Shown here: positions 1-64,000 of the stretch, one piece after another
How positions within the stretch are numbered: the first letter of the stretch is position 1
Layout of the letters: each line of letters starts with the position of its first letter
Assembly (NCBI GenBank): GCA_028687935.1
Contig: JAQTZE010000004.1
Coordinates: forward strand, 67,875 to 131,874
Source of the DNA: Sulfurimonas sp.
GTDB lineage: Bacteria > Campylobacterota > Campylobacteria > Campylobacterales > Sulfurimonadaceae
DNA: 64,000 bases
Direction of reading: 5' to 3'
Position numbers and translations under genes: made by a program
Notes under the pieces: generated by a model
The model's database searches: none
Seen by the model: the letters and a program-made list of their open reading frames with translations, nothing else
What the model was told of the DNA's origin: nothing

Positions 1-837
1 CCTATTCGCTATTACTTTAAGCAAGGCATCTCCAATGTCATGTCCTAAGGTGTCATTGATATTTTTAAAATTGTTCAAATCCAAAAAGAGCAATGCAAAT
101 TTATTTTTATGTCTCTTGGAATTGGCTGTTATATATTGGAGTTTGTCATAAAGATTTTGACGGTTTGCAAGCCCTGTAAGTGAATCATACATAGAAGAGT
201 AGAGAAGTTTTTCGTTGAGGCCGACTACTTCTCTCTCTGTTTTGTGCAACTCGATACTATGCTCAACCTGAAGTTGCACCATATACGCGAGAACAAACAT
301 CTCTGCAATGACAAATATAGCATGAAGGATGACAATATCTAAGCCACAACCATAGTTGAAGATCATAACCGGCATATCAAAGAGTGAAACTTCATAGTAT
401 TGTAGATAGTTGAAAATGAGGTGATGAGCTATTGTGGTCATTGCAGCGACAATAATGGGCAGGGTGTCTTTATAGAGCGACAAAATAGCCATAGCGATAA
501 AGATATGAAAGTGCATCTCTATTCTGCCTAGATGCTGTTGGATATATATGAGAGAGAAGAGCATCATCACAATAGCCACTAAAGCACGCATACTTGGAGT
601 CCCGGCTAAGTATTTGTATGCGATAAGCAAAGAGAGTGTTAAAACGCCACCACTTACAAATCCATAAATATAGGTGTTATACATCATAGACGTGACAAAA
701 GTGGCTATAAACCATTGGATCATAGCGAGCATGATCATTACTTTATCTGAGTTTTCAAAATAATGTCTAAAGTTATCTCGTGTAAATTCAGGGACTTGTT
801 TGTAGCTAAAAGGTTCTAAAAAGTTAAATGTTTTCAT
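1..837 (-). CDS. Membrane-bound diguanylate cyclase (GGDEF), 3' part outside window
   Basis: This gene is absent from the ORF track because it has no stop inside the window. Its ATG at 837 overlaps the SCO gene stop (ATGA), and 279 codons are readable. The first ~190 residues are hydrophobic with several membrane helices and a stretch rich in His (EMHFHIFIAMAIL, TIAHHLIFNYLQ), a pattern known from membrane sensor regions of some chemoreceptors and cyclases. A short helical linker leads to the start of a GGDEF domain (YDSLTGLANRQNLYDKL, then LLFLDLNNFKNINDTLGHDIGD). The window ends before the GGDEF signature, so cyclase activity cannot be confirmed. It is translationally coupled to the SCO and periplasmic sensor genes upstream, suggesting that the three act as one signalling unit making c-di-GMP. 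Confidence 0.88.
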   Translation of the reverse strand, partial: MKTFNFLEPFSYKQVPEFTRDNFRHYFENSDKVMIMLAMIQWFIATFVTSMMYNTYIYGFVSGGVLTLSLLIAYKYLAGTPSMRALVAIVMMLFSLIYIQQHLGRIEMHFHIFIAMAILSLYKDTLPIIVAAMTTIAHHLIFNYLQYYEVSLFDMPVMIFNYGCGLDIVILHAIFVIAEMFVLAYMVQLQVEHSIELHKTEREVVGLNEKLLYSSMYDSLTGLANRQNLYDKLQYITANSKRHKNKFALLFLDLNNFKNINDTLGHDIGDALLKVIANR

Positions 838-1400
838 AGAGTATTCTTTATATCCTGTGTAAGTTGGGTTATATTGAGCGGATGCGTTGTGTAGATGCTT
901 TTAAGCACTCTTTTACCCTCGCTCTTTGTTAAAAGGTAGATTGAGTCGGAGTGTGAGAGTTCATTGGCATCCAAAAGACCAGCAGTATAAAAAAGTGAAA
1001 AATTTCGATCTATATCGTAGAGTTCTTTTTTACTCAAATAGAGGCCTTTGAACTTTTGATGAAAAGAGCTTGCAAAAAGCTGGGGTTGATCAGATGTCAC
1101 AGCGGGAAGAAGATTGACAAAAACTACTGCGGTAGAGTCTTGTAGGTCTTGAGTATAAAATGTACTGAGTTCTTGTAGTAAAGGTGTGCAGACATCCACG
1201 CAGCCCACATAGCCGAAAAATAGTACTACATTTTTTTCTTTAATGGCATTGAGAAATGTTGCATCGACTTCCTTGTTGAGTACAATTTTGGAGTTTTCAA
1301 GTGTTGTCGAGCTAAAGAGAATATTTTGCAAAAAGAGAAAAAACAACATAAAAGAGGTGAAAAGTGTGATTGTGAGAAGAACTTTTTTGTTAGCTTGCAT
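834..1400 (-). CDS. SCO1/SenC-family thioredoxin-fold protein
   Basis: A 188-residue protein with an N-terminal membrane anchor (about residues 7-28) and a periplasmic thioredoxin-like domain. The SCO copper-binding signature is visible: C67 and C71 in GCVDVC (CxxxC) and a downstream His at about 150 (ELSHSDSIYLL). SCO proteins usually deliver copper to cytochrome c oxidase CuA or act as thiol-disulfide reductases. Here the gene sits between a periplasmic sensor and a diguanylate cyclase, starting 2 bases after the sensor stop and overlapping the cyclase start. That context points to a redox or copper-sensing role as much as oxidase assembly; this is inference. No cytochrome oxidase genes are nearby. 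Confidence 0.88.
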   Translation of the reverse strand: MQANKKVLLTITLFTSFMLFFLFLQNILFSSTTLENSKIVLNKEVDATFLNAIKEKNVVLFFGYVGCVDVCTPLLQELSTFYTQDLQDSTAVVFVNLLPAVTSDQPQLFASSFHQKFKGLYLSKKELYDIDRNFSLFYTAGLLDANELSHSDSIYLLTKSEGKRVLKSIYTTHPLNITQLTQDIKNTL

Positions 1401-1402
1401 CT

Positions 1403-2926
1403 CTAGGCTTCCAAAGCACTGCGTTTTATCAATCCGATTATTTTTATGTTTCCATTGGATGAGGGTGAATACTTAAAGGAGTTGATAATTGCAGTGGATG
1501 AACTGTCATAGAGAAGAATATTATGTTCCATTTCGATATTGCTTTTGTGTTCTATTGCGTTTTGAATATTTTCTTTGAGGAGATGGTAGTTCTTAGGATG
1601 GATGAGTTCATTGAAAAAGTCATCATAAGAGAGTGTTGCTTTTTCTGCTAGTTTGAGTTGCATCTCTGTTGCGTTTATGACCAAAACTTTTGAGTTCTTT
1701 ATATCGTATTCCCAGTAAATAATCTGAGAGAGTTTTTCTATATTATGTAAAATAGTATCAGTTTTTTCAAATTTCTTTTGGAGTTGTGAAAGATTTCTTT
1801 GTGTATCGATTAACTCTTGTTTTTTCTCTCTGGATATCAAGTATATTAGAGTTGCAAAAGTTAGCGCAAGTATGAGTAAAATAAATAATGCATTTTGTAT
1901 TTCATCTTGATAGCGTATGTAAAAGCTTATATTTTCATGGAGAATAATGGCATTTTTACTTACTTCATCTGGGAGATACAGTTGTACGTCAAGAAGAGCT
2001 TTTCTGCTGAAAATATAGGTGTTTGCTTCTTTTGTACTTGAAGCAATATTTTCTAAAGGGACGTTATGCAGTATCTGGAGCGCTTTTTTAGCAGCTAAAA
2101 CACCTTGTTTTTTTCCATCTGTTGCATAACCGCCTATGACTTTTCCTTGTATATAGGCATCTTCCATGCTCATGATGATAATATTGTTTAATTCACTCAG
2201 TTTATCGATAGAGTTTTGCAGTGTTTGGCTGACACCATCTTGCGTTTTAAAACCGCCTATAGTCGTAAGTAAAACAAAAGATCTTGGCGGGAGTGCTTGA
2301 AGGCTGGATTCGACAGTGTCAAAGAGTTCATTATGAATATAATGAAAATTCATAGTTGGAAAGTTTTTCTCTTGTTTTTTGACATCCTGCTCAATAGCGT
2401 GATATGTTTCAGTCGCATCACCTAGAAAATAGATATCTTTTGTCTGTGGAGAGAAATTCTTGAGTAGTTTGATATTTTTTTCAATTTTTTTGATTTCATA
2501 GACACCTGTGTAACGTCTAACATCAAGCTGCGCTTGTAGATCGAGATCGTTGATCCCTGAAAAGACCACAGGAACATTCAAGAAAAGAGGAATTTCGCTA
2601 TAACGTATGAAATTGAGAGCATTGTCATCTGTGACATAGATAAGATCAGGCGAGCTATGAGCATATTTCATCTGAAGATATTCTCTAAAATTTGCTCCAT
2701 ACTGTGGAGTAAATGCAATACGCTTTGTATCAAGATACTCCGTAGAAATCTCTAAAGGCGCTTTGAAGTTTTCTTGGATGAAATGTACAAAACTTTCATG
2801 TTGTTTTTTGGTCCAGCTATATTCTTGAGAATAAGAATGAATGATAAGAATATTACTTTGTTCGTCTGCTCTTAAAGGGAATAAACATATAAAAAAAACT
2901 AATAAAAACAAAAATGATTTTTTCAT
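1403..2926 (-). CDS. Periplasmic ABC-binding-type sensor with C-terminal PAS domain, no output domain
   Basis: A 507-residue protein. Residues 1-20 are a signal peptide, and 25 to ~315 resemble the ABC substrate-binding sensor family (opening ILIIHSYSQEYSWTKKQ, later VVFSGINDLD and YATDGKKQGVLAA). A membrane helix lies at about 343-365, followed by a coiled coil and a PAS-like domain (about 395-500, with IIYWEYDIKNSKVLVINATE). Related proteins normally end in a histidine kinase or GGDEF domain, but this one stops after PAS. The missing output may be supplied by the diguanylate cyclase two genes downstream in the same operon. A likely promoter lies upstream (TATAAT read on the minus strand near 2950-2955) with a GGGGAG ribosome-binding site. 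Confidence 0.8.
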   Translation of the reverse strand: MKKSFLFLLVFFICLFPLRADEQSNILIIHSYSQEYSWTKKQHESFVHFIQENFKAPLEISTEYLDTKRIAFTPQYGANFREYLQMKYAHSSPDLIYVTDDNALNFIRYSEIPLFLNVPVVFSGINDLDLQAQLDVRRYTGVYEIKKIEKNIKLLKNFSPQTKDIYFLGDATETYHAIEQDVKKQEKNFPTMNFHYIHNELFDTVESSLQALPPRSFVLLTTIGGFKTQDGVSQTLQNSIDKLSELNNIIIMSMEDAYIQGKVIGGYATDGKKQGVLAAKKALQILHNVPLENIASSTKEANTYIFSRKALLDVQLYLPDEVSKNAIILHENISFYIRYQDEIQNALFILLILALTFATLIYLISREKKQELIDTQRNLSQLQKKFEKTDTILHNIEKLSQIIYWEYDIKNSKVLVINATEMQLKLAEKATLSYDDFFNELIHPKNYHLLKENIQNAIEHKSNIEMEHNILLYDSSSTAIINSFKYSPSSNGNIKIIGLIKRSALEA

Positions 2927-2996
2927 CTCAACTCCCCATTTATATGGAGAATTATAGCGTAAGTATATTTAAATAATTAGCTACGTTTTGTTGGCA

Positions 2997-3959
2997 TTAG
3001 AGTAGTTTTTGAATACGAATAAGAGTAGAAAGTAAGATAGCACTTTTGTCTACACTTGAACTTTTCATCTTCAGTTCACTCTCAAGAAGCAAGTCATGAA
3101 GTTTATAATAAGTTTGTGGTTTAAACTTCAAAGAGAGTGCTGCTTTCTCATCAACGACAAATTTTGGGGCAGGGTAACCTAAGATGTCCATGCCATTCGC
3201 CGCTCCATGGACTCGAATGTAGATGTTAAACATATAAAGCTGTGTCACATAAGATGTAAACGCAGTGAGTATTCGTATTTCATCCTCTCCATGTTCTAGG
3301 ATATTTTCCAAATCATGCAAAAAATCTTTTTTAGCCAAAATTTTCTTAAAAAAATCATCCATGTTAACTTCCGCAAGGCCGTGAACAAGATGATTTATAT
3401 CATTTGTTGTGATGACTTTGTCATAGACTTTCAGCTTATCCAGCTCGTTGCAGGCAAGGGCTACATTACCGTTATGGATATGCAAAAGATGTGCAACCGA
3501 GTATTTGTCAATCTGGACTTTTTTCTCATGAGCGAGTGCCAAAACAATGTTTTGCGCTTCAAAATCTTTAGGATGAAAAAAGCGAACATTCATCACTTTT
3601 TTTGCGTCGTATGCTTTGGCATAGCTTTTGTGATCTTCGCCATAATAGGCATAAATAAAGATATTGTCAGTGTTTTTTTCACAATAGTCAAAAAGGACAT
3701 CAAGCTCTTTTTTGGGTACTTTTTTCTCGCTTTTGATGATAAGAATATTTCTATCACCAAATAAAGAAGCCTGAGAGAGATGCGCTTTTGCAGAGTTGAA
3801 GTCATACTCATTATGATAAAACTTTAAGATGGATGCATCTTCGATATTACTCATCATCTCTGTGTACATATCGATGAGAAAAGAACTCTCTCCATAAAAA
3901 AGCAGAGCATTTGTGATAGCTCTACTTTGTATCTGTTTATCAAACTCGCTTTTGTACAT
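2997..3959 (-). CDS. holA: DNA polymerase III subunit delta
   Basis: This 320-residue protein has the layout of the clamp-loader delta subunit: an N-terminal AAA-like domain (ALLFYGESSFLIDMY, then SLFGDRNILIIKSEKKVPKKEL), a small middle domain (HNGNVALACNELDKLKVY) and a helical C-terminal collar. The subunit opens the beta clamp in the replisome. As is normal for delta, there is no Walker A motif. The start codon overlaps the rnr stop by one base (TAATG), so the two are coupled. The rnr-holA order is, from memory, shared with other Campylobacterota. The identification rests on family layout and this context. Confidence 0.93.
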   Translation of the reverse strand: MYKSEFDKQIQSRAITNALLFYGESSFLIDMYTEMMSNIEDASILKFYHNEYDFNSAKAHLSQASLFGDRNILIIKSEKKVPKKELDVLFDYCEKNTDNIFIYAYYGEDHKSYAKAYDAKKVMNVRFFHPKDFEAQNIVLALAHEKKVQIDKYSVAHLLHIHNGNVALACNELDKLKVYDKVITTNDINHLVHGLAEVNMDDFFKKILAKKDFLHDLENILEHGEDEIRILTAFTSYVTQLYMFNIYIRVHGAANGMDILGYPAPKFVVDEKAALSLKFKPQTYYKLHDLLLESELKMKSSSVDKSAILLSTLIRIQKLL

Positions 3960-5911
3960 TATTCCTCATCTTTTTGTACAATTTTTTCCACCACAACTGC
4001 AAAGATTTTGGCTTTAGCGATATCTACTTTGTCGATGCGTACAATCACGTCTTCAAATAAAAGCACAGGAATAGGTGAAGTGAGGATAAGTCTTGCACCC
4101 ATGATTTCATCGTGTAAGTCTGCTTTGAGATCGGGCTCAGTCCCGCTTATACGCGCTTTGAACTCTTTGCCTAAGTTTCCAGCTGCCCAACGAGCAAATT
4201 TTCTCGCCATAAATTCAACTTCGATAGTGCTCGCTTCGCGCTCTTTTTCACTAATCGCCATTGCAAGGGCTTCGATATTACGCAAAACATACGAGCCTTC
4301 AACGGTATCATTGCTTGCAATTGCTTTGAGAAGTCTGTGTACGATGAGGTCAGAATATCTTCGTATCGGTGAAGTAAAGTGCGTATATTGCTCAAACCCA
4401 AGACCAAAATGTCCTGCGTTTATAGGCGCGTAACGTGCCTGCATCTGTGAGCGAATAATAAGCGTGTCCACTTCAGACTCAAGATCCATTTCAGTCGCTT
4501 GTCTTTGGATATCCGTGATAGTCTCTTTGATAGATTTTTTTATCTCTATAGACATACCGATACCCGCAAGCTCCTGATAAAGGTTTTGGAGTTTCGCTTG
4601 ACTTGGCGGCTCATGTATCCTAAATATCCCTCGCTCAAACTGTTTGGCTGCTTCTTTGTTTGCCAAAAGCATACAGTCTTCTATAAGCGCGTGTGAGGGT
4701 GTCTCCTCTGCAAAGGCAGTAGATTCGAGATTGGAATTTTCATCGATAGTCATCTCAAGTTCTGCGGAACGGAAGTTGTACCCGACTTTAAGACGTTTTT
4801 CTTTGAGTGCATCTGTGACGACTCTGAGTTTTTTCAAAGCAGCAAAGATATTTTTTTCTTCGTCATTTTTGGCTTTGAGCTTGCCCTCAAAAAATGCATC
4901 AATCTCTTCATAGTTAAAACGTCTTTGCGAATGAATAATAGCTTCATAAACGCTAGAACTTGCAACTTCAAGAGTATCCATATCTAGTTTCATCTCAAAG
5001 ACATAAGCGAGTCTGTCTACATGCGCTTGCAATGAACAAAGTGTTTCACTAAGTTGGCGTGGCAGCATTGGGATTGAACGGTGTGGCAGATAGATAGAAA
5101 AACTTCTATAGATTGCCTCATCATCGATGGCACCAAATGGTTTGACATATTCGCTTACATCTGCGATAGCGACATACAAGGTAGTGTTTTTATCATCCCA
5201 ATAGATAGCATCATCAAAATCTTTTGCAGTAACAGGATCGATAGTTGCAAACGCAAGAGAACGCAAATCCTTGCGTTTAGGATATTGTTTTGCATCAACA
5301 GGGCCAAAAGAGGTAGCAATTTGAAGTACATCTTCGCTAAATTCGTCATGCTTGTTAAACTGTGCAAGTACGATTTTTTCATCCACAAGTGGATCGCTCA
5401 TATTGCCAAGTTTTTCTAAGAGAGCATTTTCTTGGTTGTCTATTTTAAAGACATCTCCGACTTCGTAACTTAGAAGTTGTTCTTTGGAAAGTTCAGCACC
5501 GACTGGATAGTCAGTTTTGATATCGACCAAAGATCTGTGTCCATCTTTTTCCAAGATATAGGCGACACTATAACTGACTGCACGTCCTACGATTTGTGCG
5601 ATTTTTGCAGCGGGTGTCCCGCGAACTCCAAGAAGCCGTGCGGCGATAACGAGATCTCCCTCTTTTGCACTTCCTAAATCTCCATCACCTATAAAAAGGT
5701 CACGAACATTTTCTCCGATGACATGCAAATAGGCTGTACCATTTTGTACAAGACCAAGTGTCCCTGCGCGGTATTTAGAGTTAAATTTATATAAAGTATC
5801 TTTTTTTGTAATGTAGTTTTTTGCCAAGAACTCTTTGATATGAGTCATTTCAGCACTGCTGATATCTTGTTCGTGTAGGCCCACTGTGAGCCTAATGAGA
5901 AGTGATTTCAC
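3959..5911 (-). CDS. rnr: Ribonuclease R / VacB family 3'-5' exoribonuclease
   Basis: A 650-residue RNase II/R protein. The catalytic RNB signature is clear: ATIDPVTAKDFDDAIYW holds the metal-binding aspartates, and YTHFTSPIRRYSDLIVHR is the family motif. An OB-type cold-shock region precedes it. The C-terminal ~75 residues are where an S1 domain is expected, but the S1 pattern is weak, giving the compact form seen in Helicobacter and Campylobacter. It degrades structured RNA in the cytoplasm. The start is GTG at 5911 with no strong ribosome-binding site, 6 bases after the HDOD gene stop, so translation probably depends on readthrough from that gene. The next in-frame Met (residue 23) would remove conserved sequence. 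Confidence 0.94.
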   Translation of the reverse strand: MKSLLIRLTVGLHEQDISSAEMTHIKEFLAKNYITKKDTLYKFNSKYRAGTLGLVQNGTAYLHVIGENVRDLFIGDGDLGSAKEGDLVIAARLLGVRGTPAAKIAQIVGRAVSYSVAYILEKDGHRSLVDIKTDYPVGAELSKEQLLSYEVGDVFKIDNQENALLEKLGNMSDPLVDEKIVLAQFNKHDEFSEDVLQIATSFGPVDAKQYPKRKDLRSLAFATIDPVTAKDFDDAIYWDDKNTTLYVAIADVSEYVKPFGAIDDEAIYRSFSIYLPHRSIPMLPRQLSETLCSLQAHVDRLAYVFEMKLDMDTLEVASSSVYEAIIHSQRRFNYEEIDAFFEGKLKAKNDEEKNIFAALKKLRVVTDALKEKRLKVGYNFRSAELEMTIDENSNLESTAFAEETPSHALIEDCMLLANKEAAKQFERGIFRIHEPPSQAKLQNLYQELAGIGMSIEIKKSIKETITDIQRQATEMDLESEVDTLIIRSQMQARYAPINAGHFGLGFEQYTHFTSPIRRYSDLIVHRLLKAIASNDTVEGSYVLRNIEALAMAISEKEREASTIEVEFMARKFARWAAGNLGKEFKARISGTEPDLKADLHDEIMGARLILTSPIPVLLFEDVIVRIDKVDIAKAKIFAVVVEKIVQKDEE

Positions 5912-5917
5912 GGGGAA

Positions 5918-6721
5918 TTATCTCGCGTTTTCGAGGGCTTTGTCGAAGCTTTCCATATCGAGGCCATAGCTTGTGATTAGTTCTTTTGCTTCTTCTACAC
6001 TTTCGTCAGTAATGATACCATTGATAGGAACAGCAACACGTACAACGTGTAAAATTGATGCAGCTCTTTGACTGTCTGGAGTTTTTGCCGCTTGAGGGTT
6101 TTGACAATGTCTAATAACTTCAACAAGCCCATCTTCAAATTTCCATTGCTCAAAGATTGTAGCGCTTACTTCAGGTGTATCTGTACCTACAACAGCTCTC
6201 TCTGCTGTCTCAACATCTTTGAGATCTTTGAGGGCATCACGAAACTCATTTTGTTTGCCATCTGTCATGATCTGTTGCGCAATAAGCACCTTGCCAATTT
6301 CAACAAGAAACGCAGCTGGAGATAAAACACCAAGAAGTTTATTTTCTTTTTTGAGACACCATGCAGTCATAAGTCCATGCTGTTTTTTTGAAAGAATTGA
6401 AAACATGTCGTTAGTGATACCATACGCAGAGAGATCAAGAGAGAAACTTTTTTTGACAATACTCGCAAGGGCAAAACCTCTAACAGTTCCCATTCCAAAA
6501 AGCCCAACAGCTTGAGAGATTGCGTTTATCTCACGTGAGAAGCCATAAAGCGGAGAGTTGGCAGCTTTGAGTATATCAGCAGTCAAGAGAGGATCTTTCT
6601 CGAGTATCTTTACCATATCGTGAAAACTACTATTTGGATTTTGGTAAACAGCCTCTATCTGCATTGCAGATTCAGGAAGCGGTGGCAGTTGCTTGATTTT
6701 TTTAAGGATCTCTTCTGTCAT
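5918..6721 (-). CDS. HDOD domain signalling protein
   Basis: The 267 residues are almost entirely an HDOD domain (LPPLPESAMQIEAVYQNPNSS, DPLLTADILKAANSPLYGF, AISQAVGLFGMGTVRGFAL). HDOD is related to HD phosphohydrolases but lacks their metal-binding residues, so it is thought to bind or scaffold rather than catalyse. It is found in c-di-GMP, chemotaxis and stress signalling proteins. No second domain is attached, so partners must be separate. It is the first gene of the unit HDOD-rnr-holA, with only 6 bases to rnr. Its biological role here is unknown. Confidence 0.88.
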   Translation of the reverse strand: MTEEILKKIKQLPPLPESAMQIEAVYQNPNSSFHDMVKILEKDPLLTADILKAANSPLYGFSREINAISQAVGLFGMGTVRGFALASIVKKSFSLDLSAYGITNDMFSILSKKQHGLMTAWCLKKENKLLGVLSPAAFLVEIGKVLIAQQIMTDGKQNEFRDALKDLKDVETAERAVVGTDTPEVSATIFEQWKFEDGLVEVIRHCQNPQAAKTPDSQRAASILHVVRVAVPINGIITDESVEEAKELITSYGLDMESFDKALENAR

Positions 6722-6851
6722 AAGTGTCTCTTTATATTGAAATTTTGAGTAATTGGCATTATTATAGTTAAAGCAAATAAAATTAATTCTGAATGTTTAC
6801 AAAAAACTGTTATTATTTTTGGACAAAATATTATCGACTAAGGAAAAGAGT

Positions 6852-7181
6852 ATGTTACAAAGAGATGCTATGTTAAAACAATTAGGTTACGTGCCAAACG
6901 AAGCCTTGTTGAGTCAACTTGAAAGAATTGAGAATAATACTTTAGGTTATGAAAAAATACAAAAACATATTATGGATTTACATGACCATTTAAAAGTAGA
7001 TAACTCTTATGTCGCACTATCAAATACCAGCGACTGCTTCAAAATCAAGATAGAATCTCCAAGCGAAGAACTTGCTGCACATGCACATGAAAAGATAAAA
7101 CATTTTAGTGAAAAGTTTAAAGTTGCAGTCAATAAGCTTGATAATAAAGAGACCTACTATATCGTAGGTTTTGCAAGCTAG
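6852..7181 (+). CDS. Conserved small protein of unknown function
   Basis: A 109-residue protein starting MLQRDAMLKQLGYVPNEALL. I prefer ATG 6852 over the track's TTG at 6819 because AGGAAAAGAG lies just upstream of the ATG. The N-terminal half is predicted helical and the C-terminal half is alpha/beta (YVALSNTSDCFKIKIES, KFKVAVNKLDNKETYYIVGF). It has no signal peptide, membrane helix or motif that I recognise. The stop lies 19 bases before the GreB-like gene, so the two probably form one transcript. A Campylobacterota-specific family is likely, but this cannot be tested here. Confidence 0.75.
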   Translation: MLQRDAMLKQLGYVPNEALLSQLERIENNTLGYEKIQKHIMDLHDHLKVDNSYVALSNTSDCFKIKIESPSEELAAHAHEKIKHFSEKFKVAVNKLDNKETYYIVGFAS

Positions 7182-7200
7182 GCTTTTTTTGAAAGAGCCC

Positions 7201-7713
7201 ATGAGCATAGAAGGTTACGACCTTCTTGTTGAAGAGTTTAAGTATCTACTTGAATCTGAAAAACCAAAAGTAGCTCATGAGAAACTCGTCGCCGCTGCGC
7301 AGGGCGATCGAAGTGAAAACGCAGACTATCATGCTGCAAAAGAGAAGCTGCGTTTTATAGATAAAAGGCTTTTTTATCTAAACTCCATGATACAAAAATC
7401 CCAGATTATTGATCCCGCCCTGCATGAACATACTCGTGTGAGTTTTGGCAGCTCTATTGTGATAGAAAATATCGATACAGGCGACGAAGAGCACTACACT
7501 ATTTGTGGTGTTTTGGAGAGTGAGCCGGAGCATGGACTTATATCTGTGCATTCACCACTTGCCTGTGCGCTTCTTGGCAAAGGGGTAGGCGATCAGTTTA
7601 AACTCAGACTTCCAAACGCAAGTAAAGAGTATGAAATTCTCGCAATAGAGTACAAAAATATATTCTCCCTCAAAAAAAATATCCGTACAAAAAATGATTT
7701 CGCCTTCCATTAA
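7201..7713 (+). CDS. GreA/GreB-family transcript cleavage factor, GreB-like
   Basis: A 170-residue protein if translation starts at ATG 7201 (the track starts at TTG 7171, inside the preceding gene). The N-terminal coiled coil carries the tip motif GDRSENADYHAAKEKLRFID, whose acidic residues reach into the RNA polymerase secondary channel to promote cleavage of backtracked RNA. GDRSENADY is the GreB form (GreA usually has GDLSENAEY). The C-terminal FKBP-like domain is seen in FGSSIVIENIDTGDEEHYTI and SPLACALLGKGVGDQFKL. An additional ~20-residue basic tail follows the normal end. A canonical greA is probably elsewhere in the genome. Confidence 0.87.
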   Translation: MSIEGYDLLVEEFKYLLESEKPKVAHEKLVAAAQGDRSENADYHAAKEKLRFIDKRLFYLNSMIQKSQIIDPALHEHTRVSFGSSIVIENIDTGDEEHYTICGVLESEPEHGLISVHSPLACALLGKGVGDQFKLRLPNASKEYEILAIEYKNIFSLKKNIRTKNDFAFH

Positions 7714-7741
7714 TCTAAACAAAAGAATTTAAAGAGTAAAG

Positions 7742-7772
7742 TTTCTAAAGGATAAAAATTATCTTTTAGAAA
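7742..7772 (+). promoter_or_regulatory. Fur/PerR-like palindrome and leader hairpin before the ferritin gene
   Basis: TTTCTAAAGGATAA (7742-7755) and TTATCTTTTAGAAA (7759-7772) form a 14-bp inverted repeat with one G-T pair and a 3-base loop. Its centre, GATAAAAATTATC (7751-7763), matches 12 of 13 positions of the Fur core GATAATNATTATC counting N as free. It lies directly before the AAGGAG ribosome-binding site of the ferritin gene. It could be an operator for Fur or PerR, an RNA hairpin masking the leader, or both. An iron-responsive role fits the two iron proteins downstream, but this is inference. Confidence 0.55.
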
Positions 7773-7786
7773 TTAAGGAGTATAAA

Positions 7787-8302
7787 ATGGCAAGAGTTGG
7801 AAATTCTATCATTAAAGGGATAGAGATAAACGAAGTGATCAATCTACTTAATCGTGCATATGCGGATGAATGGCTCGCATATTATCAATATTTCATAGAG
7901 AGTAAAGTTATCAAAGGTCTTATGAAAGATGCCGCTATCGTTGAGCTCAATCAACACGCAGCAGATGAACTCAGACACGCAACTATGATCGCTGATAGAA
8001 TATTGCAGCTTGGTGGTACACCACTTTTACATCCGCAAGATTGGCTCACACAGACAAACTGCGGCTATGATGCACCAAAAGATTTTGATGTGGTGAAAAT
8101 CCTTCAAGACGCTATCAAAGGTGAGCAGTGTGCAATTCGAACATACAATGATATAGCAGAAACAACACGCAATAAGGATATAGTTACTTATGATTTGATA
8201 AGTTCTATATTAGCAGATGAGGTAGAACATGAAGAGGATCTTCAAGCCCTCCATGATGACATCACGGAGTTCGTCGCAGATTTGAAGAAAAATTTACAAT
8301 AA
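7787..8302 (+). CDS. Dps-like (DPSL-type) ferritin
   Basis: A 171-residue four-helix ferritin-like protein. Di-iron ligands are visible in all four helices: E28 (ADEWLAYYQY), E61/H64 (DELRHA), E113 (GEQCAIRTY), and E plus H in ADEVEHEEDL. Two cysteines, C92 (TNCGYDAP) and C115 (EQCAI), lie beside the centre, a pattern I associate with DPSL or thioferritins that use peroxide to oxidise iron and protect DNA or enzymes. It is soluble and cytoplasmic, with a clear AAGGAG before the ATG. It is followed after 16 bases by desulforubrerythrin, which fits a peroxide and iron detoxification operon. It is often annotated as bacterioferritin, but no haem-ligand Met is evident. Confidence 0.83.
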   Translation: MARVGNSIIKGIEINEVINLLNRAYADEWLAYYQYFIESKVIKGLMKDAAIVELNQHAADELRHATMIADRILQLGGTPLLHPQDWLTQTNCGYDAPKDFDVVKILQDAIKGEQCAIRTYNDIAETTRNKDIVTYDLISSILADEVEHEEDLQALHDDITEFVADLKKNLQ

Positions 8303-8318
8303 TATAAAGGAAAATATA

Positions 8319-8978
8319 ATGAGAAAATATGAGACATATAAATGTAACAAATGTGGCAATGAAGTAGAAGTACAAAATGTAGGTGGTGGCACGCTTGTTT
8401 GTTGTGGTGAGCATATGGAATGCATCACCCAAAATCTTACAGCAGTCAATCTTATGAAAGCTTTTGCTGGCGAATCACAGGCTAGAAACAAATATGAATT
8501 TTTTGCAGATGTTGCTTTTAAAGAGGGCTTCCATAGAATCGCGCGCTTTTTACAAGAGGCTGCAAACAACGAAAAGTATCATGCGATGGCGGAGTACAAA
8601 GCGTATAATAAACTTCTCCACGATTTTGAGTTTGACTCTACGGCAAAAAACCTTGTTTATGCGGCCGATGGGGAGCAGTATGAACATGAAATAATGTACC
8701 CTGAATTTGAAGCAATAGCAAAAGAAGAGGGACTCAAAGAAATCGCAAGAATGTTCAAAGCTATAGGCCGTGTCGAAGTTGAGCACGAAAAAGAGTATAG
8801 AGAGCTTCTTGAGGCACTTGAAGCAGAAGGTTTCTTTGAAAGTGATGAGGAAGAAGAGTGGGTGTGTGAAGTGTGTGGACATGTTCATAAAGGTAAAAAA
8901 GCTCCAGGAGCTTGTCCTATTTGTCGTGTAGAGAGTGAATACTTCAAAAAACGCAACAAAGATGTGACTGTAGGCTAA
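8319..8978 (+). CDS. rrc: Desulforubrerythrin (Rrc-type rubrerythrin)
   Basis: A 219-residue protein with three iron modules in order: an N-terminal desulforedoxin-like FeS4 site (YKCNKCGNEVEV ... LVCCGEHM), a rubrerythrin di-iron four-helix domain (AFAGESQARNKYEFFADVA, NNEKYHAMAEY, RVEVEHEKEY), and a C-terminal rubredoxin domain (WVCEVCGHVHKGKKAPGACP). This is the architecture of Campylobacter jejuni Rrc, a cytoplasmic peroxide reductase. All Cys ligands are present (two CxxC pairs in the rubredoxin domain, CxxC plus CC at the N-terminus). It is co-transcribed with the ferritin gene and ends directly at a strong terminator. Confidence 0.94.
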   Translation: MRKYETYKCNKCGNEVEVQNVGGGTLVCCGEHMECITQNLTAVNLMKAFAGESQARNKYEFFADVAFKEGFHRIARFLQEAANNEKYHAMAEYKAYNKLLHDFEFDSTAKNLVYAADGEQYEHEIMYPEFEAIAKEEGLKEIARMFKAIGRVEVEHEKEYRELLEALEAEGFFESDEEEEWVCEVCGHVHKGKKAPGACPICRVESEYFKKRNKDVTVG

Positions 8979-9000
8979 AAAAGTAGACTCTCTACTTTTT
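8978..9000 (+). terminator. Rho-independent terminator after rrc
   Basis: AAAAAGTAGA and TCTACTTTTT form a perfect 10-bp stem with a CTC loop, starting on the last base of the rrc stop codon. The T-run at its 3' side makes a good intrinsic terminator for the ferritin-rrc transcript. Confidence 0.85.
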
Positions 9001-9005
9001 CCTTT

Positions 9006-9029
9006 GCAATGACATAAATTTGTCATTGC
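9006..9029. repeat. REP-like palindrome in the rrc-purL spacer
   Basis: GCAATGACA and TGTCATTGC form a perfect 9-bp stem with a 6-base loop. The right side continues TGTCATTGCGAGTGAAGC, which resembles the widespread bacterial REP-type sequence containing GTCATTGCGAG. It lies after the terminator and before the purL promoter, so it is probably a repeat element rather than part of either gene. The family assignment is from memory. Confidence 0.5.
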
Positions 9030-9108
9030 GAGTGAAGCACGGCGCATCGTAAACGCAGCAAATTTTTCAAACTCTTCCCCACTTTAAAACTTCTTTTACA
9101 AGCTTTTT

Positions 9109-9116
9109 GCTATAAT
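9109..9116 (+). promoter_or_regulatory. Probable purL promoter (-10)
   Basis: TGCTATAAT forms an extended -10 element 33 bases before the purL GTG. No clear -35 box is seen, which is usual for Campylobacterota housekeeping promoters. Confidence 0.55.
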
Positions 9117-9149
9117 CCGCATTTAAAAACCAAATTTTAGGATTCACCT

Positions 9150-11363
9150 GTGAGCCAACAACTTCAAGACATCGAAAAACAACTCTCTAACCATAAATTA
9201 TCTCAAGATGATTATACGCATATCAAACAGATTTTAGGTCGTGAGCCTAATTTAGTAGAGCTAGGTATTTTTTCAGCCATGTGGAGTGAGCACTGTTCAT
9301 ACAAGTCTTCAAAAGTACACTTAAAAGGCTTCCCAGTAAGCGCTCCTTGGGTTATTCAAGGTCCAGGTGAAAACGCAGGTGTTATCGATATCGGTGGTGG
9401 TTATGCGGCTGTATTTAAGATGGAATCACACAATCACCCAAGTTTTATTGAGCCGTACCAAGGTGCTGCAACAGGTGTGGGTGGTATCATGCGTGACGTA
9501 TTTACGATGGGTGCGCGTCCTATTGCAAACTTAAACGCACTGCGTTTTGGAAATGTATTAAATGATGACAAAATCTCTGCACACCAACGTTATTTGGTAC
9601 GTGGTGTTGTTGCTGGAATCGGTGGTTATGGTAACTGTATGGGTGTTCCTACTATCGGTGGTGAAACAAGTTTTGATGAGTGTTACAATGGAAATATCCT
9701 TGTAAACGCATTTACTTTGGGTCTTGCAAAATCAGATGAAATCTTCTACGGTCGTGCGGATGGTATCGGCAATCCAGTAATGTACGTAGGTGCAAAAACT
9801 GGTCGTGATGGACTTGGTGGAGCGGTCATGAGCTCTGATAGTTTTACCGAAGAGTCAAAATCTTTGCGTCCAACTGTTCAAGTTGGGGATCCGTTTACGG
9901 AAAAACTTTTGCTTGAAGCGTGTCTTGAACTTTTCAAAACGGATTATGTTGTCGGTATCCAAGATATGGGAGCAGCAGGTCTTACCTCTTCATCTTTTGA
10001 GATGGCTGGACGCTCAGGTAGCGGTATGATCATGCACCTTGACAAAGTTCCTGCGCGTGAGCAAGGAATGACTCCATATGACTTTATGCTCTCAGAGTCT
10101 CAAGAACGTATGCTTTTATGTGCAAAAAAAGGTTCAGAGCAGGCGATCATCGATATCTTTGAAAAATGGGATCTTGATGCTGCTGTGATCGGTGAAGTTA
10201 CAGCGACTGGAAATATGGAACTATTCTGGCACGGAGATAAAGTGGCTGAAGTGCCTGTAAACCCTGTAAGTGAAGAAGCACCTGAGCTTAATCGCCCTAT
10301 GACTCGTCCAGCGTACCTTGACAAAATCGCTCACGTGACTATCAATGATTTTGACAAAGTTTCAAATCAGACTGCGTTTGAGACACTTACAAAGTCTATG
10401 GAAGTTGTAGATAAAGCGTGGATATATACGCAATACGACTCTATGGTGCAAACAAATACAATCAAAAAAGGCGGGATGCTTGACGCGTCTGTTATCCGTA
10501 TCAAAGAAAACGGAAAAGCGCTTGCAATGTCTGCTGATTGTAATGTTCGTTATTGCTACATCGACCCTATGGGCGGCGGTGCTGCGGCTGTTATCGAGTC
10601 AGGCCGTAATGTTGCGATGAGTGGTGCGCGTCCACTTGCTATTACAGATTGTCTAAACTTCGGAAATCCAGAAAATCCTGAAGTTATGTGGCAGTTTGGA
10701 CAAAGCTGTCTTGGTATCAAAGAGGCGTGTGCAGAGCTCACAACCCCGGTTATCGGTGGGAATGTTTCACTTTATAATGAAACAAACGGCGTTTCTGTTT
10801 TCCCAACACCTTCTATCGCAACTGTGGGTGTAAATGACGATCAAAACAATGTGCTCATGTCTAGTTTCCAAAACGCAGGCAATGTTTTGTACCTTGTAGG
10901 CGAGTCAAAATCTGAGTTCGGTGGTTCTTTATATATGAAAGAGATCTGTCATACAGTTGCAGGAATACTTCCAGAGATTGACTACAAAAAAGAGCTTGCT
11001 CTTTGGGACTTAGTCATCGAAGCAAACAAGAAAAATCTACTTGAATGTGCAAAAGATGCAAGCAGCGGCGGTGTGGCTATTGCTTTAGCTAAAATGGCTG
11101 CGACTTCAGGTCTTGGCTGTGATGCAAACATGAATGTTTCAGATGCAAGAGATATCTTCGCAGAGAGCATGAGCCGCGCTATCATCGAAGTCAAACCTGA
11201 GAACTGCGCTGCGTTTGAAGCGATGCTTGGTGATTTGGTATGTGAGCAAATCGGAACAGTTGGTGGAGATTTAATCAAAGTGAATGATGTTACTATGAGT
11301 ATGACTCAGCTACAAGACAACTACTTCAATACTTTCCAAAGAGTTATCGAGAGAGATTTATAA
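9150..11363 (+). CDS. purL: Phosphoribosylformylglycinamidine synthase subunit II
   Basis: A 737-residue small-type PurL that uses ATP and ammonia (from PurQ, with PurS) to make FGAM in purine synthesis. The N-terminal motif [18 protein letters not shown] and the ATP/metal motif [20 protein letters not shown] are intact, and two AIRS-type halves are recognisable ([10 protein letters not shown]; later [12 protein letters not shown]). It starts with GTG at 9150 after TTAGGA. The small type requires separate purS and purQ genes, which are not in the window. purH is nearby but separated by pfkA and an MFS gene. It contains seven copies of the dispersed AAACGCA word in mixed orientation and frame. 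Confidence 0.97.
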
Positions 11364-11794
11364 GTTTATTTTTTCTTCATACTTTTTACGTCGCCAAAAA
11401 GTAAGCAAAAAGCTCTTGCAACGGCTTCGAGCCCGACTTCGTCGGGTTCCCAAAAAACACCAAATAAATCCCTAAAAATTCAAAACTCACTTCGTTCAAA
11501 CAGTTGAATTTTCTTACCGGACTTTATTTGGTGTTTTTTAACTCTGCAGATGTTGCAATTTCTTAAGAAACTTTGTTGTCCATGTGTGTCGCTTTGGATT
11601 TTAGTCTTTTTGACTAAGTGAAGTCGTTAAGAAAATGCAACTGTTTGAGGCTTTAGCCGAGTTTTGCATTTTTAGACGTAGCGACCGAAAAAAGGCGTAA
11701 AAAAATCCAACTTCTGACACGATTTTTGGTTACTTTTGTAAAAAAGTGACATGAAAGAAGAGAATAAAAACTCTTTCATCACGAGAGCCTTAGT
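11364..11794. repeat. 430-bp gene-free spacer made of nested palindromes
   Basis: I found no credible gene here; all frames are broken. Several inverted repeats are visible. ACTTTTT/AAAAAGT lies at 11381-11402. CCCGAC-ttc-GTCGGG lies at 11432-11446. AAAAAACACCAAATAAA (11452-11468) pairs perfectly over 17 bp with 11523-11539, enclosing AAAATTCAA/TTGAATTTT (11475-11483, 11504-11512). ACTTTT-gtaa-AAAAGT lies at 11732-11747, and ATGAAAGA/TCTTTCAT at 11751-11779. Similar ACTTTT/AAAAGT hairpins bracket both ends, suggesting one mobile or repeated intergenic element between the convergent purL and pfkA. One hairpin may also terminate purL. Confidence 0.7.
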
Positions 11795-12754
11795 TTATAC
11801 ATTTGCTAAACAAGATAAAAGTTCAGGATCAAGCTCTTTGCGTTTACCTACGACTTCATCGATACTTCGGAGTTCAAAACCGCTTTTCGCGTAGCAGATG
11901 ATGCTCTCTTCTCTTTCGTTTAAAAGTGCGTTTATTGCATGATTGACAAATTTATATGCCATGAGTCTGTCGTATATCGTAGGATTACCGCCACGTTGGA
12001 TATGTCCGAGAACGCTTACTCTGGACTCGATACCGATAGTATCTTCAAACCAGTTTGCAATTTCTTGCGAGTCTTGTTTGATACCCTCTGAAACCACTGC
12101 AATGAAGTATCTTCTGCCATTTTTTATCTGCGTTTTAAACTGCTCTTCATGGATGCTCAAATCATAATCTACTTCTGGAATAAGGCATAACTCCGCTCCT
12201 GAAGTAAGCGAGGAGACAAGGGCAAGGTAACCGCAGTCGCGTCCCATAGTTTCGATAACAAAAGCGCGTCTAAAAGATGATGCCGTATCACGGATAGAGT
12301 CAATTGAGACTTTGATGATATTGAGCGCAGTATCGACACCAAGACAGTAGTCGGTTCCATTGATATCATTGTCAATAGTTGAGGGAATACCACAAAATTT
12401 TATCTTGTGTTCTTGATAAAATGCATGGAGCCCACGAAACGAACCATCACCTCCAAGAACAACAAGCATATCGATACCAAGTGCATCAAGATTTGCTTTT
12501 GCAACTGCTCTAAACTCGCTTTGCATAAAACGTTTTGATCTCGCAGAACCTATCTTTGTGCCACCACGAATGATGATGCCTGAGACATCTTCATAACTAG
12601 CTTTGACTATGTTGTTGTCAATCAGACCTTCATATCCATCGTAAACAAAATAGGGTGTTAAACCTTTTTGAAGTGTGTACTCCACAAAGTGTTTGAGTGC
12701 TGGATTCATACCAGAAACATCTCCGCCAGAACATAAAATAGCTATATTTTTCAT
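11795..12754 (-). CDS. pfkA: ATP-dependent 6-phosphofructokinase
   Basis: A 319-residue bacterial PfkA, converting fructose 6-phosphate to fructose 1,6-bisphosphate. The phosphate-binding loop GGDVSGMNPAL, the GGDGSFRG motif (Gly rather than the Asp typical of PPi-dependent enzymes, so ATP is the likely donor) and the catalytic PSTIDNDINGTD loop are present. MGRDCGYLAL and HIQRGGNPT complete the active site. Campylobacter and Helicobacter lack this enzyme; its presence suggests a functional upper glycolytic route, perhaps for storage glycogen, in a free-living relative. The end faces the palindrome-rich spacer, and it is transcribed alone, divergent from the MFS gene. Confidence 0.95.
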   Translation of the reverse strand: MKNIAILCSGGDVSGMNPALKHFVEYTLQKGLTPYFVYDGYEGLIDNNIVKASYEDVSGIIIRGGTKIGSARSKRFMQSEFRAVAKANLDALGIDMLVVLGGDGSFRGLHAFYQEHKIKFCGIPSTIDNDINGTDYCLGVDTALNIIKVSIDSIRDTASSFRRAFVIETMGRDCGYLALVSSLTSGAELCLIPEVDYDLSIHEEQFKTQIKNGRRYFIAVVSEGIKQDSQEIANWFEDTIGIESRVSVLGHIQRGGNPTIYDRLMAYKFVNHAINALLNEREESIICYAKSGFELRSIDEVVGKRKELDPELLSCLANV

Positions 12755-12815
12755 GAAATCTCTTTTTTAATATATATCTGCCAATTATATAATAAAAAAA
12801 TTGATAGGATAGCAG

Positions 12816-13991
12816 ATGCTAAAAACAATAGATAAAAATGTAATCATGCTCGGATTTGTAAGTTTTTTTACTGATATGGCGTCGGCTATGGTCACTCCAT
12901 TGTTGCCGATTTTTGTCGTTACAATACTGCATGAAGGCATGGATAAACTTGGAATCATTATAGCGATTTCTACGTTTGTATCTTATGCGCTGCGTTTGGT
13001 CTCCGGTTATATTTCAGATAGATATGGGATAGTCAAGCCGCTTGTTGTTGGCGGTTATTTCATCTCAGCGCTGAGTAAGCCGCTTATAGGATTTTCACAG
13101 ACATATAAAAGTATCGCACTCTTAAACGCAATGGAGCGTTTTGGTAAAGGCACGCGCTCGGCACCAAAAGATTTGATGATCTCTTCTTACAGCAAAGAAA
13201 ATGCAGCGGGAAAGACTTTTGGATTTCACAAGACAATGGATATTGCGGGAGAACTTTTTGGAACTATTCTCCTTTTTGTTGCGCTCTATACTTTTGGCCA
13301 AACTGAAGAAGTGATAAGAAATATTTTTTATTTCACACTTTTTCCTGGGATAGTGAGTGTGATACTTGTGACTTTTTTTGTAAAAGATATACCAAAACGC
13401 AAGATGAGGGAATCAGGCGCACTAAAAATAAGTGCGAATGACAAAGAAGTATTGAAGTCACTTGCGTTTTATTTTTTGTTTATATTTTTTATCTTTAGCA
13501 GTGCTTTTTATACGATGCAGGCCAAAGAGTTAGGAATTTCTACTATGATGATTCCGCTTTTGTTTGTTGTCTCTGCGTTTATGCAAACACTTAGTAGCTA
13601 CTCTCTTGGAAAACTTGTCGATAAGATCGGAGCAGAGTATATCATGGCTTTTGCTTATCTCTGCGGTGTTGTCTCGCAGCTGTTTCTATATCTGCAAAAT
13701 GAACTCTTTACTTGGCTTGCCTTTGCGTTTTTAGGTCTTTTTACTGTGGCATCCCTAAACGCAACGCGTTCGCTCATCTCACAAAAAGCAGACAATAAAG
13801 GAACTCTGTATGGCCTCTTTTATTCAGGTGTGGCAATATTTGGAGCATTAGGAGCACTTTTGTCGGGATATATCTGGCATGGATTTGGTATGGATACTAC
13901 GCTTATTTATGCGTTTATCGGGACAAGCATCGTCACACTGCTCTTTTTTCATCAATACATAATCTCTTTTAGGCTAAAATTGCGTCAATAA
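12816..13991 (+). CDS. Major facilitator superfamily transporter
   Basis: A 391-residue protein with about 11-12 hydrophobic helices in two halves. MFS features include the loop [18 protein letters not shown] (the motif A region after helix 2) and the similar [15 protein letters not shown] in the second half. [15 protein letters not shown] after helix 4 is typical of a drug/metabolite exporter-like branch of MFS. The substrate cannot be predicted. It diverges from pfkA and is followed by purH after 28 bases, so it may share its transcript with purH, though I see no functional link. Confidence 0.88.
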
Positions 13992-14019
13992 TTTACAAAT
14001 TGTTTTGTTAAGGAATAGT

Positions 14020-15555
14020 ATGAAAAGAGCGTTGGTAAGTGTTAGCGATAAAGAAGGTGTAGTCGAGTTTTGTTCGTCTTTGGTAAAGAACGGTTTTGAG
14101 ATCATCTCAACTGGTGGAACGTATAAAAAGTTGGTTGAAGCGGGGATTAAAGCTATTGAGATCGACGAAGTTACAAAATTTCCTGAATGTTTTGAAGGAC
14201 GTGTAAAAACGCTGAATCCTTATGTGCACGGCGGAATCTTACATAGACGTGACAAACAGTCACACTTGGATCAGGCAAAAGAACTTGGTGTTGAAGCTAT
14301 AGACTTAGTATGTGTCAATCTGTATCCTTTTAAAGAGACGATAGAAAAAACAGATGACTTTGATGACATTATTGAGAATATCGACATCGGCGGACCTGCA
14401 ATGGTGCGCTCAGCTGCGAAAAACTTTGACTCTGTGATGATCGTTACAGACGTAAGTGATTATGCTGTGGTCATTGATGCGATCGAAAATGAGAAAAACA
14501 CGAGAGATTTCCGTCTTGGCCTTATGATAAAAGCGTATGAGCACACAGCAGCATACGACTCGATGATAGCAAACTACATGAACAGCCGTTTCAACGGTGG
14601 TTTTGGTGCAAAACAGTTCGTGGTCGGAAACAAAGTGATGGATACGCGTTATGGTGAAAATCCTCATCAAAAAGGTGCTTTGTACGAGTTTGACAAACAC
14701 TACTCAAACAACTTCAAAACACTCAAAGGCGAAGCAAGTTTTAACAACCTAAACGACCTAAGCGGCGCTGTGAAAATCGCTTCTGCGTTTGGAGATCAAA
14801 ACGCAGTCTGTATCACAAAGCATGGAAATCCTTGTGGCTTTGCTATCAAAGATACACTCCTTGAAGCGTATGTTGAAGCACTCAAATGTGACCCTGTCTC
14901 TGCGTTTGGCGGTGTTGTTGCAGTAAACGGTGTTGTGACAAAAGAGCTCGCAGAGAAGATGAATGAGATATTCTTAGAAGTGATCATTGCAGGACGCATC
15001 ACAGAAGAAGCACAAGAAGTTTTCGCAAGTAAAAAGCGTATCAAACTCTTTGAAATGGGAAGCGATAAGCTTGTTCTTGCATCAGATGCAAAAGATTTCA
15101 AACACATTGACGGCGGATTTGTCTTCCAAGACGCTGATAAAGTTGGCGAAGATGAAGTGAAAAACGCAAAGCTTATGACAAGCAAAGCGGCAACGACGCA
15201 AGAGATGAAAGATATGGAGATAGCATATAAAGTTGCTTCTCTCACTAAATCAAACTGTGTCGTTTATGTCAAAAACTCTGCAATGGTAGCTGTCGGTATG
15301 GGTATGACTTCTCGTGTCGATGCCAGCCAATGTGCGCTCAAAAAAGCAAAAGAGATGGGTCTTGATGTGACAGGTGCAGCTTTAGCAAGTGAAGCATTTT
15401 TCCCGTTCCGTGACTCTATCGATGCAGCTGCAGCAGCAGGTGTAAAATCTGTAATCGAACCAGGTGGCAGTATCAGAGATGAAGAGATCATTGAAGCGGC
15501 GAATGAATTTGGGATGAGTCTCTACTTCTCAGAAGTGCGCCACTTCCTACACTAA
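14020..15555 (+). CDS. purH: Bifunctional AICAR transformylase / IMP cyclohydrolase
   Basis: 511 residues from ATG 14020, which follows AAGGAA; the track's TTG at 14005 is too early. The N-terminal MGS-like domain ([42 protein letters not shown]) closes FAICAR to IMP. The C-terminal domain transfers the formyl group, with the catalytic Lys-His in [13 protein letters not shown]. Together these are the last two steps of de novo IMP synthesis in the cytoplasm. PurL upstream catalyses an earlier step. Length and motifs are normal for the family. Confidence 0.97.
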
Positions 15556-15574
15556 AATTAAATAAAAATCAAAA

Positions 15575-15760
15575 TAGCGACGCAACTTCTGCGTTGCTAC
15601 ACTCGTCACGTACAAAAGTACGCTTCCTCATTATGCGCCTTGAATTTACATCACTCTTTTGATTTTGGTGGGTTTGAGGGTGAACGTAACTTCTGTGTGT
15701 ATTGCTTCAGCGCATCATGCAACTGCATCACTCTTTTTATTTTAGAATAATTAGAGTAGC
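15575..15760. repeat. Tandem degenerate hairpin repeat between purH and the M29-like gene
   Basis: Three parts are visible in this short convergent spacer. TAGCGACGCA/TGCGTTGCTA (15575-15599) is a 10-bp stem with one G-T pair. CGTAC-aaaa-GTACG (15609-15622) is a perfect small hairpin. About 90-100 bases on, a weaker copy of the same text follows (GTAACTTCTGTGTGT against GCAACTTCTGCGTTG), and each copy ends in CATCACTCTTTT. This looks like a decayed tandem duplication of a REP-like element; it may also terminate purH. Confidence 0.55.
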
Positions 15761-15774
15761 AACAGCACTTGCGT

Positions 15775-16818
15775 TTAAACTATCCAGCTTCCTTCTTCAA
15801 AAACCACTTCATCTCCGAGCGTGACTCTGTCGGTATCGACGAAAACATCCACATGATACAAACCATCACTGCGTTTAAAGCCGGGTTTGCCATAAGTGCC
15901 GTGTTTTGCACCGAGTGAGACGTGAACACCGCACATGCGCTCATACGTTCCAGTGTCAGCTACAGTGCGGGTTTTGCTAAAGGCGCGATTGAGTCCGAAG
16001 CCCAGCTCCCGTATCCAAACGACACCTCCTTCATCCCTGCGTATAAGTGAGAGAATATGCTCAAACTCAGGTGTAGAGTTTTCGCACGCCACTACTTGTC
16101 CCTCTTCGATGATAAGGGTGATAGGGATTTCTGGTGTGTTGATTTTGTATGTCACATCACCAAAACAAAAAATCTTCAGGCGTCCATGAACAGCTCGCAG
16201 ATCTTGTGCTTCTGTAAAGACCTCACCAAGTGGAAACTGACCTCCCATATTGGTCATTCCGGTGTAGTCTCCGATATTGAGTTTGGCAGACTCAAACGCA
16301 GAACCATAGTGTAAGCGCTCGCCAGCACTCTCAATTATTCCAAAAGGAGCAGCATCGATTTTTGCTTTGAGGGCACGACCGACACCGCGATAATATTCGG
16401 CATCATAGGCAAGTGAATCAACATATATAGGCGCTTCTTCCTCAGACATGCGGCTGAGATGTGGGTGCTCGATGACTTTGATACTGCGTTTGAAAAGCTC
16501 AACACGTATGCGAAAGGCATCAAGGCGAAAATTTGTGGACTGGATAAGAGCCACAAAATCAGATGGCTCAAGCGCATCGAGGGTTTGGCGTATCTCTAGA
16601 GGAGGAAGTTCGTTAAAGTCGATAAAAATTGCATCAGGGAGGGCAAGTCTGTATGCGTGTTCTAAAATATTTGAGAGCAGACAGCCTCTGTCATAAACAA
16701 CAATAGCTTTTTCGTTTTCTCTATGATGAAACGCAAGATGTAAAATATCTCTCAAATAATGCGAAGCTCTCTTAGCCAGCGTTTCAAGCTCGATTGAAGC
16801 TGTTGCGTTTACGTTCAT
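15775..16818 (-). CDS. M29-like (thermophilic) aminopeptidase family protein
   Basis: A 347-residue protein. The C-terminal half resembles M29 metallo-aminopeptidases: TGMTNMGGQFPLGEVFTEAQ parallels the family's glutamate motif (NxPxGEVFT), and RELGFGLNRA plus SLGAKHGTYGKPG ... GLYHVDVFV give the later Glu, His and Asp metal-binding positions. The N-terminal half is less conserved (YDRGCLLSNILEHAYR). It probably cleaves N-terminal residues from peptides in the cytoplasm, but related proteins are often annotated only as leucyl aminopeptidase-like and activity is unproven. It is monocistronic, with a TATAAT-like box on the minus strand about 35 bases upstream. Confidence 0.78.
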   Translation of the reverse strand: MNVNATASIELETLAKRASHYLRDILHLAFHHRENEKAIVVYDRGCLLSNILEHAYRLALPDAIFIDFNELPPLEIRQTLDALEPSDFVALIQSTNFRLDAFRIRVELFKRSIKVIEHPHLSRMSEEEAPIYVDSLAYDAEYYRGVGRALKAKIDAAPFGIIESAGERLHYGSAFESAKLNIGDYTGMTNMGGQFPLGEVFTEAQDLRAVHGRLKIFCFGDVTYKINTPEIPITLIIEEGQVVACENSTPEFEHILSLIRRDEGGVVWIRELGFGLNRAFSKTRTVADTGTYERMCGVHVSLGAKHGTYGKPGFKRSDGLYHVDVFVDTDRVTLGDEVVFEEGSWIV

Positions 16819-16894
16819 TACATAGTTCCTAGGGTAAATTTAAGAGTGAATTATAGCAAAGTAGCGCTGAAAAATGAAGAGGAAACGGAGCAAA

Positions 16895-16915
16895 CTTGAT
16901 TGACATCCACTCAAC
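16895..16915. promoter_or_regulatory. HspR operator (HAIR-like inverted repeat)
   Basis: CTTGATT-N7-ACTCAAC matches the HAIR consensus CTTGAGT-N7-ACTCAAG at 12 of 14 arm positions with exact spacing. It overlaps the -35 box of the cbpA-hspR promoter, so HspR bound here should block RNA polymerase and autoregulate its own operon. Confidence 0.85.
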
Positions 16916-16929
16916 TCTTGTGATATAAT
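16900..16929 (+). promoter_or_regulatory. cbpA-hspR promoter
   Basis: TTGACA (16900-16905) and TATAAT (16924-16929) are separated by 18 bases, an almost perfect housekeeping promoter, 40 bases before the cbpA ATG. The strong consensus suits a promoter held down by a repressor. Confidence 0.85.
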
Positions 16930-16969
16930 CCTACTTAAACAATAAGAATACAATTTTTAGGAAACTTGC

Positions 16970-17845
16970 ATGAGCAAATCATTATATAAAACACTTGAAA
17001 TATCAGAAAACGCAAATGAAGCAGAGATAAAAAAAGCCTACCGTAAGCTTGCGCGCCAATATCACCCAGATATCAACAAAGAAGCGGGTGCAGAGGATAA
17101 GTTTAAAGAGATAAACGCAGCGTATGAAATACTCAGCGACAAAGATAAAAAAGCACAGTACGATAGAGCAGGGGACGGCATGTTTGGCGGACAAAACTTC
17201 CATGATTTTTCACGTTCTCATGCAGGTGGCAATGCGGATTTGGATGAAATCCTTAGAAGTATGTTCTCAGGCGGTGGCGGCGGCTTCGGCGGTGGTTTTG
17301 GTGGAGGCGGCGGCTTTGGCGGCGGTTTTGCACAGCAAGAACCAAACCTTGATATCGAGAGTAGTGTGACGATTCCTTTTGTGGTTTCTATTCTTGGCGG
17401 TTCACACTCGGTTTCTGTCAATGGTGAGCGTTTTGATATCAAGATACCTGCAGGTGTGAAAAACGGCGAGAAGATGCGTGTAAAAGGCAAAGGTCATGCT
17501 CAGGGCGGCCGTGCTGGCGATCTCTTTTTGAAGATCAATGTTGCTTCGAGTTCTGAGTATGAGCGAGAAGAAAATGATCTTGTCAAGAACTTTGATGTGC
17601 CTTTGTATGCAGCACTTTTTGGAGAGAAGATCTCTATCGAGACTCTCGATAAAGAGATAAAACTCAAAATCCCTCAAAACACAAAAAATGGACAGAGATT
17701 CCGTGTCAAAGAGATGGGTGCGATGGATAGAAAGACAAAAATTCGTGGTGACTTGTATCTACGCGCAAATATTGTCTTGCCAAATGTGGATGAGCTTGAT
17801 GAAAAACTCGTTGAGATCATGAAAGAAAAACTGCCTCAGGCGTAG
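16970..17845 (+). CDS. cbpA: DnaJ-class co-chaperone CbpA
   Basis: A 291-residue type II J-protein. Residues 1-70 form the J domain with the essential HPD in ARQYHPDINKEAG, which stimulates DnaK ATPase. A very Gly/Phe-rich linker follows (GGGGGFGGGFGGGGGFGGGF), then the two beta-barrel substrate-binding domains. The zinc-finger repeats of true DnaJ are absent. A full DnaJ is expected elsewhere. The gene starts the operon with hspR (11-base gap) and is controlled by the HAIR element, as in Helicobacter and Campylobacter. Confidence 0.95.
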   Translation: MSKSLYKTLEISENANEAEIKKAYRKLARQYHPDINKEAGAEDKFKEINAAYEILSDKDKKAQYDRAGDGMFGGQNFHDFSRSHAGGNADLDEILRSMFSGGGGGFGGGFGGGGGFGGGFAQQEPNLDIESSVTIPFVVSILGGSHSVSVNGERFDIKIPAGVKNGEKMRVKGKGHAQGGRAGDLFLKINVASSSEYEREENDLVKNFDVPLYAALFGEKISIETLDKEIKLKIPQNTKNGQRFRVKEMGAMDRKTKIRGDLYLRANIVLPNVDELDEKLVEIMKEKLPQA

Positions 17846-17856
17846 AAGGAGAAGAT

Positions 17857-18243
17857 ATGAGTATGCATCATCAGTATGACGAACCCGTCTATCTTATTAG
17901 TATCGTTGCAAAGATTTTGGAGATACATCCGCAGACTTTGCGGCAGTATGAGAGAGAAAATCTTGTCTGTCCATCGCGTTCTGATGGGAGGATTCGTCTC
18001 TACTCACAAAGAGATATTGATAGAATCAAGCTTATTCTGAGACTTACAAGAGATCTTGGGGTAAATCTTGCGGGTGTGGATATTATCCTGCGTTTAAAAG
18101 AGAATGTGGATGATATGGAGCAAGATATTGCAGGTTTACGTCATGATCTTGCAAAAGCAAAAAACAACCACTCCGTCTCTCCAGACAAAGCACTTGTGAC
18201 GAAGAAAAGCGTCTATGAGATGATTATTTTCGAGAAAAAATAG
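17857..18243 (+). CDS. hspR: Heat-shock repressor HspR (MerR family)
   Basis: A 128-residue MerR-type regulator. The winged helix-turn-helix is VAKILEIHPQTLRQYERENL followed by the wing SRSDGRIRLYSQRDIDR. A coiled coil (VDDMEQDIAGLRHDLAKAKNN) provides dimerisation. HspR represses chaperone operons through HAIR sites and is itself modulated by chaperone availability. Either ATG 17857 or the in-frame Met two codons later could start; AGGAGAAGAT fits the first. It is co-transcribed with cbpA. Other targets such as groES or dnaK operons are not in the window. Confidence 0.94.
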   Translation: MSMHHQYDEPVYLISIVAKILEIHPQTLRQYERENLVCPSRSDGRIRLYSQRDIDRIKLILRLTRDLGVNLAGVDIILRLKENVDDMEQDIAGLRHDLAKAKNNHSVSPDKALVTKKSVYEMIIFEKK

Positions 18244-18264
18244 GCATTCTATTCGCCTACTTTT
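18236..18264 (+). terminator. Terminator-like hairpin between convergent hspR and murA
   Basis: AAAATAGGC and GCCTA-c-TTTT form a short stem interrupted by one bulged base, spanning the hspR stop codon and continuing in T-rich sequence. Its position between convergent genes supports termination in the plus direction. Confidence 0.5.
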
Positions 18265-19522
18265 CTTTAAGCCTTTGGATATTAGCCCCAACATTCTCTA
18301 GTTTTTTCTCCAATGAGTCATACCCACGGTCGAGGTGATAGATACGGTGTACGTTTGTCTCTCCATCTGCTACAAGTCCCGCCAAAACAAGAGCGCTTGA
18401 AGCACGAAGATCTGTTGCCATGACATCCGTTCCACTGAGTTCACTTTTGCCATCTACTGTAGCTGTGTGACCGTTGAGTGTTATTCTTGCACCCATACGT
18501 TGCAACTCACTCACGTGCATAAATCTATTTTCAAAGAGTCTCTCCTCAATGATAGAAGTTCCTTCTGCTTGAGTAGCAAGTGCCAAAAATTGAGCTTGCA
18601 TATCTGTTGGAAACGCAGGGTATTCTTGTGTTACTATTTTGACGGCTTTGAGTGTTTGTGATGGATGTAGCGTGATCGTGTCAGCTGTGAGCGTAAAGGT
18701 ACAGCCCATCTCTTCGAGTTTTGCAAGGACTGCACCAAGGTGCTTTGGCTCTGCGTTTTCTAGTGTAAGTTCTGATTTTGTTATCGCTGCTGCACAAAGG
18801 TAAGTTCCAGCTTCAATACGGTCAGGTATCACAGAAAACGGCGCGATATCTACAAGTGCACCACTTGTTCCGTGGATACTAAGCACTGCAGTTCCGATAC
18901 CTTCTATCTTCACGCCGCTTGCGTTTAGAACTTCACAAAGTTGGACGACTTCAGGTTCTCTCGCTGCGTTTGTGATGTGTGTGATACCATGAGCGAGTGC
19001 CGCAGCCATGACGATATTTGCAGTTCCTGTGACCGTGATTTTATCAAAGATGATGTTGCATCCTTTGAGACCATCAGGCGCTGTTGCTTGCACATATCCT
19101 GCGTGTATCTCGATCTTCGCACCCATCTGCTCTAAAGCTTTGAGATGTAAGTCAATTGGGCGTTGTCCGATCGCACAGCCGCCTGGAAGCGAGACTTCAC
19201 AGTGACCAAAACGCGCAAGTATTGGACCAAGAACAAGGATAGAAGCACGCATCGTTTTGACGATATCATACGTTGCTTTTGTTTGGGTAAGTGTAGCAGT
19301 GTTTACAGTGACAGAATCATCACCAAACTCACACGTCGCTCCGAGATTTGAGAGAAGTTTGAGGAGTGTTCTGATGTCAGCAACATGAGGCAGGTTTTTG
19401 ATTACAACAGGGTTTTTCGCCAGAATAGTCATAGCGATGAGGGGAAGTGAGGCGTTTTTCGCACCGGAAATTTTTATCGTTCCACTTAAGTTTTCAGCAC
19501 TTGTTATTTTCAAATAATCCAT
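18257..19522 (-). CDS. murA: UDP-N-acetylglucosamine 1-carboxyvinyltransferase
   Basis: A 421-residue MurA, which transfers enolpyruvate from PEP to UDP-GlcNAc, the first committed step of peptidoglycan synthesis. The start [26 protein letters not shown] is typical. The catalytic cysteine is in [14 protein letters not shown]; because it is Cys rather than Asp, fosfomycin sensitivity would be expected. TASIVMAAAL-like and [13 protein letters not shown] motifs of the inside-out barrel are present. It is transcribed alone on the minus strand, convergent with hspR and divergent from the next small gene. Confidence 0.97.
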
Positions 19523-19626
19523 AAGTCTCTCTATTAGTTATAAAATTTAATCGTGATTATATCTAATCAAACCAATAGTCAAGTTAATTGCGTTTTTTTG
19601 CTATACTTTTAGCAAAGGAAATAACC

Positions 19627-20058
19627 ATGAGCTCAGCCTTAGATAGACTAAAAAACCTTACAAGCAAGATCTCCGGTTATGAAGTAGCCAGAAAAGAGAA
19701 CTTGAGGATACTTGAAGATTTATATAATACATTGCAGATAGACAAAAAAGTAGAGACTTTTGCTGAGCTTTTTATGTTTAAAGCGATCAACCTCTCAGGA
19801 GCTTCACTTCTTAGTGAAAACTTGGGTGAAGTAAAAGCGGGAAAATATCTCCAAATTCTTGCCATATCTTACGATAAAGAAGCCATCGTAAAGAGTAAAA
19901 ACATCTCTTTAGGCTACTACGGCAAAGCAGAAAATGTGGATGAGGCGCTTAAAAATAAGATCGTCGAATTTATTATGCGTTTTCGCTTTGAGAAAAGTTT
20001 TATGACGCTTGAACATTATTATGACGTTATAGAGAAATTTAAAGATAGTGATGTCTAG
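19627..20058 (+). CDS. Unknown cytoplasmic protein
   Basis: 143 residues from ATG 19627, chosen because AAAGGAAATAACC precedes it; the track begins at an upstream alternative start. The sequence is MSSALDRLKNLTSKISGYEVARKENLRIL and onward, mixed helix and strand, with no signal peptide and no motif that I recognise. A likely -10 box (TATACT) lies about 25 bases upstream. It overlaps the next membrane protein gene by 8-11 bases, so the two are coupled and may act together. It is possibly restricted to Campylobacterota. Confidence 0.7.
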   Translation: MSSALDRLKNLTSKISGYEVARKENLRILEDLYNTLQIDKKVETFAELFMFKAINLSGASLLSENLGEVKAGKYLQILAISYDKEAIVKSKNISLGYYGKAENVDEALKNKIVEFIMRFRFEKSFMTLEHYYDVIEKFKDSDV

Positions 20059-20590
20059 ATTTTACTTTTTTCTATGGCTGCGATGGCTCATTCGCGTTTC
20101 ATTATGCTCTGTGCTTTTGGCCTCAACTGTGGCTGCGTTTATCACTCTTTTTATCTATATTTCTCAGGGAATGCCAGCTCTAAACGCTGAAGTCGCTAGT
20201 GCACTGTTGGCTATTGCAAAATTCTGGTTTCCTCTGAGTTGGAGTCTTGCTCTTTTGCTTGTACTCTTTCGCAGTGTGAAATATCTTTTCAACGTTCCCG
20301 TCGCAGGTTATCTCCTCAAACTTAAAGTCTGTGGCAAAGAAAAGTTTATAGAAGAGATTGGATACGGAGATTTGGTAAAAGTTTGGAGAAAGTGGTTTAT
20401 GTTACTCATCTGGATTGTTGCCGCACAGATGATATTTGCCCTTGCGTTTACCTATCTTTTTAGCGACTATAGCGGTGTTTTTGCGTGGTTTAGTATCTAT
20501 TGGCTTTTTGGTTTTATTTTAGTTGCTGGGTACTTTTCGATTATACTTTTGGCAAACAGATGTAAACGCGTGAAGATAAAACAATGCTGA
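20048..20590 (+). CDS. Unknown inner-membrane protein
   Basis: A 180-residue protein with about four membrane helices (SLCSVLLASTVAAFITLFIY, FPLSWSLALLLVLF, WFMLLIWIVAAQMIFALAFTYLF, IYWLFGFILVAGYFSIILLA). Start is GTG 20048 or ATG 20051, both within the end of the preceding gene. It has no recognised transporter or enzyme motif; a cytoplasmic loop of ~60 residues (LLKLKVCGKEKFIEEIGYGD) lies between helices 2 and 3. The end overlaps the following exonuclease gene by 7 bases. The function is unknown. Confidence 0.72.
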   Translation: MMSRFYFFLWLRWLIRVSLCSVLLASTVAAFITLFIYISQGMPALNAEVASALLAIAKFWFPLSWSLALLLVLFRSVKYLFNVPVAGYLLKLKVCGKEKFIEEIGYGDLVKVWRKWFMLLIWIVAAQMIFALAFTYLFSDYSGVFAWFSIYWLFGFILVAGYFSIILLANRCKRVKIKQC

Positions 20591-21267
20591 TATTTTTAGA
20601 TCTTGAGACTACGGGTCTTGAATCAAATGATACAATCGTCTCTATCGGTATCGTAGCAGTAAATGATGGCGAAGAAGAAATAATCTATGAACTGCTCAAT
20701 GAAGGTAAAAAAATACCACCCAAAGCTTCGAGTATTCACCATATAACAAACGAAATGATACAAACGCAGGGTGATTTTAAATCTTCCAAAGCCTATGCGT
20801 TTTTAGAAGCACACAATAGTGTAAACGCAACACTTATCGCGCATAATATCAAGTTTGATTTACAAAAACTCTCCTTCTCGGGCTTTGAATGGAAGGGAAA
20901 ATGCATCGATACATTGCGTGTGACAAAACATCTCATCCCAGAATGTGATTTTTTTTCACTGCAGATTTTGCGCTATGAGCTCAAACTCTATAGAGAAGAA
21001 AAAGAGCCTCTTCTAGCACATAATGCCCTTGCAGATGCCCAAGTTGTGAAATCTTTGTATGGCTATCTTTTGGATTTGGCTTCAGATGATGAGATGTGTG
21101 AGCTTAGTTTTAAAAAGGTACTTCTGCAAAAGTTAGAGTTTGGAAAATACGCTGGCAGATACATCGAAGAGATAGCAATGAGTGATCGCGCGTATCTGGA
21201 ATGGATGCTTGTAAATATAACAGACCTCGATGACGATCTGAGATATAGTATAATGTCACACTTATAA
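20584..21267 (+). CDS. DEDDh 3'-5' exonuclease (DnaQ-like)
   Basis: A 227-residue protein with the five exonuclease residues: DLETTGL (D and E of ExoI), LIAHNIKFDLQKL (D of ExoII), and LLAHNALADAQVV (H and D of ExoIII). It resembles the proofreading epsilon subunit but has its own C-terminal ~45 residues containing FGKYAGRYIEEIAMSDRAYLEWM, a pattern seen in the small DUF3820 domain that often follows such nucleases. It is therefore more likely an accessory DNA/RNA exonuclease than the replicative DnaQ. It overlaps the upstream membrane gene and is 9 bases from the next. Confidence 0.88.
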   Translation: MLIFLDLETTGLESNDTIVSIGIVAVNDGEEEIIYELLNEGKKIPPKASSIHHITNEMIQTQGDFKSSKAYAFLEAHNSVNATLIAHNIKFDLQKLSFSGFEWKGKCIDTLRVTKHLIPECDFFSLQILRYELKLYREEKEPLLAHNALADAQVVKSLYGYLLDLASDDEMCELSFKKVLLQKLEFGKYAGRYIEEIAMSDRAYLEWMLVNITDLDDDLRYSIMSHL

Positions 21268-21276
21268 AGGATAGAG

Positions 21277-21645
21277 ATGAAGATAGCTGTTGAGTGCCAA
21301 TCACCCTTACTACAAAAATCTTTGGAGGTATTTCTCACGAGATATCTTAGTTCAACCAAACAGTGTGACATCATTGTGCGCGATACTGAGTGCCTCAATG
21401 ATGCGAGATGTTTTTATATAGCAAGTAATGAAAAATCAGATTTGAAAAAACCTTTTTCAAAATCACAGTTGATACTCGCACTTGAAAATAGATACGAATT
21501 GATGGGACATGCGACCAAAGCGCCACAAGAAGAAGGCAAAGAAGAGAGCCTCAATTTTGATATTCTTGAGCGAAGAATAGAACTTTTGACAAAAGAGTAT
21601 CAACACAACATCATAAACGCAATCAAGGCTTTTTATGAAAAGTAG
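21277..21645 (+). CDS. Unknown protein upstream of rsmD
   Basis: 122 residues opening MKIAVECQSPLLQKSLEVFL, which has the look of a short alpha/beta (receiver- or Rossmann-like) fold. It ends in a helical segment (ERRIELLTKEYQHNIINAIK). No catalytic motif is evident, and it lacks the receiver aspartate. It overlaps rsmD by 11 bases and follows the exonuclease closely, so it is transcribed with both. I do not recognise the family; it may be a Campylobacterota-specific protein. Confidence 0.7.
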   Translation: MKIAVECQSPLLQKSLEVFLTRYLSSTKQCDIIVRDTECLNDARCFYIASNEKSDLKKPFSKSQLILALENRYELMGHATKAPQEEGKEESLNFDILERRIELLTKEYQHNIINAIKAFYEK

Positions 21646-22225
21646 TGGTATCAGTAAAAAAATTGTTGCAGGAAAATATAGAGGAAAACTCCTCAAACTT
21701 CCTTCAAAAGCTACGACAAGAAGTTCAAAATCTATTGTTTTAGAGTCGTTTTTTAACACACTTCAGTTTGAGATTATCGATGCTACTTTTGTAGAAGTTT
21801 TCTCTGGAAGTGGCTCTATTGGACTTGAGGCACTCAGCCGTGGAGCTAAACGCATCTTTTTTATGGAACAAGATAGAGATGCACTTAAAGTCCTCAAAGA
21901 AAATATCTCGCAGACAGATCCAAGCGCCTGTACAGTCCTTGCAGGAGATAGTTTTACAAATATAAACGCAGTCATCAAAACGCTGCAAAAAGAGAAAAGT
22001 GATGCCTATTTTTATATAGATCCGCCTTTTAGCATACGCGAAGGGATGGAAGATATCTATGAAAAGATGATAGATCTTATCGCCTCTTTACCGCAGGATT
22101 GTGTAAAACTTATCATCATCGAGCATATGAGCGGTCTGGAAATTCCCGATCAGATTGCCGCGTTTACTAAACGCAAGAGTAAAAAATTCGGTAACACAAG
22201 CCTGACATATCTCACAATAGAGTAG
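21635..22225 (+). CDS. rsmD: 16S rRNA (guanine966-N2)-methyltransferase RsmD
   Basis: A 196-residue SAM-dependent methyltransferase that modifies G966 of 16S rRNA. It starts with the typical AGKYRGKLLKLP, has the SAM-binding loop VFSGSGSIGLEALSRGAKRIFF with the acidic residue in MEQDRDAL, and the catalytic DPPF motif in YFYIDPPFSIREG. The length is normal. The start codon overlaps the preceding unknown gene. flgI follows behind its own sigma54 promoter, so the operon probably ends here. Confidence 0.94.
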   Translation: MKSSGISKKIVAGKYRGKLLKLPSKATTRSSKSIVLESFFNTLQFEIIDATFVEVFSGSGSIGLEALSRGAKRIFFMEQDRDALKVLKENISQTDPSACTVLAGDSFTNINAVIKTLQKEKSDAYFYIDPPFSIREGMEDIYEKMIDLIASLPQDCVKLIIIEHMSGLEIPDQIAAFTKRKSKKFGNTSLTYLTIE

Positions 22226-22228
22226 AAA

Positions 22229-22244
22229 TGGAATAAAAGTTGCT
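22229..22244 (+). promoter_or_regulatory. Sigma54 promoter of the flgI operon
   Basis: TGG-N8-TTGCT gives the -24 GG and -12 GC with the required 10-base spacing between them. A transcript start about 12 bases downstream would give a short leader containing AAGGA before the flgI ATG at 22270. In Campylobacter, flgI is RpoN-dependent, which agrees. Confidence 0.78.
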
Positions 22245-22269
22245 GTAACTGAGCATCTAAGGATGGTCA

Positions 22270-23316
22270 ATGAAAACTTTTATACTTTTTTTGCTTTTGC
22301 TCTCTAGCGTTTATGCGACAAAAATCACTGACGTAGCCAATATCGTCGGCGTTCGTGACAATCAGATTATAGGTTATTCTCTGGTTGTTGGTCTCAAAAA
22401 AACTGGAGATGGAACGACTTCAAAATTTACCCTCCAATCTATTGCAAACATGCTCAAATCTATGAATATTGATATGAACTCAATAGATATAAAATCCAAA
22501 AACGTGGCAGCGGTTGTTGTAACGGCTACTCTGAAACCTTTTGCAAGACAAGGAGATCAGTTTGATATCGTCGTATCTTCTATTGGTGATGCGAAGTCTC
22601 TTGAAGGTGGAACACTTCTTATGACACCACTTAAAGGGGTAGATGGGAAGATATATGCTCTTGCACAAGGTTCTGTGACTATCGGTGGACTCAACGCAAA
22701 GGGCGCAGGAAGTGAATCACATCCAACAGTGGGAATGGTTTACGCTGGTGGTATTGTTGAGCGTGAAATCAGTATCGATCTCTATCACCAAGAGTATGCA
22801 ACGCTTTCACTTAAAGAGTCAAATTTTAAAAACTCTGTAGCGATTCAAAAAGCGATCAATGGTTATTACAGTACACAAGTCGCAGTGGCAATGGATCCTC
22901 GAAGTATCAAACTCAAAAAACCAGAAAATAAATCTATGGTAGAGTTCTTGGCTGAAATCGAGCAGATAGACATGAACTACAACTCAAAAAATAAGATTAT
23001 CATCAATGAGAGAACAGGGACAATCGTCGCAGGTATCGGTATAGAAGTAAAACCTATTATTCTCACGCACGGTGATATCACAATAAAAATAAGTGAACAA
23101 AAAGAGCTTTCAAAACCTGCAGGTGCTGTAGTGGTGGATAAAAATCTCGCAATTGGACTCAATGAAAATGAGATCTATATGAAAGAGGGAACAACTACGG
23201 TTGCAAACCTTGTGCGCTCTTTACAAAAACTTGGCGCTATGCCAAAAGATATCATCGCTATTTTACAGGCGATGAAGAGTGCTGGAAGTATATCAGCTGA
23301 ATTGGAGGTTATCTAA
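22270..23316 (+). CDS. flgI: Flagellar P-ring protein FlgI
   Basis: A 348-residue protein with a signal peptide (MKTFILFLLLLSSVYA). The mature region starts with TKITDVANIVGVRDNQIIGYSLVVGLKKTGDG, the hallmark of FlgI. It forms the periplasmic ring in the peptidoglycan layer around the flagellar rod. The conserved end (NLVRSLQKLGAMPKDIIAILQAMKSAG) is intact. It is the first gene of flgI-J-M-N-K, and its stop overlaps the flgJ start (TAATG). The sigma54 promoter places it among middle (rod, ring and hook) flagellar genes. Confidence 0.97.
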   Translation: MKTFILFLLLLSSVYATKITDVANIVGVRDNQIIGYSLVVGLKKTGDGTTSKFTLQSIANMLKSMNIDMNSIDIKSKNVAAVVVTATLKPFARQGDQFDIVVSSIGDAKSLEGGTLLMTPLKGVDGKIYALAQGSVTIGGLNAKGAGSESHPTVGMVYAGGIVEREISIDLYHQEYATLSLKESNFKNSVAIQKAINGYYSTQVAVAMDPRSIKLKKPENKSMVEFLAEIEQIDMNYNSKNKIIINERTGTIVAGIGIEVKPIILTHGDITIKISEQKELSKPAGAVVVDKNLAIGLNENEIYMKEGTTTVANLVRSLQKLGAMPKDIIAILQAMKSAGSISAELEVI

Positions 23317-23618
23317 TGTCGTATGCAGGAATAAACGCAATAAAAATACCTGAATTGTCGCAACAACACATCATACCAAAAATTGATGCTACAGCAGAAA
23401 ATGAAGAATTAAGAAAGCAGACAGATGCCTTTGAGTCTGTGATCCTCAAAATGCTGATGGACACTGCTGCAGAAAATGAAAAAAATCTCTTCTCCGAGCA
23501 AAACGATCCAGGGGACAAAATATATAAATCTATGTATAGAGATGAATTGGCAAAAGCAAGTGCTGGCGGCTTTGGATTTTCGCAAATGCTTTATGATTAT
23601 CTGAGTCAAAAAGCATAA
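23316..23618 (+). CDS. flgJ: Rod-binding protein FlgJ, N-terminal domain only
   Basis: A 100-residue protein corresponding to the rod-binding (rod cap) domain of FlgJ: FESVILKMLMDTAAEN and YKSMYRDELAKASAGGFGFSQMLYDYL are the family patterns. The muramidase domain fused to FlgJ in enterobacteria is absent, as is usual in Campylobacterota, so another peptidoglycan hydrolase must clear the way for the rod. It is coupled to flgI by TAATG. The sigma28 promoter of flgM begins immediately after its stop. Confidence 0.87.
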   Translation: MSYAGINAIKIPELSQQHIIPKIDATAENEELRKQTDAFESVILKMLMDTAAENEKNLFSEQNDPGDKIYKSMYRDELAKASAGGFGFSQMLYDYLSQKA

Positions 23619-23623
23619 AAAAC

Positions 23624-23650
23624 TAAAATATTTACCTTTTATGCCGATAT
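23624..23650 (+). promoter_or_regulatory. Sigma28 (FliA) promoter of flgM
   Basis: TAAA-N15-GCCGATAT matches the Campylobacterota sigma28 consensus (TAAA-N15-GCCGATAA/T) with exact spacing. It lies 42 bases before the flgM ATG. A late promoter inside the operon would let FlgM, FlgN and FlgK rise after hook completion. Confidence 0.87.
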
Positions 23651-23692
23651 AGTTACATATAAAATAGTGTAAAGAGACAAAAAGGATAGACA

Positions 23693-23902
23693 ATGATTTC
23701 GCAAGCAAATAGCTCCGCATTACGCAGCGTGTACGCTTCTGGTTTAGGTGAAGCAAAAGAGACGAAGAAGGAAGCTGGTACTACTGTGAACAAACAGGGT
23801 GATACGAGCAAGATAGAGCAGATAAAAGAAGCAATCAACTCTGGTGAATACAAAGTTGACCTGCAGACTTTATCTGAAAAGATAGCACAAGAGTTGCTGT
23901 AG
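23693..23902 (+). CDS. flgM: Anti-sigma28 factor FlgM
   Basis: A 69-residue protein. The C-terminal half (TSKIEQIKEAINSGEYKVDLQTLSEKIAQELL) is the sigma28-binding helical region of FlgM; the N-terminal half is short and low-complexity, as expected for a secreted disordered protein. It holds FliA inactive until exported or otherwise released. Its own sigma28 promoter forms a feedback loop. AAAGGATAGACA precedes the ATG. Campylobacterota FlgM proteins are similarly short. Confidence 0.88.
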   Translation: MISQANSSALRSVYASGLGEAKETKKEAGTTVNKQGDTSKIEQIKEAINSGEYKVDLQTLSEKIAQELL

Positions 23903-23928
23903 TTTTAAAATACAAAGAGGAGTTGGAT

Positions 23929-24357
23929 ATGTTATCTCATCATTTAGAAGGTGCTTTGAAAGATTTAAGAGACCTTGTCAAAATAACGCAATCAGACATA
24001 AGAGATATCAAAGAGGCGAAAAACGATGCACAGTTTTCACGACTCTCTCTTAAAGAAGAGAAGCTCAAAAGTTTTGAAAATAAAAAAGCGATGATAGATC
24101 ATGAAATATCAACTCTTATGAGCGCACACCCAGAAAAAGATCTTCCTGAGTTACTTGATGAGCAACAACATACATTTTTAAGTGAGCTAAAAAAAGAACT
24201 CTCAAACCTCAGAGAAGAAAATAAGCACTATGCGAAGCTCGTTTTAACTGTAAGTAATCTATACAATACCTTTTTAGAAAGACTCGTCCCTACAGAGATG
24301 CAAGGTTATAAAAAAGTAGCATCAAAAGATCCTTCAATCTTGGAAATAAGAGTTTAA
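23929..24357 (+). CDS. FlgN-like flagellar export chaperone
   Basis: 142 residues from ATG 23929, since AGGAG sits 6 bases upstream; the track's TTG at 23923 lies within that spacing. The protein is almost wholly helical with long charged segments (LKDLRDLVKITQSDIRDIKE, LREENKHYAKLVLTVSNLYNTFLERL), like FlgN, the chaperone for the hook-filament junction proteins FlgK and FlgL. Its place between flgM and flgK supports this. Sequence similarity in this family is weak, so the name is partly by context. Confidence 0.75.
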   Translation: MLSHHLEGALKDLRDLVKITQSDIRDIKEAKNDAQFSRLSLKEEKLKSFENKKAMIDHEISTLMSAHPEKDLPELLDEQQHTFLSELKKELSNLREENKHYAKLVLTVSNLYNTFLERLVPTEMQGYKKVASKDPSILEIRV

Positions 24358-24358
24358 C

Positions 24359-26230
24359 ATGGCATCAATATTTAACGCACTCAATATCGGATACAGCGCA
24401 CTCAACGCATCTCAAGTTGCAATTAATACAACTGGGCATAATATCGCTAACGCAGAAACTGACGGGTATACACGCCAAAGAGTTGTAACAGCCGCCTCAA
24501 CGCCTATCACTACACAACCTGGACAAGTTGGGAATGGTGTTGATGTTACAGATATTACAAGAGTTTTTGACAACTTTGTATTTGACAGATATACCTCTAT
24601 CTCATCTTCAAAAGAGTACAGTGATTATGAGAAAAAAACACTTGAACAACTCTCAAGCTACTTTCCTGAAATAGATGGTGTTGGTGTGAAATCAGATATG
24701 CAAGAGTTCTACAATATGTGGCAAAATCTTGCGGATAATCCAGACAATGATGCCATCAAAGTAGCACTTGCCAAACAGACAGAAACACTCTCAAAGCATA
24801 TACAAGAGAGCCAAACTAAAATATCATCTTTACAAATGCAGGCTAACGAAGAGCTTGTGGTCAATGTAAATGAAGTCAATGCACTTGCAAAAGAACTCGC
24901 ACAGATAAATGTCGCGATAGATACAGCAGAATCAGCAGGAATCTATAGTGCAAACGACCTACGAGATAGAAGAAATGTCATAGAAAAAAGTCTTGCTAGA
25001 CTCATTGGTGCTGAAGTAAACGTAGGACAACTTGAGTCGAACATTCAGATAAATAACACATCTGGCACAATCACAGGCAGTTATACTCTGAGTGTGAATG
25101 GATTTAATATCGTTGATGGAAATAGTTACCATCCTATCCATGCGTCAAATGAGAGCAACCCTAACGGATTTTATGAGATTTCTTATGAAAGACAAGATGG
25201 CAAGCTTATTCCTCTAGAAGAAGCAATAACTGGTGGTAAAATCGGCTCTATTCTTGACATGCGTGGTGGCACTATCGATACTACAAGTGGTAAGCCGACA
25301 GATGGTGTTATCCAAAATGCGCTCTCTGGACTTGATGCTTTTGCAAGTACTTTAATAGAGTCCATTAATAATCTTTATGCTGAAACTGCAACGTCTAAGA
25401 TGACGTCAAAAGAGGTTTCTTTTGATGCTGCAACGCCATTGGTAAGTTCTGGATTGAATGTCAAAACTGGTTCTTTTAATATTATCGTTTATGACATTGA
25501 TGGAAATAAAGTCGCAACACGTGAAATAACTATAGACAATACAACGAGTATAGATGGCAGTACGAACTCTATAAAAAATCAGATAGAGGCAAACCTTGAT
25601 GATAATGCTAACAATAGTGGAAATGATGATTTAGATGATTTTATTAGTTTTAATTTTGCTGCTTCTGGAGGAAAAAGTACATTAGAACTGAGCCTCAAAG
25701 CAGGAAAAGAGTCTCTTGGATATACTTTTGCGATTGAAGACAAGCTTTCTAATACAAATTATTCTTCAGGTTCAAACTTCGCTGGAGCACTCGGACTCAA
25801 TCAATTTTTAAGTGGTGATAGTGCACAAAATATCGATCTTAATACAGTATATAAACAAAACGCAACACTGATAAAAGCGGGCGCTTCGTCTGCTGCTGGA
25901 GACAGTAGTGTGGCGCTCAAAATGATGCAACATCAGTTTGAAAACTTCGACTTTCAAGTTGGAGAAAAAAAATATAGTTCAAGCGCATATGGCATGTACG
26001 ATATTATCGCAACACAAATTGGTATTTCAACAAATGCGGCTACTACTAGAAATGAAACACTAAGTGTACAGTACAATGCTATCGAAATGGAATATTTCGG
26101 AGTCTCAAAAGTTAGTATTGATGAAGAGATGACAAACCTTATTCGTTATCAGACATCGTATGGTGCTGCTGCAAAAATTATCACGACTATTGATGAGATG
26201 ATGCAAACGCTTCTTGGCATCAAACAATAA
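24359..26230 (+). CDS. flgK: Hook-associated protein 1 FlgK
   Basis: A 623-residue protein with the conserved N-terminal flagellar rod/hook motif (ALNIGYSALNASQVAINTTGHNIANAETDGYTRQRV) and a C-terminal heptad region (EEMTNLIRYQTSYGAAAKIITTIDEMMQTLLGI) that together form the D0 coiled coil. The variable middle (~300-500) is enriched in Ser, Asn and Asp (NLDDNANNSGNDDLDD). FlgK caps the hook and joins it to the filament. The start is one base after the flgN stop. Notably, no AAACGCA copy lies between about 23.33 and 25.85 kb, one of the longer gaps in the window. Confidence 0.95.
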   Translation: MASIFNALNIGYSALNASQVAINTTGHNIANAETDGYTRQRVVTAASTPITTQPGQVGNGVDVTDITRVFDNFVFDRYTSISSSKEYSDYEKKTLEQLSSYFPEIDGVGVKSDMQEFYNMWQNLADNPDNDAIKVALAKQTETLSKHIQESQTKISSLQMQANEELVVNVNEVNALAKELAQINVAIDTAESAGIYSANDLRDRRNVIEKSLARLIGAEVNVGQLESNIQINNTSGTITGSYTLSVNGFNIVDGNSYHPIHASNESNPNGFYEISYERQDGKLIPLEEAITGGKIGSILDMRGGTIDTTSGKPTDGVIQNALSGLDAFASTLIESINNLYAETATSKMTSKEVSFDAATPLVSSGLNVKTGSFNIIVYDIDGNKVATREITIDNTTSIDGSTNSIKNQIEANLDDNANNSGNDDLDDFISFNFAASGGKSTLELSLKAGKESLGYTFAIEDKLSNTNYSSGSNFAGALGLNQFLSGDSAQNIDLNTVYKQNATLIKAGASSAAGDSSVALKMMQHQFENFDFQVGEKKYSSSAYGMYDIIATQIGISTNAATTRNETLSVQYNAIEMEYFGVSKVSIDEEMTNLIRYQTSYGAAAKIITTIDEMMQTLLGIKQ

Positions 26231-26238
26231 ACGCAGGC

Positions 26239-27036
26239 ATGCCATACTTTAGCATAGCCGTTCTTGCGTTTGTTCTTGCGTTTTCTTTTTTAGGCTCTTT
26301 TATCTATGGGCAAAGCCCTTATCTCTTGGACTACACTTCTATTTTAGTTCCTCCATCATTCGCACATCCTCTTGGTACAGATAGACTTGGTCGTGATATT
26401 TTGGCTAGAGTTATGGAAGGCGGACAGATCTCAATGATTATCGGGGTTGGGAGTGCGTTTATCGCCTCTTTTATCGGGCTTATTCTTGGTTCTATGGCTG
26501 GGTTCTTCCGAGGTGGCGTTGACAAAGCATTTATCATAGGCGTTGATCTTTTTTTAACTTTTCCGACCTTCTTTTTGCTTTTGGCACTTGTGAGTTATGT
26601 CAATGCTTCGGCATGGGTACTCATACTTATCATCTCTATCACAGGGTGGATGACAACGGCGAGGCTTATTCGTTCTGAGAGTTTTAGTATCACTTCAAAG
26701 CCCTATATCAAAATACTCAACATAGCCAAAGTCAATAAACTCAAAATCCTACTTAAGTACTATGCGCCTATTCTTGCACCTATCTATTTTGTGAGCTTTA
26801 CTTTTGGAGTGGGTGGTGCGATATTGGCAGAATCGGGTCTTAGTTTTTTAGGTCTTGGCATTGTCGCTCCGCAAATGAGCTGGGGAACTATCCTCAGTGG
26901 TGGCAAAGATGTTGTGGAGATCGCCTGGTGGGTGAGCTTTTTTCCAGGGCTTATGATATTTTTGGTCACTTTTTCGCTGATTAATATTTCGAATTATCTG
27001 CAACAGTTGACGAATAAGAAACAGATACAAGTTTAG
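26239..27036 (+). CDS. Orphan DppC/OppC-type ABC transporter permease
   Basis: A 265-residue membrane protein with about six helices. HPLGTDRLGRDILARVMEGG is the conserved N-terminal signature of the OppC/DppC branch, and AESGLSFLGLGIVAPQMSWG is the EAA-loop motif contacting the ATPase. Such permeases import peptides or nickel with a DppB partner, two ATPases and a binding protein, none of which is nearby. It lies 8 bases after flgK, in the same orientation, so it could be transcribed with the flagellar operon. The substrate is unknown. Confidence 0.86.
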   Translation: MPYFSIAVLAFVLAFSFLGSFIYGQSPYLLDYTSILVPPSFAHPLGTDRLGRDILARVMEGGQISMIIGVGSAFIASFIGLILGSMAGFFRGGVDKAFIIGVDLFLTFPTFFLLLALVSYVNASAWVLILIISITGWMTTARLIRSESFSITSKPYIKILNIAKVNKLKILLKYYAPILAPIYFVSFTFGVGGAILAESGLSFLGLGIVAPQMSWGTILSGGKDVVEIAWWVSFFPGLMIFLVTFSLINISNYLQQLTNKKQIQV

Positions 27037-27038
27037 AG

Positions 27039-27067
27039 TGCCACACTACGCTCGTAGCTGCGTGGCA
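27039..27067. repeat. Nested palindrome after the permease gene (terminator or REP-like)
   Basis: TGCCAC (27039-27044) pairs with GTGGCA (27062-27067), and inside it CTACG (27046-27050) pairs with CGTAG (27053-27057). It lies immediately after the permease stop, in the gap before the convergent comEA. No T-run follows, so a REP-like repeat is as likely as a terminator. Confidence 0.55.
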
Positions 27068-27074
27068 ATCTCAA

Positions 27075-27102
27075 AAACGCAGTAATTATTTTACAAACGC
27101 AG
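27075..27102 (+). repeat. Two intergenic copies of the dispersed AAACGCAG word beside comEA
   Basis: AAACGCAG occurs at 27075-27082 and again at 27095-27102, a direct repeat with 20-base spacing, the second ending at the base before the comEA stop codon. They are the clearest non-coding examples of a word found about 130 times in this window (see findings). Confidence 0.8.
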
Positions 27103-27366
27103 TTATTTCTTTGCAGCTTTACACTTTCCTGCTTGAAGCTCTTTTTTGTTATTTTCTATAAACTTTGGTCCAAGACCTTTTACTTCACTCAGTGCTTCAA
27201 TGTTTTTAAAACAGTTTTCTTTTCTGTACTCTAAAACTGCATCCGCTTTTTTCTCACCTAGACCTTTAAGGGTCATAAGTTCCTCTTTTGAAGCATTGTT
27301 GATATCTACTGCTGCAAATAAAAATGTAGCACTCAAAACAGCCGTAGCCAAAACTAGTAATTTCAT
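27103..27366 (-). CDS. comEA: ComEA-like helix-hairpin-helix DNA-binding protein
   Basis: 87 residues from ATG 27366; the track's longer form adds 12 unlikely residues. It has a signal peptide (MKLLVLATAVLSATFLFA), then a double helix-hairpin-helix domain with DINNASKEELMTLKGLGEKKADAVLEYR and LSEVKGLGPKFI, the ComEA pattern. ComEA binds incoming double-stranded DNA in the periplasm during natural transformation. C-terminal Cys and Lys residues follow (AGKCKAAKK). It is monocistronic. Other competence genes are not in the window. Small periplasmic HhH proteins of other function exist, but competence is the best fit. Confidence 0.82.
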   Translation of the reverse strand: MKLLVLATAVLSATFLFAAVDINNASKEELMTLKGLGEKKADAVLEYRKENCFKNIEALSEVKGLGPKFIENNKKELQAGKCKAAKK

Positions 27367-27542
27367 GATAAACCTTTGTGTTGAATTTGCAATAGTATAC
27401 ATAAAATATTATAAATTAACAAATAAAGTTTTAATTATTAAAAGTTTTTTTTGTTCTTTTGTGTAAATAATTACAAAAAAAGAGTAGTGCGCTTTTTCGC
27501 AGTAATGAAACGCAGCTAGTATGAAGAACGAATGAATATCCC

Positions 27543-27980
27543 TTACCCACAGCACTTCTTATATTTCTTGCCACTTCCGCAGGGGCAAGCGTCATTTCTT
27601 TGTACTTTTGTATTATAAAGTATTCCGTCTTTATAGCGCCAAAGCCCATCTTCTTGGACAAATTTACTCTCTTCGTGGAGTACTTTAATACCCTCTATAT
27701 CTTTGTAAAAAGCCTTAAACGCAACGATATTATCTTTGGCATAAAGCACGTCAAGGCCTAGCCACTCTACGGAGTTACTAAACTCTTCTATAAGTTCTAT
27801 ATCTTCTGCGTATCTATTTTCTTTTGCTGCGCTGAGTACGAGATATTTGCCATCACCTTTGACGTAGGCACTGTAGCGACTTCGCATGAGCTCCTCTGGT
27901 GTTTTGGCTTCTCTTTTTCCTTCGATTATAGCGCCGCAGCACTCTTGATACTCTTTTTTACTTCCACAAAAACAGTGCAT
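27543..27980 (-). CDS. YchJ-family SEC-C motif protein
   Basis: 145 residues from ATG 27980 (the track adds 15 residues upstream). It has a SEC-C zinc motif at each end, [14 protein letters not shown] and [14 protein letters not shown], around an NTF2-like central domain ([52 protein letters not shown]). This is the YchJ (UPF0225) layout. The SEC-C motif in SecA binds zinc and SecB or ribosomes; YchJ's own role is not established. It diverges from pta with a 48-base gap that must hold both promoters. Confidence 0.9.
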
Positions 27981-28028
27981 AAAAACTCTCTCTTTTTTTT
28001 GATATACTAACACATATAAAGGCAAATC

Positions 28029-30113
28029 ATGAAAACAAAATCACTTTTTATATCTGCACAAGAGATAAATGCAGGAATGCTCTTTGTCTCAATGGGCATG
28101 ATGGAAATCCTCAAACGCAATCTCCATAAGGTTGCGTTTTTTCGCCCGATTATCTATAAACGCACTATCAGGGATGAAGATATAAGCTTTATGCTTGAGC
28201 GATACAACCTTGATATGGAGTATGAAGATACTTTTGGTTTTGATGTTGAAGAGGTAGAACATATGATCGCCTCAAACAAGTTGGGTGAGCTGATCAATCA
28301 ACTCATAGAAAAGTTTAAAAAGCTTGAAGCAAAATATGATTTTGTACTCTGTGAAGGGATACGCCGCTCCTTTTTAAACGCAAATATAAACTTCGATCTC
28401 AACATGAAAATCGCCCAAAATTTTGGTGCTCCTTATATTAATATCATCAATGCAAAAGAGAGAAGTATCCAAGAAATCTATGAAGATGTCATGATAGAAA
28501 ATGAAAATCTTCTCTCTCTTGGCGCTTCTCATTTCGCGACTTTTATCAATAGACTAGATACGAGTAAACATGAAGAGATGCAAAAAAAACTTATAGCTTA
28601 TGAGCCAAAAACTTATCTGCTCAAAGAAGTTGAAGAGCTGAGTCTCATCAGTATCGGGGACGTTCTTGATACCTTGGGTGCTACGGAAGTGGTTATGAGT
28701 AAAGAAGATAGGGTGCGAAATATACGCAAGGTGAGAGTTGCGGCTTTGACACTTGATAATTTTCTCGCTCATATCGAAGAAGATGACCTAGTCATCGTTC
28801 CCGCAGATCGTTCTGATATCATTCTCGGGCTTTTGGGTGCGCTCTATTCAAAGAACTATCCAAACGTCTCAGCAATCATCTTTCCTTTTGATATGCGTGC
28901 GCATCCAAATATCAACAAGCTTATTATGGGACTCGAAAAGTTCAATATCCCTATTATGGCAGTAAGTACAGATACATATGAAACGGCTAAAAACCTCTCT
29001 CATATTCATTCACGAATACGTCCAAACTCAGATAGAAAGATAGCGTTATCTTTAGGACTCTTTAATGCGGCAGTAAACACATCATATATAGAACAAAAGA
29101 TAGCAAGCGCTTCAAGCGATGTTATGACGCCGATGATGTTTGAGTACAAGATTTTTGAACTTGCACGGATGAACAAAAAACGCATAGTCCTTCCAGAGAG
29201 TAGCGATGAGCGGATTTTGCGAGCAGCGGAGATATTACTTCTGCGTGATGTGGTAGATATCATACTTGTAGGTAAAAAAGAGGAGTTGCAGGCAAACTAT
29301 CTCAGACTAGGGCTTGATCTCAGTCGCGCAACCATCGTCGAGCCAGATGATGCAAAGCTTATGAAAGAGTTCACAGAAGTTTTTTATGAGATGCGAAAAG
29401 CCAAAGGTTTGAGTTATCAGTCTGCAGAAGATAGTATGAGCAAGGTGAACTACTTTGCGACGATGATGGTACATTTGGGCTATGCTGATGGTATGGTCAG
29501 CGGAGCTATTCACTCCACTGGTGATACGATTCGTCCAGCCATGCAGATTATCAAAACAACTCCCCAAAGTCCTCTTGTCTCGAGCGTCTTTTTTATGTGT
29601 CTCGATACCAAAGTGCTCGTTTATGGGGACTGTGCTATAAACCAAGATCCAAGTGCTGTAGATCTTGCACAAATAGCACTCTCTTCGGCACAAACAGCTG
29701 CTGCGTTTGGGATAGAACCAAAAGTTGCGATGCTCTCCTACTCGACGGGTGAGAGCGGAAGTGGGGCAGATGTAGAAAAGGTGCGAGAAGCTACAAATAT
29801 CGTAAAAGCAAAAAATCCCAACCTTCTCATCGAAGGGCCGATACAGTATGACGCGGCGGTGAACAAGTCTGTGGCATCTACAAAACTTCCAAACTCCAAA
29901 GTAGCAGGCGAAGCAAGTGTCTTTATATTTCCAGATCTCAATACGGGAAATAATACCTACAAAGCGGTGCAGCGTTCAAGTGGAGCTGTCGCTATCGGAC
30001 CGATTCTTCAAGGTTTATGCAAACCTGTCAATGACCTCTCTCGTGGCTGCGAAGTCGCAGATATTGTCAATACTATAGCCATCACAGCTATACAAGCAGG
30101 AGCACTCAAATGA
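28029..30113 (+). CDS. pta: Phosphate acetyltransferase (long, multidomain form)
   Basis: A 694-residue protein with three parts: an N-terminal P-loop-like domain (~1-200, [20 protein letters not shown], without a functional Walker A lysine), a DRTGG domain (~210-320), and the C-terminal PTA catalytic domain (~365-690: [59 protein letters not shown]). It interconverts acetyl-CoA and acetyl phosphate. With ackA, whose start overlaps its stop (ATGA), it makes ATP from acetyl-CoA or activates acetate for assimilation. The size matches the E. coli-type enzyme rather than the short Pta. Confidence 0.95.
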
Positions 30114-31165
30114 AAATAGCCGTTATAAACTCAGGAAGTTCTTCGCTAAAACTGAAACTTTTTGATATGCAAACAGGGGAAGTCTTACTCTCTAAACATA
30201 TCCAAAATATTGGGGAAGAAGGCTCTGCTATACAAACGCACCACGAAGCGATTAAAAGCTTGGGTGTTGATTTTAAAAGCCTTGATGCTGTCGGACACAG
30301 AGTCGTACATGGCGGCGCTGCGTTTAATGAGGCTATGCACATCAATGAAGAAGTGATAGAGACGATCAGAAGACTTATTCCCCTTGCTCCTTTGCATAAT
30401 CCTGCAAATCTTGAAGGTATCTTGGTGTGTCAAAAAAAAGCACCAGATACACCACAAATCGCAGTTTTTGACACTGCGTTTCATGCAAATATGCCAAAAG
30501 AAGCCTTTCTTTACGCACTGCCGCTTGAGATGTATGAGCAACACAAGATACGACGTTATGGCTTTCATGGAAGTTCACATGCCTATGTATCCAAAAAAGC
30601 GAGTGAGATTTTAGGAAAAGATCTGAGTGAGCTCAATCTCATAACTTTGCATCTTGGAAATGGTGCGAGTGCTTGTGCCGTAGAAAAGGGAGTTAGTATT
30701 GATACGTCTATGGGATTTACTCCGCTTGAAGGGCTTGTGATGGGAAGTAGATGTGGTGATATTGATGCTTCTATCGTGGTGTACATGCAAAGAAAACTTG
30801 GCATGAGTATCGATGAAATAGATGCACTTCTCAATCAAAAATCGGGACTTTTAGGCATCTCTGGCATTAGTAATGTCCGTATTTTGGAAGAGACACAAAC
30901 TCCAAACGCAAGGTTGGCTCTTGATATGATGATACGACGTGTACAAAAATATATCGGTGGATATATGGCGCTTTTAGGTCATGTGGATGCGATCGTCTTC
31001 ACTGGAGGCATTGGAGAAAACTCAGTTGTCATACGCGAACGTATTTTGGCGAGTGAATTGTTTGCAAATATAAAAAGCCTTGTCATTAAAACAGATGAAG
31101 AGTTTGAGATTGCGATAGAGTGCTTGGGGGTTTTAGAAAAAGAGAGAAATATTTTACAGGCGTAA
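30110..31165 (+). CDS. ackA: Acetate kinase, compact form
   Basis: 351 residues against about 400 for most acetate kinases. All signature motifs are present: AVINSGSSSLKLKLFDM, VGHRVVHGGAAF, LAPLHNPANLEGI, FDTAFHANMP, IRRYGFHGSSHAYVS, LHLGNGASACAV, MGFTPLEGLVMGSRCGDID and the C-terminal VFTGGIGENS. The shortness comes from trimmed loops, not a lost domain, so it should be active. It transfers phosphate between acetyl phosphate and ADP and is translationally coupled to pta. A hairpin overlaps its stop codon. Confidence 0.95.
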   Translation: MKIAVINSGSSSLKLKLFDMQTGEVLLSKHIQNIGEEGSAIQTHHEAIKSLGVDFKSLDAVGHRVVHGGAAFNEAMHINEEVIETIRRLIPLAPLHNPANLEGILVCQKKAPDTPQIAVFDTAFHANMPKEAFLYALPLEMYEQHKIRRYGFHGSSHAYVSKKASEILGKDLSELNLITLHLGNGASACAVEKGVSIDTSMGFTPLEGLVMGSRCGDIDASIVVYMQRKLGMSIDEIDALLNQKSGLLGISGISNVRILEETQTPNARLALDMMIRRVQKYIGGYMALLGHVDAIVFTGGIGENSVVIRERILASELFANIKSLVIKTDEEFEIAIECLGVLEKERNILQA

Positions 31166-31177
31166 AAGCCTGTAAAA
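31152..31177. terminator. Perfect hairpin between convergent ackA and cold-shock gene
   Basis: TTTTACAGGC and GCCTGTAAAA form a perfect 10-bp stem with a 6-base loop, spanning the ackA stop. The arms end in T and A runs, so it could terminate in both directions, but the tails beyond are weak. Confidence 0.6.
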
Positions 31178-31190
31178 AAGAGGGTAAAGA

Positions 31191-31409
31191 TTACAGAGCA
31201 GTAACGTTTTCTGCTTGTGGTCCTTTTTGACCTTCGCCTACTTCATAAGAAACTTTTTGACCTTCAGCTAAAGATACACGACCGTGACCTGTACTGTTTA
31301 CTTGGCGAAAGTGTACGAATACATCTTTTCCACCGTTATCTTGTTGAATGAAACCATAACCTTTTTCTTCGTTGAACCATTTTACTGATCCATTTAGTAA
31401 TTCTGCCAT
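31191..31409 (-). CDS. Cold-shock domain protein (CspA family)
   Basis: A 72-residue single cold-shock domain with RNP1 (KGYGFIQQ) and RNP2 (DVFVHFRQV) nucleic-acid-binding motifs in [14 protein letters not shown]. It binds single-stranded RNA or DNA as an RNA chaperone. It is transcribed alone from a promoter about 130 bases upstream of the ATG, giving a long structured leader as in classical csp genes. Whether it is cold-induced cannot be told from sequence. Confidence 0.95.
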
Positions 31410-31436
31410 TTGTAATACCTACTTTTTTTAAAAATA

Positions 31437-31551
31437 CACTTCGGGGGAAGTGGAGTCGAAATTTGGAGAGTCTTTAGGTAACAATTGAGCAAAAAACAAA
31501 ATTACACACTAAAGATGAACTCGAGCCTCATCTTTCATCGAAAAAATTATA
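31437..31551 (-). promoter_or_regulatory. Promoter and structured 5' leader of the cold-shock gene
   Basis: On the minus strand TATAAT lies at 31551-31546, placing the transcript start near 31539 and leaving a leader of ~130 bases. It contains two perfect stems: AAAGATGA/TCATCTTT (31511-31535) and CACTTC-gggg-GAAGTG (31437-31452). Such leaders act as temperature- or feedback-responsive structures in other csp mRNAs; that role here is inference. Confidence 0.6.
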
Positions 31552-31590
31552 CCTAAAAAATATGTAGAAATTTCAATTTATCCATCTAGT

Positions 31591-31618
31591 TAAAAAAAAC
31601 AGCTCATTATGTCGATAT
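31591..31618 (+). promoter_or_regulatory. Sigma28-like promoter
   Basis: TAAA within an A-run at 31591 is followed 16 bases later by GTCGATAT (consensus GCCGATAT). The AAA run allows a 15-16 base spacing. It lies 38 bases before the downstream gene, which therefore may belong to the late flagellar regulon. Confidence 0.6.
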
Positions 31619-31655
31619 ACTTCACATCTATATAAGCCTAAAATAGGAGTTTTCT

Positions 31656-32198
31656 ATGAAAGTATCAGCAAATCAGAATAATATAAGTCCATTACAAGAT
31701 TTTACGGGTGTAAAGAATCTTTATACGCAAAAATTGAGTGATGATGAGGCAAAAGAGCTTCGTAAGCAAGTTGTAGAGAATGCAAATGCCTATATGTTTG
31801 AGTCAACTTCTGTGCAAAGTAATCTCTCAACCATGAAAGATAATTCCAAAAAAGATTACGAAGAGTTCCAGAGTTTTTTGAAAGATGTCGGATATAGCGG
31901 TAAACCAATTGCAGAACTTTCCAAAGATGAAGCATCTGCACTAGTGAGTGAGGATGGAATTTTTGGCATCAAACAGACATCAGAGCGAATTGCCAACTTT
32001 GTTATCAATGGAGCAGGAGGAGATGAAAAACTTCTTCGCGCTGGACGTGAAGGGATGCTCAGCGGATTTAAGCAAGCAGAAGAGATGTGGGGTGGAAAAC
32101 TCCCTGAGATATCTCAGATAACCATGCAAAAAGCGACAGAGATGGTAGATATGGCGATGAATGATCTTGGATTTTCTATCTTAAATCAAGAAGCATAA
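31656..32198 (+). CDS. Probable flagellar-regulon protein of unknown function
   Basis: A 180-residue soluble protein without a cleavable signal peptide, beginning MKVSANQNNISPLQDFTGV in the Ser/Asn/Gln-rich style of flagellar secretion substrates. The C-terminal part (FGIKQTSERIANFVINGAGG, GREGMLSGFKQAEEMWGGKLPEIS) resembles a family I recall from other Campylobacterota and gamma-proteobacteria, often misnamed hydrogenase-4 component G and close to DUF5610. The sigma28-like promoter suggests co-regulation with filament genes. It could be secreted through the flagellar apparatus or assist it. No enzyme motif is present. Confidence 0.72.
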   Translation: MKVSANQNNISPLQDFTGVKNLYTQKLSDDEAKELRKQVVENANAYMFESTSVQSNLSTMKDNSKKDYEEFQSFLKDVGYSGKPIAELSKDEASALVSEDGIFGIKQTSERIANFVINGAGGDEKLLRAGREGMLSGFKQAEEMWGGKLPEISQITMQKATEMVDMAMNDLGFSILNQEA

Positions 32199-32267
32199 GT
32201 GCGTTTCTAATCTCTTTTGTAGCCGTTCTTGGATATTATTGCGTATATTATATAAAATAGGAATCCA

Positions 32268-32477
32268 ATGAAATTTGAACTACAAGATGAATATATAGAG
32301 CTTTTTAAACTTTTAAAAGTAATGGACTTAGTTGATAGTGGTGCGCGCGCAAAATATATCGTGGCGGATGGACATGTTAAACGCAACGGTGTGATTGAAG
32401 TGAGAAAAAGAGCGAAGATTATTGCTGGTGATGTGATTGAAGTAGATGATGCAAGAATCGAAGTGGTCGCTTCGTGA
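32268..32477 (+). CDS. S4-domain RNA-binding protein (YbcJ-like)
   Basis: A 69-residue protein consisting of one S4 domain: EYIELFKLLKVMDLVDSGARAKYIVADGHVKRNGVIEVRKRAKIIAGD matches the small YbcJ/RNA-binding S4 family. Basic residues (KRNG, RKRAK) would contact structured RNA, probably rRNA or tRNA. The stop TGA overlaps the GTG start of the next gene, so the two are coupled, although no functional relation is evident. Confidence 0.88.
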   Translation: MKFELQDEYIELFKLLKVMDLVDSGARAKYIVADGHVKRNGVIEVRKRAKIIAGDVIEVDDARIEVVAS

Positions 32478-33079
32478 AAGCTTTTGTGCTCGGTATTTTT
32501 TTAAGTGTCTCTCTTTTTGCGGATTTTTATATCGTAAATGGTTCTGAGAAAGTAAAGATGACTGAGCTTGAGACGGGTGTGATCGATTTTGCTACATTTA
32601 AAGATATTGCACATATCAACCGTGGCAATGATGAGCTACATGCTTATGGTAAAGAGGTTGCGTTTAATCACAGACATCTCAATTTTAGGCTCGCAACTAT
32701 CGCACTTATACAAAGAAACTATAGTATCACAGAGTGGAGCGAAAAAGCTGAAGCCGCAAGTGATGAGTATCATATTAATTTTGCTAACTATACACGTGAA
32801 GATGGCGTGATGTTACAGCTTTTTTACAAAAACAAGTGGTATGCGGTTGTTCTTGGTAATCCGTATAAAGTACTTCAGAACTTATTTGCGACTATAGATG
32901 TAAATAAACAAGATCTTGACGTAGCTGCCGCGATGAAAGCTATTAAGCAGGCAAGAGTTGCGTTTCCTCTGGATAATGAGTTTAAAAGAGTTGATATCGA
33001 GCTCGAAAATAGATATATCAACGATATTAAGATGCGAAAAGACTACAATAAACAAGAGCGTATAGAGTTTAAAAAATAG
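32474..33079 (+). CDS. Exported protein of unknown function
   Basis: A 201-residue protein starting at GTG 32474 (GTGA overlap with the S4 gene stop). A short signal peptide (MKAFVLGIFLSVSLFA) precedes a soluble domain with aromatic-rich strands (YTREDGVMLQLFYKNKWYAVVLGNPYKVLQNLFA). It ends highly charged (MRKDYNKQERIEFKK). I recognise no motif. The periplasmic sensor gene begins at the next base after its stop, so it may be part of the same sensing unit (S4 - this protein - binding protein - diguanylate cyclase). Confidence 0.7.
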   Translation: MKAFVLGIFLSVSLFADFYIVNGSEKVKMTELETGVIDFATFKDIAHINRGNDELHAYGKEVAFNHRHLNFRLATIALIQRNYSITEWSEKAEAASDEYHINFANYTREDGVMLQLFYKNKWYAVVLGNPYKVLQNLFATIDVNKQDLDVAAAMKAIKQARVAFPLDNEFKRVDIELENRYINDIKMRKDYNKQERIEFKK

Positions 33080-33823
33080 ATGAAAAAACTTCTCACTCTT
33101 ATCTTTTTATTCCTCTCTTTTTTAGATGCACAAGAAGTGAAAGTTGTTTTCTCCTATTCAACACCGCCTTATGTTTTTACAGATGGCAGTGGGATTGTGG
33201 TAACTATTGTAAAAGAATCACTAGCATATAAAAAACATACTCTCAAACCTGTTTTTGTAAATATTGGACGTTCGTTTGAGATGTTTCGAAATGGGTATGT
33301 AGATGCAACCTCCATTATTAAAGAAAATTCAGGGCTTAATGCATACTACTCAGATGATTTTATGCAGTATCATAATGCTGCGTTTGCATTAAAATCCAAG
33401 CATTACAATATTGCTACGATGGAAGATTTAAGTGATTATTACTTCATATGTTTTCAGAATGCTTCTATTTATTTAGGTGAGAGATTTGGAAACGTAGCTG
33501 CTAAAGCAGGTAAAAAATACTCAGAAGTAGCAGATCAAAAACAGCAGGTCTATATGCTTTTAAAAGGCAGAACAGATGTTGTCGTCATTGATAGACATAT
33601 ATTTAAGTATTATAAAAATGAACTCATAGTAGAGGGTAAAGTTTCAAAAGATATCGAAACAGAAATGTTTGATCTTCTAGAGCCGACAAAATACCGCACA
33701 GCATTTAAAGATGAGAAATTAAGAGATGATTTTAATGAAGGTGTTGCTTTTCTTAAAAAAAGCGGTCGTTATGAAGCAATTTATGAAGAGTATAGTGATA
33801 AATTTTTTGAGGTAAAAAGGTAG
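33080..33823 (+). CDS. Periplasmic solute-binding protein (family 3), likely sensor partner
   Basis: A 247-residue protein with a signal peptide (MKKLLTLIFLFLSFLDA) and a family 3 binding-protein fold: VKVVFSYSTPPYVFTDGSGIVVTIVKESL, GYVDATSIIKEN, LKGRTDVVVIDRHIFKYY. These normally bind amino acids or similar small molecules for ABC import. No permease or ATPase is adjacent. Instead, the gene is 2 bases from a membrane diguanylate cyclase, so the likely role is ligand sensing feeding into c-di-GMP synthesis. The ligand is unknown; the usual Arg for amino-acid carboxylate is not obvious. Confidence 0.85.
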   Translation: MKKLLTLIFLFLSFLDAQEVKVVFSYSTPPYVFTDGSGIVVTIVKESLAYKKHTLKPVFVNIGRSFEMFRNGYVDATSIIKENSGLNAYYSDDFMQYHNAAFALKSKHYNIATMEDLSDYYFICFQNASIYLGERFGNVAAKAGKKYSEVADQKQQVYMLLKGRTDVVVIDRHIFKYYKNELIVEGKVSKDIETEMFDLLEPTKYRTAFKDEKLRDDFNEGVAFLKKSGRYEAIYEEYSDKFFEVKR

Positions 33824-33825
33824 CA

Positions 33826-35112
33826 ATGAGTTACAAATCACATCTCTCAACCCAACTTTTAAAATCTGTTCTTGTTATCTATTTTATCATTACTATTTTG
33901 GTGACGCTCGTGCATTTCGGTATAGAATATAGCTATACAAAAAGTCATATTAAAGATGAATTAACAATGGTAGCAAAGACATTTGAACCAAGTCTGAAAA
34001 CTGCTTTGTGGGATCTCAACTCAGAACAAATAGAATCAATCAGCAATGGAATTATGAATATGCCCCTTGTATATGGAGTGGTAATTATCGATCCAAACAA
34101 AGTGCTTATTGTCAAACAGAAAAAGGAAGAGCTCTCAGATGAGGATTTAAGTAAAAAAGATCTCTCACACTCTTTTTTGATATATAAAGAGTTTAATGAA
34201 AATAATATTTTATTAGCAGAGGTAACCTTGTATTCGGGTGATTTCGCTATTTACAACCGACTTAAAGTTGGTTTTACGATGATTTTACTCAATGCTTTTA
34301 TCAAAAGTGCTGCACTCATTCTTTTATTTATCTTTGCCTTTAAAAAATATCTTGAAAATCCTCTCAGAGAATTGACGGGAAATATAGACTCTCTCAATTG
34401 GAAATCAAGAGAAAACAGAAAAATAAATATTAATTTTGAAGAACAAAATGAGCTCTATTTTTTAAAACAAAAATTTAACGAACTTCTGTTAAAAATCTCA
34501 AGCGAAGAAGATAAGCGTTTGTCTTTAGTGCAGGATCTCAATCAGCAACTTGAAAAAGAGGTAAGGATTAGAACGCAAGAGCTTGAAGAAGCAAATGAAA
34601 AACTCCAAAGATTAGCCACTACCGATGTTCTTACACAGCTCAACAACAGAGTTGTGCTTGATAAAGAGCTACAAACGCAATTCAATATATTTAATCGCTA
34701 TAAAAAAGTATTTACTGTTATTATGATGGATTTAGACTTTTTTAAAGATGTCAATGATACGTTTGGCCATCAAGTGGGTGACTCTGTTTTGAAAGAAGTA
34801 GCACATATTATTCGAGAGAATACAAGAAGCATAGATGTTACAGGAAGATGGGGTGGAGAAGAGTTTTTAATCATTTGCCATGAGACAGATCTTGATGGAG
34901 CTTATACTTTGGCTGAAACATTAAGAAGAAAAATACAAACACATCTATTTCAACATGTTGAACATAAAACAGCTTGTTTTGGAGTTGCTCAAATCCAAGA
35001 AGGTGTAGATATCGACATGCTTATAAAAAATGCTGATGATGCTCTGTATGAAGCTAAGAAAAGTGGTAGAAATAAAAGTGTTAAAAGTCCATTAAGCACG
35101 TTGAGCTTTTAA
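33826..35112 (+). CDS. Membrane diguanylate cyclase with intact GGEEF and I-site
   Basis: A 428-residue protein. Helices at ~12-37 and ~150-175 bracket a periplasmic domain of about 110 residues. A HAMP-like region and coiled coil (QQLEKEVRIRTQELEEANEKL) lead to a GGDEF domain (~262-425). The active site GRWGGEEF is intact, and RSID five residues before it is the inhibitory I-site (RxxD), so it should make c-di-GMP with product feedback. TDVLTQLNNRVVLDKEL opens the domain. The binding protein immediately upstream is its probable periplasmic input. Confidence 0.92.
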   Translation: MSYKSHLSTQLLKSVLVIYFIITILVTLVHFGIEYSYTKSHIKDELTMVAKTFEPSLKTALWDLNSEQIESISNGIMNMPLVYGVVIIDPNKVLIVKQKKEELSDEDLSKKDLSHSFLIYKEFNENNILLAEVTLYSGDFAIYNRLKVGFTMILLNAFIKSAALILLFIFAFKKYLENPLRELTGNIDSLNWKSRENRKININFEEQNELYFLKQKFNELLLKISSEEDKRLSLVQDLNQQLEKEVRIRTQELEEANEKLQRLATTDVLTQLNNRVVLDKELQTQFNIFNRYKKVFTVIMMDLDFFKDVNDTFGHQVGDSVLKEVAHIIRENTRSIDVTGRWGGEEFLIICHETDLDGAYTLAETLRRKIQTHLFQHVEHKTACFGVAQIQEGVDIDMLIKNADDALYEAKKSGRNKSVKSPLSTLSF

Positions 35113-35128
35113 TTCTTTTTAAGAAAAG

Positions 35129-35836
35129 TTATATTAAGAAAGAACTTGCTAGTCCGATAGCTCCTCCAAAAACGCCACCCCAAACAACTAGCCAATCGAG
35201 ATGTTCGCGGATAAGTCTTTGAACAATCTCTTTTACCATCATTGGTGTGAGTTCATCAAGTCTTGCATCTATCACTCTCTCGATAGAGTGAATCAAATCA
35301 TCACTGAGTGAAGAGTTTTGCATATGTTTTTGAAGTGTTTGGTTAAAGGCTTCAGAGTTTACTATTTTGATAACTGCGGCTTTCATCTTGAGAGAAAAAG
35401 GTTCACGAAGACCTGAAAGCGCACTCTCTCCTCCAAACATCCCAAGCATTCCTCCAAACGAAGACTCCATTACAGTTTTGCTCAGAGCATCAAACGCAGG
35501 TGAAAAATCTGTCTGTTCTATGATAGGTTCAAGATTTATTTTTTGTTCTTCTTTGGCAAAGAAAGCTTCGAGCTGCGTTTTTGTGAAAAACTCCTGCATC
35601 ATGAGATTTTTTATCGCCTCTTTGAAGGCTTCAAAACGCGATGGAATAACGCCAGAACCATATAAAAGCGGCACACGCTCAAAGAGCATATGGATGGCCA
35701 GCTGATTTGTAAGCGCTCCTGAGAGGGCGAAGAGTCCTGCAAAAAGTACAAGAGAGTTATACTCAGGAAGAACAAAAGAGAGAGCGACTAAAAGTGCGGC
35801 GATTGCGTTTGTTATAAAACTTTTATTGATTTTCAA
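35129..35836 (-). CDS. DUF445 family membrane protein
   Basis: A 235-residue protein with two N-terminal helices (ITNAIAALLVALSFVLPEYNSLVLFAGLFALSGALTNQLAIH) and one at the C-terminus (WLVVWGGVFGGAIGLASSFLI). The segment LTNQLAIHMLFERVPLLYGSGVIPSRFEAFK is the DUF445 hallmark, here in the short form. The middle is a helical cytoplasmic or periplasmic domain. Biochemical function is not established for the family. It is convergent with the cyclase gene and divergent from the next small gene. Confidence 0.87.
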   Translation of the reverse strand: MKINKSFITNAIAALLVALSFVLPEYNSLVLFAGLFALSGALTNQLAIHMLFERVPLLYGSGVIPSRFEAFKEAIKNLMMQEFFTKTQLEAFFAKEEQKINLEPIIEQTDFSPAFDALSKTVMESSFGGMLGMFGGESALSGLREPFSLKMKAAVIKIVNSEAFNQTLQKHMQNSSLSDDLIHSIERVIDARLDELTPMMVKEIVQRLIREHLDWLVVWGGVFGGAIGLASSFLI

Positions 35837-35911
35837 AACAGATCCTTTATTTAAAAGCCAAATTATACAAAAAAGGTATCATTATGCAAATAATTTACTA
35901 AAGAGATATGA

Positions 35912-36385
35912 ATGAAAACGCAGAGTTATGAACTATTTAAAAACGCAAGCCTTGAGACTATCGTCCAAACTTTGGCAGATGAGCTTAAAACAAGAAATGA
36001 ATCCCCATTTTGGGCAGATAAAGTTGTACCATTTTCGAGTGCAATTTTAAGTATATTGATACCGCTTAAAGAGGCAAATCTTCTTTTCACTCCTGAAGGG
36101 GATCATGTGGATGTGTTGACACCTGAACTCTTTTTTATGTGGAATGATTTTGTGAGTTTAAAGAGTCTTGCGTTTACGATACAAAAGTCAAACGCAGCGG
36201 GTACGCTTTTGCGAACAAGAATCGACTCTTCACTTACAAAAAACTATCAGAGTATTGATCTAAAACTTCTGGGAGATTATCTCAGTCGCTATACGGTCAA
36301 TCTTGAAGATGAAGCGCAAGATTTTCCAATATCAAACTACAATCTACACCAAGGTGTGAGTAACGTTATTAAGTCACTGCTATAA
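35912..36385 (+). CDS. Unknown protein with a high density of the AAACGCA word
   Basis: A 157-residue soluble, mainly helical protein (FKNASLETIVQTLADELKTR, AILSILIPLKEANLLF, LLGDYLSRYTVNLEDEAQDF). The start ATG lies 6 bases after GAGAT. I recognise no motif. It contains four copies of AAACGCA or its reverse in 474 bases, about four times the window average. It precedes the RND pump gene by 35 bases, in the same direction. A partial resemblance to conjugal-transfer TraC-like ATPase N-termini was considered but cannot be supported. Confidence 0.68.
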   Translation: MKTQSYELFKNASLETIVQTLADELKTRNESPFWADKVVPFSSAILSILIPLKEANLLFTPEGDHVDVLTPELFFMWNDFVSLKSLAFTIQKSNAAGTLLRTRIDSSLTKNYQSIDLKLLGDYLSRYTVNLEDEAQDFPISNYNLHQGVSNVIKSLL

Positions 36386-36420
36386 TAGCAACTATTTTAA
36401 TGCCTTTATAAAGAGAGTAG

Positions 36421-39400
36421 ATGATTAAGCTAATAGAGTATTTTATAAACAATAAACGTCTTAACTATGCCTTGTTGGTTTTTTTGGTCTACCTCGGAGT
36501 CAATGCATATATCAATATCCCCAAAGAGATGTTTCCTGATGTCGAGCTTGATAAGGTCGTCGTATCTGGCTCTTATAGTGGAGCGAGTGCTACAAATATG
36601 GACAAGATGGCTGTGCGCGATCTTGAAGATGCTATCGCCAATATCAACGGTATCGACAAAACAGAGACTACTATCTCTCCTGGGCGTTTTAGTATCGTAC
36701 TTACCCTCAACGAACATAGCAATAAAATCAATCTTCTCAATAAAGTCAAAGATGCACTCTCTTCAAGCAGGCAGTATCTTCCTTCTGATATGGTCGAACC
36801 TGTCGCTGTGCTTCTGGATAAAAGCAAATCTCTATTACGTCTCTCTATCGCTTCAGAGACGCTCTCACAAGGCGAGCTTACTGTCGTCGCTTCGGATATT
36901 AAGTCCAAGATCGCCCGCATCAAAAATATTAGTGATGTCTCCATCCGAGGTGATTCAGACCAAGAGATAGCGATAGAGATAAACACAGATGCTACTCTCG
37001 CGTATGGCCTTAATCCTCTGAGTGTTACCAGTGCTATTGCAGAGCTCTCCTATATCTATCCTATTGGAGATATCGAGCAAAAAGGAAGCTTTGCGTTTGT
37101 CTCTACCGTCAATGGCAAAGCAGATGCCAAAGAGTATGAAGATGCTATTTTAAAGATAGATGCAAAATTTATACGACTTGGTGATATCGCAAAGGTCAAT
37201 ATCTACTATCCGCAGACAAATACTCTGGCCACTTTTAACAATAAGACGACACTCTCTTTGATTGTCTCTAAGGCAGAAGAGGGCAACTCCATGCAACTCT
37301 CGCAAGAGCTCAAAGCCTATATAGACAAAATCGGGAAGAATTATCCAGAGGTCTCTTTTTATTTCTCGCAAGATAGTTCAAAACCTATTAAAGAGCGCCT
37401 CAATACTGTTATATCAAATCTGATGTTCGGGCTTATTTTAGTCTTTTTTTCTATGTATATCCTCATCAATATCCGCATTGCGTTTATCGTGGCACTTGGG
37501 ATACCTTTTTCTTTTATAATTGGGCTTTTGTTTATCTATTATGCAGGCTACACTATAAACATCGTCTCGCTCTTGGGCGCGCTGATCGTTATCGGGATAG
37601 TTGTGGATGATGCCATCGTCGTGGGTGAAAATATACAGCGTCATATAGATGAGGGAATGGAGAGTCATGAAGCTGCTATCGTTGGTCTCAAGGAGGTAAT
37701 GCTTCCTGTGACACTCGCGACACTCACAACAGCAGCTGCGTTTTTACCTATGTTTATGATGACTGGAGAGATAGCAATGCTCCTCATTTTAGTTCCTATT
37801 GTTGTGGTCATGATTTTATTAGGTTCACTTTTAGAGAGTTTTTTATTTTTGCCTCTACATGCCAAAGAGCTTCTCAAAAAAACAAAACCGATGGTCGATT
37901 GGGAACCTTTACAAAACTATTATGAGCGAGTTCTTTACTTTCATATCAAGTATAAAAAGACATTTGTCGTAATGTTTTTAGTCCTTATCCCGATTTTTAC
38001 ATATATGACTGCACAGTCAATGAAGTTCCAGTTTTTTCCAAATTTTGATGGGAACAATCTCTATGTCTCAGGAAAACTCGATATCAATACGCCGCTTGAA
38101 GATACTTTTGCTATTGCCAAAGAGATAGAAGCAGAGCTTATGCAACACGGTGAGGAGTTCTCACTCAAGTCGACCTCTGCAACCAGCGGATATAGAAGAA
38201 CACTCTCAGGTGATACAGAACACAATAACAATGTCTTCTTTATCACAATGGAGCTTTATGACAGAGAAGAGATAGGATTTATCAATAGATATCTCAATCC
38301 GATTCTCAATTTTAGTTTTGATTTTAATGATCCAGAAAAGATACGTCTCAAGCAAACTTTTGAACTCTCTCCAAGAGCCAGAGAGATCATCGAAAAGTAT
38401 AAAGAGAAGTACAATTTACTTGAACTCGGTGTGATGGAAGATAAGCCTGGGCTTATTCGAAGCGATATACAGATAAATCTCTCAGGCACAAACGACAAAG
38501 AACTTGAAGCTGCTATAACAAAACTCGAAGAGAAACTTGGCACGATCAAAGGTGTTGCAAATTTTAGTGATAATATCAAATATGGGAAGATGGAATACAA
38601 AATCAAGATCAACTCTTTTGCTGAGAGTCTAGGTTTAAGTGAAGCTTCCGTAGCAAAGCTTTTAAGCAAATATTTTCTTGAGTCACGTCAAAGTACGACC
38701 TTTAATGATCAGGGTGTTATGGAGATCAAAACGCTTGAAGCACAAAAAGACAAAATAGATACCTTGCTTGATTTTAATATTGCACTTGATGATGGACGTT
38801 TTGTAAAACTCACAGATATCGCTGATATTATCAAAATACGGGATTATGAAAAGATAGATAAGCTCAACGGAAGTATTATCAAGACAGTCTTCGCCAATGT
38901 CGATAAACGCAACATAACTCCAGAAGAGATACTCGCTCAGTTGCAAGAGACAATAGATGTGATCACAAAATCGGGTATAGAAGTGAGCCTCCTTGGTGAA
39001 AAAGAGAAAAATAAACAGCTTCAGGGAGATATGAAAAAGACAGTTATGTTGGCAATGTTTCTCATCTTTTTGACACTGTTGCTGATATTTTCAAAAATCA
39101 AATATGTACTGATGGTTATGAGCGTTATCCCGCTCTCAATCTTAGGGGCACTGCTTGGGCACAAACTCCTTGGGATGTCTCTTTCTATGCCTTCTATCAT
39201 TGGTATTTTAGGGCTTTCAGGAGTTGTTATCAATGACGGGATTATTATGTTGGACTTTTTAAAGGGCACGCACAAGGCAGAGGAGTTTTTTAAACGTGCG
39301 AAACTCAGATTGCGCCCGATTCTTATCACTTCGATTACGACATTTTTAGGATTATTTACTTTGATATTTTATGCAACGGGTCAAGCAGTTATCTTGCAAC

Positions 39401-39540
39401 CTATCGCGATTTCTATAGGTTTTGGACTTGTATGGGGAACTTTTTTAAATCTTATCTATCTTCCGACGCTCTATGCCGTGGTAAATAAAATAGACCCTAA
39501 TAGAGAAGTAAGTACAGCGCACCCCAAAGTAGAAATATAA
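36421..39540 (+). CDS. RND-family efflux transporter (AcrB/HAE1-like), without adjacent partners
   Basis: A 1039-residue inner-membrane pump with the RND repeat: one helix, a large periplasmic loop, five helices, then the same again. The proton-relay Asp pair is visible in helix 4 (LIVIGIVVDDAIVVGENI), and the second-half equivalent is GVVINDGIIMLDFLKG. The opening NNKRLNYALLVFLVYLGVNAYINIPKEMFPDVELD is typical. Such pumps normally work with a membrane fusion protein and TolC channel encoded beside them; here neither is adjacent. It may borrow partners from elsewhere, or belong to a branch with a different role. The substrate is unknown. Confidence 0.9.
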   Translation: MIKLIEYFINNKRLNYALLVFLVYLGVNAYINIPKEMFPDVELDKVVVSGSYSGASATNMDKMAVRDLEDAIANINGIDKTETTISPGRFSIVLTLNEHSNKINLLNKVKDALSSSRQYLPSDMVEPVAVLLDKSKSLLRLSIASETLSQGELTVVASDIKSKIARIKNISDVSIRGDSDQEIAIEINTDATLAYGLNPLSVTSAIAELSYIYPIGDIEQKGSFAFVSTVNGKADAKEYEDAILKIDAKFIRLGDIAKVNIYYPQTNTLATFNNKTTLSLIVSKAEEGNSMQLSQELKAYIDKIGKNYPEVSFYFSQDSSKPIKERLNTVISNLMFGLILVFFSMYILINIRIAFIVALGIPFSFIIGLLFIYYAGYTINIVSLLGALIVIGIVVDDAIVVGENIQRHIDEGMESHEAAIVGLKEVMLPVTLATLTTAAAFLPMFMMTGEIAMLLILVPIVVVMILLGSLLESFLFLPLHAKELLKKTKPMVDWEPLQNYYERVLYFHIKYKKTFVVMFLVLIPIFTYMTAQSMKFQFFPNFDGNNLYVSGKLDINTPLEDTFAIAKEIEAELMQHGEEFSLKSTSATSGYRRTLSGDTEHNNNVFFITMELYDREEIGFINRYLNPILNFSFDFNDPEKIRLKQTFELSPRAREIIEKYKEKYNLLELGVMEDKPGLIRSDIQINLSGTNDKELEAAITKLEEKLGTIKGVANFSDNIKYGKMEYKIKINSFAESLGLSEASVAKLLSKYFLESRQSTTFNDQGVMEIKTLEAQKDKIDTLLDFNIALDDGRFVKLTDIADIIKIRDYEKIDKLNGSIIKTVFANVDKRNITPEEILAQLQETIDVITKSGIEVSLLGEKEKNKQLQGDMKKTVMLAMFLIFLTLLLIFSKIKYVLMVMSVIPLSILGALLGHKLLGMSLSMPSIIGILGLSGVVINDGIIMLDFLKGTHKAEEFFKRAKLRLRPILITSITTFLGLFTLIFYATGQAVILQPIAISIGFGLVWGTFLNLIYLPTLYAVVNKIDPNREVSTAHPKVEI

Positions 39541-39550
39541 AGATTCCCAA

Positions 39551-39581
39551 AACACTCAAGGTTATGACTATCCTGAGTGTT
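39551..39581. terminator. Bidirectional terminator between the RND and rhodanese genes
   Basis: AACACTCA and TGAGTGTT form an 8-bp stem extended by AGG/CC with one bulge, 11 bases after the RND stop. Convergent transcription on both sides suits termination in either direction. Confidence 0.65.
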
Positions 39582-39616
39582 AGAAAAAAGAAAAACTTTA
39601 TAAACGTAGGCATCTT

Positions 39617-40012
39617 TTATTTGTATGGAATTACTGGGAGTTTTTTCCCTTGCACATACGTCATCCCACCATCAAGATTGATAATGGTATATCCAAACTC
39701 TTTAGAAAGATATGCTGATAGAATTTTTGTTCGGCTTCCTGTATGGCAGATAAGTGCAAAAGGTTTTTTTGTATCGACTTTTTTATTGAGTTCTGCGACA
39801 AAGCCATTGATATCATAACCGCCTTGTTCATTAAAAAACATGATAGGTATCGCACCTTTTAAGAGTCCACTTTCCCTCCATTCTGGAGGCGTTCGTATAT
39901 CTACGATGGGTGTTTTATCATCGAGTATTTTTTGTGATGGATATTCATCTGTAACACTTGCAGCAAGTGAAGTAACTAGTAAAAGTAAAAGTGTGAAAAC
40001 TGTTTTTTTCAA
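39617..40012 (-). CDS. Exported rhodanese-domain protein
   Basis: A 131-residue protein with a signal peptide (MKKTVFTLLLLLVTSLAAS) and one rhodanese domain: TPIVDIRTPPEWRESGLLKGAIPI and the active-site loop ICHTGSRTK with the persulfide-forming Cys. It would handle sulfane sulfur in the periplasm, plausible in a sulfur-metabolising organism. The loop is six residues, which fits sulfur rather than phosphate transfer. It is monocistronic. Confidence 0.9.
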   Translation of the reverse strand: MKKTVFTLLLLLVTSLAASVTDEYPSQKILDDKTPIVDIRTPPEWRESGLLKGAIPIMFFNEQGGYDINGFVAELNKKVDTKKPFALICHTGSRTKILSAYLSKEFGYTIINLDGGMTYVQGKKLPVIPYK

Positions 40013-40068
40013 TTTTTTCTCCGAATTAAATTGTATAATTGTAGCTATAAATAAACAATAGGGTTAAA

Positions 40069-40440
40069 ATGGCAGCATCAAAAAAAGTAATTGAAAGTTC
40101 TGCACGCTTACGTTATGTCAGAGCGATGGAGAGATTTCACAAGAGTCTTATCTCTTTTTTATCCTCTACAGCAGAACTCGGCAAAGAGGCGTATGAGAAA
40201 AAAGTTGATACAGCTGTCAAAGTTTTTGTGAGAGTGGAAGCCGTGGATCTATACAAAGGTGACTTGCAGGATTTAGAAAATCTCATCAAAAAAATGGTCT
40301 CGTATAGAAACTCAGATACTGAGATTGTAGAGATAAAGACAGATATTTTGTACCGATCAAACCAGCTGGAAAAAAATAAAAATGCAAGACGTTACAAAAA
40401 AGATAAACACTCCCAATCCAAATACGATGATTGGGAATAA
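40069..40440 (+). CDS. Unknown small basic protein
   Basis: A 123-residue, strongly charged, mostly helical protein (AMERFHKSLISFLSSTAELGKEAYEKKVDTAVKVF) ending in a basic tail (KNKNARRYKKDKHSQSKYDDWE). AGGGTTAAA precedes the ATG. It has no signal peptide or membrane helix, and I do not recognise the family. The basic C-terminus might contact nucleic acid. It stands alone, convergent with the chemoreceptor gene 12 bases away. Confidence 0.68.
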   Translation: MAASKKVIESSARLRYVRAMERFHKSLISFLSSTAELGKEAYEKKVDTAVKVFVRVEAVDLYKGDLQDLENLIKKMVSYRNSDTEIVEIKTDILYRSNQLEKNKNARRYKKDKHSQSKYDDWE

Positions 40441-40452
40441 AACGCAAGGGGC

Positions 40453-42354
40453 TTAAAGAGTTTTTGACGCTTCAAGCATTCTATCCATAAGAGCAAAAAG
40501 CTCTGTAGAAGCTTGCTCCATTTCAGTAAAGTTTTTAATAATTTCATCTGCGTGATCAAGAATTTTATCTGGAGCTGCTTCGAGTTGCTCAAGATTTTTA
40601 TTTGCATTGTTATGTACAACAGCATGCGGAGCAGCGATCTGAGGATACGCAGTAGTTGCAGAAAATCTGCGTTTTCCTTCACCATCATACCATTTACCCA
40701 AACGACACTCATGCGGACTCGACGAAGGTAAGACTTTTTTGAGTGTTACAATTGAGTTATATGCACGAGATTTGTAAAGAATATGGTCGATTTTTGCAAG
40801 TACCACAAAGATACTATTTTCCATGTTATAAGAGTAGTCTACAATATGTGAAGAGCTATTTCTTAGTTCATGGAGTGTCCCCTCAAAGCTGTTGATTTTG
40901 TTTGCTGAGGCTTCAACTGTGACTTTCATCATTTCAGAACTTGTCTGAATCTCATTCATATCTTGTTGGAGTGATTTAATAGAGACAGAAATTTCACCTG
41001 TTGCTTTATGTGTTCTCTCTGCGAGTTTACGTACTTCATCTGCAACTACGGCAAAACCACGTCCATGCTCACCAGCACGCGCTGCTTCTATAGCTGCGTT
41101 TAGGGCAAGAAGGTTTGTCTGTTCTGCGATGTCTGTGATGAGCTCTATAACAGATGTGATGTTGTTTGTCTGGTTTGTAAGCTCAGCGATACCGTGATTA
41201 TTGATATTTACTTGATCGCTGAGTTGGTTAAGCTCATCAACTATCTGATGGATACTTTTGCTTGACTCATCTGCAAGTGATGCTGCATCTTTTGTGGCAG
41301 TTGTAATAGTTTTTAAATCGTTGATATTTCCATTTAAATCTTGCTGGATAACCGTTAGTGACTCTGAAACACCGATATTCATACCGCTGATTTTCGCATT
41401 AAAAACATCACGTCTGACTTGTTTGCTTTGCGTTTGCATAAAGTCAATACTTTTTGAGACGTTTTGTATAGCAACAACAAATTCGCCTTCCATATCCCCA
41501 GCTGAAATTTTATAGGCAAATTTGCCGCTAGAAGCATCTGTGATACTTGTATTTATCTCATGGATAAGGTTTTGGATATGACCAAGAAGTTTTGCAAGTT
41601 CACTCCCCATCAGACCTAGTTCAGTATCCGTAGTGCAAGTTGAACATTTATGACTAAAGTCTCCTTTGACAGAGTACTGGATGAGATTTGTAAAGTTCTT
41701 GATGCCATCTGTGATAGAGAGACGTATCATCGTCGCTAGAATAAAGACGACAATACCGACCACAACACCCGCAATAAGTACTAATGTTTTATAAAAACTG
41801 ATATTATCACCTAGCTCAGCTGAGACGCTGTCTAGCTCTTGTTGCTTATAAGTCTCAAATTTTTTAAACGCAGTTCTTGAGGCATCTGCATAGGGAGTGA
41901 GTTCTGTTTTATATGTATGATAGATCTCAGCTTTGGAAGTACTTATCTGCTCTGGTGTCAGATTTTGCATCATTACTTTGGAATTTTCCAAAAAAAGCAT
42001 AGTAGATGTCTTAGCATCTTTGATCATGCTAGCAGAGTTTTCATCATTAGCAAGTTTTTCAAGATCTTGGAAAAGATGCCCTACATCATCTATAGACTTT
42101 GTAAGTTTTTCCATCCCCTTTTTATAGTCGCCTCCGAGCATGATATCACGTGTCATGCGACTCACATAATTGAGATTTTTTTCTACCTCAAGTGTCTCTA
42201 TTGCACCCTTCATCGAGTTCTGATGCAAAAAATTATACTTCGTCTCAATATAGCTCATGGAGAGAAATACAAATATAGTAGCTGAAAAAACAGATACAGT
42301 AACCATTAAAATAAAATAGTTCATTTTTTTCTGAATACTAAGTTTACCTAACAT
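40453..42354 (-). CDS. Methyl-accepting chemotaxis protein with C-terminal CZB domain
   Basis: A 633-residue receptor with helices at ~12-32 and ~190-212 around a ~155-residue helical periplasmic domain. A HAMP-like region follows and contains an unusual CSTC pair ([15 protein letters not shown]). The signalling domain has the conserved tip [43 protein letters not shown]. After it comes a CZB domain ([14 protein letters not shown], later PHAVVHNN), a zinc-binding sensor of zinc or HOCl. The pair of ligand domains suggests both a periplasmic and a cytoplasmic input. It is monocistronic; no che genes are near. Confidence 0.93.
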
Positions 42355-42502
42355 CTAAAGTCCTTTTTTAAGTAAAGTAATCCCTTATTCTATCATAGAA
42401 AAATATGAACTATCTAAGAAAATGGTAATTATCACAAAAACTTGATGTTATGTTTGTGTGATTGCATAAAAAGAGAGAAAAAGAGTCGCTCGATTGCTTA
42501 AC

Positions 42503-42529
42503 TTGCTTTAATGAAGTGAGCGTTATAAT
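42503..42529 (+). promoter_or_regulatory. Possible frdCAB promoter
   Basis: TATAAT at 42524-42529 has TTGCTT 15 bases upstream; it lies 80 bases before the frdC ATG. The short spacing makes the -35 uncertain. The rest of the 254-base gap between the chemoreceptor and frdC shows nothing I can name. Confidence 0.45.
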
Positions 42530-42608
42530 CTACTTCTAATAATGTACGTCTAAAAGCTTCTGTTAACAGAGTTTCAATGATAATATTTCAAAAATAAGAT
42601 GAGAAGAG

Positions 42609-43343
42609 ATGGGTATTAAAAAGATAGATAAAACACCGGCTAGATTGGATTTTCTTCAAAGTTTTACGGGGCTTGTGCTTGCAATCTTTATAATGGGGCA
42701 TATTCTTTTTGAAGCCTCTATACTTATCTCAAACGAGATGATGTATCGTGTGACTATTATGTTTGAGGGATATTACTTTTTTGGTGAGACCTATCCTGGT
42801 ATCATCTCTTTTCTTGCATCTGCAATATTTATCATCTTTATTCTCCATGCCGGGCTTGCTCTAAGAAAGTTTCCAGCATCTTATAAACAGTACAAAACAA
42901 TCAAAGAACATACAAAACGCATGAAACATGAAGATAGTTCTTTATGGATGATACAAGTCATCACTGGCTTCATTATGTTTTTTATAGGCTCGGTGCATTT
43001 GTATATTATGATAGCTCAGCCTTCAAACATCGGTCCATTTGCTAGTTCTAGCAGAGTTGTCGATGAGCTTATGGGACCGCTCTATTTTTTACTTTTACTC
43101 TCTGTGATCTCGCATGCTTTTATCGGTCTGTATCGATTGGCTTTAAAGTGGGGCTTTATGGAAGGTGAAAACACAGAGATTTCACGTAAACGTTTTAAGG
43201 CTTTGATGAAACTCATGATAGCAGCTTATATCATTATAGGTTTGGCCTCTTTGGCGAAATATACTTACATAGGTCTCACGCATGATTTTAGTGACGGAGT
43301 GAAATACAAATCTGAGACAATCAATGTTGGAGAAGACAAATGA
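42609..43343 (+). CDS. frdC: Fumarate reductase / succinate dehydrogenase cytochrome b subunit (di-haem)
   Basis: A 244-residue five-helix subunit very close in layout to Wolinella FrdC. The four haem-ligand histidines align: H31, H80, H130 and H169 (Wolinella 44, 93, 143, 182, a constant offset of 13). Glu53 corresponds to Wolinella Glu66, needed for menaquinol oxidation. However, the position of Glu180 (E-pathway) is Ile167 here, in [18 protein letters not shown]. It anchors the complex and exchanges electrons with menaquinone. The stop overlaps the frdA start (ATGA). Confidence 0.94.
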
Positions 43344-45328
43344 AGATAATCTATACAGATGTTCTCATCATTGGTGGCGGTTTGGCTGGTCTGCGCGTTG
43401 CAACTGGAGTCAAACGCAGAGGTCACGATGCAGTAGTTTTGAGTCTCGTTCCGCCAAAGCGCTCACACTCAGCAGCGGCACAAGGCGGCATGCAAGCCTC
43501 TCTGGCAAATTGTAAAATGGGTGAGGGTGACAACGAAGATGTCCATTTCTCAGACACCATCAAAGGCAGTGACTGGGGAGCTGATCAGCTTGTAGCACGT
43601 ATGTTTGTCCACTGTGCACCAAAAGCGATACGTGAGCTTGCTGCTTGGGGCGTGCCTTGGAGTAGAGTGCACCGTGGAGATCACTCTGCCATTATGAATG
43701 CGCAAAAAGTCACCATCAGTGAAAGAGATGAAGCGCATGGACTTATCACCGCTAGAGATTTTGGCGGTACGAAAAAGTGGAGAACTTGTTATACATCCGA
43801 TGGAACGGGGCATAGTATGCTCTATGCGATGGATAACAAAGCACACGAGGAAGAGGTAGAGATTCACGAGCGTCAAGAGGCGATGTCACTTATCGTGGAT
43901 GATGGAAGGTGTTATGGAGTTGTTTCGAGAAATCTCATGAGCGGTGAGCTTGTAGCCTACGTAGCTAAAGCGACAACGATTGCCACAGGTGGTTATGGAC
44001 GAATTTACAGTATCTCTACAAACGCAATCATTTGCCAAGGAACTGGTCAGGCTTTAGCGCTTGAGAGTGGTATCGCTACACTTGGAAATATGGAAGCGAT
44101 ACAGTTTCATCCGACGGCTATCGTGCCTGTAGGTATCCTCACAACCGAAGGGTGTCGTGGGGATGGTGGGCTTTTACTGGATAAAGATGGTTATAGATTT
44201 ATGCCAGATTATGAGCCAGAAAAAAAGGAGCTTGCAAGTCGTGACGTTGTAAGCCGTAGGATGACAGAACATATGCGCAAAGGCAAAGGTGTCAAAAGCC
44301 GCTATGGAGATCATCTCTGGCTTGATATCACTATCCTTGGACGTGAGCATATAGAGAAAAATCTCAGGGAAGTTAAAGAGATCTGTGAGAACTTTTTGGG
44401 GATTGATCCTGCGGTAAATTGGATACCGGTACGTCCAACACAACACTACTCAATGGGCGGCATACGTACAAAATATACAGGTGAATCGCAAACACTGAGA
44501 GGGCTTTACTCTTGTGGAGAAGCGGCTTGTTGGGATATGCATGGCTTTAATCGTTTGGGTGGAAACTCTGTGAGTGAGACTGTAGTCGCCGGTATGCTCG
44601 TAGCAGAATATATCAGTGATTTTTGTGACTCGAATGAGAGCTCGATGCATATTCACTCTTCTAAGATAGAAAGTAGTATCAAAGAAGAAAAAGCAAAACT
44701 CGAAGCACTTTTGACAAAGCAAAACGGTGAAGACGCCTATGTACTGCGCCGCCGTATGGAAGCTATTATGATGGAAAAGGTGGGGATCTTTAGAAATGAA
44801 AAAGATCTGCAAGAGGCTGTAGATGAGCTTGAAGAACTCTACAAACGCAGTAAAAATATAGAAGTATTTCGCTCAAAAAGTCGCGCTGCAAATCCAGCAC
44901 TTGTAAACGCATACAGAACGCAGAAGATGCTCAAAGTAGCCCTCACAGTTGCTTATGGGGCACTTTTGCGCCAAGAGAGCAGGGGCGCTCACTCAAGAGA
45001 AGATTTCCCAGAACGTGACGATGAAAATTGGCTCAAACGCACAATCACTTCATGGCCAGATGCTAATCAAACGCTACCGAGTGTGAGTTATGAAGAGATT
45101 CCTGTGGAGAGTATGGAGCTGCCTCCAGGCTTTCGAGGTTATGGAAAAGATTTGACAAAGCATCATCATGCGACGCACGCACGAGAGACAACAGTAGCAG
45201 TAATTCGCGAACAGCTTGAGAAAGAGGGCGCTTCGCGTTTTGAGATTCAAAGTGCACTTATGCCATTTTTGGACAAATTGCCTCCAAAATATAGAGGAAC
45301 AAATGAAAGACTTGGAGAAAACGTATGA
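43340..45328 (+). CDS. frdA: Fumarate reductase flavoprotein subunit
   Basis: A 662-residue protein. The N-terminal FAD-binding loop ([21 protein letters not shown]) and the FAD-linking histidine in [16 protein letters not shown] are present. The catalytic region has [21 protein letters not shown] and the conserved HYSMGGIRT and [15 protein letters not shown]. It interconverts fumarate and succinate. In Campylobacterota this enzyme serves fumarate respiration, the oxidative TCA cycle, or the reductive TCA cycle for CO2 fixation; the direction cannot be decided here. It is translationally coupled on both sides. Confidence 0.97.
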
Positions 45329-46062
45329 GTGAAATAGAAGCAGCAAGAACTCTAAAAATTAATATACTCAGGTTTGATCCAAACGATCCAAATGATTTTC
45401 CACATATGCAGACTTTTGAGATAGAAGAGTCCGCAGGTATGACACTCTATATCGTCCTCAATGAGATACGTGAGCATCATGATAATGCTTTGATGTTTGA
45501 CTTTGTCTGTCGCGCGGGGATCTGTGGAAGCTGTTCGATGCTTATCAATGGGCGCCCAGGACTTGCATGTCGCACACTGACTTCAAAAATGGATACAAAT
45601 ATCACCCTCGCACCTTTACCTCTTTTTGAGCTTATCAAAGACCTCTCGATACATACTGGAAACTGGATGCGTGGGCTCAATGAGAGACTTGAGACTTGGA
45701 TACATGATAAAGAACACGAGCTTAATGTTGATAAGCTAGAAGAGCCAATGGAACCTGCTTTGGCAGATGAAATCTACGAGCTTGACCGCTGTATCGAATG
45801 TGGCTGTTGTGTCGCAGGCTGTGGTACAATACAGATGAGACCGGATTTTGTCGGCGCTGTAGGGCTCAATAAAATAGCAAGATACCATCTTGATCCGCGC
45901 GATAAACGCAGCGATGAAGAGTATTATGAACTTATCGGTGATGAGAATGGCGTTTTTGGCTGTATGACACTTTTAGGCTGTGAAGATGTTTGTCCCAAAG
46001 ATCTTCCGCTTCAAAGCAAGATAGCCTATTTGCGTCGTATGATGCTCAAAGTTGCTCTATAA
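45325..46062 (+). CDS. frdB: Fumarate reductase iron-sulfur subunit
   Basis: A 245-residue protein with the three expected clusters: [2Fe-2S] in [21 protein letters not shown], [4Fe-4S] in [13 protein letters not shown], and [3Fe-4S] in [17 protein letters not shown]. The remaining cluster cysteine of the [4Fe-4S] set comes from the final CPK motif as usual. It passes electrons between FrdA and the haems of FrdC. The start overlaps frdA; the operon probably ends before gdhA, 26 bases on, although readthrough is possible. Confidence 0.97.
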
Positions 46063-46088
46063 AATAATATACATTACAAGGAAAATAG

Positions 46089-47444
46089 ATGACGCTAGCA
46101 GAAATAGATATTAAAAAATTTGAGAAGAGCGGCTGTGATGAAAACAAGGTCTTTTATCAGGCGATGGAAGAGGTAATCTACTCAATAGCACCGCTACTAG
46201 AATCCGACCCTATATACTCAAAATACGCTATTTTGGAGCGTCTAGTCGTCCCTGATCGTGTGATAAAGTTTAAAGTGACATGGATGGATGACAATCAAAA
46301 TATTATGGTCAATACCGGCTTTAGAGTGCAGTTTAACAACTCTCTTGGACCCTATAAAGGTGGACTGCGTTTTCATCCGAGTGTCAATGAAGGGATATTA
46401 AAGTTTTTAGGCTTTGAGCAGATACTCAAAAATGCACTTACTGGTCTGCCAATAGGTGGCGGTAAAGGTGGCAGTGATTTTGATCCTAAAGGAAAAAGTG
46501 ACTTTGAGATTATGAAATTTTGCTCTGCGTTTATGACAGAACTTCACAAATACATCGGCCCTCGTATGGATATTCCTGCGGGAGATATCGGTGTTGGAGC
46601 GCGTGAGATAGGCTATCTCTTTGGCGAATATAAAAAGATAACTTCTAAGTATGATGGCGTTTTAACAGGAAAGCCTTTTATGTTTGGCGGTTCGCTGATG
46701 CGTCCTGAAGCTACAGGATATGGCGCTGTTTATTTTACGCAAACGATGCTTGAGATGGAAGCTAAAGAGCCACTCACCGGAAAAATATGTACGGTCAGTG
46801 GTGCTGGAAATGTAGCACTGCATACCATAGAAAAACTCCAACAAATCGGAGCGATTCCTGTATCGTGTTCAGACTCGCAAGGAACAATTTATGATGCCAG
46901 AGGTGTGGATTTGGATCTTTTAAAAGAGCTCAAACTTGTACGCCGTGTCACTCTTGATAGATATGTAGAGACACACCCAGAAGCGAAATATATATCGGTA
47001 GAAGCGTATCCAGAGCATGCGCATGCAGTTTGGGATATCCCTTGTTACGCTGCGTTTCCATGTGCTACACAAAATGAATTGAATGAAATAGACGCACAAA
47101 ATCTTATAGCAAATGGCTGTATTAGCGTGACCGAAGGTGCCAATATGCCATCAACTCCAGATGCGATAGAACTTTTCCTTTCACATCAAATATGTTTTGC
47201 TCCTGCAAAAGCGGCAAACGCAGGCGGAGTCGCTGTCAGCTCTTTTGAGATGAGTCAAAACGCAGCGATGAGTAAGTGGTGCTTTGAAGAGGTGGATGCC
47301 AAACTCAAAGAGACGATGCAGCAGATATGTAAACGTGTTGCACTGACGGCAAAAGATTATGGTGTTGAGGGCAACTATGTAGATGGGGCAAATATCGCTG
47401 CGTTTAAGAGAGTTGCTGATGCGATGATCGCTGAGGGTATTTAG
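46089..47444 (+). CDS. gdhA: Glutamate dehydrogenase (hexameric, probably NADP-dependent)
   Basis: A 451-residue enzyme interconverting 2-oxoglutarate plus ammonia and glutamate. The catalytic motif is QILKNALTGLPIGGGKGGSDFDPKGKSD with the active lysine, followed by MDIPAGDIGVGAREIGYLFG. The Rossmann domain is recognisable by CTVSGAGNVALHTIEKL. The length and the small hexameric type suit NADP use for ammonia assimilation, but cofactor choice is inferred. It follows frdB closely, so it links carbon from the TCA cycle to nitrogen assimilation. Confidence 0.95.
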   Translation: MTLAEIDIKKFEKSGCDENKVFYQAMEEVIYSIAPLLESDPIYSKYAILERLVVPDRVIKFKVTWMDDNQNIMVNTGFRVQFNNSLGPYKGGLRFHPSVNEGILKFLGFEQILKNALTGLPIGGGKGGSDFDPKGKSDFEIMKFCSAFMTELHKYIGPRMDIPAGDIGVGAREIGYLFGEYKKITSKYDGVLTGKPFMFGGSLMRPEATGYGAVYFTQTMLEMEAKEPLTGKICTVSGAGNVALHTIEKLQQIGAIPVSCSDSQGTIYDARGVDLDLLKELKLVRRVTLDRYVETHPEAKYISVEAYPEHAHAVWDIPCYAAFPCATQNELNEIDAQNLIANGCISVTEGANMPSTPDAIELFLSHQICFAPAKAANAGGVAVSSFEMSQNAAMSKWCFEEVDAKLKETMQQICKRVALTAKDYGVEGNYVDGANIAAFKRVADAMIAEGI

Positions 47445-47473
47445 AGTAATGCATATAAAAAGGAGTCTTTGAG

Positions 47474-49294
47474 ATGATGAAAAAGTTTCTATTTCTATCT
47501 GTTTTTTTTGCAAGTTTTCTCTTTGCTGCGGAGATAAAATATTCACCGCTTATTGATCAACAGATTTTGCTTGTTCAGAAAATAAATGATGCCAATATCA
47601 GCAAAAATGATCTCAAATCAATACTTCACGAGCAAAAACTGCTCTATGTCGAAGCACTCGAATATATCATGAGCAACAAAAAAGAGTATCTTCAAGAGAT
47701 AAATCTCTATGATTCAGAGATCTTCGCGCTTGAAAAGATCATAAAAATCAATAAACGCTATGACAATACATACGCCATCTTGCGTGATGAAGTGCAAAAA
47801 AAATCCTACCAACTGCTTCGCTCTCAAAACATGATGATCCAAAATATTTTACTCTCTTTGGATTATACGGACAGTGAGAGTTTCTCTGAAGAGATCAATA
47901 AATATATAGTCAAAAATCAAGAAGAGGTGCAAGCACTCCAAAGCGTGGATTATAGTCCAGTTTTAGCTCTTACAGAAGAGTTTGATACGCTGACTCAGGC
48001 AAAGGAAAATATAAGAGATTTTTACGCTCTTGTGGATATCAACGTAGATGTTATTAACAATATTTATCTCTTTGAAAAGAAGATGTATAGACTTAATAAA
48101 TATTCTAAGTACAATCTTATAGGGACAGTTGTTTATATTAATAAGTTCAAATATGCCAAAGATATCAATTTTATGCTCGAGAATTATGGTCTGAGCATCA
48201 CAAAAATAGTCTTTATTCTCGCGGTCATCATCGGTGTCTTTTTAATTCGATTTTTTATCTATACACTTTTATATAGATATTTTCAAGGCATAGTTTCGAT
48301 AGCAAAATATTCAAACGCAATACTCAAATCAGTGAAAAAAGCTTTGCATCTGCTTTTTGTGCTAGTGGGTATCAATCTTATTCTTTTTATCTACAATGAT
48401 TTTATCAGTGTCGATAGCATCTGCAGATTTTTTAATATCGCCTATATCTTCGTGGCAACATTTATATTCTATCGCATAATCAGTGCAATCGCTACTGTCA
48501 AAATAGATGAGATAGAGAGTGAGAATAAAAATATCAAAAGAGAGATCATCAATATCAGTCTCAAAATAGCCTACGTGGTAATTTTTATCATTGGGTTTTT
48601 GATTATTTTACATCTTGGAGGTATAGACCTCACAGCGATACTCTCAGGTCTTGGAATCGGTGGTTTGGCAGTTGCTTTAGCTGCCAAAGACTCCTTGGCA
48701 AACTTTTTTGGAACACTCTCTATCATCCTCAGCGATACATTTTCCCAAGGTGACTGGATAGAAGTTGATAAACAAGAGGGTGTTGTCGTAGAGATAGGAC
48801 TGCGTGTGACGACACTGAGAACTTTTGATAATGCACTCATCGCGATACCAAACGCAACCGTGGCAAATCAGGACGTAAAAAACTGGAGTAAACGAGAAAT
48901 CGGGCGTAGAATCAAGATGAATATCGGGATAAAATATAGCTCAAAAAGCCACAATATCAAAAACGCAGTAGAAGATATTAGAGAGATGTTATGCAAGCAT
49001 CCTGGAATTGCAACGCAAAATATTACACAAGATTACATCTTTCGAACAAAAACAAGATTGATTTCCAAAGAAGATGCTGCGGGTATCAAAAATATTCTTC
49101 TTGTCTATTTGGATGAATTTACACCTTCGAACATGACAATACTTATCTACTGTTTTTCTAAGTCTGTTGTCTGGGAAGATTGGCTGGAGACAAAAGAGGA
49201 TGTGATGCATAAAATCATGGAGATTTTTGAGAAAAATTCGCTTGAATTTGCCTTACCTTCTCTTTCTGTTTATCAGGAAAACAGAGAAAAATAG
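47474..49294 (+). CDS. MscS-family mechanosensitive channel (large form)
   Basis: A 606-residue protein. A signal peptide (MMKKFLFLSVFFASFLFA) and ~180 residues of helical periplasmic domain precede four to five helices. The pore and beta domain are typical MscS: LTAILSGLGIGGLAVALAAKDSLANFFGTLSIILSDTFSQGDWI, then VVVEIGLRVTTLRTFDNALIAIPNA. It releases solutes under osmotic downshock. The N-terminal extension puts it among the larger MscK/YbdG-like members. The start is ATG 47474 or the next Met after AAAAGGAG. It is followed by a terminator. Confidence 0.92.
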   Translation: MMKKFLFLSVFFASFLFAAEIKYSPLIDQQILLVQKINDANISKNDLKSILHEQKLLYVEALEYIMSNKKEYLQEINLYDSEIFALEKIIKINKRYDNTYAILRDEVQKKSYQLLRSQNMMIQNILLSLDYTDSESFSEEINKYIVKNQEEVQALQSVDYSPVLALTEEFDTLTQAKENIRDFYALVDINVDVINNIYLFEKKMYRLNKYSKYNLIGTVVYINKFKYAKDINFMLENYGLSITKIVFILAVIIGVFLIRFFIYTLLYRYFQGIVSIAKYSNAILKSVKKALHLLFVLVGINLILFIYNDFISVDSICRFFNIAYIFVATFIFYRIISAIATVKIDEIESENKNIKREIINISLKIAYVVIFIIGFLIILHLGGIDLTAILSGLGIGGLAVALAAKDSLANFFGTLSIILSDTFSQGDWIEVDKQEGVVVEIGLRVTTLRTFDNALIAIPNATVANQDVKNWSKREIGRRIKMNIGIKYSSKSHNIKNAVEDIREMLCKHPGIATQNITQDYIFRTKTRLISKEDAAGIKNILLVYLDEFTPSNMTILIYCFSKSVVWEDWLETKEDVMHKIMEIFEKNSLEFALPSLSVYQENREK

Positions 49295-49316
49295 AGTGCT
49301 ACTTCTTGGCACTCTA
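49292..49316 (+). terminator. Terminator-like hairpin after the MscS gene
   Basis: TAGAGTGC and GCACTCTA form a perfect 8-bp stem with a 9-base loop, starting at the stop codon. The downstream sequence is A-rich rather than T-rich, so termination is likely but not certain. Confidence 0.6.
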
Positions 49317-49410
49317 GGATTAAAAAATATTATGTTTCTGCTCCACTAATCATAGTTTCAGACTTTTTTGATAAAATCATCACAAATAAATCAATATAAA
49401 GAAATTTCTT

Positions 49411-50028
49411 ATGGAACAAACACAAGCAAGAGCGAATATCTACGCTCTTTTATCCCGAACATTACTGCAAGAACTTGACGCGGCAACTCTGCAAATCATC
49501 AAAAATGACGCTAATATCATGGAATTTTTGCCAACCTTTAAAGAGTGGAAAGCACTTAGTGAATTCTCAGATGCAGCCCTATTAGAAGAGCATATCAATC
49601 CTGACTTTGTAAACCTCTCTCTTTTACATCTTATCCCGTATGAGACTTTTTATACACGTGAAGATCAGATGATAGAGACAGGTGGAGCAAATCCTGTGAC
49701 AGATATGTACAGTGCTTATGACTTTATGGTGGACTACGAAGTCTCACGTACGATCTCAGCAGATCATATCGGTGTGGAGTATGAGTTTATGCATCACCTT
49801 GCAAAAGCGGAGCTAAAAGCACGCCAAGAAGGCGATACAAACGCAATCAATGAGCTTCAAACAGTCCAAAAAGAGTTTTTAAATAAGCATCTTTTGGTTT
49901 GGGCGCCGATGTATCTCATCAATATGAAATATGAGGCAAGAACGCCGCTTTATTATGATGTGGCAGATATGGCGCTGGAGTTTATCCTAAGCGATAACGA
50001 ATATCTCACTAAAGAGCTTTTGGCATAA
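49411..50028 (+). CDS. TorD-family molybdoenzyme chaperone
   Basis: A 205-residue all-helical protein with the TorD/DmsD pattern: RANIYALLSRTLLQELD at the N-terminus, LIPYETFYTREDQMIETGGANPVTDMYSAYDFM, GVEYEFMHHLAKAEL, and LLVWAPMYLINMKYEARTPLYYDVADMALEFI. Such proteins guard molybdenum cofactor insertion and Tat export. In Campylobacterota they usually serve formate dehydrogenase. Its stop overlaps the polyferredoxin start (TAATG). No molybdoenzyme is in the window, so its client is elsewhere. Confidence 0.87.
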   Translation: MEQTQARANIYALLSRTLLQELDAATLQIIKNDANIMEFLPTFKEWKALSEFSDAALLEEHINPDFVNLSLLHLIPYETFYTREDQMIETGGANPVTDMYSAYDFMVDYEVSRTISADHIGVEYEFMHHLAKAELKARQEGDTNAINELQTVQKEFLNKHLLVWAPMYLINMKYEARTPLYYDVADMALEFILSDNEYLTKELLA

Positions 50029-51131
50029 TGTCACTTATCCACTTAGAAGCTAGCAAGTGTGTTCGCTCCTTGAGCGTGGAGAGTGAATGCAATAAATGTG
50101 AGCTAGTCTGCCCAACTGGGGCAATAGTCATAGGCAAAAATCCACTTCCTTCTATAAACTTTTCTGCTTGTGTGAGTTGTGGTGCCTGCCATGGAATCTG
50201 CCCAAGTGAAGCACTTGGTTTGGAGAACTTTCATGCGACAGATTTTTTCTTTGACTTTATAGAAGAGAAAGAGGCACATCTTATCTCGTGTAGAAAAAAT
50301 GTTCCTTGTATCGCTGCCTTAAGTGTCGAACATCTGATCTCTATCGCGGTACTGAAAAAAGAGTTAGTGCTTGACACGGGCTATTGTCACAGCTGTGAGA
50401 TCGCTTCGACTTGCTACAAACAGATAGTGCAAAACGCAGAAGAGGCGACTTATCTGCTTGAAGCGATGGAGAATGATGCAACTCTCAGACTTGAAGATAT
50501 CTCCTATGTAGATGAGGCAAAACCAAGTGAGAGACGTGACTTTTTGAGCGCACTCAATCTCAAAACAGTAGGAAAAGTCAAAAAGAGTTTTGAGGATGAG
50601 GTGAAGAAGGCGAGTGATGAACTCACTGAACACACTCTGCAAAAAACGGATATCGCACTCCTGAAGAAAAAGCATATACCGCAGAAAAGAAAGATCTTTT
50701 TTACGGCGATAAAACGCGTCGAGAAGCCATCGCAGTTTCATATTGTAGATGCTTCTGAGGTGAGTTTTACTTCACAAAAGATTATGGATGAAAGTTTGTG
50801 TACGGCGTGTCAGATGTGCTACCGCGTTTGTCCTACTGGCGCGCTAAGCTCTGATATCAAAAACTCGAAGATAGATTTTGATCCATTTTTGTGTATCAAA
50901 TGCCATATCTGCCATGATGTTTGTGCACCTGAGGCACTCACACTCTCTGGCGCCTATAATGTCAAAGAATTTTTTGAACCAAGTGTCGTCAATCTTATCT
51001 CTTTTAAAGTCAGAAGATGTGATGAGTGCGATATGATATTTAGCACAAATACACCGCAAAGACTCTGCCAAAGATGCAAGGTCGAAGAAGAAGAAGCTCG
51101 CTCCCTTTGGGGCATAACAGAGGATATGTAG
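50028..51131 (+). CDS. Polyferredoxin-like 4Fe-4S protein with C-terminal Cys ribbon
   Basis: A 367-residue cytoplasmic protein with four 4Fe-4S motifs in two pairs. The N-terminal pair is CNKCELVCP (with an upstream Cys) and CVSCGACHGICP; the C-terminal pair is CTACQMCYRVCP and CIKCHICHDVCAP. Other cysteines (CRKNVPC, CHSCEIASTC) occur between, and the end has a zinc-ribbon-like CDEC ... CQRC. The middle (~165-240) is charged and helical. It probably carries electrons or helps mature formate dehydrogenase. It is coupled to torD upstream and separated by one base from the next gene. Confidence 0.87.
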   Translation: MSLIHLEASKCVRSLSVESECNKCELVCPTGAIVIGKNPLPSINFSACVSCGACHGICPSEALGLENFHATDFFFDFIEEKEAHLISCRKNVPCIAALSVEHLISIAVLKKELVLDTGYCHSCEIASTCYKQIVQNAEEATYLLEAMENDATLRLEDISYVDEAKPSERRDFLSALNLKTVGKVKKSFEDEVKKASDELTEHTLQKTDIALLKKKHIPQKRKIFFTAIKRVEKPSQFHIVDASEVSFTSQKIMDESLCTACQMCYRVCPTGALSSDIKNSKIDFDPFLCIKCHICHDVCAPEALTLSGAYNVKEFFEPSVVNLISFKVRRCDECDMIFSTNTPQRLCQRCKVEEEEARSLWGITEDM

Positions 51132-51132
51132 C

Positions 51133-51891
51133 ATGATGAATAATGCAAATGAGATATCACGCCAGACAAAACTCTATGGATACATAGGTGAACATGCAGG
51201 TGCAAGCAGATTTTCTGCTGTGATAAATAAAATGTTTAAAGAAAACGCAGACGATGCAATGATGATACCGATGAATATACGTGCGGATGATTTGTATTTT
51301 ACAGTCTCAAATATGCGCCAGTCGCATTTAAATGGCGCCGTAATATCAAGTGAATATACACAAAGTGTTGTCGAGATACTCGATGAAGCGTCACAACTGG
51401 TCAAACGCAGCGGTATGTGTGATATCATCTATAAAGAGGATGCAAAACTTCGAGGTGATATCTTTAGTGTTCGGGCTTTAAATGAGCATCTTAAAGATCT
51501 CTTTGCTTCAAAGATAGCGATAATAGGAATAAACCCTTATGCCAAAGCATTTTCGTTTTTGGCTTGTGGTTTTCATGTCAGCTATTTTCATGAAAATCTC
51601 GAAGAGTTGATGGCGTTTACAGAGGAGCTTGAGATACAAAACGCAGACCTTAATCGTCTCGCGTCTGGGATGTCTGTGGATCTTTCTGCTTTTGACGTGG
51701 TTTTAGATTTTTCAGAGATGATGCATTTTGAGATGATAGAAAAACTACCAAAACATAATATTGATATGAAAAACGAGAAGCAGTTCTCAGCACTAAAACA
51801 AAGAGCAACAGAGCTTGGCGCGAGCTATACCAGTGCAGATATGATAATAGAAAAACTTTGTACAACAGCATACAGAGCAATAAAAAAATAA
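51133..51891 (+). CDS. Shikimate dehydrogenase-like protein in a formate dehydrogenase accessory cluster
   Basis: 252 residues. The N-terminal half (KLYGYIGEHAGASRFSAVINKMFKENADDAMMIPMNI, then TVSNMRQSHLNGAVISSEY) follows the AroE substrate domain, with a Rossmann-like second half (LFASKIAIIGINPYAKAFSFLACGF). The AroE catalytic lysine and the Asn-Val-Thr-x-Pro-x-Lys loop are not preserved, and the NADP-binding GxGGxx motif is only IGINPYAKA. So it is unlikely to be the biosynthetic enzyme. Its place after torD and the polyferredoxin suggests a repurposed accessory role. The assignment is by my own motif alignment. Confidence 0.6.
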   Translation: MMNNANEISRQTKLYGYIGEHAGASRFSAVINKMFKENADDAMMIPMNIRADDLYFTVSNMRQSHLNGAVISSEYTQSVVEILDEASQLVKRSGMCDIIYKEDAKLRGDIFSVRALNEHLKDLFASKIAIIGINPYAKAFSFLACGFHVSYFHENLEELMAFTEELEIQNADLNRLASGMSVDLSAFDVVLDFSEMMHFEMIEKLPKHNIDMKNEKQFSALKQRATELGASYTSADMIIEKLCTTAYRAIKK

Positions 51892-51911
51892 TTAAATAAA
51901 GGATAAAGAGA

Positions 51912-52418
51912 ATGAATAGAGATGATTTAGGTGATTTGAGAGTCGAGTTTGATAAGTTTGTACGTGAGAAGTGTTCGCTTGAGCAAGATGAAGGGGCAAA
52001 CCAAAATCCTGATGCAGGAGACAAAGAAGATGAAGAGCCAGTTCCACAATTTGTCGATGCACTGACGGTAAAACTTTTAGCACCTGCGCACAGTGGCGTT
52101 TATCTCTCTCGTTTGGATATCAAACGCATAGCAGAAGCAATCGATGAGTCACTGCCGATAAAAGAGCGTCTAAAAATGGTCCGCGCACTCTTTCGTCATA
52201 CGACAAAAAAAGAGTATCTTCAAAGTGCATTTGCTGAGATAAACAAACATATCAACGGACGTATCTTTATCTATGAAGAACTATCAGAAGCGTTTCCAGC
52301 ATCAAAAAGTCACTTTGATAATCATATAAGTAAAGCGAAGAAAACGATGAGAATGTTTGAGACGATTGTAGAAGATTTTGAAGAGATAGAGCCTACGAGC
52401 GACCCTTTACTCATTTGA
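51912..52418 (+). CDS. Unknown protein, last gene of the torD cluster
   Basis: A 168-residue acidic protein. An N-terminal disordered acidic stretch (LEQDEGANQNPDAGDKEDEEP) is followed by a helical domain (LSRLDIKRIAEAIDESLPIKERLKMVRALFRHT, ELSEAFPASKSHFDNHISKAKKTMRMF). AAAGGATAAAGAGA precedes the ATG. It has no membrane helix or enzyme motif. It follows the AroE-like gene by 20 bases and likely belongs to the same accessory operon. A palindrome (GGGAAT...ATTCCC, 52425-52446) lies beyond it, at the end of convergent pgpA. Confidence 0.7.
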   Translation: MNRDDLGDLRVEFDKFVREKCSLEQDEGANQNPDAGDKEDEEPVPQFVDALTVKLLAPAHSGVYLSRLDIKRIAEAIDESLPIKERLKMVRALFRHTTKKEYLQSAFAEINKHINGRIFIYEELSEAFPASKSHFDNHISKAKKTMRMFETIVEDFEEIEPTSDPLLI

Positions 52419-52433
52419 GTTTTTGGGAATCGC

Positions 52434-52940
52434 TTATAGCATTCCCGATAACTGTAGATATCCCTGCCATAGAACAGCACTGAGTATCCCTGCAGCAAAA
52501 CCTGCAATGATATCATCACCCATAACTCCCACTCCGCCTTTTGCTTCACGATCAATACGACCGATTATAGAAGGTTTTGTGATGTCAAAATATCTAAAAA
52601 GTACAAAAGATAAAAGCGACTGGATTAAAAATCCATTCTCGTAAGCAGTCACTTCAGAGAAGCCTACACTCATAGCCGGTGCAACACTTAGTGCAAACCA
52701 CATCCCTGCAAGCTCATCTATAACAATGCTCTGATGGTCATGACTGCCCGTTTGCTCTTCATATTTATTTATCTGTTTGATAGCGATGATGCTAATGAGT
52801 GAAGTAGCCAAAAAAAGCGTATATGCATCAAAGTAGATAAGAATCAGCATACCAAGTGGAAGTGCGACGAGTGTTCCCACAGTCCCTGGTACTTTAGGTG
52901 AGAGACCACTGTAAAAAAGGGTTAAAAAAAATCTATTCAT
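52434..52940 (-). CDS. pgpA: Phosphatidylglycerophosphatase A
   Basis: A 168-residue membrane protein with PgpA motifs: LFYSGLSPKVPGTVGTLVALPLG at the start, HDHQSIVIDELAGMWFAL with the metal-binding acids, and FRYFDITKPSIIGRIDREAKGGVGVMGDDIIAGFAAGI. It removes phosphate from phosphatidylglycerophosphate to make phosphatidylglycerol in the inner membrane. It is the last gene of the minus-strand set ispDF, HP1021-type regulator, ATP sulfurylase, pgpA, an order I recall from Campylobacter jejuni (Cj1607-Cj1610). Confidence 0.94.
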   Translation of the reverse strand: MNRFFLTLFYSGLSPKVPGTVGTLVALPLGMLILIYFDAYTLFLATSLISIIAIKQINKYEEQTGSHDHQSIVIDELAGMWFALSVAPAMSVGFSEVTAYENGFLIQSLLSFVLFRYFDITKPSIIGRIDREAKGGVGVMGDDIIAGFAAGILSAVLWQGYLQLSGML

Positions 52941-52954
52941 TGCGTTTTGCTCTC

Positions 52955-54145
52955 TTATGTCAGTGAAGTTGTCTGATACATCTTCATAAATTCTAGGTAA
53001 AAATCTTTTTCAGTATGCTCTTCCAATAGTCCACCAGCAGGCAGTAGGTGGTAGTAGAGTTTTTCTAAGTTTTTAAAGCGGTTTGGAATCAGCTTTGAGA
53101 GTATAAACGCAGAGATCTCTTTTCTGATAAGTACAGCTGGAGGGAGTATTCCAAGCTCTAAGAGTTCGAGAATAGAGTCTGAATGATACGATATCTGGTG
53201 GTGTTGCCCATGCGGACAGCTTGATCTTGAAACAAGTGTGCGACACTTATCACAGTAGACATATTCGCTTGATATTTTGATCTCCATATCGATCCCGACT
53301 ACTTTATCGATGATAGATTTATTGGAGTTGCAGTCATAAAACATACCAAGGCCGGCATGATTTCGTCCTACTGTCATTCTGTCACATCCATAGTTACTTG
53401 CGACAATAGCATCTATAATGATTTCATTGTAACCTGCAAAAATATAGCTGTTTTCAAGAGGAACGATAACAACACGGTTTTTTGGGAGATAATGATTTAT
53501 AAAAAATTCCAAAGATTCTTTGCGTATTTCATAATTGAGGTTTTGGTTGTTGTAGGGTTTGAGTAAAAAGATGACAAGTAAATCTGTTGTATCAAGTGTA
53601 TCACGGATAAGTCGTTCATGTGCTCTATGTAGAGGATTTGCAGCCATAAAAAGAGAGCTTATATGTTTGGCATTCATAAGCTCTTTGGCTTCTTTGATAG
53701 CTTTTACATTTTCATTTTTTTTTGGATTAGACAAAGTGTATTCACCACAAAGTGCGAGTTTTCCAAGTCTTTTTATTGTATTCATGACGCCAGGATGACC
53801 TAAATCATCTGTTCCATAAATATGTTTTGTTCTCTCACTCGGCTCTATCTCAAAAACTTCATCAACGATAAGCGTTGCAAAAGCTTCATTATTACAAATG
53901 ATATCGACAGTTTCACCGGGAATAAGAGATTTGAGGACTTGATGATTCATCTTGCCCGAAGGTGCCAAAATAAAGGGAAAAGGAAAAGAGCGGCCATTGA
54001 CAAGTGAAGTCTCTAGTACGACTTTAGACTCAGCCTCTCCCATGAGTTTTGTGACAGGATAGAGCAGACCATCTTTTACAAGTTCAAGTACAGAGGCTGC
54101 TTCTTTATCAATAAGGATTGTTTTATTTTTTCTTGATGATGTCAT
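52955..54145 (-). CDS. sat: ATP sulfurylase (sulfate adenylyltransferase), single-domain
   Basis: A 396-residue protein of the monofunctional Sat family. The HxxH nucleotide motif is in FMAANPLHRAHERLI, and the second motif is MTVGRNHAGLG. A Cys/His cluster CDKCRTLVSRSSCPHGQH is similar to the structural zinc site of some bacterial ATP sulfurylases (CxxC-x8-C then His). It makes APS from sulfate and ATP, or ATP from APS in sulfur oxidisers; direction is not decidable. No APS kinase domain is fused and no APS reductase is nearby. Its start overlaps the end of the regulator gene by 23 bases. Confidence 0.87.
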   Translation of the reverse strand: MTSSRKNKTILIDKEAASVLELVKDGLLYPVTKLMGEAESKVVLETSLVNGRSFPFPFILAPSGKMNHQVLKSLIPGETVDIICNNEAFATLIVDEVFEIEPSERTKHIYGTDDLGHPGVMNTIKRLGKLALCGEYTLSNPKKNENVKAIKEAKELMNAKHISSLFMAANPLHRAHERLIRDTLDTTDLLVIFLLKPYNNQNLNYEIRKESLEFFINHYLPKNRVVIVPLENSYIFAGYNEIIIDAIVASNYGCDRMTVGRNHAGLGMFYDCNSNKSIIDKVVGIDMEIKISSEYVYCDKCRTLVSRSSCPHGQHHQISYHSDSILELLELGILPPAVLIRKEISAFILSKLIPNRFKNLEKLYYHLLPAGGLLEEHTEKDFYLEFMKMYQTTSLT

Positions 54146-55013
54146 ATTTTTTTCTCTTTTCCCATAAACTTTTTCTGCTTATACCAAGTTTTTTAGAGAG
54201 CTCAGTATCTGGATATTTACTTTGGTAGTTTAAAACGATATAGCGTACATAGTCTTCAATTGGAAGAATATCTCCTTTGTCAAAGATATTATTCTCACTT
54301 TTCATCTCGATTATTGGGTATTTGACATCTTCTATTTTATCGCTACTTGTTACAATGACTTTTTTATTTGTAATCAAATCACAAAATGCTTTTTTATCAC
54401 TCTTTTTGAGTATCTGATAATCAATAACATAGATGATCGTATTTTGAGGAAGGGCATCTATCTCGCTCATTGCTTTTGGATCACTTAGACTTACAAAGTG
54501 AATAGGTTTATTCTTTTTATGCGCATAGTTAAACGCAAATGCATCTGCATATTTTTGAAAACTTGTTGAGATAAACAGAGGAAGCTCTAAATGTTCACTC
54601 GCATGTTCATTTGAGACACTTGAAAAAGTATGATTGAGGTATTTTTCATAAGAGCTGTTGCGTTTTTTAAGTCTCTCATAATCTTGATAGTGGTCTATTT
54701 TTCGTATAAGTTCCTCTATCATAAAAGGCTTGAGGATGTAGTCTTTCGCACCAGCACTGAGTGGTTTTGACACAGTATCATTACTAATATAGGAGACCAT
54801 AAGGATGACAATCGACTTTTTAAAAGTTTCTATAACAGGAGTAAAATCTTGCCCATTGATATTTGTCGATAACAAAACGACATCATAGTTCGTCCCTTTG
54901 ATGGCATCTTTTGTAGATGTACACATCTCACACGAATGACCTAACTCACCTAATTTTGTAGCGATACTTTGCGCTAGATATACTTCGTTCTCTATAATTA
55001 ATATTTTCATCAT
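54123..55013 (-). CDS. Atypical response regulator, HP1021 family
   Basis: A 296-residue protein with an N-terminal receiver domain and a C-terminal DNA-binding region (YPDTELSKKLGISRKSLWEKRKKYDI). The receiver keeps the Lys (AKDYILKPF), but the phosphorylated Asp is replaced: YDVVLLSTNINGQD has Ser where Asp belongs, and the acidic pocket is ENE. It therefore cannot be phosphorylated normally, as known for Helicobacter HP1021, a redox-responsive regulator that also binds the replication origin. The location between ispDF and sat matches that family. Several Cys residues (SCEMC) near residue 30 could sense redox state. Confidence 0.88.
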   Translation of the reverse strand: MMKILIIENEVYLAQSIATKLGELGHSCEMCTSTKDAIKGTNYDVVLLSTNINGQDFTPVIETFKKSIVILMVSYISNDTVSKPLSAGAKDYILKPFMIEELIRKIDHYQDYERLKKRNSSYEKYLNHTFSSVSNEHASEHLELPLFISTSFQKYADAFAFNYAHKKNKPIHFVSLSDPKAMSEIDALPQNTIIYVIDYQILKKSDKKAFCDLITNKKVIVTSSDKIEDVKYPIIEMKSENNIFDKGDILPIEDYVRYIVLNYQSKYPDTELSKKLGISRKSLWEKRKKYDIIKKK

Positions 55014-55019
55014 TACCCT

Positions 55020-56138
55020 TTATTTTGTCCAATCAAAATATTTTAAATTTGCATTTGCAAGTACGCCAACGCCTTCACCTCTACCGATAAACCCAAGTTT
55101 TTCCGTAGTAGTGGCTTTTATATTGACTCTTGACGCATCGATCTCTAAAATTGATGCCAAAGTGTGTCGCATCTCTAATTTGTATTTCCCAACTCTTGGT
55201 GTCTCAGCCGCTATTGTGATGTCTACATTGATGATGCAATAACCAAAGTTCGCAAGTTTGTTCACGACAATTTTTAAAAGCTCTTTAGAATCAATTCCTT
55301 TGTATGTAGCATCATTATCAGGAAAGAGCATTCCGATATCTCCCATGCCCGCTGCCCCTAAAAGTGCATCAATAAGGGCATGAATAGCAACATCTCCATC
55401 ACTGTGCGCCTTAAAGCCAAACGCAGAGTCAATCTTCACACCGCCAAGAAACATCTCTCCTTTATCATCAAAAGCATGAACATCAAAGCCGTTTCCGCTT
55501 AAAACGTCTAAAGACGGTCCATTAAGACAAGGAAGCTTTTTAAGGTCATGCATAAATGTTATCTTATGCGCTGCCTCATCGCCAAGAACAAAGCTGCGAG
55601 AACCTCCGGCGGCTACGATGGCACTGCTCTCATCTGTGTACTCCGTATCACTAAGCAAGGCTTTTTTTAAAATAGCAGTATGTGAGAGTTGCGGTGTTTG
55701 TATCAGTTTTACTTTTTCTCTGTCTATAGTTACATCATCATAAACTATAGTATCGGAAGCTTTGAGGTAGGGAACAATACAATCGGCAGATGATTTTTGA
55801 GAAAGGATGGTTTCTAAGAATGTTTCATTTATGCATGCTCGTGCAATATCACTTACAAGAACATACTCAGTTTCCACTTCTGCAAGAGCATTTTTTAAAG
55901 AGCCCTGTCTTGTGCTTGCGCCTTCGACAAAAGTATACTCAGCGTAGTTTTTCATAAACGCAAGATCATCTTTGGAAGAGGTGATAATAATCTTTTTAAA
56001 AAGATTTGTACTTTCGAGTCTCTGTGCTACAAATTGCCACAGAGGTTTGTGATCAATTCGAAGCCATTGTTTTTTGACTTGAAGACCAAAACGGCTGGAA
56101 GTGCCTGCTGCAAGTAATACGAGTGTTAAGTCAGACAA
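55020..56138 (-). CDS. ispDF: Bifunctional IspD/IspF isoprenoid enzyme
   Basis: A 372-residue fusion. Residues 1-210 form IspD (LVLLAAGTSSRFGLQVKKQWL, TRQGSLKNAL, LIQTPQLS), the CDP-ME synthase. Residues ~215-372 form IspF (NGFDVHAFDDKGEMFLGGVKI, FKAHSDGDVAIHALIDALLGAAGMGDIGMLFPDND, ATTTEKLGFIGRGEGV), which makes the cyclic diphosphate. It carries out steps 2 and 4 of the non-mevalonate pathway. The fusion is common in Campylobacterota and alpha-proteobacteria. It is the first gene of the minus-strand unit, with the regulator starting 6 bases after its stop. Confidence 0.96.
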   Translation of the reverse strand: MSDLTLVLLAAGTSSRFGLQVKKQWLRIDHKPLWQFVAQRLESTNLFKKIIITSSKDDLAFMKNYAEYTFVEGASTRQGSLKNALAEVETEYVLVSDIARACINETFLETILSQKSSADCIVPYLKASDTIVYDDVTIDREKVKLIQTPQLSHTAILKKALLSDTEYTDESSAIVAAGGSRSFVLGDEAAHKITFMHDLKKLPCLNGPSLDVLSGNGFDVHAFDDKGEMFLGGVKIDSAFGFKAHSDGDVAIHALIDALLGAAGMGDIGMLFPDNDATYKGIDSKELLKIVVNKLANFGYCIINVDITIAAETPRVGKYKLEMRHTLASILEIDASRVNIKATTTEKLGFIGRGEGVGVLANANLKYFDWTK

Positions 56139-56334
56139 TAAGACTCCTGCCTAAAAATGTGTTACGAAATTATACACAATAAAACTGTTTTTCTCCTAAA
56201 TAGTAGTGAGGATAGATGCTTGATAGGAAGTGTATATAAAATGTAAAGACTAGCGTGAAAGTCAGTTGGACGACTTAATGCTACTTTAACTTTATTTGAC
56301 TATATTTCCAGTAAAGCATAATAACTTATTTTAG

Positions 56335-57747
<1,413 letters not shown>

Positions 57748-57780
57748 AAATTAAATCTACCTTTAAAGCTCTTTAGTATA

Positions 57781-57805
57781 AAATAAGACAATTTTTGTCT
57801 TATTT
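57781..57805. terminator. Strong terminator after thiC
   Basis: AAATAAGACAA and TTGTCTTATTT form a perfect 11-bp stem with a 3-base loop, 34 bases after the thiC stop. It separates thiC from mrp. Confidence 0.8.
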
Positions 57806-57865
57806 AAATATGATAGAGTACGAAAATTAAATATAAGCACAATTCAATTTAATAAAAGGAATAAA

Positions 57866-59038
57866 ATGACTGAAGAAATCGTAAAATCAGCACTGAAGAA
57901 AGTTATGTATCCGGGCTTTACAAAGGATATCGTGACTTTTGGATTTGTTAATAATATCGTGATAAACGCAAGTGACGTTAGCTTTAGTGTTGATATCACA
58001 TCAAGCGCTCCAGAAGTTGCACAACAGATTACAGATGATGCAAAAGCAGAGCTTAAAGCTGTTGGTGCTGCTAATGTGACATGTCAGATCAATGCACCGA
58101 AGATGCCTAAAGAGAGTTCATCTAAAGGCAAAAATATTGCTCCACAAGTAAAAAATTTCTTGATGGTAAGTTCAGGTAAAGGTGGCGTTGGTAAATCGAC
58201 CACATCAGTAAATATCGCTATAGCACTTGCAGCACAAGGGAAAAAAGTTGGTCTTTTAGATGCAGATATCTATGGTCCAAATATCCCTCGTATGATGGGT
58301 ATTGCTGATATCAAACCTGAAGTAAACGGAAACAAAGTCCTTCCTATCAAAGCATACGGCATCGAAGTTATGTCTATGGGCTCACTCATGGAACCAGGTC
58401 AGTCTCTAATCTGGCGTGGAGCAATGATCATGAAGGCTATCGAGCAGTTCTTGCGTGATATCTTATGGTCTGAACTGGATGTCCTTGTTATTGATATGCC
58501 TCCAGGAACAGGTGATGCACAACTTACTTTAGCGCAAAGTGTACCTGTAACTGTCGGTCTTACGGTTACTACACCTCAAGGTGTTTCTCTTGATGACTCT
58601 CGTCGTTCACTTGATATGTTTAGAAAATTACATATTCCAATCGCAGGTATTATTGAGAACATGAGTGGCTTTATCGCTCCAGATACGGGTGTTGAGTATG
58701 ACATTTTTGGAAAAGGCACTACACAACCAATGGCAGATGAGTTTGAGACAAAAATCATCGCTGAGATTCCTATTGAACCAAGCATCAGAGTAGGCGGAGA
58801 CGAAGGCAAACCAATCACTTTTGTCAACCCAACTTCTGAATCAGCAAAACGCTATATGGCTGCTGCTGCATCTATATGGGCAATGATAGAAGATATCAAT
58901 GCAAACGGCGGCGTAGATAATCAAGCTGTACAACCAACTACACCTCCAGGTGTAAGTGCATGTTCAACTCCAAAACCACAAGCAGCTCCTGCTGCAAAGA
59001 GTGATGAGAGTTGTGGAACGGGATGTGGCTGTCACTAA
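57866..59038 (+). CDS. mrp: Mrp/NBP35-family iron-sulfur carrier ATPase
   Basis: A 390-residue protein with an N-terminal DUF59 (MIP18-like) domain (~1-85) and a P-loop ATPase domain: the deviant Walker A SSGKGGVGKSTTSVNIA, Walker B VLVIDMPPGTGDAQ. Mrp proteins hold an Fe-S cluster at the dimer interface for delivery to apoproteins. The family CxxC that follows NMS is replaced here (IENMSGFIAPDTGVEYDIFG), while a Cys-rich tail (SCGTGCGCH) ends the protein. The tail might bind the cluster instead. It is monocistronic and adjacent to ispDF/HP1021 as in Campylobacter. Confidence 0.93.
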   Translation: MTEEIVKSALKKVMYPGFTKDIVTFGFVNNIVINASDVSFSVDITSSAPEVAQQITDDAKAELKAVGAANVTCQINAPKMPKESSSKGKNIAPQVKNFLMVSSGKGGVGKSTTSVNIAIALAAQGKKVGLLDADIYGPNIPRMMGIADIKPEVNGNKVLPIKAYGIEVMSMGSLMEPGQSLIWRGAMIMKAIEQFLRDILWSELDVLVIDMPPGTGDAQLTLAQSVPVTVGLTVTTPQGVSLDDSRRSLDMFRKLHIPIAGIIENMSGFIAPDTGVEYDIFGKGTTQPMADEFETKIIAEIPIEPSIRVGGDEGKPITFVNPTSESAKRYMAAAASIWAMIEDINANGGVDNQAVQPTTPPGVSACSTPKPQAAPAAKSDESCGTGCGCH

Positions 59039-59104
59039 GTGACGCCACTCTTCCACCCAGCTTCTTTTTATCTACACTCTTTTTAGCTTTAGCACCATCA
59101 TAAA

Positions 59105-59794
59105 TTACTCAAAAACTATATTTCTATTTTCTATCTTCATGATCCTGTCAAAATAGGGAAGAATTCTCTCATCGTGTGTAACCGTAATAATGGCTACATT
59201 TTGTTCTATTGCTATTTTTTTAAGCATGAGGATAACGCTTATTGAGCGTTTTGCATCGAGTGCAGCTGTTGGCTCATCTGCAAGAATAATCTCTGGATTA
59301 TTCGCGAGGGCTCTAGCAATTGCTACTCTTTGGTTTTGCCCACCGGAGAGCTCTGAAGACATACTCTGCGCTTTGTCCGCAATCTCAAGGTATTCAAGTA
59401 GTTCCATTGCTTTTTTTTCAGCATCTTTTTTACTTATTTTATTTGTTAAGGGAAGGAGTGTTATATTTTCTATGACGTTTAAGAAAGGTATAAGATAGTG
59501 CGCCTGAAATATAAAACCAATTTTTTCTCTGCGAATTTTACGAGTGTCTTTGGCAATCCATTTGTTGTTATATACTCTCTCTTCACCAAGCCAAATTTCC
59601 CCACTCGTTGGTTCGAGTACACATCCTATCATCATCAAAAGTGTTGTTTTTCCAGCACCGCTTGGAGCGATGAGTGCGACAAGTTCACCTTTATTTATCT
59701 CAAATGAGGCATTATCTATGACTTTGACTAGATTCTCACCTTTACCGAAATTCTTCACTAAATTTTGAACTTTTATTGCAGACTCTTGATGCAT
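59105..59794 (-). CDS. ABC exporter ATPase (MacB/LolD/DevA-like)
   Basis: 229 residues from ATG 59794, set by GGAGG just upstream; the track's TTG includes that ribosome-binding site. It has Walker A (ALIAPSGAGKTTLLMMIG; note APSGAGKT), the Q-loop (IGFIFQAHYLIPF), signature SELSGGQNQRVAIARAL, and Walker B (EIILADEPTAALD). It energises the FtsX-like permease upstream. The gene order outer channel, adaptor, permease, ATPase describes a complete tripartite ABC exporter. The start is one base after the permease stop. Confidence 0.94.
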   Translation of the reverse strand: MHQESAIKVQNLVKNFGKGENLVKVIDNASFEINKGELVALIAPSGAGKTTLLMMIGCVLEPTSGEIWLGEERVYNNKWIAKDTRKIRREKIGFIFQAHYLIPFLNVIENITLLPLTNKISKKDAEKKAMELLEYLEIADKAQSMSSELSGGQNQRVAIARALANNPEIILADEPTAALDAKRSISVILMLKKIAIEQNVAIITVTHDERILPYFDRIMKIENRNIVFE

Positions 59795-59795
59795 T

Positions 59796-60941
59796 TTAAC
59801 CTCCAATTGCAGACGAAGGATCTGCGTTTATAACTTTTCTAACACCTACAAAGGAGGCTAAGATGGAAGCAATAATAATAACACCAAAGAGCATCCATGC
59901 ATCTGGGATTTCAAGTACGATTCTCTTTGGAAATGTGTCATAGGTGAGATGTGAGAAGATGTTTCCAAATATAAATGCAAAGATACCAAGCAGCAGAGTC
60001 TCTTTGACTATCATTGAGATTATAAGGCTATTTGGCAGTCCCATAAGCTTCATGATGGCTATCTCTTTCATCTTCTCTAGAGTCATAGTGTAGATGATAA
60101 GTGCGATAATTATGGTAGATACTATGACCAATATGGCAGTAAAGAGCCCTATCTGTTTTGAGGATTTTTCTATAAGATTTTTTGTCAAAATCTCTTTTTG
60201 ATCTTTTGCACTATAGACACTTTTATGTTGCCATTTTCTTATCTGGTATGCTACCTCTTCTATGTCATATCCGTTTTTTACTCTTGCGACTATTGCATTT
60301 ACCATGTCGGATTCTGAGTTTTTCACTCCTCTAGCCATAGAGTTTTGAATCTCTTTATTGGAGTATAAAAACTGAAGTTCTTGAGCGTCTTTAAGACTTA
60401 TATACACAAGTGGGTCTCCGCCATTTGAGACTGTATTGTGTGTGATTCCTACAACTGTGTAGCTGTTTCTACCTAATTTGATTTTCTCTCCTAGTGCAAA
60501 GCCTGTTTTATCAGTTACGACGATTTCGTAATGCTCATTTTTCAAAACCCGCCCAGCTACTAATCTAAGTTCGTTGATAGGATTGATTGAGCCATATATA
60601 TCATATCCTACAACTACCACACGGACTGGTTTTTCATGATGAGGAAGTTGGATATTTTGAAAGGTAAGTGCTTCGCTTTTATCTATGCCTTGCATAACGT
60701 AGATAGTTTCTCTCATATCTTTATAGACTCTTGAAGATTCTGCAAAAGGCCCTAGTGTATTCTCTTGCACAATCCACAAATCAGCTTGAATATCATCAAG
60801 AATAATCTCTGCATCAGCCATCATGCCACGATAGACACCAATCATAATAAGAACAATACCAAGCAACATACCAACACCCATTGCAGTAACTAAAAACTTG
60901 CCAAGAGTATGTTTAATATCTTTTGCTGCTAAATCAATCAT
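59796..60941 (-). CDS. FtsX/DevC-type ABC exporter permease
   Basis: A 381-residue protein with four helices: one near the N-terminus (LVTAMGVGMLLGIVLIMIGVYRG), a ~230-residue periplasmic domain, then three at the C-terminus (ILVIVSTIIIALIIYTMTLEKMKEIAIMKLMGLP, the FtsX signature loop). The N-terminal AAKDIKHTLGKFLVTAMGVG and RGMMADAEIILDDIQADLWIVQ are typical of the DevC branch. It works mechanically with the ATPase to push substrate through TolC. The start overlaps the adaptor stop (ATGA). The substrate is unknown; glycolipids, peptides and macrolides are known for relatives. Confidence 0.92.
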   Translation of the reverse strand: MIDLAAKDIKHTLGKFLVTAMGVGMLLGIVLIMIGVYRGMMADAEIILDDIQADLWIVQENTLGPFAESSRVYKDMRETIYVMQGIDKSEALTFQNIQLPHHEKPVRVVVVGYDIYGSINPINELRLVAGRVLKNEHYEIVVTDKTGFALGEKIKLGRNSYTVVGITHNTVSNGGDPLVYISLKDAQELQFLYSNKEIQNSMARGVKNSESDMVNAIVARVKNGYDIEEVAYQIRKWQHKSVYSAKDQKEILTKNLIEKSSKQIGLFTAILVIVSTIIIALIIYTMTLEKMKEIAIMKLMGLPNSLIISMIVKETLLLGIFAFIFGNIFSHLTYDTFPKRIVLEIPDAWMLFGVIIIASILASFVGVRKVINADPSSAIGG

Positions 60942-62083
60942 CTGAAAATCTTCATTCCATCACTGAGGGGTTTTTTATTCGCCTCTAATTCAAGAAGATC
61001 TGCATCTGCGTTTATCCCAGATTTTACTGCAACTTCTTCATCACTTTGCGCTAAAATCTCGAGAGGTTTAAAGAACGCACTCTCCCCTTCAGCTACCCAA
61101 ACACCTCTTTGCTCTTTGTAAGTTCTCAGCAATCCTATAGGGACTTTAATAACATCCTTATAATGCGCAACTTCTAGATTGACCTCTGCTTGTTCATTGA
61201 TATAAAATTTTTCGGGAGTAGTATCAAAGGCAACATTTATCTCTCTTTCAAGAGTCACGGCGTTGCTTATAGCTACAACTCTTTGCAGTGTTGCCAGAAT
61301 CTTTTCGTTTGGTTGAGACCTTAACTTTATAGTCGCTTTAAGTCCAACTTTTAACTCTGAAGCAGCTCTTTCATCAACATTCGCGCGAACCCATAGCGTT
61401 TTTGGATCTACAATCTTAAAAATAGATGAAGATGGCAAAACATAAGAGGCTAGTTCGGCATCTTTAGAGATAATGTAGCCATCAACAGGAGAGTATATTT
61501 TAAATCTTTGGAGCTTTGCGCCTAATGCTTCTATGCTTTTTTTCAGGCGAAACTCTTCAGAGTGAGCAGAACCGATTTTCGCTTTTGAAGAGGCAATTTG
61601 CGCATTGATATTATCCAAGTCACTCTTTGCTTTGTCATACTCTGCTTGAGAGAGAAACTTCTGCTCTAAGAGTTTCTTATATCTCATGTGAGTGGATTCT
61701 ATAACTATTTTTTGCGCTTCAAGCGCTTCTTTACTCTCTTTTGCAGACTTTGCTTCATATCCCGCTTTGGCAAGAGATGACTTGGCTTCATCCACTAAAA
61801 GAGGCATGTCAACAGCATCTATGCTAAGAAGTAAATCGCCTTTTTTTACAGAATCTCCTTCATCAAAAAAAATTTGCTCTATCTTTCCACCACTTTGTGC
61901 TGTAATAGTATAGATATTTTTAGCATCTACATTTCCGATACCACGGATAGTAACTATTAAATCTCCTTTTGTAGGTTTAACAGTTTGGAATGTTGATTTT
62001 ATTACATAAACTTTATTGTAAAAAAAAGCTGCTCCAACTATGATAACAAACCCAGCTATAGTATATTTGAGATAATTATTCAC
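60938..62083 (-). CDS. Membrane fusion (periplasmic adaptor) protein
   Basis: A 381-residue HlyD/MacA-type adaptor. An N-terminal anchor helix (YTIAGFVIIVGAAFFYNKVY) precedes a biotinyl-lipoyl half (GNVDAKNIYTITAQSGGKIEQIFFDEGDSVKKGDLLLSID), a long helical hairpin (~90-175) and the second lipoyl half (LQRFKIYSPVDGYIISKDAELASYV), then beta-barrel domains. It links the permease to the TolC channel. It overlaps the tolC gene by 8 bases, showing tight coupling. Residue pattern and partners favour an ABC rather than RND pump. Confidence 0.94.
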   Translation of the reverse strand: MNNYLKYTIAGFVIIVGAAFFYNKVYVIKSTFQTVKPTKGDLIVTIRGIGNVDAKNIYTITAQSGGKIEQIFFDEGDSVKKGDLLLSIDAVDMPLLVDEAKSSLAKAGYEAKSAKESKEALEAQKIVIESTHMRYKKLLEQKFLSQAEYDKAKSDLDNINAQIASSKAKIGSAHSEEFRLKKSIEALGAKLQRFKIYSPVDGYIISKDAELASYVLPSSSIFKIVDPKTLWVRANVDERAASELKVGLKATIKLRSQPNEKILATLQRVVAISNAVTLEREINVAFDTTPEKFYINEQAEVNLEVAHYKDVIKVPIGLLRTYKEQRGVWVAEGESAFFKPLEILAQSDEEVAVKSGINADADLLELEANKKPLSDGMKIFR

Positions 62084-63326
62084 TCTTTTCTCCTCTTAAA
62101 TATTTTAATCTATCTATGATTTTTCGCAGAGCAAATTTGGATTCTAGTACTCCTAGCGTAGCTTGTAAGTGAAGCGATGAAGCATCTAGAACCTCTATAT
62201 ATGTTGCCAAACCCTCTTTATACCTCGCTTCTACTATAATCTTTGTAGCCAAGGTTGAATCTACAAGTGCTGCTTTTGCTTTACTTGTGTAGTGAAATCG
62301 TTGCAAATCTATAAGAAGATTATCTATCTCTTCTTTGAGTTGCAGTCTTTTTGTGTTGTATGACTCTTTCGCTATCTCTCTATCTATACGAGATATCTGC
62401 TCTAGCGCTGAGATCCTCCCTCCACTGTAGAGGGGAATCTTCACGCCGATTCCAACCATAGAAGCATCATATTCGTTGAGTGAGTTCTGATGTGAATAGC
62501 TTGCAACTGCATCAACAGAGCCATAGTTTTGAGCTATAGCGGCATCATAAAGGAATGAATCTCTCTTGATTTGTTCTTGTGCTGTAGCAAGTGCGTAATT
62601 TTTTCCTATAGCCTCTTCGCTCGTACTATTACAGTCATCTTTTGCTTCCATCACCTCTGTAAGCGCAACGTTCAAATCCACCTCTTCACCCATATATAAG
62701 AAGAGCGTAGTGAGGGCTTTATGTAGTTCTGCTTTAGTTGATCCTCTCGCATCCTCGGCACTATATAAAGCACTGAGCATACTCATCTCATCCGCTTGTG
62801 TCTTTAGTCCTTCTTGAACGAGAGCTACTGCTTGTTTGTATAGTTCCTCTTTGGTTTGATAATCTTTTTCTCTGCTACTAAGCGCTTGAGTTTGAAAGAG
62901 TGCTAGGTTATAGATGTTTTTGATGTTATATGCAAGAAGGGCTTGCGCATCTTTGAGTGAAAGTGAAGCTATTATTTGACTTCTTTCATTCGCTTTTATC
63001 GTTGCGTTTGTTTTTGAGAAATCATATATTTTTTGATTTATTACTCCACCAACTTGCCAATTATCATCTGTTATGGTTTTAAAAGTACCATTTTGTGGCA
63101 TAACGAAAGTGTTATGTGGATTGTAATCTGCACTAAGTGTTACTTGAGGCAAGTAGTCCGCCTTGGCAACATCAACTCCAAAGGCACTCTGCTTTAATCC
63201 TAGGGAGAGCTTTTTAATATCAGGATGATTTTGGAGAGATTTTTCTATGCAGAATTCAAGCGTAAGCGTTTGTGCATTTAAGTTGAGTACAAAAAAAGTG
63301 AAAAAAATAGTGAGAAACTTACTCAT
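62076..63326 (-). CDS. TolC-family outer-membrane efflux channel
   Basis: A 416-residue protein with a signal peptide (MSKFLTIFFTFFVLNLNA) and two OEP repeats of long helices (LTLEFCIEKSLQNHPDIKKLSLGLKQ; GVKIPLYSGGRISALEQISRIDREIAKE). LSADYNPHNTFVMPQNG is in a strand likely to lie in the beta-barrel. It forms the trimeric channel for the exporter encoded by the next three genes. AGGAG precedes the ATG, and a perfect palindrome lies ~85 bases upstream. The whole operon has only three AAACGCA copies in 4.2 kb. Confidence 0.93.
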   Translation of the reverse strand: MSKFLTIFFTFFVLNLNAQTLTLEFCIEKSLQNHPDIKKLSLGLKQSAFGVDVAKADYLPQVTLSADYNPHNTFVMPQNGTFKTITDDNWQVGGVINQKIYDFSKTNATIKANERSQIIASLSLKDAQALLAYNIKNIYNLALFQTQALSSREKDYQTKEELYKQAVALVQEGLKTQADEMSMLSALYSAEDARGSTKAELHKALTTLFLYMGEEVDLNVALTEVMEAKDDCNSTSEEAIGKNYALATAQEQIKRDSFLYDAAIAQNYGSVDAVASYSHQNSLNEYDASMVGIGVKIPLYSGGRISALEQISRIDREIAKESYNTKRLQLKEEIDNLLIDLQRFHYTSKAKAALVDSTLATKIIVEARYKEGLATYIEVLDASSLHLQATLGVLESKFALRKIIDRLKYLRGEKSE

Positions 63327-63407
63327 AAATATATCTCCTATTTACAAAGATGGAGTTGTATTATTACGTATATTTGTTAATTTTATATTAGGAGCGTATA
63401 TAAATAG

Positions 63408-63438
63408 GACACTTTACAGGATTTATCGATAAAGTGTC
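63408..63438. promoter_or_regulatory. Operator-like palindrome upstream of the efflux operon
   Basis: GACACTTTA (63408-63416) and TAAAGTGTC (63430-63438) are perfect 9-base arms with a 13-base spacer. It lies ~82 bases before the tolC-like ATG and separately from the terminator of the neighbouring GGDEF gene. Efflux operons are often repressed through such sites, but no regulator gene is adjacent. Confidence 0.5.
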
Positions 63439-63485
63439 TTATATGAGTTGAAAAAATTAAAAGTATGCTCATATCTTAAAAAGCG

Positions 63486-63511
63486 AAAAATAGAATCGGA
63501 ATTCTATTTTT
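63486..63511 (-). terminator. Terminator of the GGDEF gene
   Basis: AAAAATAGAAT and ATTCTATTTTT form a perfect 11-bp stem with a 4-base loop, starting right after the GGDEF stop and ending in a T-run on the minus strand. Confidence 0.85.
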
Positions 63512-64000
63512 TTATCTGAGATTATTGTTATCAGACATTTGCGCTTCGTATTTCACTATCTTATTTCTGCCGGTAGTTTTTGCTACATAAAGTGCTGTAT
63601 CAGCAAATTTGATACATTTCCAGATAGTGTCTCCATCGGTCGGAAATGTAGAGATGCCTATACTCATAGTCTTTTGCATAGTCTCTCCATTGCCTACTTC
63701 AAAAATGAGATTCGCAAAGGCAGAGTGAATTTTTTTAGCAACATTAAGAGTGCCTTCTTCACTTGCATTGTAGAGCAGAACAACGAACTCTTCGCCTCCA
63801 TAACGTATTGCGAGATCCGCTTCACGGATACAATCATGTAAAACTTTTCCTATTTCAACGATGACTTTATCGCCTACATCGTGTCCATAAGTATCATTGA
63901 CTTTTTTGAAGTAGTCAACATCGAGCATTAGTATGCTGTAGGTCTCATTGGAACGTTTTGCCTGAGACATAAATTGATCGATAAATTCTTCTAAAAATCT
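63512..64000 (-). CDS. GGDEF protein, 5' part outside window
   Basis: The track starts at Met 63970, but the frame stays open to the window end and encodes RFLEEFIDQF before it, which fits the normal GGDEF opening (NRRFLEE...). So this is the C-terminal part of a larger protein. It has ILMLDVDYFKKVNDTYGHDVGD, the intact active site IRYGGEEF, and READ five residues earlier as I-site, then SIGISTFPTDGD. It should be an active, feedback-inhibited diguanylate cyclase. Sensory domains lie outside the window. The last residues (AQMSDNNNLR) follow the domain directly. Confidence 0.93.
   Translation of the reverse strand, partial: RFLEEFIDQFMSQAKRSNETYSILMLDVDYFKKVNDTYGHDVGDKVIVEIGKVLHDCIREADLAIRYGGEEFVVLLYNASEEGTLNVAKKIHSAFANLIFEVGNGETMQKTMSIGISTFPTDGDTIWKCIKFADTALYVAKTTGRNKIVKYEAQMSDNNNLR

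Follow-up and report, generated by a model that had tools for sequence, protein, structure and literature searches.

What keeps a short, asymmetric word so frequent in a bacterial genome? The question is raised by AAACGCAR, an octamer dispersed over both strands of a 64,000-nucleotide stretch of a Sulfurimonas genome (the window, by which we mean this stretch at its full length). To our knowledge, sequences that tag DNA as own-species for uptake are so far known in two bacterial families only. A first reading of the window from its letters (the sequence-only reading) proposed that the word is a candidate uptake sequence, and knew of none reported for this lineage. Our literature search, with its limited coverage of subscription journals, agrees on the latter point: 'DNA uptake sequence' or 'uptake sequence' combined with Sulfurimonas or Sulfurospirillum returned no paper, and the searched literature held no relevant paper printing the words described here and no uptake-sequence report for this phylum. 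From the sequence comparisons below we conclude that AAACGCAR is probably the genome-wide tag of sequence-specific DNA recognition in natural transformation, that is, a Sulfurimonas DNA uptake sequence.

Abundance of AAACGCAR in the window and the genome

AAACGCA, or TGCGTTT on the opposite strand, occurs 138 times in the window, compared with 11.3 ± 3.4 copies in dinucleotide shuffles (maximum 24) and a third-order Markov expectation of 25.2. It ranks first among all 7-mers of the window (z 22.5), as AAACGCAG does among the 8-mers (65 observed, 5.9 expected), and is followed by A or G in 122 of its 138 copies. The sequence-only reading had judged the abundance (about 130 copies) and the following G or A correctly; its GC content of about 38%, estimated by eye, is corrected to 38.7%. 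The sites and genes referred to in the text are as follows.

1..64000, both strands: AAACGCA (TGCGTTT on the minus strand), 138 dispersed copies, 2.2 per kb, consensus hAAACGCARc
9051..9057, plus: AAACGCA outside called genes, upstream of purL
9150-11363: purL
9533-9539, plus, and 9541-9547, minus: pair of AAACGCA copies in opposite orientation inside purL, in differing codon frames
27075..27101, plus: two AAACGCA copies (27075, 27095) outside called genes
27508..27514, plus: AAACGCA outside called genes
27717..27723, plus: AAACGCA outside called genes, overlapped by a 160-aa minus-strand ORF (27543-28025)
32200..32206, minus: AAACGCA in an intergenic gap
32379..32385, plus: AAACGCA in an intergenic gap
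43340..45328, plus: frdA-like gene, the query for fetching named relatives
52941..52947, minus: AAACGCA in an intergenic gap

The excess extends to the genome. In the 2.58 Mb Sulfurimonas genome AAACGCAR occurs 4,199 times (about 1.6 per kb), compared with 463 for a reversed-word control. A count within the third-order Markov range, which the sequence-only reading had named as contrary evidence, is not what is seen. The copies are spread evenly over all contigs sampled and, when all 7- and 8-mers were ranked in 463 kb of the genome, the top words were AAACGCAG (447 observed, 42 expected) and AAACGCAA (353 observed, 60 expected). In the same scan the one-mismatch neighbours of AAACGCAR are mostly without excess. 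Mutation working against an uptake bias might have left a halo of decayed words, but the Markov expectation used is itself raised by the word, so that the missing halo is no firm argument against biased uptake.

Strand, reading frame and flanking bases

The roughly even split between orientations noted in the window holds genome-wide (2137 and 2062 copies of AAACGCAR), and with strands set by GC skew the leading and lagging strands carry 469 and 470. Codon or dipeptide preference can be rejected as the cause of the excess, since coding DNA contains 911 copies of the word against 147 after synonymous-codon shuffling and all six combinations of word and gene frame lie 3.6-7.7 times above the shuffle. 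Two of the six frames contain 69% of coding copies; confinement to one frame, the other contrary result named beforehand, is not what is seen, and the adjacent opposite pair noticed in purL near 9537 is real, at 9533 and 9541. Across 503 kb of the genome the word is about as dense in coding (1.96 per kb) as in non-coding DNA (1.76 per kb), as the sequence-only reading had claimed, although its figure of about nine copies in some 3.3 kb of non-coding DNA has to be replaced by eight in 6.1 kb outside the genes of our own ORF list.

Flanking preferences are graded within the consensus hAAACGCARc, with few G at -1 and a preference for C at +8. Conservation ends about one base upstream and two bases downstream, and a longer dispersed repeat around the word is rejected accordingly. 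Terminator-like inverted pairs of the word are not markedly preferred.

Foreign DNA and retention among relatives

A Tn7-like island with AT-rich cargo, the one island considered, carries two words where 24-34 would be expected, an observed/expected ratio of 1.2 compared with 6.2 elsewhere in the genome. Comparison of related genomes at orthologous sites, as suggested by the sequence-only reading, showed that relatives at approximately 82% DNA identity keep 62-77% of words in place, compared with 25-32% of 7-mers of the same composition. Around the frdA-like gene, relatives L009 and L017 have 1.91 words per kb. In two genomes carrying a different word, TACATGTA, the words in place number 0 of 29 and 0 of 31.

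Dialects across the genus and the order

Sulfurimonas genomes are marked by several words, in the forms AAACGCAR, (T)AAACGCAG, AAACGC[CG]A, CTCACGCAG and TACATGTA. Among 135 genomes, AAACGC-type words are found in about 32, CTCACGCAG in 8 and TACATGTA in about 30, with nearly no overlap between the three sets. The distribution follows the tree, requiring 10 changes where shuffling gave 27.5 on average and never fewer than 21. ACGCAG is common to AAACGCAG and CTCACGCAG, the only two dialects with a clear shared core, and CTCACGCAG sites are mostly not overwritten AAACGCAG sites, approximately one site being in common. The words are sparse in non-coding DNA of the weaker carriers G104, G138, G065, G010 and G009. 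A sample of 299 genomes of the order shows enrichment of AAACGCAR in Sulfurimonas only.

Whether TACATGTA belongs to this series is a nearly balanced matter, and there is a substantial chance, somewhat short of even, that it is a HIP1-like palindrome in its own right, with no relation to AAACGCAR, leaving the AAACGC and CTCACGCAG words as the single dialect series. TACATGTA is palindromic, extends symmetrically to TTACATGTAA in L026 and reaches massive numbers, up to 1,727 copies, in a second family of the order; it would qualify as a HIP1-type palindrome, which the asymmetric AAACGCAR does not, and when it is aligned to TAAACGCAG the best match, 6 of 9 positions, would arise by chance with a probability of roughly 0.05. 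Against a separate origin, a TACATGTAA clade sits nested within carriers of AAACGCAG, TACATGTA almost never occurs together with AAACGCAR or CTCACGCAG in the 135 genomes, and the form in G043, ACATGTAG, is partly asymmetric.

Competence genes and a possible mechanism

T2SS-like secretin, ATPase, platform and pseudopilin genes are present in this Sulfurimonas genome, and pilin genes lie near comEC. ComEC was found in 123 of the 135 genomes, including genomes without any clear word, and DprA in all eight checked. The searchable literature yielded no account of natural transformation in Sulfurimonas. A hypervariable pilin beside comEC was considered as the receptor that sets the dialect and is unsupported, as the pilins of sister genomes that share a word are unrelated; PDB sequence searches with the pilins gave general type IV pilin matches only, ComP being absent among the named matches.

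A surface or pilus-tip protein would bind h-AAACGCA-R in extracellular DNA, and DNA so tagged, being that of kin, would be pulled in by the pilin, secretin and ATPase machine together with ComEC and DprA, whose genes are present. Tagged fragments would then recombine more often than untagged ones, such that copies arise and persist except in recent foreign DNA, which is the pattern observed. The range of dialects may reflect shifts in the specificity of the recognition protein, each new word replacing the old in its lineage: AAACGCAR, (T)AAACGCAG, AAACGC[CG]A, CTCACGCAG and possibly TACATGTA.

Alternative explanations

An uptake-sequence-like system with dialects is the best reading of the sequence evidence, and is favoured because the words are dispersed, lack strand bias, occur in all frames, are scarce in the island, are strongly retained in relatives and form dialects that follow the tree, in genomes that hold competence genes. 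The sequence-only proposal of an uptake-sequence candidate is supported in part. The word might instead be recognised by a DNA methyltransferase, either an orphan enzyme or part of a restriction system, and be kept frequent for marking or protection, as proposed for HIP1, or as a methylation-dependent uptake mark like RAATTY. HIP1 offers the precedent of a hugely over-represented word together with orphan methyltransferases (PMC4390886), Campylobacter jejuni, of the same phylum, imports only RAATTY-methylated DNA (PMC10046745), and type IIG/III-like methyltransferase genes are present in many of the genomes. We regard this explanation as unlikely. It is weakened by the distribution of methyltransferases from the two Pfam families searched, PF07669 and PF01555, which shows no correspondence with that of the word: in carrier G102 each family gave a single match, weak and short, carrier G010 has no match to PF01555, and non-carrier G012 has five matches to PF07669. 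Moreover, the graded flanks (-1, +7, +8) resemble a binding preference more than a fixed enzyme site.

The even spread over contigs and the similar coding and non-coding densities would also fit a site bound across the genome by a chromosomal protein that has no part in transformation (a nucleoid, segregation or repair factor) and whose specificity shifts by lineage. The word-poor new island is compatible with this explanation and gives it no preference over uptake, whereas the sharp replacement of dialects between close relatives would demand repeated changes of specificity in a core chromosomal protein, and we consider this explanation a little less probable even than methylation. Least probable is that the word marks Chi-like recombination hotspots or serves as some other oriented motif of replication or segregation. 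Chi sites are likewise short, asymmetric and over-represented, but established Chi and KOPS motifs carry a strand bias. Chi is one named class of high-frequency oligomer (PMC4390886). The 469:470 division between leading and lagging strands disfavours any oriented motif of the Chi or KOPS kind.

Significance and comparison with known systems

With the uptake reading preferred, we tentatively suggest, at somewhat less than even confidence, that a third uptake-sequence system evolved independently in Campylobacterota, comprising at least three nearly exclusive Sulfurimonas dialects (AAACGC-type, CTCACGCAG and TACATGTA, the last found in a second family as well). The specificity of the receptor would have shifted repeatedly, rewriting thousands of sites genome-wide and isolating gene flow between close relatives. 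If true, a third system in another phylum would allow the origin, spread and switching of such words, and the way they isolate species, to be tested independently; with dialects over dozens of genomes, the receptor could be sought by co-variation; and the Sulfurimonas system would contrast with the methylation-based DNA choice of C. jejuni.

The nearest likeness is to the DUS of Neisseriaceae, which has the minor pilin ComP as receptor and eight dialects (PMC3630211). Both systems have thousands of dispersed copies, lineage dialects that follow phylogeny and competence genes, and the density of AAACGCAR lies within the range reported for DUS counts (PMC3630211). In contrast to DUS (10-12 letters), AAACGCAR has a core of eight letters, is unrelated in sequence and belongs to another phylum; the Sulfurimonas words are not clearly favoured as inverted pairs, and share a clear core only between AAACGCAG and CTCACGCAG. 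The USS of Pasteurellaceae (AAGTGCGGT, ACAAGCGGT) is likewise a dispersed, asymmetric word in coding DNA with at least two dialects by clade (PMC12616744), although AAACGCAR lacks its AT-rich extended flank and is another word in another phylum. C. jejuni shares the phylum and a T2SS/T4P-like uptake machine, but there a short degenerate motif acts as the signal through its methylation (PMC10046745), whereas in Sulfurimonas the sequence itself is strongly over-represented. HIP1 (GCGATCGC) of cyanobacteria is also an extremely over-represented octamer (PMC4390886); it is a palindrome, nearly invariant across cyanobacteria, whereas AAACGCAR is asymmetric and has dialects. TACATGTA is closer to HIP1.

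Abundance and form of the word

The word AAACGCA (TGCGTTT on the minus strand), for which about 130 copies had been counted by hand in the sequence-only reading, occurs 138 times in the window (G000:C41:67875-131874, within a genome of 2.58 Mb), compared to 11.3 in dinucleotide shuffles. It ranks top among 7-mers and lies outside the range of a third-order Markov model, which predicts 25 copies. Across the whole G000 genome there are 4,199 copies of AAACGCAR and 463 of the reversed word. In 463 kb of this genome AAACGCAG was observed 447 times against an expectation of 42, and AAACGCAA 353 times against 60. Almost every one-letter variant falls at or below expectation, those above it being AAACGCGA (71 against 19), AAACGCGG (25 against 11) and AAACGCCA (63 against 30).

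A logo of 884 sites reads h-AAACGCA-R-c. G is scarce before the word (62 of 884, where base composition would give approximately 172), the word is followed by A or G, much as had been noticed, and C is preferred one position further; beyond this, the flanks in the logo show nothing comparable apart from codon periodicity. Judged from sequence, these graded edges look like the binding preference of a protein. Coding DNA carries 1.96 words per kb and non-coding DNA 1.76, and the shuffling of synonymous codons within genes reduces coding words from 911 to 147, with a 3.6-7.7-fold enrichment over the shuffle in every one of the six frames. Hence, the earlier claims of similar density outside genes and of independence from any single codon frame were both borne out. 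Leading and lagging strands share the words 469:470.

Scarcity in a Tn7-like island

G000 contig C8, 176.3-193.6 kb (loci L111, L112): Tn7-like element, adjoining an mnmG-like gene

This 17 kb contains 2 words where 24-34 are expected; its words are no more numerous than its own codon shuffle predicts (ratio of observed to shuffled 1.2, against 6.2 elsewhere), and the scarcity in foreign DNA refers to this one island. Its genes include those for TnsA-like, TniB and TniQ proteins, and its cargo, at 30% GC, comprises DndB-like, PAPS-reductase and DUF4007 genes. The cargo is probably a DNA-modification defence.

Retention in relatives

The FrdA protein encoded in the window is 94-95% identical to those of two metagenome-assembled Sulfurimonas, STC_122 and GWF2_37_8, whose frdA loci carry 1.9 words per kb. 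Between 62 and 77% of G000 words are kept in place in these two and in G016 (~82% DNA identity), and 72% in G057 (80% identity), compared to 25-32% for other 7-mers of equal composition in relatives at about 82% identity, a control that is unmatched in codon phase and is raised because some of its 7-mers overlap the word. G104 (72% identity) keeps 8 of 17, against 16% for the control, while in G043 and G046, which are other-word genomes, none of 29 and none of 31 words are in place.

The nearest relatives (loci L009, L017, L124 and L131) are also rich in another word, CATGAGC, with 69 copies in coding DNA where codon shuffling leaves 13; its excess in the window genome is only about twofold.

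Dialects across the genus and order

AAACGCAR is in excess in about 32 of 135 Sulfurimonas genomes and at control level in most others, some of which have another top word. Among the same 135, seven genomes have 267-487 copies of CTCACGCAG, an eighth has 33 and none of the others more than 16; TACATGTA, which is palindromic, has 440-848 copies in thirteen, with a smaller excess in about seventeen more. Within the AAACGC group the variant is a strict (T)AAACGCAG in G104, G138, G065 and G010, and AAACGC[CG]A in G009 and G019. AAACGCAG and CTCACGCAG have six consecutive letters in common. TACATGTA may or may not be part of this series; its alignment to TAAACGCAG has a chance probability of about 1 in 20. 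Outside G000, dialects were sought in 7-120 kb per genome and by whole-genome pattern counts, mostly in draft or metagenome assemblies.

On a FastTree tree of five genes adjoining comEC, word types, labelled by by-eye count thresholds, require 10 changes against a mean of 27.5 with shuffled labels, and a CTCACGCAG clade and a TACATGTAA clade are nested among AAACGCAG carriers. Across the 299 genomes sampled from the order, enrichment of AAACGCAR is confined to Sulfurimonas, and TACATGTA reaches 1,727 copies in family f20 (G153, G184, G296, G315 and others).

Within f20, most members of genus g25 and of several sister genera have 840-1,727 copies of TACATGTA (control 24-74), an excess that may be partly HIP1-like. 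Another Sulfurimonas clade is enriched in an AGATGC-based word (AGCATCTA, TAGCATCTA; L188-L192, L140 of G136, L236, L240, L242). Longer units, at ~10-20 copies each, occur in L193-L197 (G005) and L241 (G099), comprising GCAAACCCC/ACAAAGGGGTCTTA parts, CGGAACCC and AAGTACCG, and are possibly dispersed repeats or CRISPR. In the whole genome of G054, a CTCACGCAG genome, AAACGCAR is strand-lopsided (150 forward, 69 reverse), perhaps through a tandem repeat.

Competence genes and receptor candidates

ComEC is present in 123 of 135 genomes, including word-less ones, and DprA in all eight tested, being intact in G000, where contig C39 holds a cluster of GspD-type secretin, T2SSE ATPase, T2SSF and T2SSG pseudopilin. 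The neighbourhood of comEC includes two pilins, of which one is hypervariable:

L123, 15086-15490, and comEC loci of other genomes: hypervariable pilin, beside comEC

This pilin is near-identical genus-wide in its N-terminus, and its C-terminal domain differs even among sister genomes. It was not supported as the dialect determinant, one type occurring in G000 and G069 and another in G057 and G016, all of them AAACGCAR genomes.

Discussion

We lean towards regarding AAACGCAR as a putative DNA uptake sequence in natural transformation. The sequence-only reading had offered this possibility, with which dispersal, frames, strands, island, retention and dialects agree; the comEC-side pilin, which does not track dialect, does not. 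Chief among the alternatives is a methylation mark, a role suggested for HIP1 (PMC4390886) and of a kind used by C. jejuni (PMC10046745), although neither of two methyltransferase families searched (PF07669, PF01555) tracks the word. No papers reporting these words or Sulfurimonas uptake sequences were found in the open-access library searched.

An uptake mechanism is favoured because the features of the word jointly match known uptake sequences. Like those of the Neisseriaceae, our comparison for dispersal and dialects (PMC3630211), and of the Pasteurellaceae (PMC12616744), the Sulfurimonas word is dispersed in all frames without strand bias, is rare in a foreign island, is kept in relatives and has dialects that follow the tree.

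Follow-up and report, generated by a model that had tools for sequence, protein, structure and literature searches.

Throughout the window, by which we mean the whole 64,000-nucleotide stretch of Sulfurimonas sp. DNA analysed here, the octamer AAACGCAG recurs far more often than by chance (65 copies against 2.5 expected), and it pervades the home genome (G000, a 2.58 Mb draft of a Sulfurimonas species) with 2,331 copies against 83 for the reversed word, our control for word counts. Judging from sequence comparisons, we propose that its degenerate form, AAACGCAR, serves this Sulfurimonas lineage as an uptake sequence for DNA; we put the probability of this reading at roughly 0.6. An earlier, sequence-only reading had taken two copies of AAACGCAG at the end of comEA as strengthening an uptake hypothesis; that hypothesis gains strong support from genome- and genus-wide evidence (enrichment, absence of strand bias, conservation among carriers and dialects), to which the pair itself adds nothing. 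The discovery is the word background and not a meaningful pair at a competence gene; the two copies next to comEA are one ordinary example of that background.

Measured over the dinucleotide expectation in 381 kb of the home genome (expected counts being derived from low-order Markov models), AAACGCAG is enriched 26-fold, AAACGCAA 13-fold, AAACGCAC 4-fold and AAACGCAT 2-fold. Position 8 is degenerate in G000, while single changes at positions 1–7 bring the word near background (~0.5- to 2-fold), with A7 to G (4-fold) as the sole exception. The true motif is HAAACGCAR: outside the core we find only ‘not G’ at position -1 and a weak bias at each of the two bases that follow, and because no signature extends beyond these, a longer or mobile repeat unit is ruled out. 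The flanks are not AT-rich either (AT 0.60–0.61 against a background of 0.61). AAACGCAG is non-palindromic and occurs about once per kb, and AAACGCAR about once per 0.55–0.6 kb, so that the density of one copy per ~0.5 kb given previously fits the degenerate motif and not AAACGCAG alone. Approximately 90% of copies in G000 lie inside genes, which equals the coding fraction, and the reading frames used at these sites are mostly Asn-Ala (sense) or Ala-Phe (antisense). Two stretches are nearly free of the motif, L034:12663-19385 (6.7 kb) and L033:708-8703 (~8 kb, GC 0.30–0.31), and are candidates for recently acquired islands.

Our scan of the genus, in which the six-base core AAACGC was compared with its reversed control in 135 Sulfurimonas species-genomes, gave a bimodal ratio, with 31 carriers at 2.15–6.15, 102 genomes below 1.5, and only two in between. 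Carriers spell the last bases as AAACGCAR, AAACGCAGT, AAACGCC[AG], WAACGC[CG]A or mixtures of these, dialect calls in several MAGs being based on 25–90 kb. The home clade (G000, G020, G110, L001, L002 and G037) uses AAACGCAR, with a preference for G in G037; G075 and G073 have AAACGCAG followed by T, G061 has AAACGCC[AG], G092 and G094 have AAACGCCA together with other minor forms, G001 has [AT]AACGC[CG]A, and G049, G119, G128 and G025 carry mixtures of AAACGCAG, AAACGCG[AG] and AAACGCCA. These dialects have AAACGC in common and differ mainly at positions 7–8, which is also where G000 is most tolerant. On a tree of one gene, pta (phosphate acetyltransferase), from 31 genomes, carriers cluster (3 changes against 7.9 when shuffled, 0 of 500 shuffles being as low), and a well-supported clade of 19 consists entirely of genomes without the word. 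In an order-wide sample of 399 genomes, none of 86 other genera was enriched, one genus of the same family showing a mild twofold excess.

Several further repeats came to light in these samples. In two genomes of another family in the order, AAACGCAG is repeated in tandem with a period of 408 or 411 bases (G456:C1:291960-294415 and G461:C1:291108-294403), and these arrays are the probable reason why their counts differ between strands. The nearly closed and otherwise unenriched genome G017 has 111 forward against 30 reverse copies of AAACGCAG, probably again a repeat array. Finally, the palindrome TACATGTA is enriched in several samples of non-carrier Sulfurimonas (L037, L038, L044 and L047, from G002, G004, G011 and G015), reaching 14 copies against 0.7 in 20 kb.

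Between carriers, the word is kept two to three times as often as random 7-mers. Alignments of G000 with G110 and G020 retain 62–73% of motif 7-mers against 27–30% of all 7-mers, and those with G037 retain 43–65%, depending on direction, against 18%. By comparison, two non-carriers conserve none of 10 sites and a carrier with a different dialect conserves 1 of 24, where the background is ~10%. The encoded protein therefore does not demand these sites, and a protein-coding cause is rejected, since non-carriers with the same genes lack them. As conservation is limited to carriers, it is the word itself, rather than the protein, that is maintained, and in carriers only.

A short, strict, very frequent and non-palindromic word could also be a Chi-like signal, that is, an octamer that regulates an AddAB-type helicase-nuclease and is selected for promoting recombinational repair. 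Chi (RecBCD/AddAB) is likewise a short, enriched and non-palindromic word that varies between species, and an AddB/RecB-type PDDEXK_1 nuclease is encoded in 127 of the 135 Sulfurimonas genomes, G000 included. However, the orientation by replication strand that marks Chi is missing overall: the G-rich (leading) strand is not favoured by the word across eight carrier sets (742:698, p = 0.26), the split in G000 alone is 354:335, and only G110, with a modest bias (126:81, p = 0.002), points towards Chi. We therefore set aside an overall leading-strand (Chi or KOPS) orientation. The nuclease is moreover equally universal in carriers and non-carriers, a density of ~1–1.7 per kb is high for Chi, and the word has been lost completely from some lineages and respelled between close relatives within one genus, neither of which is typical of Chi. 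Because of the absent orientation bias and the presence of the nuclease in non-carriers, we consider a Chi-like role unlikely. Another word, CATGAGC, is ~sevenfold enriched in G110 (119 against 16; L092-L094, L139-L141) and enriched in L001, and hardly so in G000 (87 against 58); checked as a possible Chi of G110 it showed no strand bias, and it may be a putative second signal or dialect-like word.

Modification or sequence-specific repair of the HIP1 or Vsr kind, where a methyltransferase or a mismatch-repair bias would favour the exact word, seems no likelier. The even spread through coding DNA and the exactness of the copies recall HIP1 of cyanobacteria, an equally iterated and very frequent octamer, and the patchy presence among genomes would fit a mobile methyltransferase. 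HIP1 is, however, a palindrome tied to methyltransferases (PMC4390886), unlike the non-palindromic AAACGCAG. A repair bias would also hit particular mismatches, whereas nearly all alternatives at seven positions are equally without excess, and the graded dialect spellings on one core are better explained by a shift in protein recognition. A role in chromosome organisation or segregation, through a nucleoid protein or a KOPS-like motif, is very unlikely: the word is frequent on all sampled contigs, but it shows no gradient between the sampled regions and no overall orientation bias, and it is absent from three quarters of the genus, although organisational motifs are normally conserved throughout a genus.

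The pair at comEA was described accurately by the sequence-only reading. Our word search of the window places AAACGCAG at 27075–27082 and at 27095–27102, both on the forward strand with starts 20 bases apart, and the second copy adjoins the TAA stop codon of comEA at 27103–27105 on the reverse strand. The assignment of the gene (27103–27366, reverse strand) is also borne out, as the 87-residue product has a signal-like N-terminus and one HHH domain (PF12836, HHH_3, 4e-18) and scores over the cut-off of TIGR00426. Its convergent neighbour, on the forward strand at 26239–27036, encodes an ABC-transporter inner-membrane permease (PF00528), and the gap of 66 bases between the two genes holds both copies. 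An imperfect hairpin in this gap, GCCACGCAG...GTGTGGC (27040–27067), is a possible bidirectional terminator and is made without the two motif copies. A third AAACGCAG lies nearby, upstream of comEA (27508–27515, forward strand). In the two closest Sulfurimonas MAGs (L001 and L002), the inner copy persists immediately behind the comEA stop, reading TAACTGCGTTT on the comEA strand, and the outer copy is missing, so conservation, which the sequence-only reading had put forward as a check on both copies, extends to one of them.

Proximity of the pair to comEA looks coincidental, as that reading had itself allowed, because AAACGCAR sites lying 0–20 bp past a stop number 17 against 13 expected among 377 genes of G000. 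Word density and the non-conserved outer copy likewise rule out the pair as a special element. That it serves comEA as a terminator or regulatory site is hardly credible: it does lie in a short convergent gap with its inner copy kept in two close relatives, but those relatives lack the outer copy, the pair is direct and not inverted, the region folds no better than its shuffles (z = -0.73), and, across all genes, the number of sites shortly after a stop is close to expectation.

Pairs elsewhere in the genome tell a similar story in the gene-position statistics, which cover sampled contigs (370–446 kb of G000, some short contigs being read as N) with genes called by a simple home-made ORF caller. 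In 370 kb and at distances of up to 25 bp, we count 8 direct pairs of AAACGCAG against ~4 expected, 16 in any orientation against 8.3, and 36 AAACGCAR pairs in all orientations against 26; close direct pairs are thus about as common as density predicts, and there is no excess clearly beyond it. The proposed clustering of pairs near gene ends does not hold, as just five intergenic gaps over the 370 kb contain at least two copies, and the search for paired-copy enrichment at gene ends, on which the sequence-only reading had staked its proposal, was essentially negative. Across six carrier sets, convergent gaps show a mild excess of AAACGCAR (17 against ~10 expected, the comEA pair contributing two), divergent, promoter-bearing gaps a deficit (7 against ~23), and codirectional gaps the coding level with no excess. 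Nor is there the fixed spacing that had been suggested, apart from five direct pairs in G000 spaced by 21 bp, a multiple of three. Inverted pairs show no general excess, and since they are not generally enriched and the comEA region folds like its shuffles, pairs as terminators are rejected. Three perfect abutting inverted pairs, AAACGCAGCTGCGTTT, do occur in G000 (L031:8682-8697, L031:11117-11132 and C4:10781-10796 in L021) against ~0.1–0.3 expected by density.

Gene-end pairs of uptake sequences in Haemophilus are inverted and form terminators, unlike the direct pair at comEA; such inverted terminator pairs are frequent in the known uptake families and not essential to them. Within the phylum, Campylobacter discriminates self-DNA by methylation, through CtsM at RAATTY, a methylated, unenriched palindromic site, whereas the Sulfurimonas word is enriched and non-palindromic. 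Inverted terminator pairs and AT-rich flanks aside, the word matches the genomic hallmarks of the uptake sequences of Neisseria and Pasteurellaceae, dialects included. According to PMC12616744, motif-based recognition of self in uptake is confined to two families, Neisseriaceae and Pasteurellaceae. DNA uptake sequences (DUS) of Neisseriaceae occur in thousands of copies in both orientations, with dialects on a constant core, and are absent from some lineages (PMC3630211). The Sulfurimonas word resembles them in its ~1–4 thousand copies per genome in both orientations, as the most abundant repeat, in its lineage-specific dialects on a constant core and in its absence from some lineages. It differs in belonging to another phylum, in its unrelated sequence, which is not of the GCCGTCTGAA-type core, in being shorter (7–8 informative bases against 10–12) and in not being concentrated in inverted terminator pairs; the receptor in Neisseriaceae is ComP. 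The Hin and Apl types of Pasteurellaceae uptake signal sequences (USS) have subclade-specific spellings that share the constant part ANNNGCGGT (PMC1626085), and with them our word shares a core of 8–9 bp, a mostly genic location, few near-miss copies and subclade spellings. Unlike USS, it has a core other than AAGTGCGGT or ACAAGCGGT, lacks AT-rich flanking segments and a general excess of inverted pairs, and shows only a weak excess at gene ends with divergent gaps depleted.

Machinery for natural transformation is present in the home genome, which encodes ComEA (in the window), ComEC (contig C24, with two pilins at a distance of ~7 kb) and DprA (C41). It also holds a T2SS/T4P-like secretin/ATPase/pseudopilin cluster on C39, with GspC/D/E/F/G/H/I/J/K/L/M-like genes, several of these subunit labels being assigned according to position and length; more pilins lie on C32. 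ComEC is found in 78 of 79 good Sulfurimonas genomes, and because it and the AddB/RecB-type nuclease are near-universal in the genus, neither explains carriage; ComEC is accordingly rejected as a discriminator. The pilin near ComEC (G000:C24:14528-14953; L161:9528-9953) is also universal in Sulfurimonas, independently of carriage. That of G000 is 82% identical to its counterpart in G037 and 72–78% to those of non-carriers, and only 54–55% to those of G020 and G110, which share its dialect and whose pta is 88% identical to that of G000. Its divergence relative to pta suggests fast diversification or exchange, and this pilin is probably not the receptor, as its similarity does not follow dialect. 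A GspH-like pseudopilin, present in 22 of 31 carriers and 53 of 102 non-carriers, is weakly associated with carriage and was not retained as a receptor since the association is not significant (p = 0.07).

Returning to AAACGCAR as an uptake sequence, we infer biased uptake, a receptor and drive from the observations above. Counting against this reading are the modest strand bias of G110, the missing inverted terminator pairs and AT-rich flanks, and the failure of ComEC and its neighbouring pilin to follow the motif. A surface DNA-binding component of the competence machinery would prefer fragments bearing the word, and minor pilins of the type II/IV-pilus-like apparatus would be the obvious candidate class. 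Uptake and recombination would then favour DNA of the cell's own kind; alleles with the exact word would spread and be restored by repair, a process of uptake or transformation drive. The word would build up on both strands, mainly in genes, wherever the protein tolerates it, as in the Asn-Ala and Ala-Phe contexts. In lineages with a changed receptor the final bases may have changed while AAACGC stayed constant, which would have produced the dialects, and lineages that lost the preference would have lost the words. In the open-licence literature, the only library searched, we found nothing on uptake sequences in Campylobacterota or Sulfurimonas, nor data on uptake or transformation in Sulfurimonas.

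We think it probable, with slightly less assurance than for the uptake role itself, that self-specific uptake sequences arose independently a third time, in Campylobacterota, forming a family with dialects within one genus, repeated losses and a putative receptor. If this is true, the occurrence of such a family in another phylum would mean that uptake specificity evolves repeatedly. The dialects and losses of Sulfurimonas would then form a natural series within a group of closely related, free-living bacteria, useful for finding the receptor and for separating drive from selection.
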